DNA of 64,000 nucleotides, taken from Cytobacillus oceanisediminis 2691 (GTDB taxonomy: Bacteria > Bacillota > Bacilli > Bacillales > Cytobacillaceae). Below, piece after piece: positions 1 to 64,000 of the stretch. A program made the position numbers and the translations under genes. Location of the stretch: positions 387,569 to 451,568 of the forward strand of contig NZ_VEEP01000003.1 of the NCBI RefSeq assembly GCF_007678455.1, read 5' to 3'. The number at the start of each line of letters is the position of its first letter. Position 1 is the first letter of the stretch. The notes under the pieces were generated by a model. The model had not been told where the DNA came from and did no database searches. It worked only from the letters and a program-made list of their open reading frames with translations.

Positions 1-221
1 ATCGTAATAAGGAATTAATATGTATTATAGTAAAAGAATTTTCTAAATTCAATAGATTTTTCAAAAAATCTTTAATGCGTTGCAGTATTAACCCTTTTTA
101 TTATCAAAATTGTTAACAGAATTTCAAACAACTGTAACCTAATCTTTCACTAACTGAAATCTTTTTATGGGATAATAGCCCTTCTGGTAAAAAGAGATAG
201 TTCAACCCGGGTGGTGTTAAA

Positions 222-1154
222 GTGACGAAAAAAAGAGGCAGAAAAATCCGGTGGGGACGAGTGATTGGCGCCCTGCTTATCCTTGCGATCTTTACTGTTG
301 GGCTTTTTACCATATATCAGTACATAGAAGGAACTTACCAAGCATTCAATCAACCATTTAAAAAGGCCGAAGCAGAATCGTTTCAAGGAGAGAAGAATAC
401 TCAAGAAGAAGTAAATGTTCTATTATTAGGCAGTGACTCTCGCGGAGAAAAAGCAGCGCGAACTGATTCCATCATGGTTGCCCATTACAACCCAAAAACG
501 CATAAGGTAAAACTGATTTCACTTATGAGGGATATGTATGTGAACATTCCTGGACACGGTCAGCAAAAATTAAATGCTGCCTACTCTTTCGGAGGCCCGG
601 AATTACTAAGGGAAACGATTAAAATGAATTTGGGTCTCGACATACATCATTATGCTATCGTCGATTTTAAAGGCTTCGTAAAAGCCGTCGACCTCCTCGT
701 CCCAAACGGAATTCAAGTGGACATTCCATATGAAATGTCCGATGGCATCGGTATGACCCTCGAACAAGGAACACAACAGCTCCACGGAGAAGAGCTATTA
801 GGATATGTCCGTTTCCGCCAGGACCGGTTAAGCGACTTCGGACGAGTCCAAAGGCAGCAGGAAGTAGTCTCTAAATTAAAAGATGAAGCCATAAGCCTTA
901 ACAGCGTGGCCAAGCTTCCCGAACTGTTAGATCTCCTAGGTTCATATGTCGAAACGGATATTGAAACATCCACACTCCTGACCATCGGAAAAGACATTCT
1001 GACTAATGAAACCGGAGAAATTCAAACCATCCGCCTTCCTGAAGACGGCAGTTTCGAGAATGAACGTTATGAAGGGATTGGAGAAGTGCTCGAGGTTGAT
1101 TTTGAGCAAAACAAGAGAGCCTTGGAGAAGTTTTTAGAGGATGGAAAAGAATAA
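222..1154 (+). CDS. LytR-CpsA-Psr (LCP) family cell-wall glycopolymer transferase
   Basis: LCP proteins are membrane-anchored enzymes that move undecaprenyl-pyrophosphate-linked glycopolymers such as wall teichoic acid onto peptidoglycan, outside the cell. The 310-residue product has a basic N-terminus, one membrane helix at about residues 13-32, then the LCP domain: the LLLGSDSRG strand, an Arg-Thr-Asp motif (ARTDSIM), SLMRDMYV, and the VRFRQD...DFGRVQRQQ segment whose Arg and Asp residues bind pyrophosphate. Start is GTG at 222 behind a GGTGGTG ribosome binding site; no better ATG exists. The gene stands alone and ends in a terminator. It is TagT/U/V-like; which paralogue cannot be told from the sequence. 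Confidence 0.9.
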   Translation: MTKKRGRKIRWGRVIGALLILAIFTVGLFTIYQYIEGTYQAFNQPFKKAEAESFQGEKNTQEEVNVLLLGSDSRGEKAARTDSIMVAHYNPKTHKVKLISLMRDMYVNIPGHGQQKLNAAYSFGGPELLRETIKMNLGLDIHHYAIVDFKGFVKAVDLLVPNGIQVDIPYEMSDGIGMTLEQGTQQLHGEELLGYVRFRQDRLSDFGRVQRQQEVVSKLKDEAISLNSVAKLPELLDLLGSYVETDIETSTLLTIGKDILTNETGEIQTIRLPEDGSFENERYEGIGEVLEVDFEQNKRALEKFLEDGKE

Positions 1155-1189
1155 CTGAAGTATCGGAAACGATGTTTCATGATAGTTGG

Positions 1190-1222
1190 GGAGTCCATTT
1201 AATGGTCTCCTCTTCTTTTTTC
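1190..1222 (+). terminator. Rho-independent terminator of the LCP gene
   Basis: GGAG-T-CCAT pairs with ATGG-T-CTCC around a short loop, followed by a T-rich tract. It lies 36 bases after the LCP stop codon. The remaining gap to 1696 is AT-rich with no supported gene. Confidence 0.7.
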
Positions 1223-1597
1223 TTTGTTATTTTACTTGCATGAAATTTTCATCTCAGTAATCGCTCAATAACTTACAATAATAGGCTTGAGTCTAATTTA
1301 TTTTTTCCCCGCACCCTGAAAAAAAACGATTGCAAAAGAAAAAAAGAACTCATTAAGAGCCCTTTTTCAAACTAACAAAAACACACGATATGGATTGGAA
1401 TTTTTAAGGGATTAAATCACATTCTCAGGTGGATCGGTTTTATCTCTCCCGGCTGCTGTTAAAATACCTTAAATAAATTTCAACCAGATCATAAAAAAGG
1501 GTATCCGTTCATTAAACAAACAAAAGCTGATTCTTCCATACCGTAGAAAAAAGATGCTTTATATTTTTTATCTGCAGGGTCCCAATAAAAAACTCAT

Positions 1598-1627
1598 ATA
1601 TCCATTACGGTGTACCGTAATGGATAT
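1598..1627. repeat. Perfect 14-bp inverted repeat with 2-base centre
   Basis: ATATCCATTACGGT (1598-1611), GT, then its exact complement (1614-1627), followed by TTTT and preceded by an A-rich stretch. It sits 70 bases beyond the 3' end of the minus-strand VOC gene. It could be a bidirectional terminator or a protein-binding palindrome. Confidence 0.6.
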
Positions 1628-1696
1628 TTTGCAAGCCAATTTAAAATGTTCCTAGTCAATCTTAATCTGTGATTTACTATATAATGTTTTTAATAT

Positions 1697-2509
1697 TTAC
1701 CGGAACCTCCAGTAACCATCCAACATTTCAAAAACGTGACTTTGGTTCGTGTCAGTTAGGTTCACTAAAAAAAGCGTTTCCCCTTTTTCTTTTAATACCT
1801 TAGCAGCCGGACCATCTCCAATTGGTGTAAAAAATAATAAATTAGTTCCGTCCAATTTTAAAATTCTACAACGCGCATTTATTTCCGTATCGATAAATTC
1901 CTCACCTTGCTTAAGACCAAATAATTCCCTCCAAATTTCTGGTGTTTTATCCAAATCATGCACGACAAATCCGACACTCTCCAATTTTGGTTGACCAACC
2001 ATGTGCGACCCTATGACTCCTTGTTCTTCTAATTCTGAATATCTTTCTTCATCCGATTTTTCCCATTGAATAAAAAAAGGTAAAGAAACCTTTTTCCCCG
2101 GGTATTCAGGGAATAACAATGACCACATGATTACTTGACCATCAGCACGAACTCTCTCCCCAGTTAGCGGCCCATATACTGTTAGTCCTTCTGCCTTAAG
2201 TTTTATTGCTAGTTCTTCTATTTCATTTGTTCGGATAGCTACTGTCGCAGGACCTTCCCGATTTTCTTTTGCTAACTGTTCAACGATTTGCGTTATCAAT
2301 CGATTTTCATCATGCTTTTCAGCTATTGATAGATTTTCAATTCCTAAAAATTCAATATAACTTAAGCCAAAATAAGTTAGGGTATTATATGTTCCCCAAA
2401 ACTCATGTCGGCCTCCGGCCACAACATGAAGTCCTCTTTCGTTTAAGGGAGAAATTGCTTTCTCTGGTTGCTTTAAGAACCAAACAAGGTGATCAAAGAA
2501 AAATTGCAT
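1697..2509 (-). CDS. VOC/glyoxalase-like domain protein (two-module)
   Basis: About 270 residues with an N-terminal half beginning FFDHLVWFL and a second half containing LESVGFVVHDLDKT, the usual start of a vicinal-oxygen-chelate module. The pattern resembles Glyoxalase_3-type proteins of unknown substrate. Start is the internal ATG at 2509 behind AAAGGGG, eight bases upstream; the longer open frame to 2548 has no ribosome binding site. Monocistronic. Specific function unknown. Confidence 0.75.
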   Translation of the reverse strand: MQFFFDHLVWFLKQPEKAISPLNERGLHVVAGGRHEFWGTYNTLTYFGLSYIEFLGIENLSIAEKHDENRLITQIVEQLAKENREGPATVAIRTNEIEELAIKLKAEGLTVYGPLTGERVRADGQVIMWSLLFPEYPGKKVSLPFFIQWEKSDEERYSELEEQGVIGSHMVGQPKLESVGFVVHDLDKTPEIWRELFGLKQGEEFIDTEINARCRILKLDGTNLLFFTPIGDGPAAKVLKEKGETLFLVNLTDTNQSHVFEMLDGYWRFR

Positions 2510-2663
2510 TATTGTACCCCTTTCTAATAATAAAATAAACATTGGCAATATTTAATTAATTTTCTCTATTATACTGTAAAGAAGTAGAGGGACGAACTTT
2601 TTGCTCTGAAATAGGACAAGGTGCTTAAGCTTTCCAATTAACCTTGGATAAACTATACTTCAA

Positions 2664-2694
2664 ACAAAAAAACCGCCCAGCATTCTGAGCGGTT
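2664..2694 (-). terminator. Terminator downstream of the tRNA-Sec 3' fragment
   Basis: On the minus strand AACCGC...GCGGTT forms a stem followed by seven T. It follows the truncated tRNA-Sec copy at 2703-2752, as a second terminator follows the intact copy at 18498. It looks like the terminator of an ancestral tRNA-Sec gene. Confidence 0.65.
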
Positions 2695-2702
2695 ACTATT
2701 TA

Positions 2703-2752
2703 TGTATTTGTCGGGACCGCCTGGGAATCGAACCCAGCTGACCTGGCAGGTA
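2703..2752 (-). pseudogene. 3' fragment of tRNA-Sec (third copy)
   Basis: The minus strand carries the variable-arm end, the T arm (CTGGG TTCGATT CCCAG) and the acceptor strand GCGGTCCC of the selenocysteine tRNA at 18498-18594, then diverges. The anticodon arm and the 5' half are missing, and the terminal GCCA is changed to GACA. The 3' flank TTTATGTATTT is also shared with the 18.5-kb copy. Probably a displaced attachment-site remnant. Confidence 0.75.
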
Positions 2753-2877
2753 CCTTGTTTTACGATTTCGACTAACTCATTCTTTTAAACAGTAAAATTC
2801 AGTCAGGTACTTAAAAAGTATTCAGTGTTTTCCTAATTGTGTTAAAATATTGACAATAATTGATCAGGAGGTAAATC

Positions 2878-3870
2878 ATGAAAAAGAATAAGTTAGTAAT
2901 TGTAGGAGTTGGCCATGTTGGCTCGTATGTTCTAGCTGATGCCATGAAATTGGGGCTTTTTAGGGAAATAGTTGTCATTGATAAAGATAAGGATATTGCT
3001 TATGGTGAAGCCCTTGACCAGGCGCATGCAACCGCTCTTACCTATATGTCAAATACAACAGTTTATACCGGGGATTATTCCGAATGTGCTGATGCAGATG
3101 TAATTATCTGTGCTGCTGGTCCAAGTATGATAAAAAGTGATCAAGATACAATGCCGGACAGGGCCAAATTAGCTGTTGTCAATTCAGAGGTAATTCGTGA
3201 AGTTATGACTGGAATAACTAAATATACGAAAGAAGCAATCGTAATTCTTATAACAAATCCGTTAGATACCATGGTGTACATAGCAGAAAATGAATTCGGA
3301 TATCCGAAGGGACGAATATTTGGAACCGGAACAATGCTTGATTCTGCACGTCTCCGTAAAATAATCGCTACTAATTATGACATCGATCCAAAAAGTGTAA
3401 CAGGTTATATGATGGGCGAACACGGACACACAGCTTTCCCAGTTTTAAGCCGCTTAAGTGTGCAAGGGTTTGGTGAAAATGAACTCGACCAAGTTTTTCA
3501 GGGAAAAGAACCATTAAGTCGGGAAGGTTTGAAAAAACAAGTTGTAAAGGCAGCCTTTGATGTGTTAAATGGAAAAGGGTGGACAAATGCAGGTGTTGCC
3601 CAAGCTGCTGTTACACTGGCAAAGGCAGTAATGCTGGATGAACGCAGCGTTTACCCGGTGTCCACAACATTACACGGGCAATATGGATACGATAGAGATG
3701 TTGCATTAAGTATGCCATGTATCATCGGCAGAAATGGCGTAGAAAAACAATTAGAAATTACTCTCGACTCACAAGAACTTAAATGGCTGCATGAATCAGC
3801 GGAGTATATCAAAGCAGCGATGAAAGTTGCAAAGACAGGCAAAACTCAGAATTCAAAAATTCCTGGGTGA
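2878..3870 (+). CDS. NAD-dependent L-2-hydroxyacid dehydrogenase (LDH/MDH family, HicDH-like)
   Basis: A 330-residue cytoplasmic oxidoreductase reducing 2-oxoacids to L-2-hydroxyacids. Visible are the Rossmann GVGHVG (10-15), the NAD-selecting Asp in VVIDKD, the NPLD motif, GTGTMLDSARLR with the Asp/Arg pair and GEHGHTAFP with the catalytic His. The substrate loop, normally QKPGETR in lactate dehydrogenase, reads AGPSMIKSDQDTMPDR, which is longer and resembles L-2-hydroxyisocaproate dehydrogenases. Lactate may not be the main substrate. Start ATG 2878 is behind a strong AGGAGG. The residues after about 315 are a basic tail. Confidence 0.85.
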   Translation: MKKNKLVIVGVGHVGSYVLADAMKLGLFREIVVIDKDKDIAYGEALDQAHATALTYMSNTTVYTGDYSECADADVIICAAGPSMIKSDQDTMPDRAKLAVVNSEVIREVMTGITKYTKEAIVILITNPLDTMVYIAENEFGYPKGRIFGTGTMLDSARLRKIIATNYDIDPKSVTGYMMGEHGHTAFPVLSRLSVQGFGENELDQVFQGKEPLSREGLKKQVVKAAFDVLNGKGWTNAGVAQAAVTLAKAVMLDERSVYPVSTTLHGQYGYDRDVALSMPCIIGRNGVEKQLEITLDSQELKWLHESAEYIKAAMKVAKTGKTQNSKIPG

Positions 3871-3887
3871 TGTTACATTTCTTTTAA

Positions 3888-3922
3888 GGCGAACAGGATT
3901 TGTACTGTTTGTCTTTTTTTTA
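3888..3922 (+). terminator. Terminator of the 2-hydroxyacid dehydrogenase gene
   Basis: CGAACAG...CTGTTTG stem followed by a run of T, 18 bases after the stop codon. Confidence 0.65.
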
Positions 3923-4247
3923 TATTTCCTAAAGCATAGATGTTTATCTTCAAAGCACGTTAGAAGTCATGTAATTCTACTTTTTTTAAAGGTTTATATC
4001 TTCAATCCTCCACTTTTTAATACGGTCATCCCTTCCCCTTGCCTTTGTCAAAACAAATCGATACTTATTTTCAATTTCCGGTACGGTTTTATAGGTGAGA
4101 TTTTTCTTTCTATATTTTAATTTTTTCAAGCCCAAGCATGTCTAAATTAAAAACTTATAAGTTTTCTCTAACTATATTTCTTCTTGTTTTTCAGTCTTTT
4201 GTCGACTACCTTCAAATTCCCTATCAAATCCAACGTTCTCAACATAG

Positions 4248-4300
4248 AATAGGTGCCTGCCCCCTGCCTTATATATCTTTACCGGGATTAGGCACCTATT
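4248..4300. repeat. 11-bp inverted repeat, possible bidirectional terminator
   Basis: AATAGGTGCCT (4248-4258) and its exact complement (4290-4300) flank a 31-base loop, followed by TTTTCATTT. It lies between the convergent dehydrogenase and transporter genes. The rest of 3923-4247 is AT-rich with no supported gene. Confidence 0.55.
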
Positions 4301-4307
4301 TTCATTT

Positions 4308-5282
4308 CTATAGCTTGACTTCGACTGGACGGACTGGGCTCTTCTCTTCTCTGCTGACAGCAGGTTTTTTAGACCAGTAAGTGGCAAGTATTGGTCCAGA
4401 AATATTGTGCCAGGCAGCTCCCAGAACACTTGGAAGTGCAGCCAGCGGCCCGAAGTGTGCGGTCGCAAGTGCAACGCCAAGTCCTGAGTTTTGCATTCCA
4501 ACTTCAATCGCAATCGCTCTTCGATTTACTTCATCCTGACCAAGCACTTTTCCTGCAAAATAGCCAAGCAGAAGTCCGAATCCATTGTGAAGCATGACAG
4601 CGGTAAAGATCAACAACCCTGATCCGGCAATAGTTGCCGCATTGCCGGAAACGACAGCAGCCACAATCGTGATAATCGCCGCAACTGAAATAAGCGGTAA
4701 AACTGCTAAGCTTTTTTTTACTGCAACAGGGAAAAATTTCTTAACTGCCAATCCTAATACAATCGGAACAATAATTACTTGGACAATGGACGTGAACATG
4801 GCTACAGCATCAACCGGCATCCATTGACCTGCCAGCAAAAGCAAAAGCAACGGTGTAATGATTGGAGCCAATAATGTTGAAACGGAGGTCATGGCAATAG
4901 ATAATGGTACATTTCCCTTTGCCAGATACACCATAACGTTAGAAGCAGTTCCCCCTGGTACAGATCCGAGCAGTACCAGGCCGGCTGCCAATTCTGCCGG
5001 CAAATTCATTAGTTTTGCAATGGCGAAAGCAACGGACGGCATGATGACGAACTGTGCACAAACTCCGATGAACACAGGCAGCGGTTTCGTAAAGATGATT
5101 TTAAAATCGACTGCCTTCAATGTGAGCCCCATTCCAAACATGACTACGCCAAGCAGGATGGTGATATAGCTTCCCAGGCCTAAAAATGGGTCTGGAACCA
5201 TAAACGCAATCACCGATATTAAAATTACCCAAACAGCAAAATATTTTCCTGCAACATTACTTACCGCCTCTAATAATTTCAT
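4308..5282 (-). CDS. BASS-family (bile acid:sodium symporter-like) transporter
   Basis: A 324-residue membrane protein with about nine or ten hydrophobic segments and two family signatures: GSVPGGTASNVMVYLAKGN (about residue 107) and EVGMQNSGLGVALA (about 265). Bacterial members move organic anions such as 2-oxoacids or pantoate precursors with sodium, and bile acids are only the name. Its start lies 4 bases after the stop of glcD, so the two are one operon; a hydroxy- or oxo-acid substrate is a reasonable inference. Similar to B. subtilis YocS. The C-terminus is a charged tail. Confidence 0.88.
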   Translation of the reverse strand: MKLLEAVSNVAGKYFAVWVILISVIAFMVPDPFLGLGSYITILLGVVMFGMGLTLKAVDFKIIFTKPLPVFIGVCAQFVIMPSVAFAIAKLMNLPAELAAGLVLLGSVPGGTASNVMVYLAKGNVPLSIAMTSVSTLLAPIITPLLLLLLAGQWMPVDAVAMFTSIVQVIIVPIVLGLAVKKFFPVAVKKSLAVLPLISVAAIITIVAAVVSGNAATIAGSGLLIFTAVMLHNGFGLLLGYFAGKVLGQDEVNRRAIAIEVGMQNSGLGVALATAHFGPLAALPSVLGAAWHNISGPILATYWSKKPAVSREEKSPVRPVEVKL

Positions 5283-5286
5283 ATCA

Positions 5287-6678
5287 TCACACTCTTTCTT
5301 TTTTATTCAAGATTTTATTTGGATTCAAAAGGTTATCCGGATCAAGGGCCTTTTTGATTTTCTCCATAACCGCCAATGCTGGTCCATGTTCAATTTGCTG
5401 ATATTTTTGCTTGCCGACACCCACTCCATGCTCACCCGTGCAGGTTCCACCCTGCTTAAGGGCATAGAGGACAATTTGTTCATTGAGGTCCTCAGCCTTT
5501 TTAATCTCCTCAGGATTACTCATATCAATCATCAGGAGAACATGATAGTTTCCATCCCCCACATGACCGAGAATTCCGCCGGTAAGACCGAGTGAATCGA
5601 CTGCTACCCTTGCATGGCTTATTGCGCCTGACAGCTTTGAAATCGGAAGGCATACATCCGTCACCATCATTTTCTTACCAGGGTGCCCATGGATATAAGC
5701 ATAAGCAAGATTATGCCGCGCCTCCCATAACCGATTCCTCGCTGCATTATCTGTTTCAAACTGAATATCCAGACAATGATGATCTTCAACGATTTCAGTT
5801 GTGAACGCTATATCCTGCTTCAAGCCCGCTTCATTCCCGTGAAACTCCAAAAATAGTGTTGGAGTTTCACTATAGCTAGTTTCACTAAACAGGTTCACCT
5901 GCCTCATGGAAGGTTCATCGACAAGCTCTACCCTGGCAATCGGCACACCTGACTGTAAAATCGAAACAACTGCTTCTACCGCATCGTTCAATGAAGGAAA
6001 AGAAGCTCTTGCCGCCATCACATGCTCAGGAATCCCATATACTCTTAAAGTCAGTTCCGTAAAGAGTCCAAGAGTACCCTCCGAACCAACAAATAAACCA
6101 TTCAAATGGTATCCTGATGAAGACTTGGCGGCCAAATTTCCAGTATGTATAATCGAACCATCCGCAAGCACCACTTCAAGATCACGTACTTGGTCACGCA
6201 TGACTCCATATTTGACCGAAGACGTTCCACTTGCATTTGTCGCTGCCATTCCACCCAGCGTCGCATCTGCTCCAGGATCCACAGAGAAAAACAGGCCATA
6301 TTTTTTCAATTCTTTGTTCAGCTGCGACCTTGTCACACCAGGCTGTACCCTGACAAGGAAGTCCTTTTCACGTACTTCCACGATTTTATTCATAAGCGAA
6401 AAATCGATTGTGATGCCATGTTCGTATGGTATGACATGACCCTCTAGACTGGTTCCAAGCCCAAAAGGCACCACTGGGACTTTATATTTGTCTGCAAGGT
6501 GTACAATTTCACTGACTTGCTGTGCTGTTTCCGGAAAAACAACAAGATCGGGAAGACTTTCCCTATGGTATGATTCATCCCGGCCATGCAACTCCCTTAC
6601 TGACTGATTTTCCGATACCTGCTGTTCAGAAAGGATCTCCTTTAAAGCATGTACGATGTTCATACTAGCTGTTTCCAT
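5287..6678 (-). CDS. glcD: FAD-linked 2-hydroxyacid oxidase/dehydrogenase, GlcD type
   Basis: 463 residues. The N-terminal FAD-binding PCMH domain shows VVPFGLGTSLEGH and GGMAATNASGTSSVKYG; the C-terminal FAD-oxidase domain shows GHVGDGNYH and GTCTGEHGVG near the end. Such enzymes oxidise D-lactate or glycolate to the oxoacid, passing electrons to quinone or a partner. Start ATG 6678 is behind AAGGAG at six bases; the longer frame to 6741 has no binding site and would run through the operator. First gene of an operon with the BASS transporter and divergent from the GntR regulator. Exact substrate unknown; no glcE or glcF follows. Confidence 0.88.
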   Translation of the reverse strand: METASMNIVHALKEILSEQQVSENQSVRELHGRDESYHRESLPDLVVFPETAQQVSEIVHLADKYKVPVVPFGLGTSLEGHVIPYEHGITIDFSLMNKIVEVREKDFLVRVQPGVTRSQLNKELKKYGLFFSVDPGADATLGGMAATNASGTSSVKYGVMRDQVRDLEVVLADGSIIHTGNLAAKSSSGYHLNGLFVGSEGTLGLFTELTLRVYGIPEHVMAARASFPSLNDAVEAVVSILQSGVPIARVELVDEPSMRQVNLFSETSYSETPTLFLEFHGNEAGLKQDIAFTTEIVEDHHCLDIQFETDNAARNRLWEARHNLAYAYIHGHPGKKMMVTDVCLPISKLSGAISHARVAVDSLGLTGGILGHVGDGNYHVLLMIDMSNPEEIKKAEDLNEQIVLYALKQGGTCTGEHGVGVGKQKYQQIEHGPALAVMEKIKKALDPDNLLNPNKILNKKERV

Positions 6679-6707
6679 CCAATACTCCTTCTTTCTACCA
6701 CAATGAA

Positions 6708-6722
6708 TTTGGTCAGACCAAA
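6708..6722. promoter_or_regulatory. Palindromic operator, likely bound by the divergent GntR/FadR regulator
   Basis: TTTGGTCAGACCAAA is a perfect palindrome of the TGGT-N3-ACCA type used by FadR-subfamily regulators such as LldR. It lies just upstream of the glcD start, and a half-site TTGGTCCAA follows at 6730-6738. Repression of glcD-transporter by the product of 6876-7586 is inferred. Confidence 0.7.
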
Positions 6723-6875
6723 GATAAAATTGGTCCAACAAGTTAAAGTCAATTATACTAACTTATCAGAAAAATTCAATAATTCTTTCAAAACTTTTTG
6801 TCTTGATTATTAGATTTTACGTCTGTTAAATTTAGGACAGTATTTGAGAACTATTTTGAAAAGAGGCTACGGTTA

Positions 6876-7586
6876 ATGGCGGAGAAGAAAAAGACCTATC
6901 TAGTTTTAGTGGATAAAATTACTGAACGCTATTTGACAGGAAATCTTAAACAAGGTGAAAGGCTGCCTTCAGAAAGAGAATTGGCAAGCCAACTAAACGT
7001 TAGCCGGACAACCATAAGAGAAGCCCTGAGGACCATGGAACAAAACGGGGTAATAGAAATCCGCCAAGGAGGCGGAAGCTACGTTAAAATTTCTGACTTC
7101 CAATCGAGGAAAGAAGAAATTATTGCAGCTGTCAAAGCTGAGACACCACTTGTTTATGAAACGCTGGAACTTAGGCGCGCCCTAGAAGTTGAATCAGCCT
7201 TCCTCGCCGCAAAAAGAGCTGCTTCAGCAGACCTTGAAAAGCTGCGGACGGCTCTCAACAATATGGCAGAGTCCCAACAGGATCCAGAGTTGAGGCTTAA
7301 GGCGGATCTTGACTTTCATATCGGAATAGTCGAGGCCACCCATAACTCCATATTTATACAACTGATACATACCATTAGCGGACATATGAAAGATACCATC
7401 ATGGCTACCCAAAAGCATCGCTTTAAAGATCCCTCTCGGTACGGAGATACACTCGACGAACATAAAGAAATCTATCTAGCGATAGCTTCCGGGAATGCGA
7501 ATAAAGCCAAGGATCTGATGGAAGAGCATATTACAAGGATTAGAGAAGAACTGTTAGAGTCGATGGTGGTTGATCTAGGGAAATGA
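6876..7586 (+). CDS. FadR/LldR-subfamily GntR transcriptional regulator
   Basis: 236 residues. The N-terminal winged helix-turn-helix contains LPSERELASQLNVSRTTIREA (about residues 30-50) and the wing IEIRQGGGSYV; the C-terminal part is an all-helical FCD ligand domain. FCD regulators usually sense small carboxylic acids. It is divergent from glcD with a TGGT-N3-ACCA palindrome between them, so it probably controls the glcD-BASS operon and perhaps itself. AGAGG lies ten bases before the ATG. Confidence 0.88.
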   Translation: MAEKKKTYLVLVDKITERYLTGNLKQGERLPSERELASQLNVSRTTIREALRTMEQNGVIEIRQGGGSYVKISDFQSRKEEIIAAVKAETPLVYETLELRRALEVESAFLAAKRAASADLEKLRTALNNMAESQQDPELRLKADLDFHIGIVEATHNSIFIQLIHTISGHMKDTIMATQKHRFKDPSRYGDTLDEHKEIYLAIASGNANKAKDLMEEHITRIREELLESMVVDLGK

Positions 7587-7746
7587 GATGGATTTTAAGG
7601 CAGGATTAGGTTTGTGGATAGTATTGCTGATATCTATAAAGCTGTAATAGATGCATGATACTCAGTTTTAGTTGACTATATGTTCATCTGCCCGTTTATT
7701 TTGAATACTACTTCTTAGAGTGCGGCTTAAGATTAAAACAGAAAAA

Positions 7747-7780
7747 AATCCACCCAACATATCTGATGGGTGGATTTTTG
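7747..7780. terminator. Bidirectional terminator after the GntR gene
   Basis: AATCCACCC (7747-7755) pairs with GGGTGGATT (7768-7776), with an A run before and a T run after. Confidence 0.8.
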
Positions 7781-7916
7781 GCACGTTCTAAAACGTTTAT
7801 ACTGTTATGTATTTAATAGAAGGAATAATTGTGTATGTATTAAACGAACACACTGTGCAAATCCAAGTAGTATCACTTTAAAAAAACAGTTAAAACCGAT
7901 AAGTATACCGAAAAAT

Positions 7917-8013
7917 TGGCGGGACCGCCTGGGAATCGAACCCAGCTAACCTGGCACGCAGGTCACAAGCGGTTTTGAAGACCGTGGAGGACACCAGTAC
8001 CCCATTCAGCCTC
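7917..8013 (-). tRNA. tRNA-Sec second copy, acceptor weakened; left boundary of the island
   Basis: Bases 7916-8011 are identical to 18497-18592. All arms including anticodon TCA and the encoded 3' GCCA are present. Divergence starts two bases before the mature 5' end, so the acceptor begins GAGGCTGA instead of GGGGCTGA and gains an A-C mismatch at pair 2. No good promoter or tRNA terminator is seen around it. Probably a non-functional duplicate that marks the left end of the 8-18.5 kb island. Confidence 0.65.
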
Positions 8014-8077
8014 TACTAAATGTTGGTATATCAATGTTTATCCGTACAACCCCGACGGTTTTTCAAGACCATTCGCA

Positions 8078-8105
8078 CGGTCTCTACGTCAGTTCACACG
8101 GTCTA
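8078..8105 (+). promoter_or_regulatory. CGGTCT direct repeats just inside the left island end
   Basis: CGGTCT at 8078 and CGGTCTA at 8099, both on the plus strand, spaced 21 bases; a related GACGGTTT precedes them. Five more copies lie just inside the right island end (18339-18426). Possible recombinase arm sites; inference only. The rest of 8014-8225 has no supported gene. Confidence 0.4.
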
Positions 8106-8225
8106 GTGTACTGCAGGTATACAAGATTTCAAATGAAATTATGAAAATCTTAATTATTCCCTCCGATCTACCTATCCTCATTTCCTCTTACATCTTAATT
8201 AAAAATTCATTCAACTGAGTACATA

Positions 8226-8852
8226 TTAGCCCATTATTACATCGGAGAGTGCAGTGTGAAATTGTTCCTTTGTTACGATTAACATATTTGTGGTATTAAA
8301 GGTGTTTTTATCTGCTTCTTTTAGATAATGCAAGTAACGAACTAGTCTAACAAATGCTTTCAACTTATCGTCGGTCCAGGGAATTACTACCCCTAATCTT
8401 CCGAGAGCAGATGCATTAATTGCCCCACCCATTAAGTGTTTCCGACTTACTTTATTCTCAATTTCTATTGCCATAAAACATCTGGCATTTAAGTTTTGAT
8501 ATATTACGTTTTCATAAGCACCTGCTTCTACAAAATCTCCATAGCGATACAAATTATCTCGGTTGTAAGTAATTAATCGTTCAACAAAATCACGGATACT
8601 ACTTAATCTAAACATTTCGTTGTAGTCTAACTCGTGCCTTTGGTGAGTTGCAAAAGGTCCAACTGCAACGTCCACCCTTGGAGAGTAAATATTTAAGGCT
8701 CTTTCATCTCTCATTGCATCCCACTCTGTTCTAACATCCGTATTCGGAAACAATATTTTCAATTTTTCCTTAAGATACTCTTGATAAATTTTAAGTTTCA
8801 CTTCGTCTAAATTTTTCAAATTAATTTCATTAATTGCTAAAGGTCCAGACAT
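8226..8852 (-). CDS. Uncharacterised protein, possible PD-(D/E)XK nuclease fold
   Basis: 208 residues, no membrane segments. RVDVAVGPF (about residues 58-66) followed by FMAIEIENK (about 125-133) resembles the Asp...Glu-X-Lys core of PD-(D/E)XK nucleases, but the match is by eye and weak. Start ATG 8852 is behind AAGGAG; the longer frame to 8888 is unsupported. It is divergent from the OLD nuclease gene inside the island, which suggests a role in the same defence locus or an independent one. Could equally be a non-nuclease restriction-like protein. Confidence 0.6.
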   Translation of the reverse strand: MSGPLAINEINLKNLDEVKLKIYQEYLKEKLKILFPNTDVRTEWDAMRDERALNIYSPRVDVAVGPFATHQRHELDYNEMFRLSSIRDFVERLITYNRDNLYRYGDFVEAGAYENVIYQNLNARCFMAIEIENKVSRKHLMGGAINASALGRLGVVIPWTDDKLKAFVRLVRYLHYLKEADKNTFNTTNMLIVTKEQFHTALSDVIMG

Positions 8853-8911
8853 AATACACTCTCCTTGTTTAATGGTACTGAACAGCATTGCTCATCTTCA
8901 CTAAAGTAGAA

Positions 8912-8940
8912 TATTAGTATTATACCAATAATTACTAATA
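8912..8940. promoter_or_regulatory. 8-bp inverted repeat in the divergent promoter region
   Basis: TATTAGTA (8912-8919) and TACTAATA (8933-8940) flank 13 bases between the two divergent island genes. A possible operator; no regulator gene is visible in the island. Confidence 0.35.
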
Positions 8941-9080
8941 CCTAAGTATATCATCCTTCTAATTACCCCTTTAACAATTACTAAATATTTCAAAAGTAGA
9001 CAAGAAATGAATTGAATATAGCAGGTTTCTGGTATTTTTTGTCGAAATATCTTCTTTAGGAAATCAAGGAGGACAAAAGT

Positions 9081-10997
9081 ATGAGAATAAAAGAGTTTAC
9101 CATTAGAAATTTCAAAAATTTTGGTAATGCTGAACCATGTACAATTACCTTCCCAAGAGTAGATGGAGAAGGAGCATCAGACTTCATCACCATTATAGGA
9201 GAAAATAACATTGGAAAGTCATCTCTTCTTGAGGCATTAAAGTTATTTCTTCCAGAGACGGATTCACCTAATACACCTAATATTGATATGTTTCCTTTTA
9301 AGAGAGAACCTACCACTCCATCTATGAATATGGAGATATTAGTAGTATTTGATGATTTTAATCATGCAGATAGGAATAACAGATTTATCAAACCGTACAT
9401 TTTTAATGAAGAAATGCGGATACGCCGTATCTGGACTGCACCTAACTTAAAGGATAGTGATGTTCCCTTTGAGGTATACATTCCTAAGCGGTACATATCA
9501 GAAATTGACATGGAGGGAACATGGAATACTAGGATGTTCAGCAGTGTATCAAATGCTTTAATTGAGCAATACGAAAACTACTGTAGTGGACAAAACATTA
9601 CAACTGGGACTATTCCTAGAGCTAAAAAAGATGACTTTGTCCAGTATGTCTACCTAAACAACCCGGATCTTATATATGAGGGTGAAGTTGACTGGATGAA
9701 AAATCCTAATGGTTTTGCATCAAATATACGGTCTGTAATGCCCAAAGTTATATATGTTCCAGCTGTAAAGTTAATAGATGAAGAAGCTGACGCAAACAAG
9801 AACAAATCTGCCGCTAATCAGATAACAGCTGCCTTATTTGAACATCATTTGAATCAGACTGAGGAAATCCAAGTGTTTAGGGCGTCTCTAGCATCCCTTA
9901 AGAACATTTTTAACGAAGGTACACGCCATAACGAAGTTCAAAATCTTGAGAGTAAACTCAGTAGAAAACTGAAGCGTTTAATGGATATCGAGGCAAATGT
10001 TGACTTTGATGTACCAGAGGTAATGGAAAAATTACATTTGAATTCAAACATCTATCTTAAACATAACAACCTAATTACTCTCCCTAGTCAGCAAGGTAAT
10101 GGCGTTCAAAGGATGCTTATACTTTCCTTGTTGGAACTTATGGCAGAACAACTAACACAAAATAACTTAGAAGAAGACGAAGCTGCAAACACTGAGGTCT
10201 GGAAAAGAAGTTTCCTATTTTTAGTGGAAGAACCTGAGATATACCTTCATCCACATCTCCAACGTAAAATGCGTGACTCTCTAGTTCAAATATCTAAACA
10301 CCCATTAGCGCAAGTCATTTGCACATCTCATTCAGAAAATTTTATCGACTTGGCAGGAAGACATCAAGGCATAGTAGTAATGCAAAGAGATGAAGAACTA
10401 TTCACTAGAGTTAAACAGGTTACACACGACATCTATATTGGACAGACTGCGAGAGAGAAACGAAACAGGATGAGAATGCTATTGAACTTTAATACCACTA
10501 CACTGGAAGCATTTTTTGCCAAAAGGGTAATCCTTGTTGAGGGAGATTGTGAAGTTGCTAGTATTATAGCCATTAAGAATAAACTACAAGAACTTCGTCC
10601 TGAGATAGCGGATAATTTGGAAAGAGTGATAAAGGAAATTTCAATAATCCCTTGCAACGGTAAGTTAACTCAGAAAGCCTACTATGAAGTATTGTGCTAC
10701 TTCGGTATACAGCCATATTTAATACACGACCTAGATGATGAAAACTTGGATACTGGAAGTAACTTAAATATCCTAAATACCATTGGACACGAAGCTTTTC
10801 GCCTCACGCATCAACCAAACTTTGAAGGCGATATTTTTGAGCAGACATGGAATAACGATAAGCCTTGGAAGGCTACTCGACTTATTGAGGATGACTTTAG
10901 TACATACCAAGACAAACTTCTGCGCTTCTTTAAATTTGTTATTGGCGAGGGAAACTTTAATGATCTCCAGCTAGACAACTTACTTCAAACAGTATAA
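9081..10997 (+). CDS. OLD-family ATP-dependent endonuclease (AAA ATPase + TOPRIM)
   Basis: 638 residues. The N-terminal ABC-type ATPase shows FTIRNFKNFG and Walker A GENNIGKSS (40-48), and Walker B with LVEEPEIYLHPHLQ (about 379-392) followed by TSHS. The C-terminal TOPRIM nuclease shows LVEGDCE (about 484-490) and HDLDDE (about 548). OLD proteins cut DNA and are common phage-defence effectors. No UvrD-like helicase (GajB) follows, so this is not Gabija; the next gene is a GIY-YIG protein. AAGGAGG lies before the ATG. Located in the tRNA-Sec island. Confidence 0.9.
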   Translation: MRIKEFTIRNFKNFGNAEPCTITFPRVDGEGASDFITIIGENNIGKSSLLEALKLFLPETDSPNTPNIDMFPFKREPTTPSMNMEILVVFDDFNHADRNNRFIKPYIFNEEMRIRRIWTAPNLKDSDVPFEVYIPKRYISEIDMEGTWNTRMFSSVSNALIEQYENYCSGQNITTGTIPRAKKDDFVQYVYLNNPDLIYEGEVDWMKNPNGFASNIRSVMPKVIYVPAVKLIDEEADANKNKSAANQITAALFEHHLNQTEEIQVFRASLASLKNIFNEGTRHNEVQNLESKLSRKLKRLMDIEANVDFDVPEVMEKLHLNSNIYLKHNNLITLPSQQGNGVQRMLILSLLELMAEQLTQNNLEEDEAANTEVWKRSFLFLVEEPEIYLHPHLQRKMRDSLVQISKHPLAQVICTSHSENFIDLAGRHQGIVVMQRDEELFTRVKQVTHDIYIGQTAREKRNRMRMLLNFNTTTLEAFFAKRVILVEGDCEVASIIAIKNKLQELRPEIADNLERVIKEISIIPCNGKLTQKAYYEVLCYFGIQPYLIHDLDDENLDTGSNLNILNTIGHEAFRLTHQPNFEGDIFEQTWNNDKPWKATRLIEDDFSTYQDKLLRFFKFVIGEGNFNDLQLDNLLQTV

Positions 10998-11008
10998 GTT
11001 GGTTGTTA

Positions 11009-11055
11009 GTAGAGTCGTTTCCGCTTTTAGCAAGAGACGGCTCTACAGCTTTTTA
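11009..11055 (+). terminator. Terminator between the OLD and GIY-YIG genes
   Basis: GTAGAG-T-CGT pairs with ACG-G-CTCTAC, followed shortly by TTTTT. It would partly insulate the downstream gene, which may have its own promoter. Confidence 0.6.
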
Positions 11056-11175
11056 CACATATAGTATCTTATAAACACTATGCTAAGTAATCATATCAGA
11101 TTGTCTGATTTCTTTTTCTTACCTTACTAACATAAGTATACAACCTACTACTTAATTAGATGTGGAGGAAGTTTC

Positions 11176-11871
11176 TTGAAAACATTTTCACCATTAAAAC
11201 CTTGGCTAACCAGGATTCATCCGCTACCTAGCTTTAAATATCTTCAAGAGGCATCTCCAATTTTTGAACTTGGGGCTTCAGTGATATTTGATGATTATGT
11301 CCCTCTATACAAATTACATCGACAAGAAGCGCAAAGCCTCTCAATCTCTTGGGAGGAGCAAAGGAACTATGTTGAACTTGCTTTAGATATAATAAATTCA
11401 GATGAGGGTGGTTGGTTGGATAGAGAGGAAGTTCAAATGATTCACGATGAACTTGGACCTCCTCCAGAATCATGTTACCCAATTTACATGTTTACTGTTA
11501 AACGAGATGAGTTTGAAGAAGTTTTGTATATTGGAAAAACTTCTTCAAAGTTCTCCAGATTCTCTGGAGGACATACTGCCGCTATTAAATTGCACCAGCC
11601 TAAATATGATGGCTTTGAAAAGAGGGTTTATTTTGGTTGTGTAACATTATTAGATGAAGAAAACAGCCTACCTCTAGAATGGATTCACCCTAAAAAATTT
11701 AGCTTAGAGTTGTTAGACAGTATTGAATCCCAATTAATTCATTCTCTTAAGCCAGCATTAAATACACATAAGAAGAAAAATTACAAAGCCCTACATCCCA
11801 CATCTATACACATTCAAAATACTAGTCCAGACTCTATGTACCTAAATGACTATATGATATCACCCTATTAG
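11176..11871 (+). CDS. GIY-YIG-type nuclease-like protein
   Basis: 231 residues starting at TTG behind GGAGG. The first 100 residues are unrecognised. The second half fits the GIY-YIG core: YMFTV (104-108), LYIGKT (117-122), Arg128 in SRFSGGH, Glu184 in SIESQLI and Asn196 in LKPALN. This places the strand pair, catalytic Arg/Glu and the closing Asn as in that superfamily. It follows the OLD nuclease on the same strand after 178 bases. The pairing suggests a two-gene defence module, which is an inference. The GIY tripeptide itself is altered to YMF. Confidence 0.7.
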   Translation: MKTFSPLKPWLTRIHPLPSFKYLQEASPIFELGASVIFDDYVPLYKLHRQEAQSLSISWEEQRNYVELALDIINSDEGGWLDREEVQMIHDELGPPPESCYPIYMFTVKRDEFEEVLYIGKTSSKFSRFSGGHTAAIKLHQPKYDGFEKRVYFGCVTLLDEENSLPLEWIHPKKFSLELLDSIESQLIHSLKPALNTHKKKNYKALHPTSIHIQNTSPDSMYLNDYMISPY

Positions 11872-11885
11872 AGAAGTTGAGAGAA

Positions 11886-11920
11886 GGAGTGGGTTCGCCC
11901 ACTCCTATTTAAATAGGAGT
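11886..11920. terminator. Two mutually exclusive hairpins after the GIY-YIG gene
   Basis: GGAGTGGG-TTCG-CCCACTCC (11886-11905) is a perfect 8-bp tetraloop hairpin. ACTCCTATTT and its complement (11901-11920) form a perfect 20-base palindrome that shares the ACTCC segment. Only one can form. The first resembles a terminator but has few T after it. Confidence 0.65.
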
Positions 11921-11941
11921 ACAAGTTTTCTTAATCAAATA

Positions 11942-12124
11942 TTACTTTTTCCATTTCCGTTCATTCTTCCTACGGATAAGAGTTCTCTTAATTACACCTT
12001 TCATTTCTTCGACTTGCATGTAAGTATGTGTCTCAAGCGATTGTAAGCATTTTCCACTTGTAGCTTGATATTGGTTTATTGGTCTCCCCTCTCTAATTTT
12101 GCAATGGCTCTTCCGCTGATTCAA
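11942..12124 (-). pseudogene. Decayed recombinase-like C-terminal fragment, copy 1
   Basis: The 60-codon minus-strand frame reads GRPINQYQATS...LETHTYMQVEEMKGVIKRTLIRRKNE. The part from THTY onward looks like the DNA-binding helix-turn-helix tail of a serine resolvase. An in-frame stop lies just upstream and no catalytic domain is near. A diverged second copy lies at 12275-12408. The assignment is by pattern only. Confidence 0.4.
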
Positions 12125-12274
12125 GGATTATTTTCTTATTCGTTTCGGATTATCTGTGACGTGTGAATTTGGTTACATAGGGTGAATCCCTTCTTTAAAT
12201 CCCGTGAAAATGGGGAAAATATGCCCCTATTCCCTGTATGAAAATGAAAAGAGACTCTTTAGTTGCGGTATCTC

Positions 12275-12408
12275 TTATAATTGCTTTGCTTCTAGTTCAT
12301 TTTTTCTGTTAATCAGTGTTCGCTTCTTTATTCCCGTCATTGCTCCACTTCTTTGTATGTATGAGTCTTAAGCAATTCTAATGCGTTAACACTTGTTGCT
12401 TGGAATGT
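12275..12408 (-). pseudogene. Decayed recombinase-like C-terminal fragment, copy 2 (frameshifted)
   Basis: The minus strand encodes FQATSVNALELLKTHTY plus KEVEQ, then after a frame change TGIKKRTLINRKNELEAKQL and stop. It aligns with the fragment at 11942-12124 along its length, so the two are duplicates that decayed apart. Outside the fragments the gap 11921-12483 holds nothing else recognisable. Confidence 0.4.
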
Positions 12409-12483
12409 TTTCTTACTCTAACTTCTCTGCAATCAATACGTTGTTTTACAAGGGCCTTCCCTTCGTCTATACCCTCTACGAAC

Positions 12484-12990
12484 TTATCGTCTTACTTTTG
12501 AATTTTCTACTACTTCCCTATGCCATTCATTAAATGGCTGTATAAAGCTTTGTTTTCCCAACCATTCTTGAGTATTCAATTGAAATGTATGTATAAAGTT
12601 TCCTGTCGTACCAACATCAAATACGCCACCTTCAATACCTTGGTCACGAATAACTAACAGAGGTAAATTCAACATAAATGCCATAGAAGCCTCAATGTGA
12701 TTCCAAGGAGTAGGTAATAGGGTGTTCTTTAAAATTTTTTCATTACTTGTTCCAGGCTTGGAAATACCTTCGTGTATTACTGCTTGAGGAAATCCTAATA
12801 TAACAGCACCAGAACACTGTCTCATTAACTGTTCCACTGCTTTCATCGGAGAGACATTTGGAAAGTCTGTTTTACCAATTGTCCTGGCTCTCAGTCCCCT
12901 AGTATTTAACAGTTCATCAATTCTCTGCATAGTTTGGTCTTGGTTTTCATCCACACTATTGGGTCTACTAACAAAAATATCAATATACAT
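12484..12990 (-). CDS. TIR-like or deoxyribosyltransferase-like alpha/beta protein
   Basis: 168 residues. The N-terminus IDIFVSRPN followed by a helix, RTIGKTDFPNVSPMKAVEQLM and CSGAVILGF has the strand-helix rhythm of TIR-like and nucleoside-deoxyribosyltransferase-like folds. A later segment TPWNHIEASMAFMLNLPLLVI has the usual Glu-Ala helix of these families. Such folds in islands often degrade NAD or bind nucleotides. ATG 12990 is behind AAGGAG. Function unproven; a plain nucleotide-binding role is possible. Confidence 0.55.
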   Translation of the reverse strand: MYIDIFVSRPNSVDENQDQTMQRIDELLNTRGLRARTIGKTDFPNVSPMKAVEQLMRQCSGAVILGFPQAVIHEGISKPGTSNEKILKNTLLPTPWNHIEASMAFMLNLPLLVIRDQGIEGGVFDVGTTGNFIHTFQLNTQEWLGKQSFIQPFNEWHREVVENSKVRR

Positions 12991-13211
12991 AAATTTTCTC
13001 CTTGTACTTTTTATTTTTTCTTATATATACCTGACTATTATACTATGATATTTATTATAGACGGAAGAAACATTTATTTAAAAGCTTAGAAATTTCCAAA
13101 AAATAGGAACAAAGTCTTTACAAGAACAAATATTCAAAGCAATTCACCAATGGTATGTGAGTTTATTAATTACTCTCTAATCTCACAAAAAGAGCGTAAA
13201 ACATTGGTAAT

Positions 13212-13253
13212 ACCCCCATTTGTTTATAACATATGAGATGTTTTATAGGGGGT
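13212..13253. repeat. Nested inverted repeat
   Basis: ACCCCC (13212-13217) and GGGGGT (13248-13253) enclose a second AT-rich pairing, TATAACAT with ATGTTTTATA. It lies between the TIR-like gene and the IS110 transposase. The rest of 12991-13434 has no gene; it may contain the 3' end of the insertion sequence. Confidence 0.45.
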
Positions 13254-13256
13254 TCT

Positions 13257-13291
13257 AAAAGGTTGAGGGAATTTTACTCTTCAACCTTTTT
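13257..13291. terminator. Bidirectional terminator beside the IS110 element
   Basis: AAAAGGTTGA (13257-13266) pairs with TTCAACCTTTT (13280-13290), with A before and T after the stem. Confidence 0.7.
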
Positions 13292-13434
13292 CTGTGAAAA
13301 GAATTAATTCCTAGGATCACGGTATACTTCAAACGCCCAAAGGTTAACCTATAGCTAACCGAAAAAAGCCAATAAGAAAGCAGGGCTACCTGTGGGAGGG
13401 TAACCATGTATATTCTTATTTGGTTCTGGCTAGA

Positions 13435-14574
13435 CTAACTAAGTTGTGGTTCCTTATAACACTCCTTGTTGATGAGCATGGAGTAAATGATTCGAAGCAT
13501 TCGATGCGATATGGCAACGAGTGCTTTTTTCTTTCCTCGTCTCGAGGCGAGTGGCCAATATTTTGCAGCCAGCCATCGATTCCTGCAACGTGATACAGCC
13601 CAGGCAACTTCGCACATGGTGGACTTGATATGGGGATTCCCCTTGGTCGTCCTGGAGCTTCTCCGTTTTCCTGCACTCTCATGGTTCCCTGGGGAGACCC
13701 CTGCCCATGAAGCGAGGTGTTGGGAAGTCGGGAATTGTGTCATGTCGACTCCAATCTCGGCAATGATGTTGGCTGCGGAATCCTTCTTGATTCCGGGTAT
13801 GGTTAGGAGGATTGTTAATTCTTCCTTATAGTTTTCTAACAGACCATCAATGCGTTTTTCTATTTCCGAGATCAGCTCCTCCAACTGCTGGATGTGCACC
13901 CAAGACTGTTTGATGAGGAAACGTTGATGTTCATTAATTGTTCCAAAAAGGGAATCCGTGATCAGTTGTTTTTTCGCAGACATACTTCGATGAATGCAGC
14001 TTTCTACATCGTTTGGGTCCACGTATCCCTGTTCCACCAGCTTCTCTAGGAGTTTCTTTCCTGAGACGCCGAAAACGTCTGAGATCACTGTACTCAATTT
14101 AACATTTGAGCTTTCCAGTACTTTCTGTATTCGGTTTTTCTCCGAAGTCAAATGGCCGATCCACTTTTTCCGGAGCCTTGTAAGATCCCTTAATTCCCGG
14201 ATTTCTACCGGGGGAACAAAACTCCTTTCTATCAGTCCATGTCGAAGTAGCTTAGCAATCCATTCGGCATCGGATACATCGGTTTTCCTGCCAGGAACAT
14301 TTTTGATCCTTTGTGCATTGGCTAGCGTGATATCAAAAAAACCTTCCAGGACGTTGAAAACTGGTTTCCAGTAAATCCCTGTACTCTCCATCGCGATGTG
14401 AGTAACCTCATAGTCCTCAAGCCACTTTAATAGTCGAAAGAGATCCTTAGTCAAGGTGGGAAAACTTTCGGTCACCTTGACCAATTCTTCTTCATGATTT
14501 CCGGTGATGACACAAGCCACAATGGTTTCTGAATGCACATCGAGACCAGCACACCGTTCAATAAATACTTCCAT
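13435..14574 (-). mobile_element. IS110-family transposase (element A)
   Basis: 379 residues. The N-terminal DEDD RuvC-like domain shows GLDVHSE, AMESTGIYW and KTDVSDAEWIAKLL; the C-terminal Transposase_20 domain shows TIPGIKKDSAANIIAEIG and GVSPGNHESAGKRR with the catalytic Ser region. These enzymes insert circular intermediates guided by a bridge RNA made from a non-coding end. Start ATG 14574 follows GGAGG at eight bases; the upstream ATG lacks a site. The frame is intact, so it may be active. Exact element ends were not found, as expected for IS110, which lacks clear inverted repeats. Confidence 0.92.
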
Positions 14575-14790
14575 GTTTCCATCCTCCATAATAAGATCAC
14601 AAACAGTGAATGGATTTGAAACTAGGCATTTTTCTGTACGTGGTCATCCTTCCCAATGGAAGGTGCCAACAAAGGGTTGATCACCAAATCCACTCAAACA
14701 GTTTTATTTACAGGGTCTTAAGCCACCATAAAAAGCTACGTCTTGCATACTGTTTGTGTCATCAACATTATGGTCAGTAGGGATTTATTT
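14575..14790 (-). other. Non-coding leader of IS110 element A, possible bridge-RNA region
   Basis: About 200 bases upstream of the transposase without a gene. On the minus strand it contains two copies of CAAACAGT-like sequence and their near complement ACTGTTTG (three spots), as well as a CTTCCATTGGGAAGG hairpin. IS110-group elements carry their bridge RNA in this position. The RNA assignment is inference. Confidence 0.4.
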
Positions 14791-14932
14791 TCATGTATGG
14801 GTTGGGAGTCGGAGAAATCATGATTGTTTTATTTAATTAGGGTGTTATTTTAGAACGCTTTAAAGCCCCTTTTGTTGTTTTAGTATTTATTATATTACTC
14901 TGGTGTATGAAATACTGATTTCACACACAAAA

Positions 14933-15020
14933 AGTCCCATTGACTATGCTACGATTGAGATACTTAACCAAGTTTACTCAATCACCCACACAACCAAAGG
15001 AGGTCATAGTCAATGAGACT
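14933..15020 (+). other. Nested hairpins spanning the start of the second IS110 transposase
   Basis: AGTC-C-CATTGACTATG (14933-14948) pairs with its complement at 15005-15020 with one mismatch; inside, GATTGAG (14953-14959) pairs with CTCAATC (14977-14983). The outer arm covers the ATG at 15013, and the AAAGGAGG site lies in the loop just before it. It could hide the start codon or be part of a bridge RNA. Confidence 0.55.
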
Positions 15021-16371
15021 ACTTAATGGTAAACAAGGTCTAAGAAGAAGTCAATTCGCAAAAGAACTTAAAGGTGCTGATTTAGAAAGAGTACTGATTA
15101 TCCCTATCGATGCTTCAAAGGTTGTACAGAAAGCAATGATTCTGAATTATTTTGGAGATGTAGTCCATACTCCATTTGCCTTCATGGTCAGTCAGACTGG
15201 AATGAAGTCACTGATTCAAAAGGTGGAGGAAGCGAAACAGGCATGCCAGGCTGAGCGGATATTTGTGGGCATAGAAGCCACTGGTCATTATTACGAAGAT
15301 ATTGTCCGTATTCTAACAACCGAAGGATTCTCTGTTCACATCATAAATCCTGCTTCCACCCATGAGGAGCGCAAACAACACCTCACTTATACCAAAACGG
15401 ACGACATCGATCTATACCTGATTGCCGAAGCATTGGTGGGCAATAAAGCGACGAATGCCAAGATTTCTGCCGGAGAATATAGACAGCTCCAAAATCTTAC
15501 CCGAGCCAGGAGAAGTGAAATCAATAAGCGATCACGAATCAAAACAGAGATCCGGACCCATCATGACCACATCTGGCGTGAATATCAAGGATATAGCATT
15601 TTGGAGGAAGGTAAAATCAAGACAACTAAGATATTCAGTGATTTTTGGGGGAAATCAAGTTTATATATACTCGCTCACTCCCCTCACGCTTCCCAAATTC
15701 TCGAACTTGGAGAAATGGGCTTAAAGAGAATCTCTAAAGAACACAATTTAAAGATACGCAACACATCGATAAAAAAGCTCCTTTTCGCTGCCCATGAAAG
15801 TGTGTCTAAGCCGGTAGACGATCTCTCCAGTGAGTTTTTTCTCTTGAAGCAGAAATTAAAAGATTATGAATGGCATACCCAATCCATTCAAACCTACGAG
15901 AAGGAAATTGAGCGCATTCTCGTTAATACAAACGGTCTACTTCTCCTTACCGTGCCAGGAATTGGGGTAGTCACAGCTGCCGAAATATACTGTGAAATGG
16001 GCGACCTTACTCATTATACAAGTGCTAACCAGCTCATAAAAAAGGCAGGTACAAATCCTGTTATCAAACAATCCGGTAAAGAAGAAGGCTATCGTGGCCG
16101 TATTTCCAAGCAAGGGAATGCGAACTTGCGAAGGGCTGTTTATACTGCCGGTAAAAGCCTTTCTGTCCATAATGAAGCACTAAAACCTTTCTATACACGT
16201 TTAAAAGAAAAAGGAAAAAAATCAGGATCAATATACATTGCGATGGGAAATAAGTTTCTTAAGATTGCTTTTTCGATGCTTAAAAACAGAAAACCATTTA
16301 AGTGGAATAACTCCACTTTTAATTACAAAGAAGAAGTCTTTAAAAAACTGTCACTACCAATAGCTGCTTAA
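15013..16371 (+). mobile_element. IS110-family transposase (element B, distinct from A)
   Basis: 452 residues, longer than element A and only distantly similar. DEDD-domain motifs: IPIDASK, GIEATGHYYE and KTDDIDLYLIAEAL. C-terminal motifs: TVPGIGVVTAAEIYCEMG, KKAGTNPVIKQSGK and GRISKQGNANLRRAVY. AAAGGAGG precedes the ATG. It points away from element A, so the two insertion sequences are back to back with about 440 bases between their coding regions. The frame is intact. No inverted-repeat ends or target duplications were recognised. Confidence 0.92.
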
Positions 16372-16858
16372 AAACAAAATAATAGGTGCCATCCTTTTGG
16401 TTCGAGTGGAGATCGGATCTAATTTCCTGAGGCCCAGACCTCGATGTTTAGCTTAATCCCACTCGTCCTGTAAATGCGGATCAGTACGTTAATATTTAAA
16501 TTTGTACTCATTGCCAGATTGCATCAATGCAGACCAAGAAGCGAGTGAAAGCACATTTCTGAATCAAGAAGATGGCATCTGTTTTAATAACAACTTGGTT
16601 GATTGTTACTGGTAAAAAATAGAATTTACGGTAATTGTGTTTGAGTTACCCAAAAAACTAAAAAAAGTATTTGACATTGTACGCTATTTAATTAATTTTA
16701 AGATCGTCTTTTCCTACGTAGGCACTCTGCAATTAATGTACTAGCTAATGACGTGTTTAAGAACATTACCCCATTTTAAATCGTTTAACAAAGTCTTTTT
16801 CTCACTTACCAATGAATTATAAAGTGTATAGTATAAGTAAAAAGAGGAGGAGGATATA
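16372..16858. other. Gene-free stretch after IS110 element B
   Basis: The first roughly 100 bases are richer in GC and probably hold the 3' end of the insertion sequence; the remainder is AT-rich. No open frame, tRNA or clear terminator was found. Confidence 0.4.
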
Positions 16859-18250
16859 ATGGATAAAAAATTCGAAGAAATGCTAAAGATGAGAATTAAT
16901 CCCGATATCAAGGACTTTAAAATGGATAAGAAAAAGTCCTTGTTTATTAACCCATCTATCCCACATACGAATAAATCTTACGGGGAATTGTATGTGTACA
17001 GTTTAACTATTGGACACCTATGGATAATAGAATTAATTAAAATTCATGGTTATGGAGAGTTTATTAAAGATTTAATTTGGTTTGCGAAAACAAATGGTAC
17101 AAATTTGATTGAGTGGACAATTACTGAAATAGAGGAAGAAGAAATTAATAAATTATTATCAAAGTATAGTCTGAAATTTGATCGTAAAATTGTTAGAGGG
17201 ATTAACGTCCTAGATTATGAAAATGAACTTAACTTGTTGAAGGAGAAAAATCATCCATATCATGCGTTAGTTAGAGTTTTCCATATGTTGAAATCCGATT
17301 TATTACCTGAAAACTTTCTGGATTTTAGTGGAAATATAGAAGAAGAACTTAGAGAGAAGAGTCCAGTTATAAACGCTATCTATTTGGGTCTAAATGCGGC
17401 AGGAGGTTTAGATGAAGAAGAAACTTTTCCAACTGAAGAAGTGATGGACATTTTATCAGAGTTTTCACCATGCATGGTAAAAGAACGAGAAATGAAATAT
17501 TATCCTAAAACAGGAATAGAGAATAACTATTTTGAAGACTTACCGATATTATTCTCACGAAATTGGGACTTGTTCGGTGATGAAGAATCAGTCATCATTT
17601 CAAAATTACTTTATAGCTTTAGAATAATTAAAGAGTTAACTTACTCTCTCTTTGCTGTAAATGGAATATTAGCGTCAACTTCAATCCGAATATTATTTGA
17701 TAATTATTGGCAAACAAAATACTTAATTGAAAATAATGAAGTTCAAGATTATAAGGAATTTGCTTTAGATAGAATGCGACTACATATTCTTAAAAGAACA
17801 GGAAAGGAAGATGTTGAGGATATTGGAATTATAATGCTAGCTTCAAAAAATAATTTGTTAGACCCTATTCCAATCCATGGGGATTACTTTAAAAAATCCG
17901 CAAGAGAATATGCGATTCAATTAAATTTGAAAGAAGAATATGACAAATATTATGAATACAATAGTGAATTTATTCATGCATCCTTAACAGCGGTTTTATC
18001 TGGATTAATGGTTGAATGTACTAATCCAGAACACCTAAGTCATCTTACGATAGACCCATCATCTTCTAGGTATATAAATGCGATACCTCATATGTTTGAA
18101 ATTATTAATTCACATATATCTTTAGTTAATGATTACTTAGGGGATAACACTTTAGAGAATGTGCAGTTAGAAGATTATTTCTTCACAGATAGAAAGTCAT
18201 TTTTAGACCATATGGAAACTGTATACGAAAAACATAGGGGGACACAGTAA
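16859..18250 (+). CDS. DUF5677-like protein of unknown function
   Basis: 463 residues, very AT-rich codons, no membrane segments or signal peptide. The C-terminal half contains SFRIIKELTYSLFAVNGI, IRILFDNYWQTKYLIE and YNSEFIHASLTAVLSGLM, a helical pattern seen in DUF5677-type proteins, where a conserved His follows Ser/Asn-Glu-Phe. The N-terminal 200 residues are unrecognised. AGGAGGAGG precedes the ATG. It is the last gene of the island, next to the intact tRNA-Sec, a place where cargo genes often sit. Function unknown. Confidence 0.65.
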   Translation: MDKKFEEMLKMRINPDIKDFKMDKKKSLFINPSIPHTNKSYGELYVYSLTIGHLWIIELIKIHGYGEFIKDLIWFAKTNGTNLIEWTITEIEEEEINKLLSKYSLKFDRKIVRGINVLDYENELNLLKEKNHPYHALVRVFHMLKSDLLPENFLDFSGNIEEELREKSPVINAIYLGLNAAGGLDEEETFPTEEVMDILSEFSPCMVKEREMKYYPKTGIENNYFEDLPILFSRNWDLFGDEESVIISKLLYSFRIIKELTYSLFAVNGILASTSIRILFDNYWQTKYLIENNEVQDYKEFALDRMRLHILKRTGKEDVEDIGIIMLASKNNLLDPIPIHGDYFKKSAREYAIQLNLKEEYDKYYEYNSEFIHASLTAVLSGLMVECTNPEHLSHLTIDPSSSRYINAIPHMFEIINSHISLVNDYLGDNTLENVQLEDYFFTDRKSFLDHMETVYEKHRGTQ

Positions 18251-18338
18251 ATCAATCCTTTTTTGATTGTCTTTTATATAGTTAAAGTAGAGGGTTATTG
18301 GTGCTTTACTTCCATGGTAATCAATGCACTTCTTTTAT

Positions 18339-18426
18339 CGGTCTAAATTGGGTGAAACCGACGTGGATTCGTGCGGTCTAAAGCGAGGGTCACCAACGGT
18401 CTATGACATCGGTCTCCCTCGGTCTA
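18339..18426 (+). promoter_or_regulatory. Five CGGTCT(A) direct repeats just inside the right island end
   Basis: Copies start at 18339, 18374, 18397, 18410 and 18420, all on the plus strand. The same motif occurs twice just inside the left end (8078, 8099). Spacing is irregular. This fits arm-type recombinase sites at both ends of an integrated element, but no integrase gene is present. Confidence 0.45.
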
Positions 18427-18437
18427 CATGAAATAAA

Positions 18438-18474
18438 CAAAAAAACCGCACGAGTGAAAAATTCACCGTACGGT
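18438..18474 (-). terminator. Terminator of the tRNA-Sec gene
   Basis: On the minus strand ACCGTACGGTGAA pairs with TTCAC-CGTGCGG (one mismatch, one bulge), followed by TTTTTTG. It lies about 25 bases after the mature tRNA 3' end. Confidence 0.75.
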
Positions 18475-18497
18475 ATAAACATCTGATTTATGTATTT

Positions 18498-18594
18498 TGG
18501 CGGGACCGCCTGGGAATCGAACCCAGCTAACCTGGCACGCAGGTCACAAGCGGTTTTGAAGACCGTGGAGGACACCAGTACCCCATTCAGCCCC
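18498..18594 (-). tRNA. selC: tRNA-Sec (anticodon TCA)
   Basis: 97 bases on the minus strand. Acceptor 5' GGGGCTGA against 3' GCGGTCCC gives five Watson-Crick and two G-T pairs plus an A-G mismatch at pair 8. D arm ATGGGG...CCTCCA, anticodon loop CTTCAAA (TCA), long variable arm ACCTG-CGTGC-CAGGT, T arm CTGGG-TTCGATT-CCCAG, discriminator G and encoded CCA. The length, UCA anticodon, long variable arm and G73 are diagnostic for selenocysteine tRNA. It has its own promoter and terminator. The genes selA, selB and selD must lie outside this window. The imperfect acceptor is unusual. Confidence 0.85.
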
Positions 18595-18612
18595 ATTTGA
18601 AGAACAAGGTCT

Positions 18613-18641
18613 ATTATACTTACAAGCTGTTGATTTTACAA
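18613..18641 (-). promoter_or_regulatory. Sigma-A promoter of tRNA-Sec
   Basis: Minus strand TTGTAA (18641-18636), 17-base spacer, TATAAT (18618-18613). The predicted start is about 12 bases before the mature tRNA. Confidence 0.75.
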
Positions 18642-18726
18642 GAGAGTTACTCAAATTGTCACAAGACTTGTCTTCCCTTGACCGCTGATACTATAATAAG
18701 TAAAGATATTAGAAATGCGTGGGTGA

Positions 18727-19164
18727 ATGGTTATGTATCAGCTTGAAGGTTGGTTTTTATGGTTTATTTTATTCTGGGTCGTAGTATTGGTTGGCTTATT
18801 CGCGATTGGCGGATATTTCATGTTCCGCAAGTTTTTGAAAAAGCTGCCTAAGGACGACGGCAAATCGGATATGGACTGGGAAGAGTATTATGTGAATCAG
18901 ACGAGGCACATGTGGCCTGATGATCAGAAGGAATTGCTCGAAGATTTGGTAAGTCCGGTTCCTGAATTGTTCAGAGATGTGGCTAGGCACAAGATTGCCG
19001 GTAAAATCGGTGAGCTTGCGATTGAGGAAAATGCGGATAAGATTACGCAGGAGCTTGTCATCCGCGGCTATATACTGGCTACACCCAAGCGGGACCATAA
19101 ATTTTTGCGAAAGCGTCTTGCTGAAAAACAAATCAGCACGGCTCCATTTGAAAGCCTGTTTTAA
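18727..19164 (+). CDS. yneK: DUF2621 family membrane-anchored protein YneK
   Basis: 145 residues. One N-terminal membrane helix (about residues 8-33) is followed by a soluble acidic domain with WEEYYVNQTRHMWPDD and a basic C-terminus. It matches the size and pattern of B. subtilis YneK, whose gene lies directly after ccdC in that species. Here ccdC is about 18 kb away, so the synteny is interrupted. Function unknown; a link to sporulation is only suggested by its conservation in spore formers. ATG at 18727 or 18733; the ribosome site does not decide. Confidence 0.8.
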   Translation: MVMYQLEGWFLWFILFWVVVLVGLFAIGGYFMFRKFLKKLPKDDGKSDMDWEEYYVNQTRHMWPDDQKELLEDLVSPVPELFRDVARHKIAGKIGELAIEENADKITQELVIRGYILATPKRDHKFLRKRLAEKQISTAPFESLF

Positions 19165-19193
19165 AACTGCCTTAGTGTTAAGGCAGTTTTTTT
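19163..19193 (+). terminator. Terminator after yneK
   Basis: AAAACTGCCTTA pairs with TAAGGCAGTTTT, followed by further T. Perfect 12-bp stem. Confidence 0.9.
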
Positions 19194-19201
19194 CATTTGA
19201 G

Positions 19202-19735
19202 TTAAGCTGCTCCTCCGGACGGTTTCTTTTTACGCTTGACGAAAAGCTTGAATACATCATCACTCTTCGTCAGTATGATGACTTTGTCCTTGTACGGCTT
19301 CATCATCTTGATTGCCTCTACCAGGTTGTTGCCATCATATTGGTGGTTCCACTTCAGGAAATCGATCAGCGTCTTAAGATTCTCTTTTCGTGGAGAAGGT
19401 GCCAACTTTGCTTTTCTTAACATAAACCTTTTCACAATTCTCCAGTCGCGAACGAACACATTCGTCTTGAACACAAAAATATAGTCAGCATGCCTGAAGC
19501 TTTCTTCAAGCCAGCTATAATATACTCCCTCGATAATCCACTTATCGCCCGATAGAACCTTTTTCAGCATTTCGTCCCTTTTTACCGGAGGAGTTTGGGA
19601 ACCGAAATATTGCGAATCTTGATCCCAAAAAATGCTGTCCAATTCATACTTAGGAACCCCAAGCATTTTTGAAAGTTTTGCCGCTATGTATGTTTTCCCG
19701 CTTCCCGGGCCGCCAATCATATGTATTTTCGTCAC
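19202..19735 (-). CDS. P-loop kinase-like protein (topology-modulation/FlaR type)
   Basis: 177 residues beginning with a nucleotide-binding loop GGPGSGKT at residues 8-15. Then YELDSIFWD, WIIEGVYYSW and a lid-like basic stretch RDWRIVKRFMLRK, the layout of the adenylate-kinase-like proteins annotated as DNA topology modulation or FlaR. Substrate unknown. It converges on yneK across the terminator at 19163. The gene stands alone. Confidence 0.75.
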   Translation of the reverse strand: MTKIHMIGGPGSGKTYIAAKLSKMLGVPKYELDSIFWDQDSQYFGSQTPPVKRDEMLKKVLSGDKWIIEGVYYSWLEESFRHADYIFVFKTNVFVRDWRIVKRFMLRKAKLAPSPRKENLKTLIDFLKWNHQYDGNNLVEAIKMMKPYKDKVIILTKSDDVFKLFVKRKKKPSGGAA

Positions 19736-19753
19736 TATCTTTCACCCTGTCGA

Positions 19754-19930
19754 TTAGTCTTTGTCGAGATCATTGTCAAAAACTGACGGTGTTCTTTCCT
19801 CTTTTATGCCTATATGTGCTTTAATGATAGCCAATTCTTTTAAAATCAGCCTTGTATTCAGCCAGGCTCCAACTGCAGCGAGAAACGCAACCACTAAAAT
19901 GATTATCAACCATATATTGATAACAACCAA
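19754..19930 (-). CDS. Small single-span membrane protein
   Basis: About 58 residues: a hydrophobic helix (IWLIIILVVAFLAAVGAWL) followed by a charged C-terminus ending DNDLDKD. I favour the TTG at 19930, which follows AGAGGTGA at five bases; the ATG at 19969 has no binding site. Family unknown. Confidence 0.55.
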   Translation of the reverse strand: MVVINIWLIIILVVAFLAAVGAWLNTRLILKELAIIKAHIGIKEERTPSVFDNDLDKD

Positions 19931-20004
19931 ATCGCTCACCTCTAAACCAATTTTACCACAATCTAACATGAAAAAATGATAGAATTCATGAGGGAGGGAT
20001 TTTC

Positions 20005-20313
20005 ATGATAGAGATCGGGTTCTGGATCTTTTACTATTTGCTGTTAATGACGATTTTCGTCAGGGCCATTTATATGGTCATCAAGAAAAAACAGGTTGCC
20101 CTTGCAATGGTTGCGATATTGCTGATCATTTCTGTGCCTATGGTCAGCCTGATGAATAGCATTGGCAGGCCCCTAGATATGAATGAATTTGAATTTTTAG
20201 CGAGGGAATTCAAACACGGAGCACTATGGGCCATTTTCACCGTTGCAGGATACATCTACCTGATCGTTTGGTTCTTGTTTTCTTTTAAAAAAATAACGAG
20301 TTTCAGAATCTGA
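20005..20313 (+). CDS. Small three-helix membrane protein
   Basis: 102 residues with hydrophobic segments at about 5-24, 30-52 and 76-95 and a basic C-terminus. GGGAGGG precedes the ATG. No family recognised. It converges on the next small membrane protein across a shared terminator. Confidence 0.7.
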   Translation: MIEIGFWIFYYLLLMTIFVRAIYMVIKKKQVALAMVAILLIISVPMVSLMNSIGRPLDMNEFEFLAREFKHGALWAIFTVAGYIYLIVWFLFSFKKITSFRI

Positions 20314-20321
20314 AACTCGTT
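20295..20321. terminator. Bidirectional terminator between two small membrane genes
   Basis: AACGAGTTTCAGA pairs with TCTGAAACTCGTT around a one-base centre. A tracts lie before it and T after it. It overlaps the last codons of the plus-strand gene. Confidence 0.8.
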
Positions 20322-20323
20322 TC

Positions 20324-20545
20324 TCACCTTATTCTTCTTCTCCGCCTGCTATAGGCACCGGACCGCATAGCCTTTACCTCACACACATTCCCTGCGATCA
20401 GGAGAACAACTCCAATAGCAATTAAACTAAACATAACTGAAGGTGAAATGGTCGCAATATATCCCATTCCCTTCATGAACATCGGTACAAGGAAAACAGC
20501 AAGACCAAGGGCTTTCAGAAAAAATGCATAAAACTTCAAAGACAT
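20324..20545 (-). CDS. Small two-helix membrane protein
   Basis: 73 residues from the ATG at 20545, which follows GAGGAGCCGAG. Two hydrophobic segments (about 10-25 and 33-53) and an Arg-rich tail (SRRRRRIR). The frame to 20569 is longer but lacks a site. Family unknown. Confidence 0.65.
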   Translation of the reverse strand: MSLKFYAFFLKALGLAVFLVPMFMKGMGYIATISPSVMFSLIAIGVVLLIAGNVCEVKAMRSGAYSRRRRRIR

Positions 20546-20675
20546 CTCGGCTCCTCCTGACTGAATCAAGTGGTCTTATCATTGTATTCAGTGAGGGTTG
20601 AACAGTTCACAAAAAATTCAATATTTTTAGATTGGTAAAATAGTATGATGGTGGTGACTAATTAAAGGAAGGAAG

Positions 20676-21590
20676 ATGATTGTGGCTTTTAAGGAGCGGA
20701 ATGAACCCATCATTTTATCAAAACTGCGAATTTTAAATAAAAGACTTGCGTTATCAGATGAGGAAAAAAGGTACCTATCGAACCTCGAAAAAGGATATCA
20801 AGGCGAATTACAATTCGATGCCATGACAGAGACACTGACAAGCAACTGCTTAATTTTGAATGAATTGCTGCTCGAAGTAGAGAAAGCAACCTTTCAGATA
20901 GATACTCTAATTATATTCGCTGACACGTTATACGTTTTTGAAATAAAAAACAACCACGGAGATTACCTGTACAAACAAGAAGGACTTACCTCGACTACAA
21001 CCGGAGCATCAATGAAGAATCCCCTTGATCAACTTAATCGCACTAAGCTGCTTTTTAAAAAGCTGTTGAATCAACTCGGCTACAACTTTAAGCTTCAAGG
21101 CTCCGTCGTTTTCGTTAACCCCGAGTTCACACTGTATCACGCACAACCCGAACTCCCATTCATTTTTCCCACCCAAATCAAACGACTCCTCAATCATCTC
21201 AATAACCAACCCGGAAAAGTATCCACCAACCATAATAAACTTGCAAGCAAACTAGTCTCCCTTCATCAAACTGACAGCTTATCCAATAAACTACCTTCCT
21301 TTCATTATGATGAACTCAAGAAAGGGATTACTTGTTTGGAATGTGAGTCTTTTGCGGTGATAGCAGTTGGACATAAAATATATTGCAATGATTGCGGCCA
21401 TATAGAAAAAGCTGAACTTGCAGTCTTAAGAAGTATAACCGAAATTAAGTTGCTATTTCCGTCCCGTCCAATAACTACACCTGCAATAAAAGAGTGGTGT
21501 AATATTATCCCTGATAACAAAAGGATTAGCAGGATACTGGCAAAACATTACCATTTTACAGAAATAAAGAAAGGGAGAACCTATTCATGA
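20676..21590 (+). CDS. NERD (nuclease-related) domain protein with zinc ribbon
   Basis: 304 residues. NERD signature: GYQGELQFD (about residue 39), QIDTLIIFADTLYVFEIKN (about 73-92) with the Asp...Glu-X-Lys arrangement of PD-(D/E)XK nucleases, then NPLDQLNRTK. A C-terminal four-Cys motif (CLEC...CNDCG) is a zinc ribbon. NERD proteins are widespread in Bacillaceae and their function is not settled; DNA or RNA processing is assumed. GGAAGG precedes the start. The 52-bp array R1 begins about 45 bases after the stop. Confidence 0.85.
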   Translation: MIVAFKERNEPIILSKLRILNKRLALSDEEKRYLSNLEKGYQGELQFDAMTETLTSNCLILNELLLEVEKATFQIDTLIIFADTLYVFEIKNNHGDYLYKQEGLTSTTTGASMKNPLDQLNRTKLLFKKLLNQLGYNFKLQGSVVFVNPEFTLYHAQPELPFIFPTQIKRLLNHLNNQPGKVSTNHNKLASKLVSLHQTDSLSNKLPSFHYDELKKGITCLECESFAVIAVGHKIYCNDCGHIEKAELAVLRSITEIKLLFPSRPITTPAIKEWCNIIPDNKRISRILAKHYHFTEIKKGRTYS

Positions 21591-21636
21591 TCGGTATTAG
21601 TAAAAATCTCGAAAATTATTTAGTGGAGAACGTTTA

Positions 21637-21943
21637 CTTAGACATTTTGACTGGTATTCCACTCTGAAATGTCCATTAAACCCACTTTCTTAGACATTTT
21701 GACAGAGATGCCTCTCTGAAATGTCCATTAAACCCACTTTCTTAGACATTTTAACTTAGATGCCTCTCTGAAATGTCTATTAAAACCACTTTCTTAGACA
21801 TTTTGATTGGCATCCCTCTCTGAAATGTCCATTAAAACCATTTTCTTAGACATTTTAACTGAGATGCCTCTCTGAAATGTCCATTAAAACCACCTTCTTA
21901 GACTTTTTGATTGGCATCCCTCTCTGAAATGTCCATTAAACCA
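21637..21943. repeat. 52-bp tandem hairpin array R1 (6 units)
   Basis: CTTAGACATTT starts at 21637, 21689, 21741, 21793, 21845 and 21897, exactly 52 bases apart each time. Each unit also carries GAAATGTCCATTAA, so GACATTT and AAATGTC form an inverted repeat. The most variable part is the roughly 10 bases after GACATTTT. The array lies between convergent genes. The same family recurs at 53466-53718. Confidence 0.95.
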
Positions 21944-21986
21944 TCATCAACTATACATCATCAGTGAATTTCACTTCTTTCCTCAA

Positions 21987-22018
21987 CAAAAAAACAACCA
22001 GCCCCACCTTCGCTGATT
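21987..22018 (-). terminator. Minus-strand terminator
   Basis: AATCAGC...GCTGGTT stem on the minus strand followed by TGTTTTTTTG. It follows the decayed genes at 22.4-22.9 kb. The region 22019-22370 holds no supported gene. Confidence 0.55.
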
Positions 22019-22370
22019 GCCTCGATAGCCACACTTGCTATCCTGCCTAGTATTTATATTAATGGAGAAATATAAAATCCGTTGCCTGAATTTGTTAAGA
22101 CTTTTTTAACATCTGTTAAAGAAGATAGAAGTGGGCACATACCAATAGGAAATTAATGATGACTTTGTAAACCATCGCCAACACTCCTTAAATTATGAGA
22201 TCCCTTACATCTATACTTTAGCACAGTATTGTAAAGATGGAATGAAGCAAATTCGGCTATTTTGTAAACATTTTACCGTTTTTCCTATTTTAATGTAGCT
22301 TTGTTAGCGTCTTCCATCTAACTCCACAGCCAGGTTTACCTTTGATAAGTTTACTAAGGGTATCATTCAT

Positions 22371-22451
22371 TTACTCAGGATCTCCACTCTGTTTCCAACC
22401 TGCATAATCATGATGCATAATATGGACGATATCTTTAAAAATGGCATCCAT
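22371..22451 (-). pseudogene. N-terminal remnant of an S41-peptidase-like gene
   Basis: The minus strand encodes 26 residues, MDAIFKDIVHIMHHDYAGW and KQSGDPE, then a stop. This resembles the start of S41-family (C-terminal-processing-like) proteases in Bacillus. The rest of the gene is missing. Directly downstream of the broken acetyltransferase. Confidence 0.35.
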
Positions 22452-22452
22452 A

Positions 22453-22914
22453 CTATCCCTCCCTGCATCTAAAAATGCTTATGTAATAGTCCTCCACAGG
22501 AAAATCTCCGATATATTCAAAGCCATTCTCGCTGTAAAAGCTTTTTAACTTTTCATTTCCTGCCCAGCAATCCAGATACAGTTCCTGCCCGAAACCTCGT
22601 ACTTTTTGACATGCCCAGGACACAATATCAGCACCGTATCCTTTTCCCTAGTAATCGGGGTGTAGAGCTAGCTGGTATAAGTATTTTACGGCTCCCTCAA
22701 TATGCCATTGCCCCACATCTTTAATGCCAAATGTCCCGATAATTTTTCCATCAACTGATGCAACATACAAAAATCCAACCTGTTCCAGCAGCTGTTTTTC
22801 ATTCCATGGGTAATTCCACTGATTCACACCTTTTTGGTGTAGAGAAAGCGAAGCTGCATTTAACACAGACAGGATTTCACTAACATCCTCTATCTCTGCT
22901 GATCGGATTTCCAT
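22453..22914 (-). pseudogene. GNAT N-acetyltransferase interrupted by an amber codon
   Basis: The frame starts at ATG 22914 (MEIRSAEIEDVSEIL) and continues to TAG at 22453, about 150 codons, with a single in-frame TAG at 22648-22650. The stop falls at LALHPDY-stop-GKGYGADIV, exactly where the acetyl-CoA loop (normally Q/R-GKGYG) begins, so a CAG-to-TAG change is likely. The sequence after it is fully protein-like (LYLDCWAGNEKLKSFYSENG). The mutation looks recent. The gene starts five bases after the methyltransferase stop. Confidence 0.85.
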
Positions 22915-22919
22915 ACCAA

Positions 22920-23657
22920 TTAGCCATGCTTCCTGCAAGCGAACATCAATACCAGCGGAATCCTTATCCTCCGCTCGTATTCTTCCCTGGTGGAGAAGTT
23001 TTCGGCTTTCGGAGTCCCTTCTCTCAGGTCTTCTATCATAAAACCAGCTTCCAATAAGAGGGTGAAATACTCTTCGACTGTTCGATGGTATTTGATTACC
23101 TTTTTCCCAATCCAAGGTTCAGAGCGTTCTCCCTGGTTGAAATAATCATCCACAATCCAGTCAGTTCTTCTGCCGCTGCCTTCAGCACTTTTCGAGGAGG
23201 AGGTGAGTACCGGGTGCTGAACGCTGAAAACAAACCTTCCGCCGGGGATCAGCGAGTCGTGAACCTTTGTAAAAATACTGCCTAAGTCCTCTAAATAATG
23301 CAGTGCAAAACGAGAAAGGACTAAATCATATTCCTCTGCCAGCGGTTGCCATTCTTCCATTGAAGCGTGCAAAATCTGGCCAGCAGTGCCTTTCAAATTT
23401 CCCACTGCAACATGCATCATATTTTCGGAACCTTCCAACCCGATATATGCACCAGCACCTTCTCTCAGGAGTTCAACCCCTATCTCGGCATCGCCGCAAC
23501 CCAGATCGAGTATCTTTTTACCTTTCACATTCCCCATTAACTCGAGCAAGATTGGTTTTTCTATACTATTATTTGGACTTTCAGGCCGTGTTCTTCTCTT
23601 CATGTAATTCTTGAAAAAATCCTCTTCCTCATAAGCCGATGACCCTTTATACTCCAT
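22920..23657 (-). CDS. Class I SAM-dependent methyltransferase
   Basis: 245 residues with motif I ILDLGCGDAEIG (about 48-59), an acidic residue ending strand 2 (YIGLEGSEN), and the post-I motifs LVLSRFALHYLED and LIPGGRFVFSV. The substrate is unknown; such genes are often annotated as ubiquinone or small-molecule methyltransferases. It heads the broken GNAT gene. Confidence 0.8.
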   Translation of the reverse strand: MEYKGSSAYEEEDFFKNYMKRRTRPESPNNSIEKPILLELMGNVKGKKILDLGCGDAEIGVELLREGAGAYIGLEGSENMMHVAVGNLKGTAGQILHASMEEWQPLAEEYDLVLSRFALHYLEDLGSIFTKVHDSLIPGGRFVFSVQHPVLTSSSKSAEGSGRRTDWIVDDYFNQGERSEPWIGKKVIKYHRTVEEYFTLLLEAGFMIEDLREGTPKAENFSTREEYERRIRIPLVLMFACRKHG

Positions 23658-23706
23658 AAAACCCCTCCGTTCCCTTAATAAGTTAAATCTTCAATATTTT
23701 ATCAGA

Positions 23707-24144
23707 TTAAGGGTGAATAGGAATATATATTTCTATCATTTCTATATCATTCTCAACAGGATGATAGGTTTCAATTATGTAGCTTCCATCGAGTTCCTTT
23801 TGATATCCCTGTCCATCGATCCACTCATCAAGTGTTGAATACAATTTACCGATTTCATTCCCTTTCCCAGAGATCATTCCGTAACTATGCTGAATTTCTA
23901 AGAATTCAATTTCCTCCGGCAAGGATACAGGCTTTTCCTCCACAAGGATTCCTACGTAAAATATCCCTTCAACATGACTGTTACTTGCTTTTGGCTCATA
24001 AACTGTCACTTCGGTTCCCTCATTATTCGGCATACGCTGTAAAAACTGCTGTGCCGCCTGAGGTACCAGCTGTGCATAATTTTCAAATGGCCCACTATGT
24101 TTCGACCCAATCACTTTAAATTCCCTGTTCACAACCTGGCACAT
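23707..24144 (-). CDS. GyrI-like/AraC effector-binding domain protein
   Basis: 145 residues forming one GyrI-like small-molecule-binding domain: FKVIGSKHSGPFENY at the start, Y-E in the middle, and the closing pattern LYSTLDEWIDGQGYQ...YHP...EIYIPI. No DNA-binding domain is present. Stand-alone members bind hydrophobic compounds. It lies in the same orientation as the upstream phosphotransferase, 11 bases away, so probably an operon. Confidence 0.75.
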   Translation of the reverse strand: MCQVVNREFKVIGSKHSGPFENYAQLVPQAAQQFLQRMPNNEGTEVTVYEPKASNSHVEGIFYVGILVEEKPVSLPEEIEFLEIQHSYGMISGKGNEIGKLYSTLDEWIDGQGYQKELDGSYIIETYHPVENDIEMIEIYIPIHP

Positions 24145-24155
24145 GTTTGACCCTC

Positions 24156-24923
24156 CTAAAAAAATTCGTATAAACCTTCTTTAAAGTAAAGGTATTCTTC
24201 ATCTGATACTCGGTATCTGGTATATCCTTCGTAAAAAGGAGCCAGCAATTCCGGCTTATCCCTGAATTTTCGAATCGCCAGAGATTCATCATAACGAGGG
24301 TCCCCAAGCGTCATACCAGCAACATCGATAAACAAACGGACTTCTCCATCCACTACCAATACATTATCTGAGGTACAGTCTCCGTGGATGGTCGTTTGTT
24401 TTACCTTTTCCGGTTTCCCTCCTTCCAACTGTTCCAATAATGTTAAATTGCCATCAGCCTGTCCTGACTCAGCGTATAATCGAGCCCTGGCCAACTGGGT
24501 TTCAAGCCAGTCGGTTTCTGATTCTAAAACGGCTTCCTGCTCGTGAAGCTGATTGATAAACTGACCAAAATTCCTGACCAGCCTTTGTTTTTCCTTCATA
24601 GTCCCGGCCTTTTTTAATGCAGCAGTCAATGTAATTCCATCCTCAAATGACATCAGCAAATGGCTGGCATCCTCTTCCTCGACGAAACCATAATACTTCG
24701 GAACAGGAATGGAATTTTGATGGGATAAAATTTGAAGCACTTCTGCCTCTGAGTGTAGCCACTCTCGATATTTTTTCTTAGTCGCACTTTTCATGATGTA
24801 AATGCCGTCTGGTGTAACAATCTTGCAGACTTCCGATGTGCAGCCTTGTTCAGGGAGTTTATTGATCTCCGTTATCTCCCCAAGAATACCTGCAAATAAT
24901 ACCTTTTTACCGTTCATAAGCAT
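24156..24923 (-). CDS. Aminoglycoside phosphotransferase-like (APH) kinase
   Basis: About 255 residues. APH/ChoK signatures: YIMKSATKKKYREWLHSEAEVL for ATP binding, TIHGDCTSDNVLV (catalytic loop, HGD) and LFIDVAGMTLGDPRYDE (metal-binding Asp). The real substrate may be a sugar or antibiotic; resistance is not shown. The start is uncertain; ATG 24923 after GGGGGC overlaps the stop of the DUF899 gene by 17 bases, while the frame stays open to 25037. Confidence 0.75.
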   Translation of the reverse strand: MLMNGKKVLFAGILGEITEINKLPEQGCTSEVCKIVTPDGIYIMKSATKKKYREWLHSEAEVLQILSHQNSIPVPKYYGFVEEEDASHLLMSFEDGITLTAALKKAGTMKEKQRLVRNFGQFINQLHEQEAVLESETDWLETQLARARLYAESGQADGNLTLLEQLEGGKPEKVKQTTIHGDCTSDNVLVVDGEVRLFIDVAGMTLGDPRYDESLAIRKFRDKPELLAPFYEGYTRYRVSDEEYLYFKEGLYEFF

Positions 24924-25488
24924 GTTTCGGCCCCCAGTTTCTGCTTCCATCCGGTAACAATTCAAAGAGTGACCATATGCTGCAGTAATCATCACCAGGG
25001 CCGAAAGTTGCTTTTGAGTAATGCTTAATTGTTCCATCCTCTTCTTTCAATAATATGGAAACTCCTGGCCAAAAACCCTCGGCATTTTTAAACCCGAGGT
25101 CGTCTTTAAAAGTTGTCCCCTTTGTCGAAACGCTTTTGAATTTCCAGTCTCGTTCCTTGGAAAAAACCGATAATGTTTGGTAATCATCCGGACTTGTTAA
25201 AACAAATGCCGCCCTGTTCTCAAGGTGTGGTGTAAACCCACTGAATCCATCTGCCCATAAAGTGCAATAGGAACAGGATTTCCCCATATTATGTATAACG
25301 ATCAATTCATTTTTATCGCCAAAAAGCTCACTTAAATGTACCTTACTGCCTTCGGTGTCAGTCAGTTCATAATTGGTTACTGCGAAAGAAGGATGCTGCT
25401 TGCGCAAAACGGCCAGCTCCTGTTTTACAAGGATCAATTCTTCCTCTTTTTCTTGTATTTCCATTTCTAATCGTTTAATAGGCTCCAT
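24907..25488 (-). CDS. DUF899-family thioredoxin-like protein
   Basis: 193 residues. A coiled N-terminus (EMEIQEKEEELILVKQEL) precedes a thioredoxin-like fold with ELIVIHNMGKSCSYCTLWADG, where C-S-Y-C takes the redox position, and GPGDDYCSIW near the end. DUF899 members have unknown function. Start ATG 25488 follows GGGGGA at six bases rather than the first ATG at 25509. It overlaps the next gene. Confidence 0.8.
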   Translation of the reverse strand: MEPIKRLEMEIQEKEEELILVKQELAVLRKQHPSFAVTNYELTDTEGSKVHLSELFGDKNELIVIHNMGKSCSYCTLWADGFSGFTPHLENRAAFVLTSPDDYQTLSVFSKERDWKFKSVSTKGTTFKDDLGFKNAEGFWPGVSILLKEEDGTIKHYSKATFGPGDDYCSIWSLFELLPDGSRNWGPKHAYER

Positions 25489-25505
25489 CAATATTCCCCC
25501 TTTTA

Positions 25506-26066
25506 TCACAATTCAAAATGTTCTCTTACCCGACTGGCAACCTCGGCTGCAGTTAAATTGGTGTTATTAATCCGAATATAGTTCGCTCGTTCAATTTCAC
25601 CTTCATATGAATTTAAGCGATACTGATCCATTGATTTCAGCAAATCGTTTTCGGACCGTTCTATGTTTCGCTTGGAAGCTTTTTGCTCCAGCCGATATGT
25701 ACTTCTGTTTCTTACGAGCCTCTCTTCCAGGTCTGCCTCAAGCTCAACAAAATAAACCGAGCCGCCTTCTGACTCGAATAATTGGCAAACTTTCTCGACA
25801 TACTCCCAGTCTTCCTTTATATCAAACGCCCAGACATACGTGAAAATCATTCCGCTTTGATCACTTTTTGCCATAGCTTTAAAGAGCTCTTCTCGAAACA
25901 GGCCAACTAGCCTTTTCCCTTCCCTTGTCCCATAGTCAAAAAAGGGATTTACCAACTCAATCGTCATATGATTATGAAAAAGTTTTAAATCAGTTATTTT
26001 TTCCAGTTCATGCCCCACTGTCATTTTCCCTACCGCCTGCGGGCCAAATATCAAGACAAACTTCAT
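25506..26066 (-). CDS. P-loop AAA/shikimate-kinase-like protein
   Basis: 186 residues with Walker A GPQAVGKMT at residues 8-16, a LFHNHMTIELVNPFF segment, and a lid region rich in Arg (RLVRNRSTYRLEQKASKRN). This is the pattern of small shikimate-kinase-like proteins of unknown substrate in Bacillus. Its ATG overlaps the TGA of the upstream VOC gene (ATGA), indicating translational coupling. Confidence 0.78.
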   Translation of the reverse strand: MKFVLIFGPQAVGKMTVGHELEKITDLKLFHNHMTIELVNPFFDYGTREGKRLVGLFREELFKAMAKSDQSGMIFTYVWAFDIKEDWEYVEKVCQLFESEGGSVYFVELEADLEERLVRNRSTYRLEQKASKRNIERSENDLLKSMDQYRLNSYEGEIERANYIRINNTNLTAAEVASRVREHFEL

Positions 26067-26482
26067 ATTGACTCCTCTTCCATCTTCTTTTTATACTCTT
26101 TGCTTAGCTCACTCCATACATCGAATTTATTTCCATCGAGATCATAAAAAACAAAATTGCGGCCAGCATGTCCCCGGTTTTCAATCTCACCGACATTCAT
26201 TCCTAGTTCAATAAAATCAGCATGCATCGCTTCAAGAGTGTCCTCACCATCAACTTCATAAGTAAGAATGAACCTTTCTGTTCCATTTACATCCCTAAAA
26301 TTTGAACTTTCACCCGGAGACTTCACCAAAAACAGACTAATATCAGCCAAGTTCATAATTGCCTTATCTTCATCCAGATAATTTAAACTTGCACCAAGCA
26401 TATCCTTATACCAATCCGATGATTTCGATGGTTCTATTACCGGTATGTAAATTGTCCCAACTCTGATTAATTGATTTTTCAA
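26063..26482 (-). CDS. VOC (glyoxalase/bleomycin-resistance) family protein
   Basis: 139 residues: one VOC domain pair with IYIPVIEPSKSSDWYKDMLG at the start and FVFYDLDGNKFDVW at the end, the usual metal-binding Glu being replaced by Asp or Trp region residues. Substrate unknown. First gene of a coupled run with the kinase, DUF899 and APH genes. Confidence 0.8.
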   Translation of the reverse strand: MKNQLIRVGTIYIPVIEPSKSSDWYKDMLGASLNYLDEDKAIMNLADISLFLVKSPGESSNFRDVNGTERFILTYEVDGEDTLEAMHADFIELGMNVGEIENRGHAGRNFVFYDLDGNKFDVWSELSKEYKKKMEEESI

Positions 26483-26560
26483 TTCCCTCCACCTCTGTTA
26501 TAAAGATTCTCTATTTCACTGATATCCCCTTCTTATTTGTTTAAAAATTCCATATTTAAA

Positions 26561-26587
26561 AAAGCACACCCGAAACGAGTGTGCTTT
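26561..26587. terminator. Hairpin upstream of the VOC operon
   Basis: AAAGCACAC pairs with GTGTGCTTT around a nine-base loop. It lies between the VOC operon and the 106-residue gene on the same strand and may end the latter's transcript. Confidence 0.6.
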
Positions 26588-26718
26588 AAGCTCTATCTTT
26601 TATCCAGTCGTTGTATGAATTTATAAAATACAAACAATCTAAAACTTTCCACCTGCCATATACTGCGGGGCCTATAAAAAATTAAAGACAAGAACCATCC
26701 GACTATATGAAAAAAACT

Positions 26719-27039
26719 TCACTCTTTCCCCTTGATTTTCTCCCTTAGTTCCTCTAACTCCTCGATTGAAAGGCCGCCAAGAGCTTGTGATATTTCTGAT
26801 TCGATCTCTTTTCTGTTTCTTTCACGATATTGATCCCACCAGTCCCGGAGACCCTCCGTGTTGTTAAGCAAATATTCGATGTCAATAACCTCGACTTCAT
26901 CATCGGAAATATAATTAAGTACGGCTGCCAACATTTTATTTAATTTTTCAATTTCATTATTTTCTTTGTCTTGATGGATTTCTTTTTCCAGACCCTCAGC
27001 TTCTTGTACATCAGGATTCTCTGCTGCTTTCCGTGGCAA
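26719..27039 (-). CDS. Small charged protein of unknown function
   Basis: 106 residues, strongly acidic and helical (heptad-like Leu/Glu pattern, SIEELEELREKIKG at the end), no membrane segment. A central DDEVEVIDIEYLLNNTEGLRDWW stretch is distinctive. AGAAGGTGAG precedes the ATG. No family recognised. Confidence 0.65.
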   Translation of the reverse strand: MPRKAAENPDVQEAEGLEKEIHQDKENNEIEKLNKMLAAVLNYISDDEVEVIDIEYLLNNTEGLRDWWDQYRERNRKEIESEISQALGGLSIEELEELREKIKGKE

Positions 27040-27141
27040 GGTCTCACCTTCTTTTTTACCTTTTAGTATGCATTATTCCCTAAAGATTGGATTTTTATTG
27101 AACAGATAATTCCCCCCCCATGTTACATTTTTAATGATGAG

Positions 27142-27420
27142 GTGGTACATTTGCTATGTACATTATCCTTAATGCTGCTTTATTATAATCAATGGACTCA
27201 TAACAGCAAGCCCGCTGGAATAGTCCTAAAGCTATTTCCTTTCACCATTCCCCAGGTATTGATTGAGACGTTCGCTGCCAAAAAAACAGATTTAATCACA
27301 TGGAGGAAGGGTTGGACAAGGTATCACTCATTCATTAGTTTAGCGATTAAATTATTGTTATGCCGAGGAATCATTTCAACCATCCGAATCATCAATAAAG
27401 ATGATCTCTCAGTAGATTAA
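27142..27420 (+). pseudogene. Possible truncated membrane protein (CBO0543-like C-terminus)
   Basis: A 92-codon frame from GTG 27142 without a ribosome binding site. Its second half, IPQVLIETFAAKKTDLITW and a following RKGW motif, resembles the end of CBO0543-type multi-helix membrane proteins, which are longer. The N-terminal helices seem to be missing. It ends in a good terminator, which suggests a former gene. Confidence 0.4.
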
Positions 27421-27428
27421 TATCCTGA

Positions 27429-27460
27429 AAAAGACCAAATCAAAGGATGATTTGGTCTTT
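27429..27460. terminator. Bidirectional terminator
   Basis: AAAGACCAAATCA and its complement form a 13-bp stem between converging reading frames. Confidence 0.85.
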
Positions 27461-27472
27461 AGCGATTTTCAA

Positions 27473-27838
27473 TTATCGATGCCTTGTAAAACCTAAATAA
27501 CGTGTTCCTTGAAAAGTCAGTTCTCCATCATCACCTTCAACCAACTGGCCGTACTCCTGTCCGTTTACATGAAGCTCCAATCTGTCTCCACTATCAAACT
27601 CAAATGTCACATAATAAACATTACGTGCTGCAGTTTCTCCACCTCCGCGCACGCTCGTTCTTTTGGTTACAACTTTAGCGAATGAGTTTACGCGTGGTGA
27701 TTGGTTATTTTTACTCCAGGTACCTAGACTTTTGATAATCGTAAAAATTACTATGCCGAATACCAATATAAAGACCGCTCCTATAAAAATAGGGCCAAAC
27801 GTAAACATAAAATCCATTCCCATTGGTTCTTCTATCAT
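27473..27838 (-). CDS. DUF2500 domain membrane protein
   Basis: 121 residues. An N-terminal helix (FIGAVFILVFGIVIFTII) is followed by a small beta domain: SFAKVVTKRTSVRGG, VYYVTFEFDSGDRLEL and YGQLVEGDDGELTFQGTRY. This matches DUF2500, found mainly in Firmicutes; function unknown. GGGGGAGGAT precedes the ATG. Confidence 0.8.
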   Translation of the reverse strand: MIEEPMGMDFMFTFGPIFIGAVFILVFGIVIFTIIKSLGTWSKNNQSPRVNSFAKVVTKRTSVRGGGETAARNVYYVTFEFDSGDRLELHVNGQEYGQLVEGDDGELTFQGTRYLGFTRHR

Positions 27839-27916
27839 GAGCCATCCTCCCCCTTGTCACTCAACGCTTATATATCTTTACGAAAATATAAGAAAAAAGA
27901 TTCAAATCATTTCCAA

Positions 27917-28372
27917 TTACATTATCGTATCCATCAGTTCAACTTCGATTTCCTTCGGATTCGACCAGTCATGAAATACTTCCAAATGCCATTGATCCAT
28001 CAATCTTCGATATCCGTTTCCTTCAATCCATTGATGAAGCTTGCTATATGTTTCTCTTATTTTTTCATTAGATCCTTTGTGCCGTATGACCGCATATCTT
28101 TGTGCTGGAATCCTCAGGGTCACCATGTTTTCAGGAATGTCCTCGTAGTCAGATACTTCAACACAAACCCAATAACCATCCTCCTCGTCTGAACAACTGT
28201 CAACAACAAAAGCCCCATGCTGCAAAGATGGATTTAATACATTCTTTATTTCATGTACTCGCTCACTCAATTGCTTTGATGCTTTCGGAATTTCCTCGAT
28301 ATATTCATTACCAGGACAGAATACCCGGATGCCTACTAGTTTAATTTCTGAACACTGCTTGATTTCAGTCAT
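27917..28372 (-). CDS. GyrI-like/AraC effector-binding domain protein
   Basis: 151 residues, a single GyrI-like domain with LVGIRVFCPGN, GYWVCVEVSDYEDIPENM, YAVIRHKGSNEKIRETY and LHQWIEGNGY. A second, diverged stand-alone copy of this domain lies at 23707-24144. Ligand unknown; no DNA-binding part. Confidence 0.78.
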   Translation of the reverse strand: MTEIKQCSEIKLVGIRVFCPGNEYIEEIPKASKQLSERVHEIKNVLNPSLQHGAFVVDSCSDEEDGYWVCVEVSDYEDIPENMVTLRIPAQRYAVIRHKGSNEKIRETYSKLHQWIEGNGYRRLMDQWHLEVFHDWSNPKEIEVELMDTIM

Positions 28373-28431
28373 AGCCTATTCCTCCCCTCATAGCTGCTTG
28401 ATATAACATTACTATGCGTGAATTTTAAAGA

Positions 28432-28932
28432 TTAAAATTCCTCTAAATGCAAATGGTAAATAAACATTTCTCCTTCTCTTCCCATAGCCCTTTTACCTTG
28501 GTCAACGAAGCCGCCTTTTTTGTAAACATTTTGCGCTATAACATTTGAGTGATTTACAGCCAGTATTATTTCATTCACTAAAGGAAAGTGGTCGTTTGTA
28601 AATTGTTTCAATAACCGGATTGATTCTGAACCAATACCCTTTCCTTGATAAGGAAGATTGATGGAATAGGCTCTTAGCAGCATTGCATTCTTGTTTTCAC
28701 TGTACACCTTCGCTCCCTCCCAGCCATGAAGCACAAAAAATCCCGCCGGATGCCTATCATAAAGAATGACAACTGGATGCCGGTCTGGCTCTACATCACA
28801 TTTTTCCAGAGCTTCTGCAGGAAGAGCAGTGAATCTCCTCTGTTCATCTAGCAAAGCGTAATTCAATAAGCGACTTTTGAATTCATTATTATAAAGCTGC
28901 AGAGAAACCATTTCTTTTTTAGCCATTGACAT
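28432..28932 (-). CDS. GNAT N-acetyltransferase
   Basis: 166 residues. Acetyl-CoA loop LPYQGKGIGSESIRLL with the Q-X-X-G-X-G/A pattern and a following NHSNVIAQNVYKKGGF motif. Start ATG 28932 is behind GGGGAG at six bases; the frame to 28995 overlaps the Nudix gene and lacks a site. Substrate unknown. Confidence 0.85.
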   Translation of the reverse strand: MSMAKKEMVSLQLYNNEFKSRLLNYALLDEQRRFTALPAEALEKCDVEPDRHPVVILYDRHPAGFFVLHGWEGAKVYSENKNAMLLRAYSINLPYQGKGIGSESIRLLKQFTNDHFPLVNEIILAVNHSNVIAQNVYKKGGFVDQGKRAMGREGEMFIYHLHLEEF

Positions 28933-28951
28933 CCAGAACTCCCCTAGTATT

Positions 28952-29425
28952 TTATGATATATTAATAGAAACCCTGCCCTCTTTGTTCTCAGCATGATTC
29001 CATACTACCTGTATTTCGAAAATCCCTTCCTGAAAAAACAACGGAAACCTTCTTCTAACTGATTCCTGCATGGGCAAATGGCAGGCTTCTTCAATGCTTA
29101 CCCAAACTGCTTTTCCTTCAGGACCATCCTTTAGGAGTTCCCCTTTGAAATCAGTAGTAATATAATGGAAAATCATATACCTGTCCCTCACGGCAGGATT
29201 CACATATTCATAAAGACCCTTATATTTTAAATTGCTTACGTCGAGCCCTGTTTCCTCTTTCACTTCTCTAATAGCACCTTCAACAATGCTTTCCGGAAAA
29301 TCCACTTTTCCTCCAGGAGGGAGATAACCCTTGAAATGATCAAGCTGACGGTCGAGGAGTAATACTTTATCTCCATTTTGGATCATGCACATCGTCCAAA
29401 TCTTATAGTTTACTTGATCGCTCAT
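28952..29425 (-). CDS. Nudix hydrolase (8-oxo-dGTP diphosphatase-like)
   Basis: 157 residues. The Nudix box reads GGKVDFPESIVEGA then IREVKEETGL (about residues 39-62), with all catalytic Glu residues. YLPPGG before it and the length fit MutT/YtkD-like housecleaning enzymes. It lies 19 bases before the GNAT start, same strand. Confidence 0.88.
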   Translation of the reverse strand: MSDQVNYKIWTMCMIQNGDKVLLLDRQLDHFKGYLPPGGKVDFPESIVEGAIREVKEETGLDVSNLKYKGLYEYVNPAVRDRYMIFHYITTDFKGELLKDGPEGKAVWVSIEEACHLPMQESVRRRFPLFFQEGIFEIQVVWNHAENKEGRVSINIS

Positions 29426-29481
29426 ATAATCTCCTTATACTTCTTTAATTTCATCTCATTACGTTTCTTTTAAAAACAACC

Positions 29482-29721
29482 CTAATACCTGGATACGATA
29501 CCTATAAGCAGTTTAAAATTCTTATCTTTCTTATGTACTCTTTTAAAACCTTCCCTGCAATCCAATATGTATACTGTTTTCCATACCCAAAATCTTATAT
29601 ATGCCGATTGAAAATGAATGGGTCCCTTTATTCCCCTCACTTCATATTCATTTCCGTTCTCCATTTCAATTTCAGTCCTTACCACCCATCTGTTTCCGAT
29701 GCCTGCCTCGATATATTTCAA
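29482..29721 (-). CDS. DUF3977 family protein
   Basis: 79 residues with YIEAGIGNRWVVRTEIE, VRGIKGPIHFQSAYIRFWV and TVYILDCREGFKR, the typical order of DUF3977. Cytoplasmic, function unknown. It follows the VOC gene by 14 bases. Confidence 0.8.
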   Translation of the reverse strand: MKYIEAGIGNRWVVRTEIEMENGNEYEVRGIKGPIHFQSAYIRFWVWKTVYILDCREGFKRVHKKDKNFKLLIGIVSRY

Positions 29722-29735
29722 CTGATGATATCTCC

Positions 29736-30131
29736 TTATTTCTTACTCCCTAAAATGGCCGTTATTCTTTTATGCATTTCCCTCTCATCAATATATTCAA
29801 AGAAACCAATCTCATTTCCCCAAGGATCGGAAAAAGTCGCCCACTTGACAGGAACTTCTTCTCTCTCGTAAATCTCAAATAGCTCAACATCTAGTTCCCT
29901 GACTAATCGAGATCGTTCACCCTCAAGCGACCTTACTCCCAAACGCAATGGGCCGCACCCTTCCGCAGGTTTCCCTTCCGCTACCTGAAGCCACGCTCCG
30001 GGAATCAACTCCCATTCAGCAAACCCACTATGAGGGGTAAAATCCGGCTCTTTATTAAGTACATTTTTATACCAGCGCAAACCTTCTTCAAAATCTGTTA
30101 CTCGCACCTGATACGTCATTTCAAAAATCAC
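29736..30131 (-). CDS. VOC family protein
   Basis: 131 residues: YQVRVTDFEEGLRWYKNVLN at the start and ATFSDPWGNEIGFFEY near the end, with Glu in the metal position. Substrate unknown. Same strand as the monooxygenase upstream, 28 bases away. Confidence 0.82.
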   Translation of the reverse strand: MIFEMTYQVRVTDFEEGLRWYKNVLNKEPDFTPHSGFAEWELIPGAWLQVAEGKPAEGCGPLRLGVRSLEGERSRLVRELDVELFEIYEREEVPVKWATFSDPWGNEIGFFEYIDEREMHKRITAILGSKK

Positions 30132-30159
30132 TTTTATTTCCTCCTTTGTCTTTTATGAT

Positions 30160-31344
30160 TCAATTCCAATTTTGAACCTCATATCCAAGAACCCAGTCCA
30201 GCCTTTTGATTTTCATTTCGTCTGGTGTACTTCTTAGCAGGAGATTTCGTAATCTAATCGCGGCCGAATTTTCAAGTTGCATCATTCTGGCCATCATCCT
30301 GGAGCTTTGAACAATTTTTTTAGTACGGGAACTCCTCAATTGTTCATATTGGTTCAGTGCTTTTTCAATTTCCCTTGGATATTGTTCTAGACAATTTGTA
30401 AGGACTAGCGCATCCTCCATCGCCTGGGCTCCACCCTGACCGAGATTCGGAAGCATCGGATGTGCTGCATCTCCCAAAAGTACAGCTCTTCCCTTATGCC
30501 AATCATCAACTGGCTTTCTGTCAAAAATCTTATGTACAAGGATTTTCGATTCTTCAGTTGATTCAATGACTGCTTCTATAGGACCCCACCAACCCTTAAA
30601 ATGCTGTAGAACAACGCTTTTAATCTTTTCTGTCGTTATTAGAGTCCCTTCTGGCATGTTCACCGCTGCGAACCAAAACACGCGACCTTTTCCTAAATGA
30701 GAAAAACCAAACCTTTTACCCCTTCCCCAAGCTTCAAAGCCTCCACCGAGCTCCACTGGGAAACGATCATCCTCAAAATAAGATATCCCCCTGAAAGCGG
30801 TGAAGCCTGAATAACGCAAAGGAGAATCCTCAACAATTTCCTTTCTCACCCTTGAGTGAACACCGTCCGCTCCGATAAAAAGATCTGCAATATCCATCTC
30901 GCCATTCTCAAAAAAACTGGTGACTTTCTTCCCCTCCTGTTTCAGCCCTGAAAACTTTTTCCCAAACACAACGCTATCAGGTGTTAATTTTTCATATAAA
31001 ATCCTTTGCAAATCCGGCCGGTAAATCAAATAACTATAAGTGTCATACCGCTCGGCCTGTTTATGGACCGGCATGTTCACAATGAGTCTGCCATCAGAGG
31101 TTCTAATTTCTGCCTTCTTCACTGGTGAACCCGCTTGACGCACTTGATTGGCAACCCCTAACTTTTCCAATACCTTAATCGCATTGGCTGCCAGCACAAT
31201 GCCTGCACCAGTTTCTTTCAGCTCTGTACCTTTCTCAAAGACTTTTACCATCAATCCCTTTTGCTGCAAGGCAATCGCGGCAGATAAACCTCCAATACCA
31301 GCACCGATAATCGTTATCTCAGGTTTGTTCATTGCTAAAGACAT
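30160..31344 (-). CDS. FAD-dependent monooxygenase (PHBH-like)
   Basis: 394 residues. FAD-binding GAGIGGLSAAIAL (14-26), the DG motif LFIGADGVHSRVR (about 157-169) and GRAVLLGDAAHPMLPNLGQGG (GD motif, about 285) identify a class A flavoprotein hydroxylase using NAD(P)H and oxygen on an aromatic compound. AGGAGCGAGG precedes the ATG. Relatives are annotated as salicylate or zeaxanthin enzymes, but the substrate cannot be told. Confidence 0.88.
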   Translation of the reverse strand: MSLAMNKPEITIIGAGIGGLSAAIALQQKGLMVKVFEKGTELKETGAGIVLAANAIKVLEKLGVANQVRQAGSPVKKAEIRTSDGRLIVNMPVHKQAERYDTYSYLIYRPDLQRILYEKLTPDSVVFGKKFSGLKQEGKKVTSFFENGEMDIADLFIGADGVHSRVRKEIVEDSPLRYSGFTAFRGISYFEDDRFPVELGGGFEAWGRGKRFGFSHLGKGRVFWFAAVNMPEGTLITTEKIKSVVLQHFKGWWGPIEAVIESTEESKILVHKIFDRKPVDDWHKGRAVLLGDAAHPMLPNLGQGGAQAMEDALVLTNCLEQYPREIEKALNQYEQLRSSRTKKIVQSSRMMARMMQLENSAAIRLRNLLLRSTPDEMKIKRLDWVLGYEVQNWN

Positions 31345-31429
31345 CTGCCTCGCTCCTTTCTATCCAATCCCGTATTGAATATTCTTTCTTCACTGGTTTT
31401 GTTTGGTATGACAGCGTTGTTAGATTCTA

Positions 31430-31580
31430 TCGGACATTTTTTCGCTCATGCACGTTCCCGTTAGTCTGATAGAGTCTGTTTATCGGACACTTTTCTACGC
31501 TGCACAGTTTGATTTGTCCTTTAGAGCCCTTCTACCGAACACTTCTCACTCTTGGACGCTTCAGTTTGTCCGAAAGAGTC
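31430..31580. repeat. Degenerate 52/53-bp array R5 (about 3 units)
   Basis: TCGGACA-like anchors start at 31431, 31484 and 31536 (spacing 53 and 52). TGTCC-type complements (TTTGTCC) precede the GACA arms. Units are more diverged than in the other arrays. It lies between divergent genes. Confidence 0.6.
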
Positions 31581-31682
31581 GTTTTTTTTTTAAAACTAGT
31601 TTCTAAAATGATCTTTTATAGATAACATCCACCCTCGAATATGGTAAAATTATGTAAAAATAATCTAACGAGGTGCTACCTA

Positions 31683-32072
31683 TTGTCTAGACCAAGAGCT
31701 TTTGCTGCTATCATTAATGAAAATAATATCCTTATGACCAAACATGTCTACCCTGATGGAGAGTTCTGGACACTTCCAGGCGGTGGTTTAGAGGCCGATG
31801 AAACGTTCGAAGATGCGGTCGTTCGAGAAGTGAAAGAAGAAGTGAATTTGGATGTAGAAGTAGTGGATTATCTTTTCACCGGTCAATACAGCGGTGGTGA
31901 AGAGCAGTGTTTCCTTGTCCGCCAAATGAACCATCAAGAACCTATCCTCGGTTGTGACCCAGAGTATGGCGAGAGCCAAACATTAAGTGAAGTACGGTGG
32001 CACTCACTGGAATCCATGAAAGATGACCTGCATGTTTCAAAAGTTTTAGAAGCTTTGAAAATAGTAGTTTAA
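31683..32072 (+). CDS. Nudix hydrolase
   Basis: 129 residues from TTG 31683, seven bases after GAGGTG; the ATG at 31641 has no site. Nudix box GGGLEADETFEDAV then VREVKEEVNL with all catalytic Glu. Substrate unknown. Second of four Nudix proteins in 5 kb. Confidence 0.85.
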   Translation: MSRPRAFAAIINENNILMTKHVYPDGEFWTLPGGGLEADETFEDAVVREVKEEVNLDVEVVDYLFTGQYSGGEEQCFLVRQMNHQEPILGCDPEYGESQTLSEVRWHSLESMKDDLHVSKVLEALKIVV

Positions 32073-32113
32073 ATCCATCCGCATTCACATATTTGTTCTA
32101 ATATAAAACGGCT

Positions 32114-32150
32114 GGAAGGTTTGAATTATTTCAAACCTTCCTACCGCTTA
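32114..32150 (+). terminator. Terminator after the Nudix gene
   Basis: GGAAGGTTTGAA and its complement (32130-32141) form a 12-bp stem, followed by a T-rich stretch. Confidence 0.75.
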
Positions 32151-32219
32151 TTTTTATAATAGATAAAAAGACACAGTCCATTTTCCCGTAAAAACTTCTC
32201 TCTACATTCATGCCAGAAA

Positions 32220-32579
32220 TCAGCTTTCCACCTTTGCCATATAAGAGGCCGGATTCAACTCTTCGCTTTCTATGACCACTGCAGTTAAACCCTTGTCTGT
32301 CTTTGTTTCATGCCACTCGCCTTTTTGCCAGAATACTGCAGTGCCAGGCTCTACTTTAAAGTATTCTTCCGATTCTCCGCGAACAATGCCGGAGCCGCTT
32401 ACCACCAGCAATAGCTGCGGCATGGTTGCCTGATGAAAACCGATGATCCCATTCTCATCTAGATACATAAACCCAATATGGGTTGCGTTCACTGTCCTTA
32501 CAATCCTTGACATCACAAAGTCCGAATCAAATTTTGTGATGGCCGCTCCAATGTCCTTTTTAAAATTATAGAATTCCAT
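32220..32579 (-). CDS. Cupin-domain protein
   Basis: 119 residues in a small beta barrel: MPQLLLVVSGSGIVRGESEEYFKVEPGTAVFWQKGEWHET shows the G-X5-P-G-D-like turn and a late His-Glu of cupin motif 2. Start ATG 32579 is behind GGAGGTGG. Function unknown; perhaps sugar or small-molecule binding. Confidence 0.78.
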   Translation of the reverse strand: MEFYNFKKDIGAAITKFDSDFVMSRIVRTVNATHIGFMYLDENGIIGFHQATMPQLLLVVSGSGIVRGESEEYFKVEPGTAVFWQKGEWHETKTDKGLTAVVIESEELNPASYMAKVES

Positions 32580-32619
32580 TTTGCCACCTCCATTCCTTTT
32601 CAACAACCCCGGACCGCGT

Positions 32620-33108
32620 TCACTTTCCAGCCCTGATACTATACTGCTTTACAATCAAATGCTGAGGAGTTTCAGGCACTGCATGAAGAGAGGTTCTGAT
32701 AAACTCGGGGTACAGCTTTATCTTTGCAAGTTGGCTGATTGGCACCCATTGGTAAACTAATCGTTCTCCTTCTTCCCCAAAGAACGCATCTGCTTGAAAA
32801 TCGAAGCTGCCTTCCAATGGTGATACATGATAATACAAGCCAATTTCATGAAAATCTCTATGTTTGTAGTCAAAGAAGTTTTCGGTAAACCATAACAGCC
32901 GATCCACTTTGACGTCTATTCCCAATTCTTCCTTTACTTCTCTTACAATACTGGTTTGTGAATCTTCCATTACAGTGACCCTGCCACCTGGCAATGCCCA
33001 GTGTTCATCGTCTGCCTGCCTATGTATGAGTATATGGTTGTTAACTATCATCACAGCTGCGACACGATAATTAAAAACCGTCTTTTCCATGTAAAATGTA
33101 GCGTCCAT
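32620..33108 (-). CDS. Nudix hydrolase
   Basis: 162 residues from ATG 33108 after GGGGGAGG. Nudix box GGRVTVMEDSQTSI then VREVKEELGI, with LPGG before it. Its start overlaps the upstream stop (TGATG), so it is coupled to the membrane protein gene. Substrate unknown. Confidence 0.87.
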   Translation of the reverse strand: MDATFYMEKTVFNYRVAAVMIVNNHILIHRQADDEHWALPGGRVTVMEDSQTSIVREVKEELGIDVKVDRLLWFTENFFDYKHRDFHEIGLYYHVSPLEGSFDFQADAFFGEEGERLVYQWVPISQLAKIKLYPEFIRTSLHAVPETPQHLIVKQYSIRAGK

Positions 33109-33629
33109 CACTGTTCCTCCCCCTTGTAAAAGCTGTCCAATTCTCTTGCCAGACTGGATCTGCGAAACGCTTTTTGCCGCTTCAATTCCTTCAGTTCCTC
33201 TAACGTCTGATAGGAAAGGCGGATGCAATAGTAATTAATATATTCAATGGCAGCAAACAGATATAGAAAAAGAAACCAATACCGCTCCAACTGATTGCGA
33301 ATCATCAAATAGGCCAATATAAACAAACCTATAAATATGAAAAATGCATTCATCTTTTTAAATAAGGAAAATAACTTAAGCTTTTTAGCCGGCAGCCTGG
33401 ACAAATTGCCCTGTTTCAACTGTTGCAGCTTCAAATACCAGTAATAAATTCCCTGCATCAAGATAAACTCCAGCAATCCAAAGGCATAAATGGAAGAGAA
33501 TGCTCCTAAGTATGGAATCGACCATTCAAAAAGCTGGATATATATGCTCCAAATGATTGCAAAGGTAAAAACCGCAAAGAGTTCACCAGTATATAAACTG
33601 ACTAATTTTCTTTTTACTTTTTGCTGCAT
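33108..33629 (-). CDS. Four-helix membrane protein
   Basis: 173 residues with four hydrophobic segments (about 15-35, 42-62, 92-110 and 117-135) and a charged C-terminus with KELKRQKAFRRSSLARELD. No family recognised. It lies between two Nudix genes, overlapping the downstream one, four bases from the upstream one, so it is part of a three-gene operon. Confidence 0.72.
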   Translation of the reverse strand: MQQKVKRKLVSLYTGELFAVFTFAIIWSIYIQLFEWSIPYLGAFSSIYAFGLLEFILMQGIYYWYLKLQQLKQGNLSRLPAKKLKLFSLFKKMNAFFIFIGLFILAYLMIRNQLERYWFLFLYLFAAIEYINYYCIRLSYQTLEELKELKRQKAFRRSSLARELDSFYKGEEQ

Positions 33630-33633
33630 AACC

Positions 33634-34083
33634 CTAGACTGCTAATGTAAATTGCTTCATAAGATTCTTAATCATCGGATTCAGCTTCTCTGGCAAATCA
33701 TTCACATGAAAAAAGCGGGTCCCTTCCGTTTCCACTCCATCTGCTTTCAATTCTCCACCTTTAATATCCCTAGTCATATACGCAACTGTTACCGAATAAA
33801 ACTCATCCCCGTTTGGCAGCTTTACATAGTGCTCCTTACCCGAGAAAACTCCAACCAGTTCTAGTCTCCCTATTTCGAGCCCAGTTTCTTCGAACACTTC
33901 ACGTCTGCCTGCATCCTCTGTCGACTCCCCTAATTCAAGAAAACCTCCTGGAACACCCCACTGTCCGTCGTGACGTTTCTGCAATAAAAACTCTCCATTT
34001 TCGTTGATCACTGCCACTGCTGTTCCCACTAAAATAAGCGGCTGGTGGCCAATCACCTTCCGCAAATCCTCGATATATCCCAT
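33634..34083 (-). CDS. Nudix hydrolase
   Basis: 149 residues from ATG 34083 after GGAGG. Nudix box GGFLELGESTEDAG then RREVFEETGL. The first gene of the operon with the membrane protein and a further Nudix enzyme. Resembles ADP-ribose or MutT-type enzymes of Bacillus; substrate unknown. Confidence 0.87.
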   Translation of the reverse strand: MGYIEDLRKVIGHQPLILVGTAVAVINENGEFLLQKRHDGQWGVPGGFLELGESTEDAGRREVFEETGLEIGRLELVGVFSGKEHYVKLPNGDEFYSVTVAYMTRDIKGGELKADGVETEGTRFFHVNDLPEKLNPMIKNLMKQFTLAV

Positions 34084-34220
34084 GACAACCTCCAATAGGT
34101 AAAAATTAACTAGTTAAACAAGATTCGACAGCGCCTTGCCATTTCCTTCTTTTTCCCAAATTTAATATAGAATTTAACTGCTAGTAATTCTAAATTGTGT
34201 CCGTTAATCTCTTCTATAAG

Positions 34221-34700
34221 AGAAACTTTTCCTCTTGTTCTCGCTCTTTTTGTCAGTCATAAAGGCTATGTTGGACACTTTTCCTCTGGTTCTCACCCTT
34301 TCTGTCCGTCATCATGGCAGTGACGGACACTTTTCCTCTGATTCTCACTTTTTCTGTCCGTCATCAAGGCTATGACGGACACTTTTCCTCTTATGCCCGC
34401 TCTTTTTGTCCATCATCAAGGTTATGATGGACACTTTTTCTCTTATTCTCGCTCTTTCTGTCCGTTATCAAGGCTATGATGGACACTTCTCCTCTAATTT
34501 TCGCTCTTTTTGTACATCATCAAGGTTATGATGGACACTTTTTCTCTTATTCTCACTTTTTCTGTCCGTCATCAAGGCTATGACGGACACTTTTCCTCTT
34601 ATGCCCACTCTTTTTGTCCATCATCAAGGTTATGATGGACACTTTTTCTCTCAATCTCGCTCTTTTTATCCATCTTCAACGCTATAAAGGAAACTTCCTC
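34221..34700. repeat. 52-bp tandem hairpin array R2 (about 10 units)
   Basis: GGACAC-type anchors start at 34221 (degenerate), 34273, 34325, 34377, 34429, 34481, 34533, 34585, 34637 and 34689 (degenerate), exactly 52 apart. Each unit holds TGTCCGTCA-loop-TGACGGACA or TGTCCATCA-loop-TGATGGACA, where both arms change together. The spacer is TTTTCCTCTTATTCTCGCTC-like. It lies between same-strand genes. Confidence 0.95.
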
Positions 34701-34725
34701 CTGTTCTTGCCAGATCAAGATAAAT

Positions 34726-34749
34726 AGCACTACCCAATCGGGCAGTGCT
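34726..34749 (-). terminator. Terminator of the methyltransferase gene
   Basis: AGCACT-G-CCC pairs with GGG-T-AGTGCT, followed on the minus strand by ATTTATC. It lies ten bases after the stop codon. Confidence 0.7.
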
Positions 34750-34758
34750 AAGTACATT

Positions 34759-35391
34759 TTAATTTGTTCTAGTAATTATAATGACACCGCCACAGTGGGA
34801 CATCGGCTGAAATTCCAACTTACATTCCTCTTTCAACATAGATTGCAATTCGTCAAAAACAAAGTAAAATTCATCATCGTCCCAGAATTCAATGCTGTCA
34901 TGTTTGCAGGATTCAAGCTGCTGCCTGGTTCCAAAAGCGATATCCCCAATCAGAATTTTGCCTTCCTCTTTCAGCATCGGCAATAACATTTGGATAAACC
35001 GTCCTTTTTCGTTGTCGGTTAAATGATGCAATGCATATGTACTGACAATGTAGTCATACTTCTTCGCCTGGATATACTCAGGAAGTCCGTTTGTAATATC
35101 CCATTCTGCCAGGTTGGCATCCGGCATTTTGGGTTGCGCTAGTGCAATCATCTGTGATGAAAAATCAATTCCATCTATCTGATGTCCATGGTCATACAGC
35201 TTGGATGTCAAAACTCCCGTACCAAAACCAATATCTATAACCCTTGCATTTTCTTGTCCCATCACTTCATTAAAAATGGTATTCAAGATAACTCTATACC
35301 CGGCGAATGGGTATACACCGTTTTCCTCGCTTACCTGCACGGTCTTGTCATATCCATCTGCCCATAAATCAAAGCCCTGTTTGCTTAACAT
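34759..35391 (-). CDS. Class I SAM-dependent methyltransferase (YrrT-like group)
   Basis: 210 residues with VIDIGFGTGVLTSKL (motif I, about 51-65), IDGIDFSSQMI, and YIVSTYALHHLTDNEKG, a signature shared with the YrrT protein encoded at 48904-49551. Probably a paralogue with a different substrate. Upstream on the same strand is the metalloprotease. Confidence 0.82.
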   Translation of the reverse strand: MLSKQGFDLWADGYDKTVQVSEENGVYPFAGYRVILNTIFNEVMGQENARVIDIGFGTGVLTSKLYDHGHQIDGIDFSSQMIALAQPKMPDANLAEWDITNGLPEYIQAKKYDYIVSTYALHHLTDNEKGRFIQMLLPMLKEEGKILIGDIAFGTRQQLESCKHDSIEFWDDDEFYFVFDELQSMLKEECKLEFQPMSHCGGVIIITRTN

Positions 35392-35410
35392 GGACTCCCC
35401 TCCTCTGTTC

Positions 35411-36338
35411 TCATCTGACGCTATCCAACCTTTGATAATAATCTAAAACATCTTTTTCGAAAACAGCTATCGGCTTCCCTGTCAGCTGTTCCAACGCCAC
35501 ATAGAAATCCTCTGTTTCTTTTGTTCTATCAATCAATTCATCAACAACATTTATCCCATATTCCTTGATCAGATAATTCACAGTAAAATAACTTTGCAAA
35601 TAGGGTTCCGAGATACCAGCATGACGCGCTTCATGGAAATCATTGTCCCAACTGATCTCTTTAAGAGGCAGTGCTTCGTATGGATTGGAATCGAAGCTAA
35701 CTTCTGTTTTGTCATTTCCTACATACTCAGCTATTCCCTCAAGGAACCAGGTCGGAAAAAGATCACCAAAGGTTTCCGCTTCAGCTATTTTCATGAAAGT
35801 GGTGTAATGGGCGTACTCATGCAAAATTGATTTTTGAAAGAAATACAGCGGTGTTTCTAGCTCCTGTAAGATCCCTTCCAAGTACTCAGGGTCAACACTT
35901 ACAGCAATGACCTTCTCAAAATCAGAATAATATCCTGAAGCTTCCTCAATCTTAGAATCCTGTACAATATCCTCTTTACTCATAAAAATCAAATCGATGG
36001 GAACGTTTTTAGTGCCGCCAAAAAGTTCGGCTGTTTTCTCCTCAGCCCATTTCAGCGTTTCGATTGTCAAGGGAATCAGTTCTTTGTCCTTTTCCTGATA
36101 GTAAATGGAAACTTGTTTATACTGCTTGTTCTTGCCTGCAGCTTTATACTCTTTTTCCAATTCACTGTCAAAGTTCTGATTGAAAAAAGATTTCGCAATC
36201 ACCAAAAAGCTTGAATGTTCACCTGTTCGCTCATTGAATTCATCTTGAAAGGATTTCGCCATTCCGACCCATCTGCTTAAATAAAAACCAAAGATGATTG
36301 CAGGGATGATCAGCCATACCCTTCTTTTAGCACCCTTC
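35411..36338 (-). CDS. Membrane-anchored zinc metalloprotease-like protein (HEYAH)
   Basis: 309 residues (GTG start, frame 36340-36338). N-terminal membrane helix at about 8-24, then an external domain. The zinc site is LHEYAHY (HExxH, about residue 174) with FLEGIAEYVG 25-30 residues later giving the third ligand Glu, the gluzincin arrangement of Peptidase_MA-like proteins. Substrate unknown. The GTG start overlaps the stop of the 46-residue gene upstream, a sign of coupling. Confidence 0.8.
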
Positions 36339-36477
36339 ACTCGTTGCCTCTATTCACTTGCTCTTCAAGCAAAGAGATAATCCTGTCATTCTGCTCGATC
36401 ATTTTCTCATTCTGCTGCCTTAGCTTTGTAAAATCAAACATGAAAACTAGTAATATAATAGCTAAAAAAATTGTCAT
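36337..36477 (-). CDS. 46-residue membrane protein coupled to the metalloprotease
   Basis: ATG 36477 follows GGAGTGGGG. The product starts with a hydrophobic helix (IFLAIILLVFMF) and continues with a coiled-coil-like stretch (LRQQNEKMIEQNDRIISLL) ending EEQVNRGNE. Its TGA overlaps the GTG of the protease gene. It may assist or regulate the protease. Family unknown. Confidence 0.7.
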   Translation of the reverse strand: MTIFLAIILLVFMFDFTKLRQQNEKMIEQNDRIISLLEEQVNRGNE

Positions 36478-36489
36478 TTCCCCACTCCT

Positions 36490-36613
36490 TCACAATAGCC
36501 AGCTGATCACATCGTTGAGAGCGTAGGCAATATAGTCAGGCTGTAACTCTGACCGAATCACTTCATCCCACAGTACCATCCCGGTGGATAAAAACTGCCT
36601 GGAGACGTTTCAT
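36490..36613 (-). pseudogene. Remnant of a HAD-family phosphatase gene
   Basis: One frame begins MKRLQAVFIHRDGTVG, resembling the FIDRDGT catalytic start of HAD phosphatases with Asp replaced by His, then stops. The overlapping second frame encodes VIRSELQPDYIAYALNDV and ISWLL, like a HAD C-terminus. It looks as if the middle of the gene was deleted with a frame change. Confidence 0.45.
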
Positions 36614-36727
36614 TTTCACCAACAATCTCTCCCTATGAATACTTACTATCATCATAACATTCCAGATTTTAGATGAATATCCATTTATTATAAAAAAATT
36701 CGCCGCTGTCCACTTTTTCATGAATAT

Positions 36728-36760
36728 AAAAAAATCCCATCGCAACATGCGAGAGGATTT
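36728..36760 (-). terminator. Terminator after ccdC
   Basis: On the minus strand AAATCC...CGCA pairs with TGCG...GGATTT, followed by seven T. It lies 18 bases after the ccdC stop. Confidence 0.75.
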
Positions 36761-36777
36761 CTATAGATTATTGCCGG

Positions 36778-37245
36778 TCATCCATGCAGTTCATTATGCA
36801 GCTTTTTGTACTGCATATACATAGCAACCCGCCATGGTACAATCATTCCGAATGCCAGGATCCAGAACATACCGCTAAGTTCGCCAACATCTATGGTACT
36901 GCTGAGAACGAGCTTGGCTATTACGCGGACTATCAATAGACCGATTAATATGAAAACAAAAGCTTTGGACCTTTTAAGAAAAATTTCCCGGCCGCGCACT
37001 TCAAATTGCGATGTTTTGATCAGCAGGATCGAGAATAACATTCCTACTGTAAGTGCCTCAAGAATCTGTAAAAAATGCACCCGGAACATCGGGAAGATAA
37101 ACATGAGGGCACCGGTACTCATGAAAATTGGCGGCAAAATGATTTTCTTGGCTGATGCTGGTTTTTTTGCTGCCTTCATCCTCATGACTGTCACGAAGAT
37201 TGCCATGCCAACTGCGCCAACTGTAGATGCCAGAACATAATTCAT
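36778..37245 (-). CDS. ccdC: CcdC (YneJ) membrane protein, cytochrome c maturation cluster
   Basis: 155 residues with five membrane helices and the motif ILPPIFMSTGALMFIFP typical of this DUF1453-type family. In B. subtilis the gene follows ccdA and yneI; it is not essential for cytochrome c formation. Same order here: ccdA, yneI, ccdC. Confidence 0.88.
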   Translation of the reverse strand: MNYVLASTVGAVGMAIFVTVMRMKAAKKPASAKKIILPPIFMSTGALMFIFPMFRVHFLQILEALTVGMLFSILLIKTSQFEVRGREIFLKRSKAFVFILIGLLIVRVIAKLVLSSTIDVGELSGMFWILAFGMIVPWRVAMYMQYKKLHNELHG

Positions 37246-37291
37246 CTATATTTCATCCCTTATTTTTAGATTACCCTATTATTATAATGAA

Positions 37292-37326
37292 AAATAGCCA
37301 TTTAAGATACACTTAAATGGCTATTA
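37292..37326 (-). terminator. Terminator between yneI and ccdC
   Basis: AATAGCCATTTAAG pairs with CTTAAATGGCTATT around a short loop, right after the yneI stop codon. T follow on either strand. Confidence 0.8.
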
Positions 37327-37327
37327 T

Positions 37328-37687
37328 TTATCTTAGAACTCTTGATACTGAGTCGACTACCTGGGAATCATCAAACGGCTTAACAATAAAATCCTTAGCT
37401 CCCGCTTCGATTGCATCCACCACCATCTTCTGCTGGCCCATCGCTGAGCACATGATGATTTTTGCATCCTTGAAATCCTTTTTGATTTCTTTTACTGCAT
37501 CCAGGCCGCTCATTTCAGGCATTGTTATATCCATTGTCACTAGATCGGGCTTAAGCTCGCGATATAGCATGACTGCCTCACGTCCGTTTTCAGCTTCTCC
37601 TACTATTTCGTGATTCGCTTTCCTCAGAATATTGGTTAAGGTGATCCTCATAAATTTTGCGTCGTCAACTATCAAAATTCTGGCCAT
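37328..37687 (-). CDS. yneI: CheY-like receiver protein YneI (CcdB)
   Basis: 119 residues, one receiver domain: acidic pair VDD (about 8-9), phosphate-accepting Asp in LVTMDITMPEMSG (about 54), Thr/Ser at IIMCSAMGQ and Lys in FIVKPFD. No output domain. Start ATG 37687 follows GGGGAGG; the frame to 37708 is longer without support. It lies between ccdA and ccdC as in B. subtilis; its partner kinase is unknown. Confidence 0.92.
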   Translation of the reverse strand: MARILIVDDAKFMRITLTNILRKANHEIVGEAENGREAVMLYRELKPDLVTMDITMPEMSGLDAVKEIKKDFKDAKIIMCSAMGQQKMVVDAIEAGAKDFIVKPFDDSQVVDSVSRVLR

Positions 37688-37830
37688 TATATCCTCCCCG
37701 ACAATCACAACAAGTATATTTTATCTGTAAAAATTCCCCTTAATTACTATATAACTATAAATAGTCATTATTTTCAATGTAAAGACACCGACAAAATTCT
37801 CATATACAGAAACGGAGGATTATCTCATCT

Positions 37831-38538
37831 TTAAAATCCTGTGAAATCGCCAAATAACATGGATAGAACTGAAATCAATTTTGTCATCCAGTCAAAGAAT
37901 AGCATGACTCCCACCAGAATCATGATATAACCGCCGATTTTCACTATTTTTATATTATGCTTGCGGATCCACTGCATTCTTCCGATAAAGAAAGAAAGAA
38001 TGAAGAATGGAATCGCGAATCCGAGAGTGTAAGCGATCATATAAAGCATGCCCGAGCCGGGATTCGAGCTTGCAAGCAGGATGACAGATGCAAGAATGGG
38101 GCCAGTACACGGTGTCCAGCCAGCAGCAAATGCCATTCCAATCAAAGATGATCCAAAATAACCGGATGGGCGGTTCTTGAATTCAAATTTACGATCCTTC
38201 ATCAAGAACTCTGGCTTAAAGAATCCAATCACCATCAATCCGAAAGCGACAATGAAAATTGCCCCAAGCTGACGGATAAGGTCCTGGTACTGGATAAAAA
38301 ATTGGCCTACGTAAGAGGTCCCGAAGCCGATTGCAATGAAAATGACCGAGAAGCCAAGCAGGAAAAACAAGGTGTGGAGCAAACTCCTTTTTTGCAGCAT
38401 TGCGTTTTCACTTTTCAATTCCCCTACCGACATACCTGTAATATAGGATAAGAAAGCGGGGTACAGCGGTAAACAGCATGGAGAAATAAAGCTTAGGAAG
38501 CCAGCTCCCATAGCGATAAAAATATTAATATCTGACAT
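37831..38538 (-). CDS. ccdA: CcdA thiol-disulfide membrane transporter for cytochrome c maturation
   Basis: 235 residues, six helices. The redox Cys pair is visible as [16 protein letters not shown] (helix 1, with an extra Cys) and [11 protein letters not shown] (helix 4), each with its Pro. CcdA passes reducing power from thioredoxin to outer thiol proteins such as ResA and StoA, serving cytochrome c and spore synthesis. Start ATG 38538 follows GGAG at eight bases. Confidence 0.92.
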
Positions 38539-38828
38539 CATTCCATCTCCAGTCCATATTCGATAGTCCCATTCTAACAAATTATTTTCACTATTATCAT
38601 AGTTCAACTGTGAACAATTTATTAATTCTATAAAAATGATGTTTAACTTTAAAAAAACTGGGTAATTAACTTTAGTGTCTTATTTTTACAGGAAAATATT
38701 TTACAAATGTTTCTTTTGAAATTTGCCAGTATATGCTATATACTAATATAGCACTTGTAATAATTTCTATATTTATAACGATTTTACATAATATACTGTT
38801 GAAACATATAACAGAGAGGATTTTCAAA

Positions 38829-38999
38829 TTGTCTAAAGAGCAACTGATCACCCTTATAGAGAAAAAACGGGAAGAACTGATTGAAATCGCATCGAAGAAC
38901 GGCTTGAGTTCCACTATTGCCATTCATTACAGCCAGGAACTCGATGAACTGTTGAACGAATATAATCGCGTCTATATTAAAAAAATTGCAGCCCATTAA
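38829..38999 (+). CDS. ynzD: Spo0E-like aspartyl-phosphate phosphatase YnzD
   Basis: 56 residues from TTG 38829 after AGAGAGGAT. Two helices with KKREELIEIASKNGLSS and SQELDELLNEY, the S-X-E-L-D signature of the Spo0E family that removes phosphate from Spo0A and delays sporulation. B. subtilis has ynzD at the same place, next to ccdA. A longer frame from 38733 would add a hydrophobic N-terminus and is less likely. Confidence 0.82.
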   Translation: MSKEQLITLIEKKREELIEIASKNGLSSTIAIHYSQELDELLNEYNRVYIKKIAAH

Positions 39000-39037
39000 A
39001 AAACAGCTAAACGCAGCAAGCGTTGTAGCTGTTTTAT
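38998..39037. terminator. Terminator shared by ynzD and the ABC exporter operon
   Basis: AAAACAGCT-AACGC...GCGTT-AGCTGTTTT stem followed by ATTTTTATT. It lies between convergent genes. Confidence 0.8.
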
Positions 39038-39042
39038 TTTTA

Positions 39043-40842
39043 TTATCCCACAACATCCTCTAACCGCTCAACTGAACCATTCTGAAGCAGATACATCTTA
39101 TGGTAAAGTCCCTGTTGGGATATCAATTCCTGATGTGTCCCTCGCTCTACGATTTCCCCGTGATGAAGGACAATGATCTGGTCTGCATCCTGGATCGTTG
39201 AAAGTCTGTGTGCGATGGCAATCGTTGTCCTGCCTTTTCGCATGTTGGACAACGCTGTTTGGATAGCTTCTTCCGTTTCGGTATCAATGTTTGCCGTCGC
39301 TTCGTCGAGAACAAGGACTTTTGGATTGGCAGCGATTGTCCTTGCAAATGCGATCAGCTGCCTTTGTCCGCTGGAAAAAGTGGATCCCCTCTCCGTCACC
39401 TTGTGTGCATAACCATTTTCAAGTTTGTTGATAAAAGTGTCAGCCTGGACGAATTCAGCCGCTTGCTTGATATCCTCATCACTCAAATCCTGATTATGCA
39501 ATCTGATGTTATCCCCGATTGTGCCGTAGAACAAGAATGGATCCTGCAGTACAAGTCCCATTTTATTCCGAAGCTCATTCACCGGGTAATTCTTGATGGA
39601 ATGACCATCGATCAAAATCTCACCGCGCTCAAATTCATAGAAACGCATCAGCAGATTGATGATCGAACTTTTTCCGCTGCCGGTATGGCCGACAAATGCA
39701 ATGGTCTCACCAGGTTTTACGGCAAAACTGATATTTTTTAATACATCCCGCTTGCCATCATATGAAAAGCTGACATCCTTAAATTCAATTTTGCCATCAT
39801 TAATTTTGTCCTTTTCCGTTCCATACTGTGCCGGAGCCAATTCCTCTTCATCCAGCAGCTTGAACACACGTGAAGCAGCAACAATCGCCTGCTGATACAT
39901 GGAAAGCCGCATCATCATGTTGTTCACCGGTTCAAAAAAACGATCAAGATAATTGATAAATGCGTAAAGCACTCCGATTTCAATCGGGCTGTCAAAGGAA
40001 GTGATCCCGAAAAAGCTAAGCACAATGATCAACGCAAGAATATACACCAGGTCAACCGCCGGTCGCAATAGCAGTCCATCCGCCTTGATGTTTCTCATCC
40101 CCGCCTCAAAATGCTTGTCATTTATGTCACCAAATTCCCTTTTCAGTCTCTCTTCCTGACGGAATATCTGGATAATGGACATCCCCTGGAGGGATTCGCT
40201 AAGCTTTGCATTCAATTGACTGAGCCGCTCACGCATATCCTGGTAAAACTTTGAACTCAACTTCCTGTATAAGCTCATAATGAATACAATGAACGGTAGA
40301 ATAAGCATCGTAAACAAGGCCAGTTTAACGTTCAGGATGAACATCGCGACAAAGATTCCGAACAACAAAATCCCGCTCTGGATAAAGGTCGCTATGACAC
40401 TGACAAACATATCCTTGATCGCCTCAGTATCATTCGTGACCCTGGAAACAAGCGAACCTGCAGGAGTTTTATCAAAATACTTCAAACCCAATTGCTGAAC
40501 CTTCGTAAAGACATCAATCCTCATCTGCTGAATGATTTTAAGCGCGATTTCCTGGAATTTTAAAAGCTGAAAATAGGAAACAAGCACATTGAGGACCTGG
40601 ATGCCGATATACGCTGAACCAAGCAGTAATAAAGGTTGGAACGGCAAATACCCTTCCCTCAAGTAATCATCGATAAAAATCTTCACTAAAATCGGTCCAA
40701 GTACATCCCCAATCGTCGCGAACAGCAGGAATCCAAATGCGACAGAAATCATTTTTATATGCGGCTTAGCATAAGCAAGAAGCCTGAACAGCACCGACCG
40801 CTGTTCTTTTGCGTTTAATACAGGCGTTCTGTCCATGGTCAC
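39043..40842 (-). CDS. bmrD: ABC exporter half-transporter, catalytic subunit (BmrD/YheH-like)
   Basis: 599 residues: six-helix membrane domain (about 20-330) and ATPase domain. Walker A VGHTGSGKSS, signature FSSGQRQLIA, Walker B VLVLDEATANID with the catalytic Glu, and AHRLSTI. Its partner at 40839-42587 has the degenerate site, so this is the active half of a heterodimeric drug exporter as in B. subtilis BmrCD. The ATG overlaps the partner's stop by four bases. Confidence 0.85.
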   Translation of the reverse strand: MTMDRTPVLNAKEQRSVLFRLLAYAKPHIKMISVAFGFLLFATIGDVLGPILVKIFIDDYLREGYLPFQPLLLLGSAYIGIQVLNVLVSYFQLLKFQEIALKIIQQMRIDVFTKVQQLGLKYFDKTPAGSLVSRVTNDTEAIKDMFVSVIATFIQSGILLFGIFVAMFILNVKLALFTMLILPFIVFIMSLYRKLSSKFYQDMRERLSQLNAKLSESLQGMSIIQIFRQEERLKREFGDINDKHFEAGMRNIKADGLLLRPAVDLVYILALIIVLSFFGITSFDSPIEIGVLYAFINYLDRFFEPVNNMMMRLSMYQQAIVAASRVFKLLDEEELAPAQYGTEKDKINDGKIEFKDVSFSYDGKRDVLKNISFAVKPGETIAFVGHTGSGKSSIINLLMRFYEFERGEILIDGHSIKNYPVNELRNKMGLVLQDPFLFYGTIGDNIRLHNQDLSDEDIKQAAEFVQADTFINKLENGYAHKVTERGSTFSSGQRQLIAFARTIAANPKVLVLDEATANIDTETEEAIQTALSNMRKGRTTIAIAHRLSTIQDADQIIVLHHGEIVERGTHQELISQQGLYHKMYLLQNGSVERLEDVVG

Positions 40843-42587
40843 CCTCCCTTCTCGACAAGTTCTTCAAGCTGCTGTCTCAAATACATGTCTTTGTACCAGC
40901 CATCTTCCTCCATTAACTGGTCATGCGTACCACGTTCAGCTATTCGGCCATCTTCAAGGACAATGATCAAGTCCGCATGATGGATCGCACTTAAACGATG
41001 AGCAGTGATAATCGTGGTTTTATCTTTCCGATTTTCTTTTAGTGCTGAGAGAATCTGTTCCTCGGTCTTAGCATCGACGGCCGATAGTGAATCATCGAGT
41101 ACCAGGATTTCAGGATTCATCACAAGAGCACGCGCTATCGAGATCCTTTGCTTCTGGCCTCCTGACAGAGAAACGCCGCGCTCCCCGACAACTGTCTGGT
41201 AGCCATCAGTAAATTCAAGAATGTCCTCATGGATGTTCGCCACTCTGGCCGAATTATGGATGACAGCCCTCTCGACAGATGGATTCGCAAAAGCGATGTT
41301 TTCTTCGACTGTGGCTGAAAAGAGGAAGTGATCCTGCGGAACATAACCGATTGCCTGCCTCAGCCTGTCAATCTTATAATCCTCGATGTTCCTGCCGCCA
41401 ATGGAGATGCTTACATCCGAAAGATCGAATTCCCTGATCAGCAGCTTCAATAGGGTAGTTTTGCCTGCTCCCGTTTTCCCAACAATTCCGAGCGTCTGTC
41501 CTTTTCCAAGCCCAAATTTGACCTTTTTCAAAATCGGGTCCGTGTCGCCTGGATAAACAAATGTTTCAATATTATATTGAATATCTCCCTCTGGTACTAT
41601 GTCCAGTGCCTCGGCTTTGTCCTGAATATCAATCTGTTCATCAAGTAATGCAGAGACGCGGTCATACGACGCCCTCCCACGCTCGACAATATTAAAAAAC
41701 CAGCCGAATGCCAGCATCGGCCAAACCAACAATCCGAGATAGGATGTGAAGGAAACCAACTGACCGATCGTCAACTCCCCGTTTAGGACATATCTTGATC
41801 CAAACGCAATTGACAGGAAAAAGGAGATTCCTACTATGATAGAGATCGTTGGGTCAAAAAGAGCATCTACTTTTGCAACGGAGATGTTCTTGTTCACGAC
41901 ATCCTCGGACTGCTTTCTAAAATCCTCGATATCTTCGCTTTCCTGGCCAAACGTTTTAATTACTTTTATACCAGTAATGCTTTCCTGGGTCTTGTCATTT
42001 AAATCCGAAAATGCTTCCTGTGCCTTATGGAATCTTTTATGAAGCATAGTTCCGTACCAGCTTGTCAGCATGGCCATGAACGGCATTGGAATCAAAGCGA
42101 TCAAGGTCAGCTTCCAGCTGATGGTCGCTGCCATGGCAATAATGACAAACCCGCCTGTCGAAACCGAGTCCACGAAGGTTAGAACCCCTGCACCTGCTGT
42201 CTGCTGGATTGCCGACAAGTCGTTCGTTGCATGTGCCATCAAGTCCCCTGTCCTTCTTTTTTGGTAAAAGGATTGCGACATGCTGGTAAAATGCGCATAC
42301 AAACGGTTTCTCAACAATCGGGACAGTTTTACCGCAGAACCGAAAATCATGATCCTCCAGTAATAACGAAGCGAATACATCGCCAGACCGGAACCAGCCA
42401 GCACGACAATCCATTTACCCAGCTTTCCAGCCGTAAGAGTCCCATTCGTAATTTCATCTACGATAATCCCGATTACCCGTGGAGGCACCAGCTGCAGCAT
42501 CGCTACGAACAGCAAAAGGAAAATCCCTGTTAGATAAGCTTTTTTCTCTGACTTAAAGTACCACAACAAATCCTTGAATACGCTCAT
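40839..42587 (-). CDS. bmrC: ABC exporter half-transporter with degenerate site (BmrC/YheI-like)
   Basis: 582 residues, same architecture: Walker A VGKTGAGKTT, signature LSGGQKQRIS, Walker B ILVLDDSLSAVD, where the catalytic Glu is Asp. This asymmetry marks one half of a heterodimer. Start ATG 42587 follows GGGGGAT. I looked for a BmrB-like leader peptide and terminator in the 200 bases upstream and saw none, so the antibiotic-sensing attenuation known for bmrCD may be absent. Confidence 0.85.
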   Translation of the reverse strand: MSVFKDLLWYFKSEKKAYLTGIFLLLFVAMLQLVPPRVIGIIVDEITNGTLTAGKLGKWIVVLAGSGLAMYSLRYYWRIMIFGSAVKLSRLLRNRLYAHFTSMSQSFYQKRRTGDLMAHATNDLSAIQQTAGAGVLTFVDSVSTGGFVIIAMAATISWKLTLIALIPMPFMAMLTSWYGTMLHKRFHKAQEAFSDLNDKTQESITGIKVIKTFGQESEDIEDFRKQSEDVVNKNISVAKVDALFDPTISIIVGISFFLSIAFGSRYVLNGELTIGQLVSFTSYLGLLVWPMLAFGWFFNIVERGRASYDRVSALLDEQIDIQDKAEALDIVPEGDIQYNIETFVYPGDTDPILKKVKFGLGKGQTLGIVGKTGAGKTTLLKLLIREFDLSDVSISIGGRNIEDYKIDRLRQAIGYVPQDHFLFSATVEENIAFANPSVERAVIHNSARVANIHEDILEFTDGYQTVVGERGVSLSGGQKQRISIARALVMNPEILVLDDSLSAVDAKTEEQILSALKENRKDKTTIITAHRLSAIHHADLIIVLEDGRIAERGTHDQLMEEDGWYKDMYLRQQLEELVEKGG

Positions 42588-42792
42588 ATGTATATCCCCC
42601 ATACGCCTCAAATGCTTAAATAGTTTAACAAATATTTGTAAAATGGGGAAGATTTTTTCTTTTACGAAAATCAGCTTTTTGGTATTCTTATCCTAAAAAG
42701 CGAACATTATCTATTTATTAGATTAAGAAAATACGGTTTTAATAGTTGAAGAATACAAAAATGATGTTATAATGACTATAAATTAATTTATT

Positions 42793-42859
42793 CACTCATA
42801 TAATCGCGGGGATATGGCCTGCAAGTTTCTACCGGATTACCGTAAATGATCTGACTATG

Positions 42860-42863
<4 letters not shown>
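42793..42863 (+). promoter_or_regulatory. Guanine-type purine riboswitch of xpt-pbuX
   Basis: CACTCATA at the start pairs with TATGAGTG at the end (P1). The loops carry TATAATCGCGGGGATATGGC and GTTTCTACCGG..CCGTAAAT, and the core reads CTGACTATG. The base that pairs with the ligand is C (GACTATG), which means guanine or hypoxanthine rather than adenine. Ligand binding would switch off xpt-pbuX. Confidence 0.95.
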
Positions 42864-44917
<2,054 letters not shown>

Positions 44918-44932
44918 GTTTATAGAAATGTA

Positions 44933-44968
44933 GAAAAGAGGTGCCAGCTTGTTAGCGCCTCTTTTCAT
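44933..44968 (+). terminator. Terminator of xpt-pbuX
   Basis: GAAAAGAGGTGC pairs with GCGCCTCTTTTC (one wobble), followed by ATTG. Located 16 bases after the pbuX stop. Confidence 0.8.
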
Positions 44969-45009
44969 TGTGAAAAATATAGGTGACATGATTTTCCCTA
45001 CATTGGACT

Positions 45010-45612
45010 TTTCGGGCGTAATCGGCTTTATTGGTGACTTCTTTTTCCTAATACTAGAGTTATTGGGGACCATTAAGCTCTATTGATTACACCATTTTCT
45101 AAAAACTGGAGTTTAAGGGTACCAATAAACTTTATTGGTTACAACAATTTCTAAATAATGGATTTCGAGGGTCTCAACAAGCTCTATTGGTTACACCATT
45201 ATCCAAATACTGGTTTTTCAAGATCCCAATAAGCTCTATTGGTTACACCATTTCCCTTATTTTGGATTTTAGCGGCCTCAATAAGCTCTATTGGTTACAT
45301 AATTATCCAAATACTGGATTTCCAGTGCCCCAATAAGCTCTATTGGTTACACCATTTTCCTGAATATGGATATTCAAAGCCCTAATTAGCTCTATTAGTT
45401 ATAACATTATCTAAATACTGGATTTCCAGGTTCCCAATAAGCTCTATTGGTTACATCTTTATCCAAATAATGGATTTTCAGGGCCCCAATAAGCTCTATT
45501 GGTCACATCATTTCCCTAATACCGGAGTTTCAGGTGTCCAATCGACTTCATTGGCGACCTCTTTTTCCTTATACTGGATTGCAAGGGCACCAATCAAGCT
45601 AATTAATCACCT
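45010..45612. repeat. 52-bp tandem hairpin array R3 (12 units)
   Basis: The TATTGGTTAC anchor recurs, measured at the preceding base, at 45028, 45080, 45132, 45184, 45236, 45288, 45340, 45392, 45444, 45496, 45548 and 45600: eleven intervals of exactly 52. Core CCAATAAGCTCTATTGG is an inverted repeat; a unit with CTAAT also has ATTAG, and one unit has ACCAATAAA-C-TTTATTGGT. Outer units are degenerate. It lies between the convergent pbuX and mccB genes. Confidence 0.95.
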
Positions 45613-45641
45613 TTTTCAGATTCTAACAGACCCGCTTCCTT

Positions 45642-46775
<1,134 letters not shown>

Positions 46776-47699
46776 TTATATTCCCCCCTCGTATATTTTT
46801 TTGCTCAAATAACGCTCACTTCCATCAGGAAAGATCGTTACGATTTTTGTGCCTGGAGGGGCTTTCAGTGCTTCCAGTAATGCTGCATGAAGAGCTGCGC
46901 CAGATGAACTCGCAGCAAGTATTCCTTCATTAGCCGCAAGTTCTTTCACACGATCAAATGCATCCTGATCTGAGACAGTATGAATCTCATCAAAATAAGA
47001 AGTGTCCATATAAGACGGAAGAAATTCCATCCCTATGCCTTCTGTTTTATGGGAGCCAGCTGCGCCCCCGTTTAGAATCGAGCCTTCTGGTTCAACAATG
47101 ACCGTCTTTACTCTTGGGTCCTTCTCTTTTAAAAACCTTGCAGTACCCATGAAAGTACCTCCCGTGCCAGCACCAGCTACGAAAATATCAATCTCCCCTT
47201 CCAAGTCATCCCAAATTTCCGGTCCTAACGTTTTATAGTAGGTTTCCGGGTTGGCTGGATTGGAGAATTGTGACGGCGAATAGGAATTTGGGATTTCTGA
47301 AAGCAATTGGTCTGCTTTTCGGATGGCTCCCTCCATTCCCTCCGAAGTCGGCGTATGGATGATTTTCGCACCGAGTGCCTTCATGATTGCCTGCTTTTCA
47401 AGGCTGAATTTTTCCGGGACGACAAAGATTACATTAATGCCTTTGTTGATCGCCGCTAATGCGAGCCCAATCCCGGTATTTCCTGCAGTCGGCTCAATCA
47501 ATGTGCCACCGGATGCCAATTTCCCGGTACGGAATGCCTCGTCGAGTAAATCGATTCCCAGGCGGTCTTTAATACTGCCGCCCGGGTTCAGATATTCCAG
47601 CTTTGCAAAAAGACGTACTTCGGCAGGCAGATGGAACTGGGTAAGTTCGATCATAGGTGTATGCCCAACCAATTCATGGATACTGCGGTAAACCGTCAT
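46776..47699 (-). CDS. mccA: Cystathionine beta-synthase (O-acetylserine-dependent)
   Basis: 307 residues, PLP fold type II. The PLP lysine lies in NPGGSIKDRLG (about 40-50), followed by EPTAGNTGIGLA and the phosphate loop GAGTGGTFMGTAR. MccA joins homocysteine with O-acetylserine. Start ATG 47699 follows AGGGAG; a GTG at 47711 in the same frame is too close to that site. Confidence 0.9.
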   Translation of the reverse strand: MTVYRSIHELVGHTPMIELTQFHLPAEVRLFAKLEYLNPGGSIKDRLGIDLLDEAFRTGKLASGGTLIEPTAGNTGIGLALAAINKGINVIFVVPEKFSLEKQAIMKALGAKIIHTPTSEGMEGAIRKADQLLSEIPNSYSPSQFSNPANPETYYKTLGPEIWDDLEGEIDIFVAGAGTGGTFMGTARFLKEKDPRVKTVIVEPEGSILNGGAAGSHKTEGIGMEFLPSYMDTSYFDEIHTVSDQDAFDRVKELAANEGILAASSSGAALHAALLEALKAPPGTKIVTIFPDGSERYLSKKIYEGGI

Positions 47700-47714
47700 T
47701 GTATTTAACACTCC

Positions 47715-48182
47715 CTATTCAGCAAAAACCTGGCGCCATTCATCTTTCTTTTCCAGCATTTTCGCAGCAATTTCTTTAGCACCCTCTAAGCTGTGGCTTG
47801 CAGCCCAGCCGCACTGGATTTCGTTGCATGCTGGCACCTCATCTGCCTCAAGTACATCATTCAGTGTTTTTTCCAGTACATTGAGGATATTGTCGTAATC
47901 ATCATGATTGATCACAGAAAGGTAGAATCCAGTCTGGCAACCCATAGGACTGATGTCTACAACTGTATCATGATGGTTGCGGATATTTTCAGCCATTAAA
48001 TGTTCCAGCGAGTGAAGACCTGGCATTTCCATATGTTCCTTGTTCGGCTGGCAGAAGCGGATGTCATACTTATGAATGACATCCCCATTCGCACCCTGAG
48101 TTGTCCCAGCTAGCCTGACATATGGGGCAGCAACTTTTGTGTGATCAAGATTAAAACTTTCCACATTCATTTTCTTAACCAT
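47715..48182 (-). CDS. luxS: S-ribosylhomocysteine lyase, AI-2 synthesis
   Basis: 155 residues. The metal site is [10 protein letters not shown] (HxxEH, about 57) with the distant Cys in [16 protein letters not shown]; the active-site Cys lies in [10 protein letters not shown]. Converts S-ribosylhomocysteine to homocysteine and the AI-2 precursor DPD. Start ATG 48182 overlaps the mtnN stop. Inserted between mtnN and mccA, it completes the route from S-adenosylhomocysteine. Confidence 0.95.
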
Positions 48183-48879
48183 TATTCTTCAACTCCTCTA
48201 ACATTAGTAAGATTAGTTCTGCGGAATTTTTAGCGGCCGTTTCAAGGAATTGATCGAATGAGACATTCGAGTCTTTCCCTGCAATGTCTGATAAAGACCT
48301 GATGATGACAAATGGCACTTGAAATTGATGGGCAACCTGAGCGATTGCTGCTGCCTCCATTTCCGCAGCATACAACTCAGGCATCTTGCTTCTGATGAAC
48401 TCAACCCTTTCAGGATCGTTCATAAATGAATCACCAGATGCAATCAAGCCCTTCACAACCTGAATGTCATTGATTTTTTCAGCGCTCTTTTCAGCGACAC
48501 TTACCAGGTTGTCATCCGGTGAAAAATAAGCCGGCATCCTTGGTACCTGGCCATATTCATACCCAAAGATTGTCACATCTACGTCATGGTGTCTTACCTC
48601 AGTTGAGATGACGACATCACCGACATTCAGCTCCTTATGGAAACCGCCGGCCGACCCTGTGTTGATGATGACATCAGGATGGAACTTTTCAATCAACAAG
48701 GCTGTTCCCATTGCCGCATTTACTTTCCCAATTCCCGACTTTAGCAGTACAACTTCCTGGTTATCAATCTTGCCATTGTAAAATTCACTTCCGGCAAGAT
48801 TAATCTCTTCGATGTCTTCCATTTTACTGCGAAGCAAATCCACTTCTTCATCCATTGCACCGATAATTCCAATTCTCAT
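48175..48879 (-). CDS. mtnN: 5'-methylthioadenosine/S-adenosylhomocysteine nucleosidase
   Basis: 234 residues. [14 protein letters not shown] with catalytic Glu at the start, [20 protein letters not shown] and [13 protein letters not shown] with the catalytic Asp. Removes adenine from MTA and SAH. It lies 24 bases after yrrT and overlaps luxS. Confidence 0.95.
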
Positions 48880-48903
48880 TGCTGCAACTCTCCAATACTG
48901 TCT

Positions 48904-49551
48904 TTAATTTTTGTTTACCTTAACAGCCTCCATCAGCCAAACATAGGGATTCATCTTTTCAAAACGAACCTCAAAACCGTTTTTTTGAAAAAGATGTTTC
49001 AGTACTTCAAGAGTTGTATAGTACTCACGCTGAAGGTCTTCAAGGAGATTATTGAAACCCTGCTCTTTTACGATGCGATGCCTTTCCTCGCGATCCTTTT
49101 CATCCAAAAAGGCGGTATCAGCAAATACAATCTTTCCTTCAGCCTCTAACAATCCACTATATAATTTGATTGCGGAATCCTTTTCTTCATCTGTTAAATG
49201 ATGAAAAGCATAGGTGCTGACGATGGAATCAACTTTTTGGGGTAATTCAGGGAAATGAATAAAATCTCCATCATACAAGTCCATATCCAAAAATCTTGCT
49301 TTCGTTTTCTCCCTCATCACTTTGGAAGGTTCTACACCGTAGACCACTCTTCCCAGAGAAATCAGCTTTTCTGTCAGGTTACCTGTTCCGACTCCAAACT
49401 CCAGTACTGTCCCTGTTGACTTAGATGCTACTGCATGTAATATTCTATCATAATCTTCGAATACTTCTTTATACTCAGCATCATGTCCTGATACGGTTTC
49501 GTCATAAAATTCAGCCCAATCATCGAACAACGGGATAAATTCTCTCCCCAT
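48904..49551 (-). CDS. yrrT: SAM-dependent methyltransferase YrrT
   Basis: 215 residues with VLEFGVGTGNLTEKL (motif I), VYGVEPSKVM and IVSTYAFHHLTDEEKDSAI. Start of the yrrT-mtnN-luxS-mcc operon, the same first gene as in B. subtilis, where the operon is controlled by CymR. Upstream, GGAATTATAATAATT (near 49571-49584) is AT-rich and could be part of a CymR box, but this is weak. Confidence 0.88.
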   Translation of the reverse strand: MGREFIPLFDDWAEFYDETVSGHDAEYKEVFEDYDRILHAVASKSTGTVLEFGVGTGNLTEKLISLGRVVYGVEPSKVMREKTKARFLDMDLYDGDFIHFPELPQKVDSIVSTYAFHHLTDEEKDSAIKLYSGLLEAEGKIVFADTAFLDEKDREERHRIVKEQGFNNLLEDLQREYYTTLEVLKHLFQKNGFEVRFEKMNPYVWLMEAVKVNKN

Positions 49552-49740
49552 TTTACCTCACCCGCTTTTAATTATTATAATTCCTATCAGTATAGTATGA
49601 ATTAAAATATTATAAGACACATACTAGCACAGAAAAAATTTGAAATCAATTTTTTCTCGTCATTTTACGCTCAGCAAACAAGAAAACAACCCGGCAATAG
49701 TGTATACTTAATTCATATTAAGAACTTTCAGGGGGAAAAT

Positions 49741-50094
49741 ATGGGGAAGAGAGTATTGGTTGCAGAGGATGAGCAGAGGATTTGCCAACTGCTAAAGATG
49801 TACCTAGAGAGGGAGTCTTTTGAGGTTGAGGTTGCAAACAATGGTGTAACAGCACTGGAGAAAGCAATCCAAGGGTCCTTTGATATCATCATTCTTGACA
49901 TTTTAATGCCTGGAAAAGATGGTTTCACAGTCTTGGAAGAAATCAGAAAAACCAAAGCCACGCCCGTGATCATGCTTTCTGCTAAAGGGGAAGCAAATGA
50001 CCTTAAACGAGGGGAAGAATTAGGGGCCAGCGATTATATTTTAAAGCCCTTCAGCCCAAAGGATGTAGTGTCAAAAATAAAGGATTTAGTATAA
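49741..50094 (+). CDS. Orphan receiver-domain response regulator
   Basis: 117 residues, receiver only: VAEDEQ acidic pair, phospho-Asp in IIILDILMPGKDG (about 53), Ser in VIMLSAKGE, Lys in YILKPFSP. The sequence is closest to OmpR-type receivers, but no DNA-binding domain follows and no kinase is adjacent. AGGGGGA precedes the ATG. Target unknown. Confidence 0.85.
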   Translation: MGKRVLVAEDEQRICQLLKMYLERESFEVEVANNGVTALEKAIQGSFDIIILDILMPGKDGFTVLEEIRKTKATPVIMLSAKGEANDLKRGEELGASDYILKPFSPKDVVSKIKDLV

Positions 50095-50097
50095 ACA

Positions 50098-50128
50098 AAA
50101 GGCATTGTGCAGTTACAATGCCTTTTTA
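50098..50128. terminator. Bidirectional terminator
   Basis: AAAAGGCATTGT pairs with ACAATGCCTTTT around a six-base loop between convergent genes. Confidence 0.9.
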
Positions 50129-50130
50129 GC

Positions 50131-50772
50131 TTATAAAAACTGACAGTTCCGAATCTCCTGCAATTCTCCATAAAATTCTATTTTGTCGTTATCGATGACG
50201 ATACCATCACCATCGTTACAAAGGTATATTCCTTCATCATTGAGGGCGGAATAATCCAATAGCTTTTCGTGACGAGCTTCCAGCCGGCCCCCATGTGGCA
50301 TGAATTCAAATCCTACCAGTCCCAAACCATTCAGACAATCTAACTCCACTTCATTTTCATCCAGAAATGCCGCTATTTTAATGGAATGTGACATGATCAT
50401 GCTTCCTGCACTGACACCGATTAACAGCTTACCCTCGAGTGCCATCTTACTTATCAGTTTAAGCATATTCCGTTCCTGAAGGTTTTTCAAAAAGGAGAAT
50501 GTATTTCCGCCAGACAAAAAAATCCCGTCACAACCTTTGAATTCCTCCAGCTTACTTTCATCGAACTCCTGATCGACATCGAAATATAAGAAGTCCGAAA
50601 CACCCAGCTTCTCCAGCTCCCGCTTCCCTTTTTCAAAATACATTCTTTCCTTATCGGTTCCCGACGGGACATAGGCAAGCTTAAAAGGACTTTGAGACAT
50701 TAATTCCCCGATTCTGCTCACCAGAGCTGGATTATTATTACTGACCTCACTCAGCAGTACTAATTTTTTCAT
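50131..50772 (-). CDS. Peptidase S51-family protein (dipeptidase E-like)
   Basis: 213 residues. The nucleophile elbow GVSAGSMIMS (about 120) holds the catalytic Ser, preceded by GIFLSGGNTFSFL and followed by MPHGGRLEARHEKLL with the His. Aspartyl dipeptidases of this family cut Asp-X dipeptides; B. subtilis YgaJ is similar. ATG 50772 is preferred to the TTG before it. Confidence 0.8.
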   Translation of the reverse strand: MKKLVLLSEVSNNNPALVSRIGELMSQSPFKLAYVPSGTDKERMYFEKGKRELEKLGVSDFLYFDVDQEFDESKLEEFKGCDGIFLSGGNTFSFLKNLQERNMLKLISKMALEGKLLIGVSAGSMIMSHSIKIAAFLDENEVELDCLNGLGLVGFEFMPHGGRLEARHEKLLDYSALNDEGIYLCNDGDGIVIDNDKIEFYGELQEIRNCQFL

Positions 50773-50841
50773 CAAATCAAACTTTCAAGAATTTTTACCA
50801 GTTATGTTCAACATTCATCTCATTAAGTCCTTTAAAAAGCT

Positions 50842-50868
50842 GAAAAAAGAGCCTGGAAATCCAGACTC
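50842..50868 (-). terminator. Terminator of the MFS transporter gene
   Basis: On the minus strand GAG-T-CTGG-ATTT-CCAG-G-CTC followed by six T, directly after the stop codon. Confidence 0.85.
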
Positions 50869-50869
50869 C

Positions 50870-52165
50870 TCATTTTTTATTCGACCAAATCACAAATGGT
50901 ATCAACACAAGCGATAGTACCCCGCCTGCCAGAGATAAGAACGCAAAGCTCGAATTAGCCACGACCATGCCCGATAGCATCCCGCCAGACGCTCCTGACA
51001 ACGCGACCATAACATCAATCGTTCCTTGCATTTTTGCCCGGTTTGTTGGATTTGTTGCATCGACTAGCAATGCTGTACCGCTGATCAAACCGAAGTTCCA
51101 GCCCAGCCCAAGTAAGATGAGAGCCAAAGTAATCCAGAGCATGGACTCACCCGGGGCAACTGCAGCCATAACGCCTGAAGCGAGCAATGTAACTCCTGAA
51201 GCAACCGCCATTGCCGCGCGTCCGATTTTATCCACAAGCACACCTGTCAGTAAAGATGGAAGATACATGGCTCCAATATGGAAACCGATGACCATCCCCA
51301 CTGCACTCAAACCATGGCCATGACTCCCCATATGAACTGGTGTCATGGTCATGATCGCAACCATCACCATTTGGGTCAACACCATGATCAGAGCAGCCAC
51401 GGCAATACCCCGTTTATCCGTTGCTTCTTCTTCCTCGATAAACTCCCGTCTGGCGACTCTTGCATTCCGTTCTGCCAACGCTATTGCCCTTGCAACGACA
51501 AACGGGTCAGGACGAAGGAAAAATAACAGGATCAGACCTGCAACAATATAAGCTGCAGCAGCCAAAATAAAAGGTCCGGATAAAGCCGGAACTCCTACCG
51601 ATAGTGCGAAGTTCCCCATAACATCTACAAGGTTCGGACCGGCCACAGCACCAAACGTTGTTGAGACCATTGCAATACTGACAGCTGTCGCACGCTGTTT
51701 AGCACTGGCTAAATCGGTACCTGCATAACGAGCCTGCAAATTGGTCGCACTACCTGCACCATAAACCAACAGAGCTGCAAACAGCAGATATATATTATTG
51801 GTAACAGCAGCAATAATGACTCCAATTGCACCGATTCCACCCGTCAAAAATCCGGAAGCCAGGCCGGCGCGCCGTCCATACCGCTGGGAAAGCCTTCCGA
51901 CTACGAGGGCTGCCCCAGCCGATCCTAAGGTAAAAAGAGCGGTCGGAAGCCCGGCCACAGTATCAGTGCCAAGCATATCCTTTGCCAGCAACGCTCCTAC
52001 CGTGATTCCAGCAGCGAGACCTGCACCCCCAAAAATCTGTGAAAGGACAACGATGATTAATGTCCTCTTATATAAAGCTTTCTGCTTTTCGGGAGATTCC
52101 ACGTAAGCTTGCAGCCACTCCGGCTGACTCTCCGCCGCCGCTGCTTCATCATATTGTTTTGACAT
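50870..52165 (-). CDS. MFS transporter
   Basis: 431 residues with about 12 helices. The loop 2-3 motif is GRLSQRYGRRAGLASGF and the central loop is charged (ERNARVARREFIEEEEATDKRG). Likely a drug or metabolite efflux pump; no substrate clue. A soluble acidic N-terminus of about 30 residues precedes helix 1. Monocistronic. Confidence 0.88.
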   Translation of the reverse strand: MSKQYDEAAAAESQPEWLQAYVESPEKQKALYKRTLIIVVLSQIFGGAGLAAGITVGALLAKDMLGTDTVAGLPTALFTLGSAGAALVVGRLSQRYGRRAGLASGFLTGGIGAIGVIIAAVTNNIYLLFAALLVYGAGSATNLQARYAGTDLASAKQRATAVSIAMVSTTFGAVAGPNLVDVMGNFALSVGVPALSGPFILAAAAYIVAGLILLFFLRPDPFVVARAIALAERNARVARREFIEEEEATDKRGIAVAALIMVLTQMVMVAIMTMTPVHMGSHGHGLSAVGMVIGFHIGAMYLPSLLTGVLVDKIGRAAMAVASGVTLLASGVMAAVAPGESMLWITLALILLGLGWNFGLISGTALLVDATNPTNRAKMQGTIDVMVALSGASGGMLSGMVVANSSFAFLSLAGGVLSLVLIPFVIWSNKK

Positions 52166-52239
52166 TTTTTCAGCTCTCTCTTTCTCTTCATAGATAAATC
52201 AATTATACCACAAAGGGTATATTTCGGAGTGCAAATGAA

Positions 52240-52614
52240 TCAATAATTTTCAAGCTCAGCCAACAAAGACTGTTGTAAGACGTCGACATCCACCACTGCA
52301 GAGTCTATGTCCGCAGGAAAATTCGAGGGCTTGATTCCATCAGCCTTCATCCCTGGTATCCATTTTTCAAGCAAATCCTCCAGCTCAATCCTTTTTGGGG
52401 TGCAAGCTTCCCATTCGTCCTTTACAAAGGCTTCAGCGAATTTTTCATTAGGGAATAATGGCAGCAATAACCTTTCCATCTCATCCTTAGCGGTTGCCCA
52501 TCCATCATGGTATAGGCCCCAAACCTCTTCATAATCTGCGGCTTTTTTGATAAAGTACTCGTATCTAATCTTAGCAGGCTGCCGTATTACAGCCTCAAAT
52601 TCTTTTTGGTTCAT
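52240..52614 (-). CDS. DUF2750-like protein
   Basis: 124 residues: YEYFIKKAADYEEVWGLY near the start, DGWATAKDE, LLLPLFPNEKFAE and WEACTPKRIELEDLLEKW in the order typical of DUF2750. Cytoplasmic, function unknown. It follows the GNAT gene by 15 bases. Confidence 0.8.
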   Translation of the reverse strand: MNQKEFEAVIRQPAKIRYEYFIKKAADYEEVWGLYHDGWATAKDEMERLLLPLFPNEKFAEAFVKDEWEACTPKRIELEDLLEKWIPGMKADGIKPSNFPADIDSAVVDVDVLQQSLLAELENY

Positions 52615-52629
52615 AACCGTTCGTTTCTC

Positions 52630-53085
52630 CTATCTATGCCCGTCTTTTCTCGCCTGAATATATCCATAATAGGCGCAAGTCCCGTTCTGACTAAGATCCT
52701 TCACCTCGAAACCGCATTTTTCATAAAAAGTGAAGTTGTTCGCTGAAGTATGGGCAAACCAGTCTCCGTGAGGCAATTTTTGAAGACATAACTGCACTAG
52801 CTTCTTTCCGATACCCTTTCCTCTGTACTCCGATAGTACAGCCAGATCCATAATATTTGCAGCCATAATTTGATCTGAAATGACTCTGACCATACCAACC
52901 ATTTCATTATGGTCCCATACCGTGAAAGCCCAGGTAGAATTTCTAAATATCAATGTAAACTTCTCCTTTTGCCATTCAGGAGTATTCCTTGACCATCCAG
53001 CGTCTTGGAATAACTTCTCTACCTGACCTGCAGGAACCCCATTTGTACCTTCGCGGATCACCAATCCGTTAAAATACTGATACAT
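52630..53085 (-). CDS. GNAT N-acetyltransferase
   Basis: 151 residues. Core strand MDLAVLSEYRGKGIGKKLV with the R-G-X-G-I-G acetyl-CoA loop, then HTSANNFTFYEKCGFE. Substrate unknown. Forms an operon with the DUF2750 gene. Confidence 0.87.
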   Translation of the reverse strand: MYQYFNGLVIREGTNGVPAGQVEKLFQDAGWSRNTPEWQKEKFTLIFRNSTWAFTVWDHNEMVGMVRVISDQIMAANIMDLAVLSEYRGKGIGKKLVQLCLQKLPHGDWFAHTSANNFTFYEKCGFEVKDLSQNGTCAYYGYIQARKDGHR

Positions 53086-53224
53086 ACTTTTTCCCCTTTT
53101 TTATGTTTGTCAGGGAACTATATTCTTTATCAGCCACAAGATGTCCTGCCATAGTTTCACATTTACTTTTGCCGGTTAAATTCATCTGCAATGACAAAAT
53201 CTAATTAAAGGAGGTGCTTTATAT

Positions 53225-53377
53225 ATGGTCAGAATCCATAATCCTATTAATGCTGATAAAAACAAGCGAGGCACAGACGGACAATTACATGGCGGAACAT
53301 TAGAAACGGCAGATGAGTTTTTTGACTCGATTTTTCAGCAAGGAGCAAAAAAGAAGGCCGGAGACAAACAAAAATAA
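53225..53377 (+). CDS. Small soluble protein, 50 residues, unknown
   Basis: ATG 53225 is behind AAAGGAGG. The product is hydrophilic, VRIHNPINADKNKRGTDGQ then LHGGTLETADEFFDS, with a basic tail KKKAGDKQK. It ends in a strong terminator that overlaps its stop codon. The strong binding site and terminator support a real gene. Family not recognised. Confidence 0.72.
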   Translation: MVRIHNPINADKNKRGTDGQLHGGTLETADEFFDSIFQQGAKKKAGDKQK

Positions 53378-53400
53378 CGCCGATTTTGGCGTTATTTTTA
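53371..53400 (+). terminator. Terminator of the 50-residue gene
   Basis: AAAATAACGCC pairs with GGCGTTATTTT, then more T; the stem overlaps the stop codon. Confidence 0.9.
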
Positions 53401-53465
53401 TTGATTAGTTGAATCAGCCAATTCAAGATCCCCTCTATCCTTTTAAAAGGCCATTAAGAGAGTTT

Positions 53466-53718
53466 CTTAGACATTTCACCTTCTGTGCCACTTCAAATTG
53501 TCCATTAAATCCGGTTTCTTAGACATTTCCACTCCTAATCCACTCCGAAATGTCCATTAAATCCAGTTTCTTAGACATTTCAGTTCCTAAGCTACTCCAA
53601 AATGTCCATTAAATTCGGTTTCTTAGACATTTCAGCTTCTTAACCACTTCAAAATGTCCATTAAATTCGGTTTCTTAGACATTTCAGCTCCTTACCCACT
53701 TCAAAATGTCCAATAAAA
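53466..53718. repeat. 52-bp tandem hairpin array R1b (5 units, same family as R1)
   Basis: CTTAGACATTT starts at 53466, 53518, 53570, 53622 and 53674, exactly 52 apart. Each unit has AAATGTCCATTAA about 30 bases later. This is the family of the 21.6-kb array, 32 kb away. The linker after CATTT differs (CAGCTCCTTACCCACTTC-like here). It lies between convergent genes. Confidence 0.95.
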
Positions 53719-53731
53719 CTCCACTAATAAG

Positions 53732-53762
53732 AAAAGCACCCATCCATATGATGAGTGCTTGT
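53732..53762 (-). terminator. Terminator of yneF
   Basis: On the minus strand AAGCACTCATC pairs with GATGGGTGCTT (one wobble), then TTTCTT. Confidence 0.8.
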
Positions 53763-53771
53763 CCTTCTTTA

Positions 53772-53987
53772 TTATTTTCCTGTCTGCTTGTTCATTGCTG
53801 ACATCATTTGATTGATTTTCTTCTGGGATGGTTTCATACCCATTTGCATCATCATCATTTTAAGCATTTGTTCGTTGATTGGCGGATTTTTCTTTAAGTA
53901 GCTCTCCATGTATTTACGAGCAATGAAAAATCCTAGCGCTACACCGACAACTAATGCCAGTATACCAACTAGAATTATTGTCCACAT
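53772..53987 (-). CDS. yneF: UPF0154 membrane protein YneF
   Basis: 71 residues: one N-terminal membrane helix ([19 protein letters not shown]) and a Met-rich tail with [19 protein letters not shown] and [11 protein letters not shown], the hallmark of YneF. Start ATG 53987 follows AAGGAGG. In B. subtilis yneF lies next to sirA; same here. Function unknown. Confidence 0.93.
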
Positions 53988-54144
53988 AAAACTTCCTCCT
54001 TCATGTTGTCTAACATACAGTGTACTAAACCAACAGCTATTATACAATATCTGTGTATTTTTTTCTCTATCAAAAACACTCTTTAATGAACTTTTTCGTC
54101 ATTTTCTATAAAAAAGCTACCTCTAAAATGTACAGGTGAAAATA

Positions 54145-54585
54145 TCACACGTATTTCCGCTCTTTGATCGGCTTCAGCCATCCATATTTGTTTGATTCAA
54201 GGTCGATCGCAAGGAATGATGATTCACATTTGCGGAGGATTTCAAAGAAGACTGTTTCAGTATCGACTTGACCATCGGAATCCAACTCGAGCCACCTTTC
54301 ATGGACCCTAAGTATGGCTAAACTATTGTTTGTTTTGTTTTCATATACATATGTTCCGTTCTCGACATAAAACCCTTGTGTTTTGGAAAGCTGCTGATGC
54401 AGAAGCTGATGGATTCGAAGGGCAGGAATGGACCTGGTCACGAAGTCTACTTGTTTTGATATGATGGATTTCAAATAACCTTTTGCTTGACTATATTCTA
54501 GAAATAATTGATAAAACATCCGTTCTCTTCCGAAATAATGGGAGGCAAATTCATCTTCTATTAGATATAGCTGGTAGGATCTCAC
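54145..54585 (-). CDS. sirA: SirA, sporulation inhibitor of replication
   Basis: 146 residues beginning RSYQLYLIEDEFASHYFGRE, with LFLEY, ERWLEL and the C-terminal FLAIDLESNKYGWLKPIK. SirA binds domain I of DnaA and stops new replication rounds when cells enter sporulation; in B. subtilis it is switched on by Spo0A. The length is close to the 148 residues of the B. subtilis protein. Neighbour yneF agrees. Confidence 0.9.
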   Translation of the reverse strand: MRSYQLYLIEDEFASHYFGRERMFYQLFLEYSQAKGYLKSIISKQVDFVTRSIPALRIHQLLHQQLSKTQGFYVENGTYVYENKTNNSLAILRVHERWLELDSDGQVDTETVFFEILRKCESSFLAIDLESNKYGWLKPIKERKYV

Positions 54586-54774
54586 CTGATCCCCTCCTCT
54601 GCAGACAAGCTTTTGTCTTTATTATAGAAAAACCATCGGTCTGCGTTTGTCTAAATATGCCGAAAATATCCACTAATCTTGTCGAATTCAAAACTTTCTT
54701 ACATTTTATTATAAATTTTTTCTCTTCTATTGTCACCACTTTCACAGCAATGCCAATTTTGGAGTGAATGATAC

Positions 54775-55132
54775 CTTTTTTTGGAGCGAGAACCCTTGCA
54801 TAAGGGTGTTTTTCGACTTAAATGGTACCCTTATTGGCGCAAGAACCCTTCCATAAGGGTATCTCTTGCCTTGAATGGTACCCTTATTGGCGCAAGAACT
54901 CTTGCATAAGGATATCTCTTGCCTTGAATGGTACCCTTATTGGCACAAGAACCCTTGCATAAGGGTATCTCTTGCCTTGAATGGTACCCTTATTGGCACG
55001 AGAACTCTTGCATAAGGGTATCTCTTGCCTTGAATGGTACCCTTATTGGCGCAAGTACCCTAGCTTAAGGGTATCTCTTGCCTTGAATGGTACCCTTATT
55101 GGCGCAAGTACCCTTGCTTAAGGGTATCTTTT
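54775..55132. repeat. 53-bp tandem hairpin array R4 (7 units)
   Basis: The ATAAGGG anchor starts at 54800, 54853, 54906, 54959, 55012, 55065 and 55118, exactly 53 apart. Each unit carries TACCCTTAT and ATAAGGGTA as 9-bp arms and an inner GCAAG/CTTGC pair, so most of one unit can fold. The linker is CTCTTGCCTTGAATGG. It lies between the divergent sirA and azoR genes. Confidence 0.95.
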
Positions 55133-55208
55133 ATCGAAAAAGAGGAATAGTGGGTCCTATTTAGGGGAATATATCAATGTTACTTTGAAATAGAAAGGAT
55201 GACTATAC

Positions 55209-55844
55209 ATGGCTACTGTACTTTATATTACTGCTAATCCGAAAGCCGTTGAAGAATCATTCAGTTTAACGGTTGGTGAGGAATTCATCAAGGCTTACCG
55301 CGAGAACAATCCTGCAGATGAAGTCGTTAGACTCGATCTTTATAAAATGGACGTTCCGTTTATCGATACAGATGTTTTCAGCGGCTGGGGCAAGTTACAG
55401 AAAGGTTCTGCTTTCGAACAGCTCAGTGACGATGAGAAGCAAAAAGTTAGTGCAATCAATACCCTTACTGACCAATTCGTTGCAGGAGACAAATATATCT
55501 TTGTAACTCCGTTCTGGAACTTCAGCTTCCCTCCGAAAATGAAGGCTTACATTGATAATATTGCGATTGCCGGAAAAACTTTTAAATATACAGCAGAGGG
55601 ACCGGTGGGCTTGCTTGGCGGAAAGAAAGCTCTCCATATCCAGGCGCGCGGCGGAGTCTATTCTGAGGGCCCGGCTAAAGAAATGGAGTTTGGTGACCGT
55701 TACCTGCGTACCGTCCTGGCATTCATGGGTATAGAAGATGCAGAAACACTTGCGATTGAAGGAATGGCAGCTATGCCTGAGAAAGCAGAGGAAATCAAGC
55801 AACAAGCCATCCAGCGTGCAAACGAACTGGCAAAACAATTTTAG
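55209..55844 (+). CDS. azoR: FMN-dependent NADH:quinone oxidoreductase / azoreductase
   Basis: 211 residues, flavodoxin-like fold. [16 protein letters not shown] at the start binds the FMN phosphate, then [18 protein letters not shown] and [11 protein letters not shown]. It reduces quinones and azo compounds with NADH, guarding against thiol stress. GAAAGGAT precedes the ATG. The R4 array ends about 75 bases upstream. Confidence 0.9.
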
Positions 55845-55850
55845 ACAAAC

Positions 55851-55877
55851 AAAAAAGCCTGTTTTCAGGCTTTTTTT
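55851..55877 (+). terminator. Terminator of azoR
   Basis: AAAAAAGCCTG-TTTT-CAGGCTTTTTT hairpin, six bases after the stop codon. Confidence 0.92.
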
Positions 55878-55883
55878 ACTGAA

Positions 55884-56033
55884 TTATTTAACTCCGTCCA
55901 ATGGAATGTCCTTACGGTGGTCAAAGCTGTAAATGGTTCCTTCGCTAATTTGCTGTTCTACTGCCTTTTCCTGCTGGGCAGCCTGATCCACTAAAGCACC
56001 CTCCAACGGAATATCTTTCCCATACTCAAACAT
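55884..56033 (-). CDS. 49-residue protein with duplicated KDIPLxG motif
   Basis: Start ATG 56033 behind AGGAGGTG. The sequence begins FEYGKDIPLEGALVDQ, continues with QEKAVEQQISEG and ends TIYSFDHRKDIPLDGVK, so the tetrapeptide-rich motif KDIPL(E/D)G occurs near both ends. Soluble and acidic. No family recognised. The open frame to 56135 is longer but unsupported. Confidence 0.72.
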   Translation of the reverse strand: MFEYGKDIPLEGALVDQAAQQEKAVEQQISEGTIYSFDHRKDIPLDGVK

Positions 56034-56130
56034 ACGATACACCTCCTGTATCATATTATGGGTATTTATTACTAATATATTTACCTTTTTGTTTCTTTTT
56101 CCCGCAAATTTTCTCCATCTAGCAAAAAAA

Positions 56131-56151
56131 AACACCCATTAGATGGGTGTT
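56131..56151 (-). terminator. Minus-strand terminator
   Basis: AACACCCAT-CTA-ATGGGTGTT followed on the minus strand by a long T run. It separates the lysozyme-like gene from the 49-residue gene. Confidence 0.8.
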
Positions 56152-56388
56152 AAGTTTTAAATGTGTCTCGATAAATCTGAATATAAATCTAAATCTAGTT
56201 TCAAATCCATCTGGTACTTTTGCTATTTGCAATAATCTTACAAAGGTGATTAAGTTATGCGAATAAACATTGGAAGTTCATGTACCTGTTGATAGTCATA
56301 TGATAACCGGAGATGAAAGCTGTCACAAAGGGAGTTTCTCTACTTTCATTCGTATGAACGAAAAGCAAACATTCCGGTCTTTTCAATA

Positions 56389-56427
56389 TTGGAACAGTCA
56401 ATTGGAACAGTCAATTGGAACACTCAA
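56389..56427. repeat. 13-bp direct repeat, three copies
   Basis: TTGGAACAGTCAA at 56389 and 56402 and TTGGAACACTCAA at 56415, directly joined. It lies ten bases after the end of the lysozyme-like gene. The remaining gap 56152-56388 has no supported gene. Confidence 0.85.
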
Positions 56428-56436
56428 CCAGAAAAA

Positions 56437-57132
56437 TTAAAATGCTCGTTTAGTTGAATCTTCATTTAAACTCCCAGGACTGTTGACCGAAATGGTTTCC
56501 ATATGCCTGGCAACTTTTGTGCTATAGGTGAAATCTCCATAGCAATATGGATAGCGGAAATTATTCTTGTCCCCTCCACAATTATAGGTTTGCGGATTTT
56601 TCTCAACCTGGATCATCGAAAACTTCTTTGCGAGTTCCTCGCTGTGCTTGTTGCCATTTTGAGCAACAAAATCGATGTAGCCGATTCCCATATTATATGC
56701 CTGGATAACCGTTGGAAAATCGACTTGCATCTTTTTGCCATAATCCATAACCCGGTGAAAATACTTAACACCCTGCTGTATGCTTTGTTGGGGATCCTTG
56801 ATCGAATTTGGCGCTAATCCCATGGATTCAGAAGCTTGCATGGGATCACCACCCTTTCCTTTGCTTTCCTGCATCATTAGTGCGGCAACAGTAACAGTAT
56901 GTTCCTCGAGGCCGACCTTTTGCAATTCCTCCGCAATCAACGGAGTATATTTAGCAACCTCACCAATAGAACTGGTCACCCCGACATTCATCTTCTTTAG
57001 GTTATAAATATCTAAATCAAGGAACCTATCAAATAGGAAGAAACCTATAAAGGCAAGAAACAATAAAATTGCCAGATTGAAGTTCCTTTGGACTTGATTT
57101 TTCTTTTTAGGTTTCTTTTTGGTGTACTTCAT
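56437..57132 (-). CDS. Membrane-anchored lysozyme-like protein
   Basis: 231 residues. A Lys-rich N-terminus and membrane helix (about 19-36) put the rest outside. The lysozyme-like domain has VAALMMQESKGKGGDPMQASES with the catalytic Glu, SIQQGVKYFHRVMDY and VIQAYNMGIGYI, as in the muramidase domain of CwlT-type proteins. It probably cuts peptidoglycan glycan strands. The C-terminus CGGDKNNFRYPYCYGDFTYS has a Cys pair that may form a disulfide. Confidence 0.85.
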   Translation of the reverse strand: MKYTKKKPKKKNQVQRNFNLAILLFLAFIGFFLFDRFLDLDIYNLKKMNVGVTSSIGEVAKYTPLIAEELQKVGLEEHTVTVAALMMQESKGKGGDPMQASESMGLAPNSIKDPQQSIQQGVKYFHRVMDYGKKMQVDFPTVIQAYNMGIGYIDFVAQNGNKHSEELAKKFSMIQVEKNPQTYNCGGDKNNFRYPYCYGDFTYSTKVARHMETISVNSPGSLNEDSTKRAF

Positions 57133-57190
57133 TCGTTCTCTCCCAAATGATTTTCTATTTCTATTTTATTAGAAATCATCTGAAGTTAAA

Positions 57191-57221
57191 AGGGAGCAGC
57201 CATCATTTTTAGCAGCTCCCT
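57191..57221 (-). terminator. Terminator of the SDR gene
   Basis: On the minus strand GGGAGC-T-GC pairs with GC-T-GCTCCC, then TTTT. Confidence 0.75.
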
Positions 57222-57227
57222 GAATCC

Positions 57228-57974
57228 TTATTCTTCATAAATCATTTTACGAGTCATTCCTCCATCAATGACGAGGTCCTGCCCATTTATAAAATCATTA
57301 TCCTTGTCAGCCAAATATAAGCACGCTCTTGCAATATCTTCCGGTTTCCCGACACGATTGGACCAATGCTGAAGATGGTCCTTCTCACGCAAATCTTCAT
57401 AATCTACTGTCTGGATCCACCCGGGGCTTATTGAGTTGACTGTAATCCCTTTCTCTTGAAGCGAAGCGGCAAGTGCATGTGTCAAGGCAACGATTCCGCC
57501 TTTAGAGGAAGCATATGCTTCTGAATTTGGTTCAGACATAGTTGCCCTCGTTGATGCGATATTTATGATTCGTGCACCTTCATTCATCCTTCTGGCCGCT
57601 TCACGTGAGCCGATAAACACACTCCTGAGATTGGTAAATACAACATCCTCCCATTCTTCAGTAGTAAGCTCGAACAACGGCTTGAACCGCGACACTCCGG
57701 CATTATTTATCAATACATCTATCTGCCCGAAGTCACTCAACACACTGTCCACAAGATTGACAATGTCCTTTTCTTTTCTGACATCTGTTTGATAAAATCT
57801 TGCTTTTCCGCCGATTTCTTTAAGATCGGATATTAATTCTTTTCCCCTGGATTCATCTATGTCTGCGATACATACATTTGCATGTTCTTGCGCAAATGCT
57901 CTTGCAATCCCTTTGCCGATTCCATTAGCACCGCCCGTTATAATTACAGTCTTTCCTTTAAACCCACTCGACAT
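57228..57974 (-). CDS. Short-chain dehydrogenase/reductase (SDR)
   Basis: 248 residues. Cofactor loop TGGANGIGKGIA, Asp at the end of strand 2 (CIADID, suggesting NAD rather than NADP), NNAG, catalytic Ser (IASTRA) and YASSK. C-terminus with INGQDLVIDGGMT. Substrate unknown. Start ATG 57974 follows GGAGGGGG; the TTG at 57980 in frame is less likely. Confidence 0.88.
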   Translation of the reverse strand: MSSGFKGKTVIITGGANGIGKGIARAFAQEHANVCIADIDESRGKELISDLKEIGGKARFYQTDVRKEKDIVNLVDSVLSDFGQIDVLINNAGVSRFKPLFELTTEEWEDVVFTNLRSVFIGSREAARRMNEGARIINIASTRATMSEPNSEAYASSKGGIVALTHALAASLQEKGITVNSISPGWIQTVDYEDLREKDHLQHWSNRVGKPEDIARACLYLADKDNDFINGQDLVIDGGMTRKMIYEE

Positions 57975-58061
57975 AAACAATTCCCCCTCCTAATTTACCA
58001 AAGTTGATATATATAGTGATTCCACTTTGCGTAACCATTCAATCTCTTTATGTAAATAAAA

Positions 58062-58090
58062 TAAGCCAGACTGCATATGCAGTCCAGCCG
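58062..58090 (-). terminator. Terminator of the PhnB-like VOC gene
   Basis: GC-T-GGACTGCA and TGCAGTC-T-GGC form a long stem on the minus strand, followed by TTATTTTATT. Confidence 0.75.
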
Positions 58091-58094
58091 GGGA

Positions 58095-58517
58095 TTATTT
58101 ACTTTCTGTTGATACTTGCCACTCGATGCCAAACTTATCGGTCACCTGGCCGTAAGCGGGACTCCAGAAGGTTTCCTGAAGGGGCATTGTTACCTTTCCA
58201 TCCACCTGCAATTTATTAAAGATTTCTTTTGCTTCAGCAGCATCATCCACCAGAAGCGCGATTGTTACCTGGGAACCAAGCTGGTATGGGTGGCCAGGGA
58301 ATGTATCTGATAGCATGAGGCCAGCACCGCCAATTTTCAACTGGGCATTCAACACCCGGTTCTTCGCTTCTTCAGGAAGAGGATGATCAGGGTTTGCAGG
58401 CATATCACCGAATGTTTGCAGACTGATCACTTCTGCTCCCAATGCTTCCTGATAAAATTTCACTGCTTCCTGGCCATTCCCGTTTGTTACTATGTAGGGG
58501 ACAATTCCTGTTACCAT
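58095..58517 (-). CDS. PhnB-like VOC family protein
   Basis: 140 residues: GIVPYIVTNGNGQEAVKFYQEALGAEV at the start in two parts, LKIGGAGLMLSDTFPG in the middle and WSPAYGQVTDKFGIEWQV at the end, which fits the PhnB/YdcJ group. Role unknown; despite the name, no phosphonate genes are near. Confidence 0.85.
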   Translation of the reverse strand: MVTGIVPYIVTNGNGQEAVKFYQEALGAEVISLQTFGDMPANPDHPLPEEAKNRVLNAQLKIGGAGLMLSDTFPGHPYQLGSQVTIALLVDDAAEAKEIFNKLQVDGKVTMPLQETFWSPAYGQVTDKFGIEWQVSTESK

Positions 58518-58671
58518 AACAGCACTCCTTCCATTTTTCAGAACATCAGTTCGTTAACATTTTAACATTTACTGTCTCTTTTTTCAAATTCTATATAAAA
58601 GAAGGTTATTTCCCCAAGGAATATAGTTTTGCTAAAATAGTCTAAAAAAAAGCGGAGGTTCTTTTAATCAC

Positions 58672-58707
58672 AAAAGCACGCAACCATTAATGGTTACGTG
58701 CTCTTTT
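58672..58707 (-). terminator. Terminator of tkt
   Basis: AAAAGCACG-T-AACCATT and its complement form a long stem between the tkt stop codon and the VOC gene. Confidence 0.85.
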
Positions 58708-58719
58708 ATAAAGTTAATT

Positions 58720-60729
58720 TTAGTCTTGCTCGATCAATGCTTTTACGCGAGCGACAACATTGTTGACAGAGAATCCATACTCTTCCATGATCTTTTCACC
58801 AGGCGCTGATGCACCAAATGTATCGATCGCAAGTACTTCTCCCTCGTCACCAACATAACGGTGCCAGCCAAGTGAAGAGCCCATTTCGATTCCTAGACGC
58901 TTCTTGACAGACTTTGGAATGACACTTTCTTTGTATTCCTTTGATTGCTGCTCGAAGCGATCCCATGCAGGCATGCTGACAACCGCAATGTCGATGCCTT
59001 CAGAAGCTAAAGCCTCTTGTGCCTTAACTGCAAGTCCTACTTCTGAACCTGCTGCAAGGATCAATGCATCTGCTGTTTCTTTTCCAGCTGGAGAGATGAC
59101 ATAAGCACCTTTTGAAACGCCTTCGTACGCATTCTTGTCCGTATTCTTGATTGTCGGCAGGTTTTGGCGAGTCAGCACCAGAGCTGTAGGATTCTTAGTT
59201 GATTCAACTGCCAGCTTCCATGCAGCTGCTGTTTCGTTGCCATCCGCAGGACGAATCACTGACAGGTTTGGCATTGCGCGAAGTCCGGCAAGCTGTTCTA
59301 CAGGTTCGTGGGTTGGACCATCTTCCCCAACCGCGATGCTGTCATGTGTGAACACAAAGGTTACAGGCAATCCCATTAACGCAGCAAGTCTGATTGCTGG
59401 TTTCAGGTAATCAGAGAATACGAAGAATGTTCCGCCAAACACCTTAAGGCCTCCGTGAAGTGCCATACCGTTCATAGCTGCTCCCATGGCGAATTCACGC
59501 ACCCCGAACCAGATATTGCGGCCTTCGAATGAACCTGGGAAGAAATCGCCTGTTCCCTTGATCATTGTTTTGTTTGAACCAGCAAGGTCAGCTGATCCGC
59601 CAATCAAGTAAGGAAGGTTTTTCGCAATGCCGTTAAGTGCTTCACCAGAAGATGCACGGCTCGCAAGGCTCTTGCCTTCTTCGTATACTGGAATGTCCTT
59701 ATCCCATCCATCTACTAACTCACCCTTTATAGCTTTTTCAAGCTGGGCACCCAGTTCTGGATACTCCCTCTTATATTGAGAGAATTGTTCATTCCAAGCT
59801 TGTTCTGTTTGTTCACCTTTATCAGCGATTTGCTGTTTGAAGTGATCATAAACTTCACTTGGTACATGGAAGTCTTCTTCAAATGTCCATTTGTAAGCTT
59901 CCTTTGTAAGTTTCAATTCATCGGCGCCAAGTGGGGCACCGTGAACATCTGATTTACCAGAGAGGTTAGGTGAACCATATCCGATGATGGTCTTAACTTC
60001 TATCATGGTCGGACGATCTGCATCTGTTTTTGCTTCCTCGATCGCCTTTGCGATTTCATCGAGATTATTGCCATCTTCAACGCGGATATATTGCCATCCG
60101 TATGCTTTAAAACGGCCCTCAACACTTTCAGAGAATGACTTATTAAGATCGCCATCCAGTGAGATATCGTTTGAATCATATAGAACAATCATTTTACCCA
60201 ATTTAAGGTGAGCTGCAAGTGAAGCTGCCTCAGCAGAAACGCCTTCCATAAGATCGCCATCACCGCAGATACTATATGTATAGTGATCAACGATATTGTA
60301 GTTATCCTTATTATAAACAGCAGCCAGGTGACGTTCAGCCATCGCCATACCAACCGCCATGGCAATTCCCTGGCCAAGCGGTCCGGTTGTTGCGTCTACA
60401 CCGGCAGTGTGTCCAAACTCAGGATGTCCTGGTGTCTTGCTTCCCCACTGACGGAATTGCTTAATATCTTCCATTGATAGATCATAACCTGCAAGGTGCA
60501 GTAAGCTGTATAGCAGCATAGATCCGTGTCCGGCAGACAAGACAAACCGATCGCGGTTGAACCATTCTGGATTCTTAGGGTTGATATTCATATAACGAGT
60601 CCATAATGTGTAAGCCATCGGTGCTGCCCCCATCGGCATGCCTGGATGGCCGGAATTTGCTTTTTCAATCGCATCAATTGATAAAGTACGAATGGAATCA
60701 ATTGAAAGCATATCAATTTCTTTAAACAT
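58720..60729 (-). CDS. tkt: Transketolase
   Basis: 669 residues. Thiamine diphosphate enzyme of the pentose phosphate pathway moving two-carbon units. Visible: [30 protein letters not shown], the cofactor motif [15 protein letters not shown] and the pyrimidine-domain [16 protein letters not shown]. The size is normal. Start ATG 60729 follows AAAGGATG. As in B. subtilis it follows ynzC in this region. The 60730-61011 gap has likely -10 elements but no gene. Confidence 0.96.
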
Positions 60730-61011
60730 TTAATACATCCTTTCTATAGGTACTGGCTACATCATTAATATTATAGCGAGAGAAATTATTATACAACAAA
60801 TTATGCCTGAAGGAGACAGAAAACGCCGTATTGTTATTTATTTTGACACATACTCGCTGTACTTATGTAAGCAAACGCTTCAGATGAAGACGGAATATAG
60901 ATTTTGACATAGAAGCTAAGAGGCCTTTAAAATTGTTCCATTGCTGATTTTTCACTTCAGTAGTCGAATATAACATTCAGTTTTTTCATCTGTCATGCTT
61001 CCAAAATAAAA

Positions 61012-61043
61012 ATGGAATACATTCTCTCATGTATTCCAAATTG
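61012..61043 (-). terminator. Terminator of ynzC
   Basis: TGGAATACAT pairs with ATGTATTCCA on the minus strand, followed by TTTTTATTTT. Confidence 0.85.
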
Positions 61044-61049
61044 AATATA

Positions 61050-61283
61050 TTAATGAAGTTTATTCTTCATTTTTTCTTCTTTTAGTTTTTCAGGTGTAAC
61101 ATCATTGCCTTCTGGATCAACAATGGTAACTCCCTTTAGTGTATTCAGCATAGAAGAACGGAATGACTGGAGATACTCGGCTCGAAGCTTTGTCTGTTCC
61201 TTTGCTTCCTCTTCTGTCAGCGTTGATGTTTTTGCTTTCCTTGCCAGTTCATTGATTCTAGCAATTTTATCACTTGATAGCAT
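61050..61283 (-). CDS. ynzC: DUF896 protein YnzC
   Basis: 77 residues: [20 protein letters not shown] then [17 protein letters not shown], with a Lys-rich tail. A small two-helix protein of the SOS-linked yneA-yneB-ynzC operon of B. subtilis; function unknown. Downstream of yneB on the same strand. GGAGC lies before the ATG. Confidence 0.93.
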
Positions 61284-61360
61284 TGTAAAGCTCCTTTGTG
61301 TAAAAAATTACGTCAAATGACATCTTACTAAATTTTTTCTAGTTTTACAAGAAAGGAGCC

Positions 61361-62348
<988 letters not shown>

Positions 62349-62364
62349 AATCGACACTCCCTAA

Positions 62365-62378
62365 CGAATATATGTTCG
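62365..62378. promoter_or_regulatory. LexA box 1 (yneA side)
   Basis: CGAATATATGTTCG, one mismatch to CGAAC-N4-GTTCG. Sixteen bases upstream of the yneA start. Confidence 0.9.
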
Positions 62379-62401
62379 CCTATTTGATTTTTATTATAAT
62401 A

Positions 62402-62415
62402 CGAACATTTGTTTT
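62402..62415. promoter_or_regulatory. LexA box 2
   Basis: CGAACATTTGTTTT: the left half is perfect, the right half weaker. Between the two divergent SOS promoters. Confidence 0.8.
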
Positions 62416-62431
62416 GTGTCAACTCAAAATT

Positions 62432-62445
62432 CGAACTTATGTTTG
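62432..62445. promoter_or_regulatory. LexA box 3 (lexA side)
   Basis: CGAACTTATGTTTG, matching CGAAC-N4-GTTYG. Overlaps the -35 region of lexA, giving autoregulation. Confidence 0.92.
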
Positions 62446-62471
62446 TATCTATCAAATAGACATGGTATAAT
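62442..62471 (+). promoter_or_regulatory. lexA promoter
   Basis: TTGTAT (62442-62447), 18-base spacer, TATAAT (62466-62471); about 30 bases before the lexA start. Confidence 0.75.
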
Positions 62472-62502
62472 TAGGACAAGAAAAAATACGAGGTGCGTGA
62501 AT

Positions 62503-63126
62503 ATGACAAAGTTATCAAAGCGGCAACAAGATATTTTTGAATTCATAAAAGGTGAAGTCAAGAAAAAAGGATATCCGCCATCCGTACGTGAAATCGGCGA
62601 AGCAGTTGGACTGGCATCAAGTTCCACGGTACACGGCCACCTTGCAAGGCTCGAAAGCAAAGGGCTGATCAGACGTGATCCAACAAAACCGCGTGCAATT
62701 GAAATACTGGAAATCGAAGAGGAAAACCGTATCCCTAAATATAATGTTGTCAACGTGCCTGTTGTCGGTAAAGTAACAGCCGGTATGCCAATTACGGCTA
62801 TTGAGAATGTTGAAGAATACTTCCCGCTTCCAGACCGCCTTGTTCCTCATGATGAGCAGGTTTTCATGCTCGAAATCATGGGTGACAGTATGATAGAGGC
62901 TGGTATCCTGGATGGAGATTATGTAATCGTCAAGCAGCAAAAGACAGCCAATAACGGAGACATTGTAGTAGCAATGACTGAGGATGACGAAGCAACTGTT
63001 AAACGTTTCTTCAAGGAGAAGGACTATTTCAGGCTCCAGCCGGAAAATTCATCAATGGAACCGATTATCCTTAGGAATGTATCGATTCTTGGTAAAGTCA
63101 TTGGTGTATACCGTCATATGCACTAA
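62503..63126 (+). CDS. lexA: LexA, SOS repressor and self-cleaving protease
   Basis: 207 residues. N-terminal winged helix with [21 protein letters not shown] (24-44). Cleavage site Ala93-Gly94 in VTAGMP; catalytic Ser129 in MGDSM and Lys167 in ATVKRFF. Start ATG 62503 follows GAGGTG; the longer frame from 62416 would run through the promoter and operator. Represses yneA-yneB-ynzC and itself. Confidence 0.97.
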
Positions 63127-63157
63127 AAAGCAAGCGGACTCCGCTTGCTTTTTTTCG
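63126..63157 (+). terminator. Terminator of lexA
   Basis: AAAAAGCAAGCGGA-CT-CCGCTTGCTTTTT followed by more T. Confidence 0.92.
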
Positions 63158-63260
63158 TTCTATCAAACTTTTATTTTTTTAAAGGTTCTATGAAAAAAGC
63201 ATATTCCTTTCCAAAGTAGGTACAAGCCCTGACAACTTGTCCCTTTCCGAATAAGATATC

Positions 63261-63491
63261 GTGTATTTTAGCTATGGAAGAAGTTTTAGCTCGAATGGGA
63301 TCCAATCTAATAATAACGATTCAGCAGGAGTTTTTTACTCTAACCGCAACAACAAACAGGTAAGGGCGACAATTGATTTTGAAGATCTTTGCCGTGCTGA
63401 CCGTCGTTGCATTATCAATGACTTGGTTGCTGGTGCTCAGGATGAGAATGATCGTGACCGCGATGATAGAAAGTGCGGATGCAGAGACTAA
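63261..63491 (+). CDS. Asn-rich small protein with a Cys-containing tail, unknown
   Basis: 76 codons from GTG 63261; no ribosome binding site was found. The N-terminal part is Ser/Asn-rich (SSNGIQSNNNDSAG), the C-terminal part charged with ENDRDRDDRKCGCRD. A strong terminator follows. The composition recalls small spore-coat proteins, but no family match was made. A frameshift or wrong start is possible. Confidence 0.45.
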   Translation: MYFSYGRSFSSNGIQSNNNDSAGVFYSNRNNKQVRATIDFEDLCRADRRCIINDLVAGAQDENDRDRDDRKCGCRD

Positions 63492-63503
63492 TTTCCGCAA
63501 AAA

Positions 63504-63533
63504 AATCCCGAAAGGCTTGGACCTTTCGGGATT
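63504..63533. terminator. Bidirectional terminator
   Basis: AATCCCGAAAGG pairs with CCTTTCGGGATT between convergent genes. Confidence 0.9.
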
Positions 63534-63542
63534 GCCCCTATA

Positions 63543-64000
63543 CTAATGAATGTCACTAACAGGAAGCACTGCTGTTATTTCTTCCATAAATTCTGCTTTT
63601 TGCTTACCAGTAAGCCATAAATGGACGGCACCTTCGTCCTGGCTGCTCCTGATCAACCTGCCTATTCCCTGTCTTAACCGAAGCAGCATGTATGGAACGT
63701 CTACTTCTGCAGAAGGGTTGGCCGCATGCTTCCTTTTTGCCTGGAAGACCGGGTCATGAGGCGGGAATGGCAATGAAGCAATGATGACCTGGGTCAATGA
63801 TTCACCGGGGACATCAAGACCTTCCCATAAACTGTATGAGCAAAGTACAGTGCTTTTGACATTCTGGAAGTCTTTTACGGTTTCACTAATCTCACGGTCG
63901 CCTTCAAACAGGATGTCAAAATCCCACTCCTGTTGATCGGACCATACTCTGAACCTTTCCATTTCCTGCATGGAAGAAAACAAAACCAGTGAGCTCCCGC
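63543..64000 (-). CDS. DinG/XPD-like ATP-dependent helicase, C-terminal part (runs off the window)
   Basis: About 152 C-terminal codons are visible; the frame is open to the last base, so the gene continues beyond the window. GSSLVLFSS at the edge (motif IV), VLCSYSLWEGLDVPGESL (motif V) and LLRLRQGIGRLIRS (motif VI, Q-G-X-G-R-X-I-R) identify a superfamily 2 helicase of the DinG/YpvA group. It probably acts in DNA repair. It converges on the small gene at 63261. Confidence 0.88.
   Translation of the reverse strand, partial: GSSLVLFSSMQEMERFRVWSDQQEWDFDILFEGDREISETVKDFQNVKSTVLCSYSLWEGLDVPGESLTQVIIASLPFPPHDPVFQAKRKHAANPSAEVDVPYMLLRLRQGIGRLIRSSQDEGAVHLWLTGKQKAEFMEEITAVLPVSDIH

What the first reader, a model, noticed from the sequence alone, without database searches (positions are those of the whole stretch)
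21637..55132. Six intergenic tandem arrays with the same 52/53-bp period but different sequences
Arrays at 21637-21943, 31430-31580, 34221-34700, 45010-45612, 53466-53718 and 54775-55132 have unit lengths of exactly 52 (53 in one) over 3 to 12 units, yet comprise at least four sequences (GACATTT..AAATGTC; TGTCCRTCA..TGAYGGACA; CCAATA..TATTGG; TACCCTTAT..ATAAGGGTA). Every unit holds one inverted repeat plus an unpaired linker. A constant length with free sequence argues for a length constraint (about five helical turns) or a common copying mechanism, not shared ancestry of the sequence alone. Placement varies: convergent, divergent and same-strand gaps, so they are not simply terminators.
Basis: partly seen in the sequence, partly recalled or inferred. 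Interest (0 to 1): 0.82.

Follow-up and report, generated by a model that had tools for sequence, protein, structure and literature searches.

The report
Replication-oriented 52-bp DNA repeat arrays
Between the genes of this bacillus and many of its relatives lie tandem arrays whose unit is almost always 52 base pairs (about five turns of the double helix), with a shared spaced anchor motif, interchangeable sequence elsewhere, and (in this genus) one direction relative to DNA replication, which suggests unrecognised chromosome landmarks read by a DNA-binding protein not yet known.

Summary
In 1.63 Mb of this (inferred) Mesobacillus genome, 57 of 63 tandem repeats with period of 40 bp or more have period 52 or 53. 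The families are not unrelated: seven of eight share one geometry, GACM-N25-KGTC-N19 (=52); on a grid of spacings the cell (25,19) has 216 hits and the next 9. Palindromic arms inside N19 differ between families, and longer arms leave a shorter junction, so 52 is kept. The pattern occurs in 145 of 193 genomes of the family (18 of 25 genera) and 57 of 299 of the order, with few control hits. Length changes are rarer than ordinary intergenic indels. Copy number differs by whole units within the species (16 of 24 arrays). N25 is purine-rich on the leading strand in 37 of 41 arrays, whatever the flanking gene direction; 55 of 62 arrays follow the two replichores of a complete same-species chromosome. 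No RNA-wobble signature. Best reading: cooperative, helically phased protein-binding arrays oriented by replication; binder unknown. Main rival: selfish minisatellite. Polarity was unclear in one other genus.

The parts
21637..21943 (.). Array, TTAGACATTT family, period 52, about 6 units; downstream of a NERD-domain gene
31430..31587 (.). Decayed array, TATCGGACA family, 3 units at spacing 53/52
   Evidence: the same family occurs as an array at another place in 10 of 20 Mesobacillus sequences
34225..34696 (.). Array, TGAYGGACA / TGTCCRTCA family, period 52, about 9 units, between a Nudix gene and a methyltransferase gene
45010..45612 (.). Array, TATTGGTGACC family, period 52, about 10-11 units, between xanthine permease (pbuX) and an mccB-like gene
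   Evidence: TRF array in 8 and, by eye, one or two units in 6 more of the 16 orthologous gaps read
53462..53718 (.). Array, TTAGACATTT family, period 52, about 5 units, in the interval between a GNAT acetyltransferase gene and sirA
   Evidence: same family here in 16 of 20 Mesobacillus sequences
54765..55132 (.). Array, ATAAGGGTA/TACCCTTAT family, period 53, about 7 units, between divergent sirA and a flavodoxin-fold gene
   Evidence: found only in this species (2 of 20 sequences), 7 versus 8 units

Best explanation
These are intergenic arrays of double-stranded DNA binding sites. Each 52-bp unit carries two inverted half-sites (GACM and KGTC anchors with family-specific arms) on a grid whose period is about five helical turns, so equivalent sites recur on one face of the DNA and a protein can bind cooperatively along the array. 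The arms give each family an address. In Mesobacillus the purine/pyrimidine-asymmetric N25 gives the array a direction that follows replication, so a machine moving from origin to terminus (replisome, SMC or a DNA translocase) meets nearly all of them the same way round. Copy number changes by whole units; a unit of the wrong length is selected against because it breaks the phase. SHOWN: geometry, scarcity of length changes, polarity in this genus, intergenic placement, conservation of anchors and arms, absence of RNA-wobble bias, unit-wise copy change. INFERRED: that a protein binds, that binding is cooperative and helically phased, and that the purpose is chromosome organisation or segregation. 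The binder is unidentified; WhiA, which reads GACAC in Streptomyces and affects chromosome contacts in B. subtilis, is one lead only.
For: Sharp period (49 at 52 and 8 at 53 of 137 arrays). Grid of anchor spacings: (25,19) 216, next 9, median 1 over the 468 cells with a hit. Within-array fraction of the modal base: anchors 0.976 and 0.973, arms 0.919, N25 0.868, junction 0.833, 41 arrays. Indel events per substitution 0.003 in arrays versus 0.10, 0.15, 0.15 in other intergenic DNA. G.T 85 versus A.C 108 mismatches, or 74 versus 78 without one column that is a fixed mismatch in the TTAGACATTT family, and independent variation at the degenerate arm position: no sign of a folded RNA. N25 leading-strand purine fraction 0.61-0.78 by family versus 0.526 at four-fold sites and 0.521 in other intergenic DNA. 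57 of 60 arrays purine-rich on the leading strand; 6 of 6 arrays between co-directional genes that run against replication follow replication, not transcription; 20 of 21 convergent or divergent ones too. Chromosome scale: 55 of 62 arrays in G006 at the best-fitting switch point, 54 at the midpoint. Solitary units rare: 8 of 60 clusters. Same pattern in 18 of 25 genera of the family and 25 of 116 genera drawn from the order.
Against: No binding protein or phenotype is shown. Patchy distribution: 48 of 193 family genomes and 242 of 299 order genomes lack the pattern, so arrays are dispensable, and a widespread protein such as WhiA would not explain that. Only 2 of 80 loci of up to 21 kb around mccB relatives had a 52-bp array. 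Several arm families per genome would need several binders or one tolerant binder. The 53-bp ATAAGGG family does not have the GACM grid. Polarity was not clear in G040 of another genus (10 of 15 arrays, mean 0.525, origin unknown). Four of 41 and 7 of 62 arrays run the other way. One search scores units found by a fixed arm spacing, which under-counts indels; the interval lists (only the commonest values printed) still show few off-period intervals. Single units persist at one place in several species, so arrays are not always needed.
Confidence: 0.45

Rival explanations
1. Selfish minisatellite: the arrays have no cellular role. They spread and persist by slippage or recombination in the lagging-strand template, where the palindromic half-sites fold; the orientation seen is the one that is stable, and the other is lost.
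For: Copy number is highly variable: 16 of 24 mapped arrays differ by whole units between two genomes of one species. Patchy presence. Orientation-dependent repeat stability is established for other repeats (recalled).
Against: Does not explain a fixed 52 bp, scarcity of indels, the same arms in unlinked arrays with different linkers, arm types recurring across genera and families, or the rarity of solitary units. Mismatch types and uncoupled half-sites argue against selection for folding.
Confidence: 0.27
2. RNA-level element: arrays are transcribed as hairpin strings that end, pause (Rho- or NusG-like) or protect transcripts, mainly against transcription running head-on to replication.
For: The pyrimidine-rich strand corresponds to head-on RNA; inverted repeats in the units.
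Against: No G.U bias; no Rfam match at the arrays; terminator-like sites before arrays about as common as elsewhere (25 of 59 versus 228 of 479 gene ends); gene context close to that of other gaps. A helical DNA period has no obvious reason in RNA.
Confidence: 0.1
3. Mobile-repeat class like REP/REPIN or recombinase target arrays, copied by a transposase or recombinase that reads the half-sites.
For: Inverted half-sites, intergenic, many copies; in G323 a roughly 670-bp repeat carrying a short array is dispersed at 6 loci.
Against: Y1 transposase (RAYT domain) count does not follow arrays: none found in G016 and G020, which have 939 and 962 pattern hits. Solitary copies rare. The same place keeps the same family across species. 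Other recombinases were not tested.
Confidence: 0.12

Closest known systems
BIME-2 / REP elements of enterobacteria (search-listing abstracts PMC2817692, PMC3733652; gyrase and IHF details recalled)
   Same: Intergenic palindromic units in alternating orientation, in clusters, many per genome
   Different: Here a fixed 52-bp period, rarely solitary units, a shared GACM/KGTC grid with swappable arms, replication-strand polarity, no link to RAYT
MIRU and other intergenic VNTR minisatellites (recalled; a review abstract in the listing)
   Same: Tandem, intergenic, copy number varies between strains by whole units
   Different: Those have assorted unit lengths (recalled); here one length over several sequence families and many genera
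FtsK/SpoIIIE orienting sequences (KOPS/SRS; motif recalled)
   Same: Polar, leading-strand biased, genome-wide
   Different: Short octamers, not arrays; GAGAAGGG is leading-biased in the 1.63 Mb (31 versus 4), and 3 copies lie in arrays, more than the about 0.5 expected by length but only 3 in 60 arrays

Membership tests
REP / BIME | Palindromic intergenic unit, many copies | tested here: met
REP / BIME | Associated REP-type Y1 transposase (RAYT) | tested here: not met
   PF01797 found in 18 of 21 genus genomes, not in G016, G019, G020; two of these are array-rich
REP / BIME | Common as single or paired units as well as clusters (recalled) | tested here: not met
   8 of 60 clusters solitary
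Curated RNA family (Rfam) | Match to a covariance model at gathering score | tested here: not met
   only a purine riboswitch and two tRNA-Sec in the window
Minisatellite / VNTR | Tandem units with copy number differing between strains | tested here: met
   16 of 24 mapped arrays differ by whole units
SpoIIIE/FtsK orienting sequence | Arrays carry GAGAAGGG | tested here: not met
   3 copies in 60 arrays (25,929 bp); 31 leading-strand copies in 1.63 Mb
WhiA target | GACAC motif bound by WhiA | tested here: inconclusive
   GACA anchors fit in part (passages of PMC3781837); binding is not testable with these tools

The most novel reading that the evidence does not exclude
A Bacillales-wide chromosome-organising system: replication-oriented, five-turn phased nucleoprotein arrays in which a common anchor grid is combined with interchangeable address arms, read by an as yet unknown set of DNA-binding proteins.
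Probability: 0.33. Interest if true: 0.93.

Novelty: new variant of a known kind. Interest (0 to 1): 0.8.

Why it matters
If a protein reads these arrays, a good part of the order Bacillales carries a system of addressed, polar chromosome landmarks that sequence similarity searches miss because only spacing and two tetranucleotides are shared. It makes testable how bacteria constrain DNA length at the level of helical phase, and it offers natural arrays of different address and dose in one genome. Even if selfish, it would show that replication direction and a fixed helical length can shape a minisatellite over an order of bacteria.

Tried and rejected
RNA hairpin: rejected as main reading because of mismatch types and independent half-sites. 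Terminators: rejected. Mutational strand skew as the cause of polarity: four-fold sites and other intergenic DNA are only 0.52-0.53 purine on the leading strand against 0.61-0.78 in N25. SRS/KOPS: three copies in 60 arrays, so not their motif. RAYT link: rejected. Plasmids and phages: one TTCGGACA array found no relatives in either collection by blastn; the TTGACAG three-unit pattern hit one viral contig. Papers: six searches listed no description of these arrays that I recognised from titles and abstract starts; the library is open-access PMC only. First per-family orientation scripts were superseded; one search ended in an error part-way. The first pattern had a wrong spacing and found nothing. 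Mobility: G323 shows an array inside a larger dispersed repeat, not shown to be a general rule.
Full report
WHAT IS THERE. Five of the six arrays are found by TRF at the stated places, the sixth is a decayed three-unit array. The window lies in a 4.9-Mb genome. The genus is inferred to be Mesobacillus: the best named MccB relative is M. subterraneus (92%), and contig G019:C4 of the same genus has the length of that named record.

GENOME-WIDE. I joined fetched stretches of five contigs to 1.63 Mb, about a third of the genome. These contigs were chosen from those hit by an array search, so the density may be somewhat high. TRF gave 137 non-redundant arrays: 49 with period 52 and 8 with period 53. 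Of the 63 with period of at least 40, these are 57; the other six are 48, 51, 56, 87 (twice) and 178. After merging all TRF rows of period 52 or 53, 60 arrays were kept for later counts; 55 fell into eight half-site families and 5 did not. They hold 2 to 23 units. Only 52 of 25,929 array bases overlap genes called by my own simple gene finder.

COMMON ARCHITECTURE. Families differ in arms (TTGACAG, TTCGGACA, TATCGGACA, TGAYGGACA, TTAGACATTT, TATTGGTGACC, TATGTGNCC, ATAAGGGTA), yet the first seven have the same skeleton: GACM, 25 bp, KGTC (GGGC in some), 19 bp, and again. Counting GACM-d1-KGTC-d2-GACM over a grid of spacings gave 216 at (25,19) and 9 at the next best. The 19-bp part is palindromic for 2 to 7 bp from each anchor; longer arms leave a shorter middle, so the total stays 52. 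In 29 of 30 loci of other genera, fetched with that pattern, the first four positions of N19 are complementary in 76-97% and the first four of N25 in 28-45% (a few single-match loci there may not be arrays). The 53-bp family is different: its arms are almost evenly spaced.

LENGTH IS CONSTRAINED. Adjacent units differ at 8-19% of sites by family, but off-period intervals are few among those printed. Counted on detected units, 8 length changes stand against 2341 substitutions; non-array intergenic DNA compared with three relatives shows 23/225, 67/438 and 53/344. The array count is biased low because units are found by a fixed arm spacing.

COPY NUMBER. Of 60 arrays, 24 could be mapped in the loci held from G006, a genome of the same species (three families plus one 20-kb stretch). 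Eight have the same length within 1 bp; 16 differ, by 1 to 13 units, within about 3 bp of a multiple of the unit. Most flanks are 97-100% identical; one is 93%, and five values of about 0.4 in that table are probably failures of my ungapped comparison.

PLACE AND INHERITANCE. In 20 orthologous sequences (own plus 19 of 20 relatives; some shorter than 20 kb), the interval between the GNAT gene and sirA has a TTAGACATTT array in 16; the pbuX-mccB gap has a TATTGG array in 8, and by eye one or two units in 6 more of 16 gaps read; a TATCGGACA array occurs at a third place in 10; the 53-bp array only in this species. A place keeps its family, while linkers and copy number turn over. Solitary units are rare in this genome (8 of 60 clusters).

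POLARITY. 57 of 60 arrays are purine-rich on the leading strand as judged by GC skew (mean 0.603 versus 0.520 in 412 other gaps, of which 67% are purine-rich there). The signal sits in N25 (0.61-0.78 by family), less in the junction (0.51-0.59 except 0.84 in one family), and exceeds four-fold sites (0.526). Per array, 37 of 41 N25 sets (seven families, three or more detected units) are above 0.5. It follows replication and not transcription: 6 of 6 arrays between genes that run against the fork, 20 of 21 in convergent or divergent gaps. In complete genome G006, whose first genes I read as dnaA, dnaN, recF and gyrB from their translated starts (not searched), 55 of 62 arrays of three families (27 of 28, 18 of 21, 10 of 13) agree with one strand switch at about 2.41 of 4.80 Mb; the switch point was fitted, and 54 agree at the midpoint. 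In another genus (G035) 5 of 5 arrays of one 320-kb region agree with its skew. In G040 of a third genus the listed part of a contig gave 10 of 15 with mean 0.525, no clear polarity; its origin is unknown.

BREADTH. The five-anchor pattern occurs in 145 of 193 family genomes (18 of 25 genera), with 6 control hits in three genomes (in G056 control 1/3 against 6/2), and in 57 of 299 genomes drawn from the order (25 of 116 genera), 8 of the 57 being Mesobacillus; there G263 (control 12/13 against 26/29) and G353 (3/4 against 0) are exceptions. The pattern itself selects for GACM, so it says nothing on arrays without anchors. Of 80 loci around mccB relatives, not chosen for arrays, two have 52-bp arrays (Heyndrickxia acidiproducens L148, Bacillus sp. 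FJAT-27225 L124). A 320-kb region of G035, chosen because it holds pattern hits, has 4 arrays of period 52 and 1 of 53 among 10 with period of at least 30. TTCGGACA, TGAxGGACA, TTAGACA and ATGTGACC arms recur in other families of the order (listing).

WHAT IT MIGHT DO. Stem mismatches on the pyrimidine-rich strand are G.T 85 and A.C 108 (74 and 78 without one fixed-mismatch column), and the one degenerate arm position varies independently on the two sides: the inverted repeat is kept as two sequence sites rather than as a fold. Together with phase-like length, clustering and polarity this points to duplex DNA sites bound cooperatively. A candidate for GACA is WhiA: passages of PMC3781837 give GACAC as its motif, bound as monomer; the abstract of PMC10714963 reports reduced short-range chromosome contacts in a B. 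subtilis whiA mutant. That is a lead; [quoted passage not shown] The selfish reading with orientation-dependent stability remains open.

KNOWN OR NEW. Six searches of an open-access library listed no description that I recognised. REP/BIME elements are the nearest analogue, but the RAYT and solitary-unit tests fail. I file it as a new variant of interspersed tandem repeats, with a chance that it is a new kind of chromosome system.

Noticed in passing
window 7917-8013 and 18498-18594, minus strand: Two selenocysteine tRNA genes about 10 kb apart (Rfam 50.9 and 56.1 bits); looks like a duplication.
   Followed up: no
window 42776-42877: Purine riboswitch upstream of a xanthine permease gene (89.6 bits).
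   Followed up: no
   Followed up: partly
L209 (IMG/VR contig of 93.5 kb): A TTGACAG three-unit pattern in a contig classed as viral; could be host DNA.
   Followed up: no
L109 and L112 (Rossellomorea aquimaris): Tandem repeats of 126 and 125 bp near the mccB locus, another near-multiple of the helical repeat.
   Followed up: no
genome G263: The reversed control pattern also has 12/13 hits against 26/29, unexplained.
   Followed up: no
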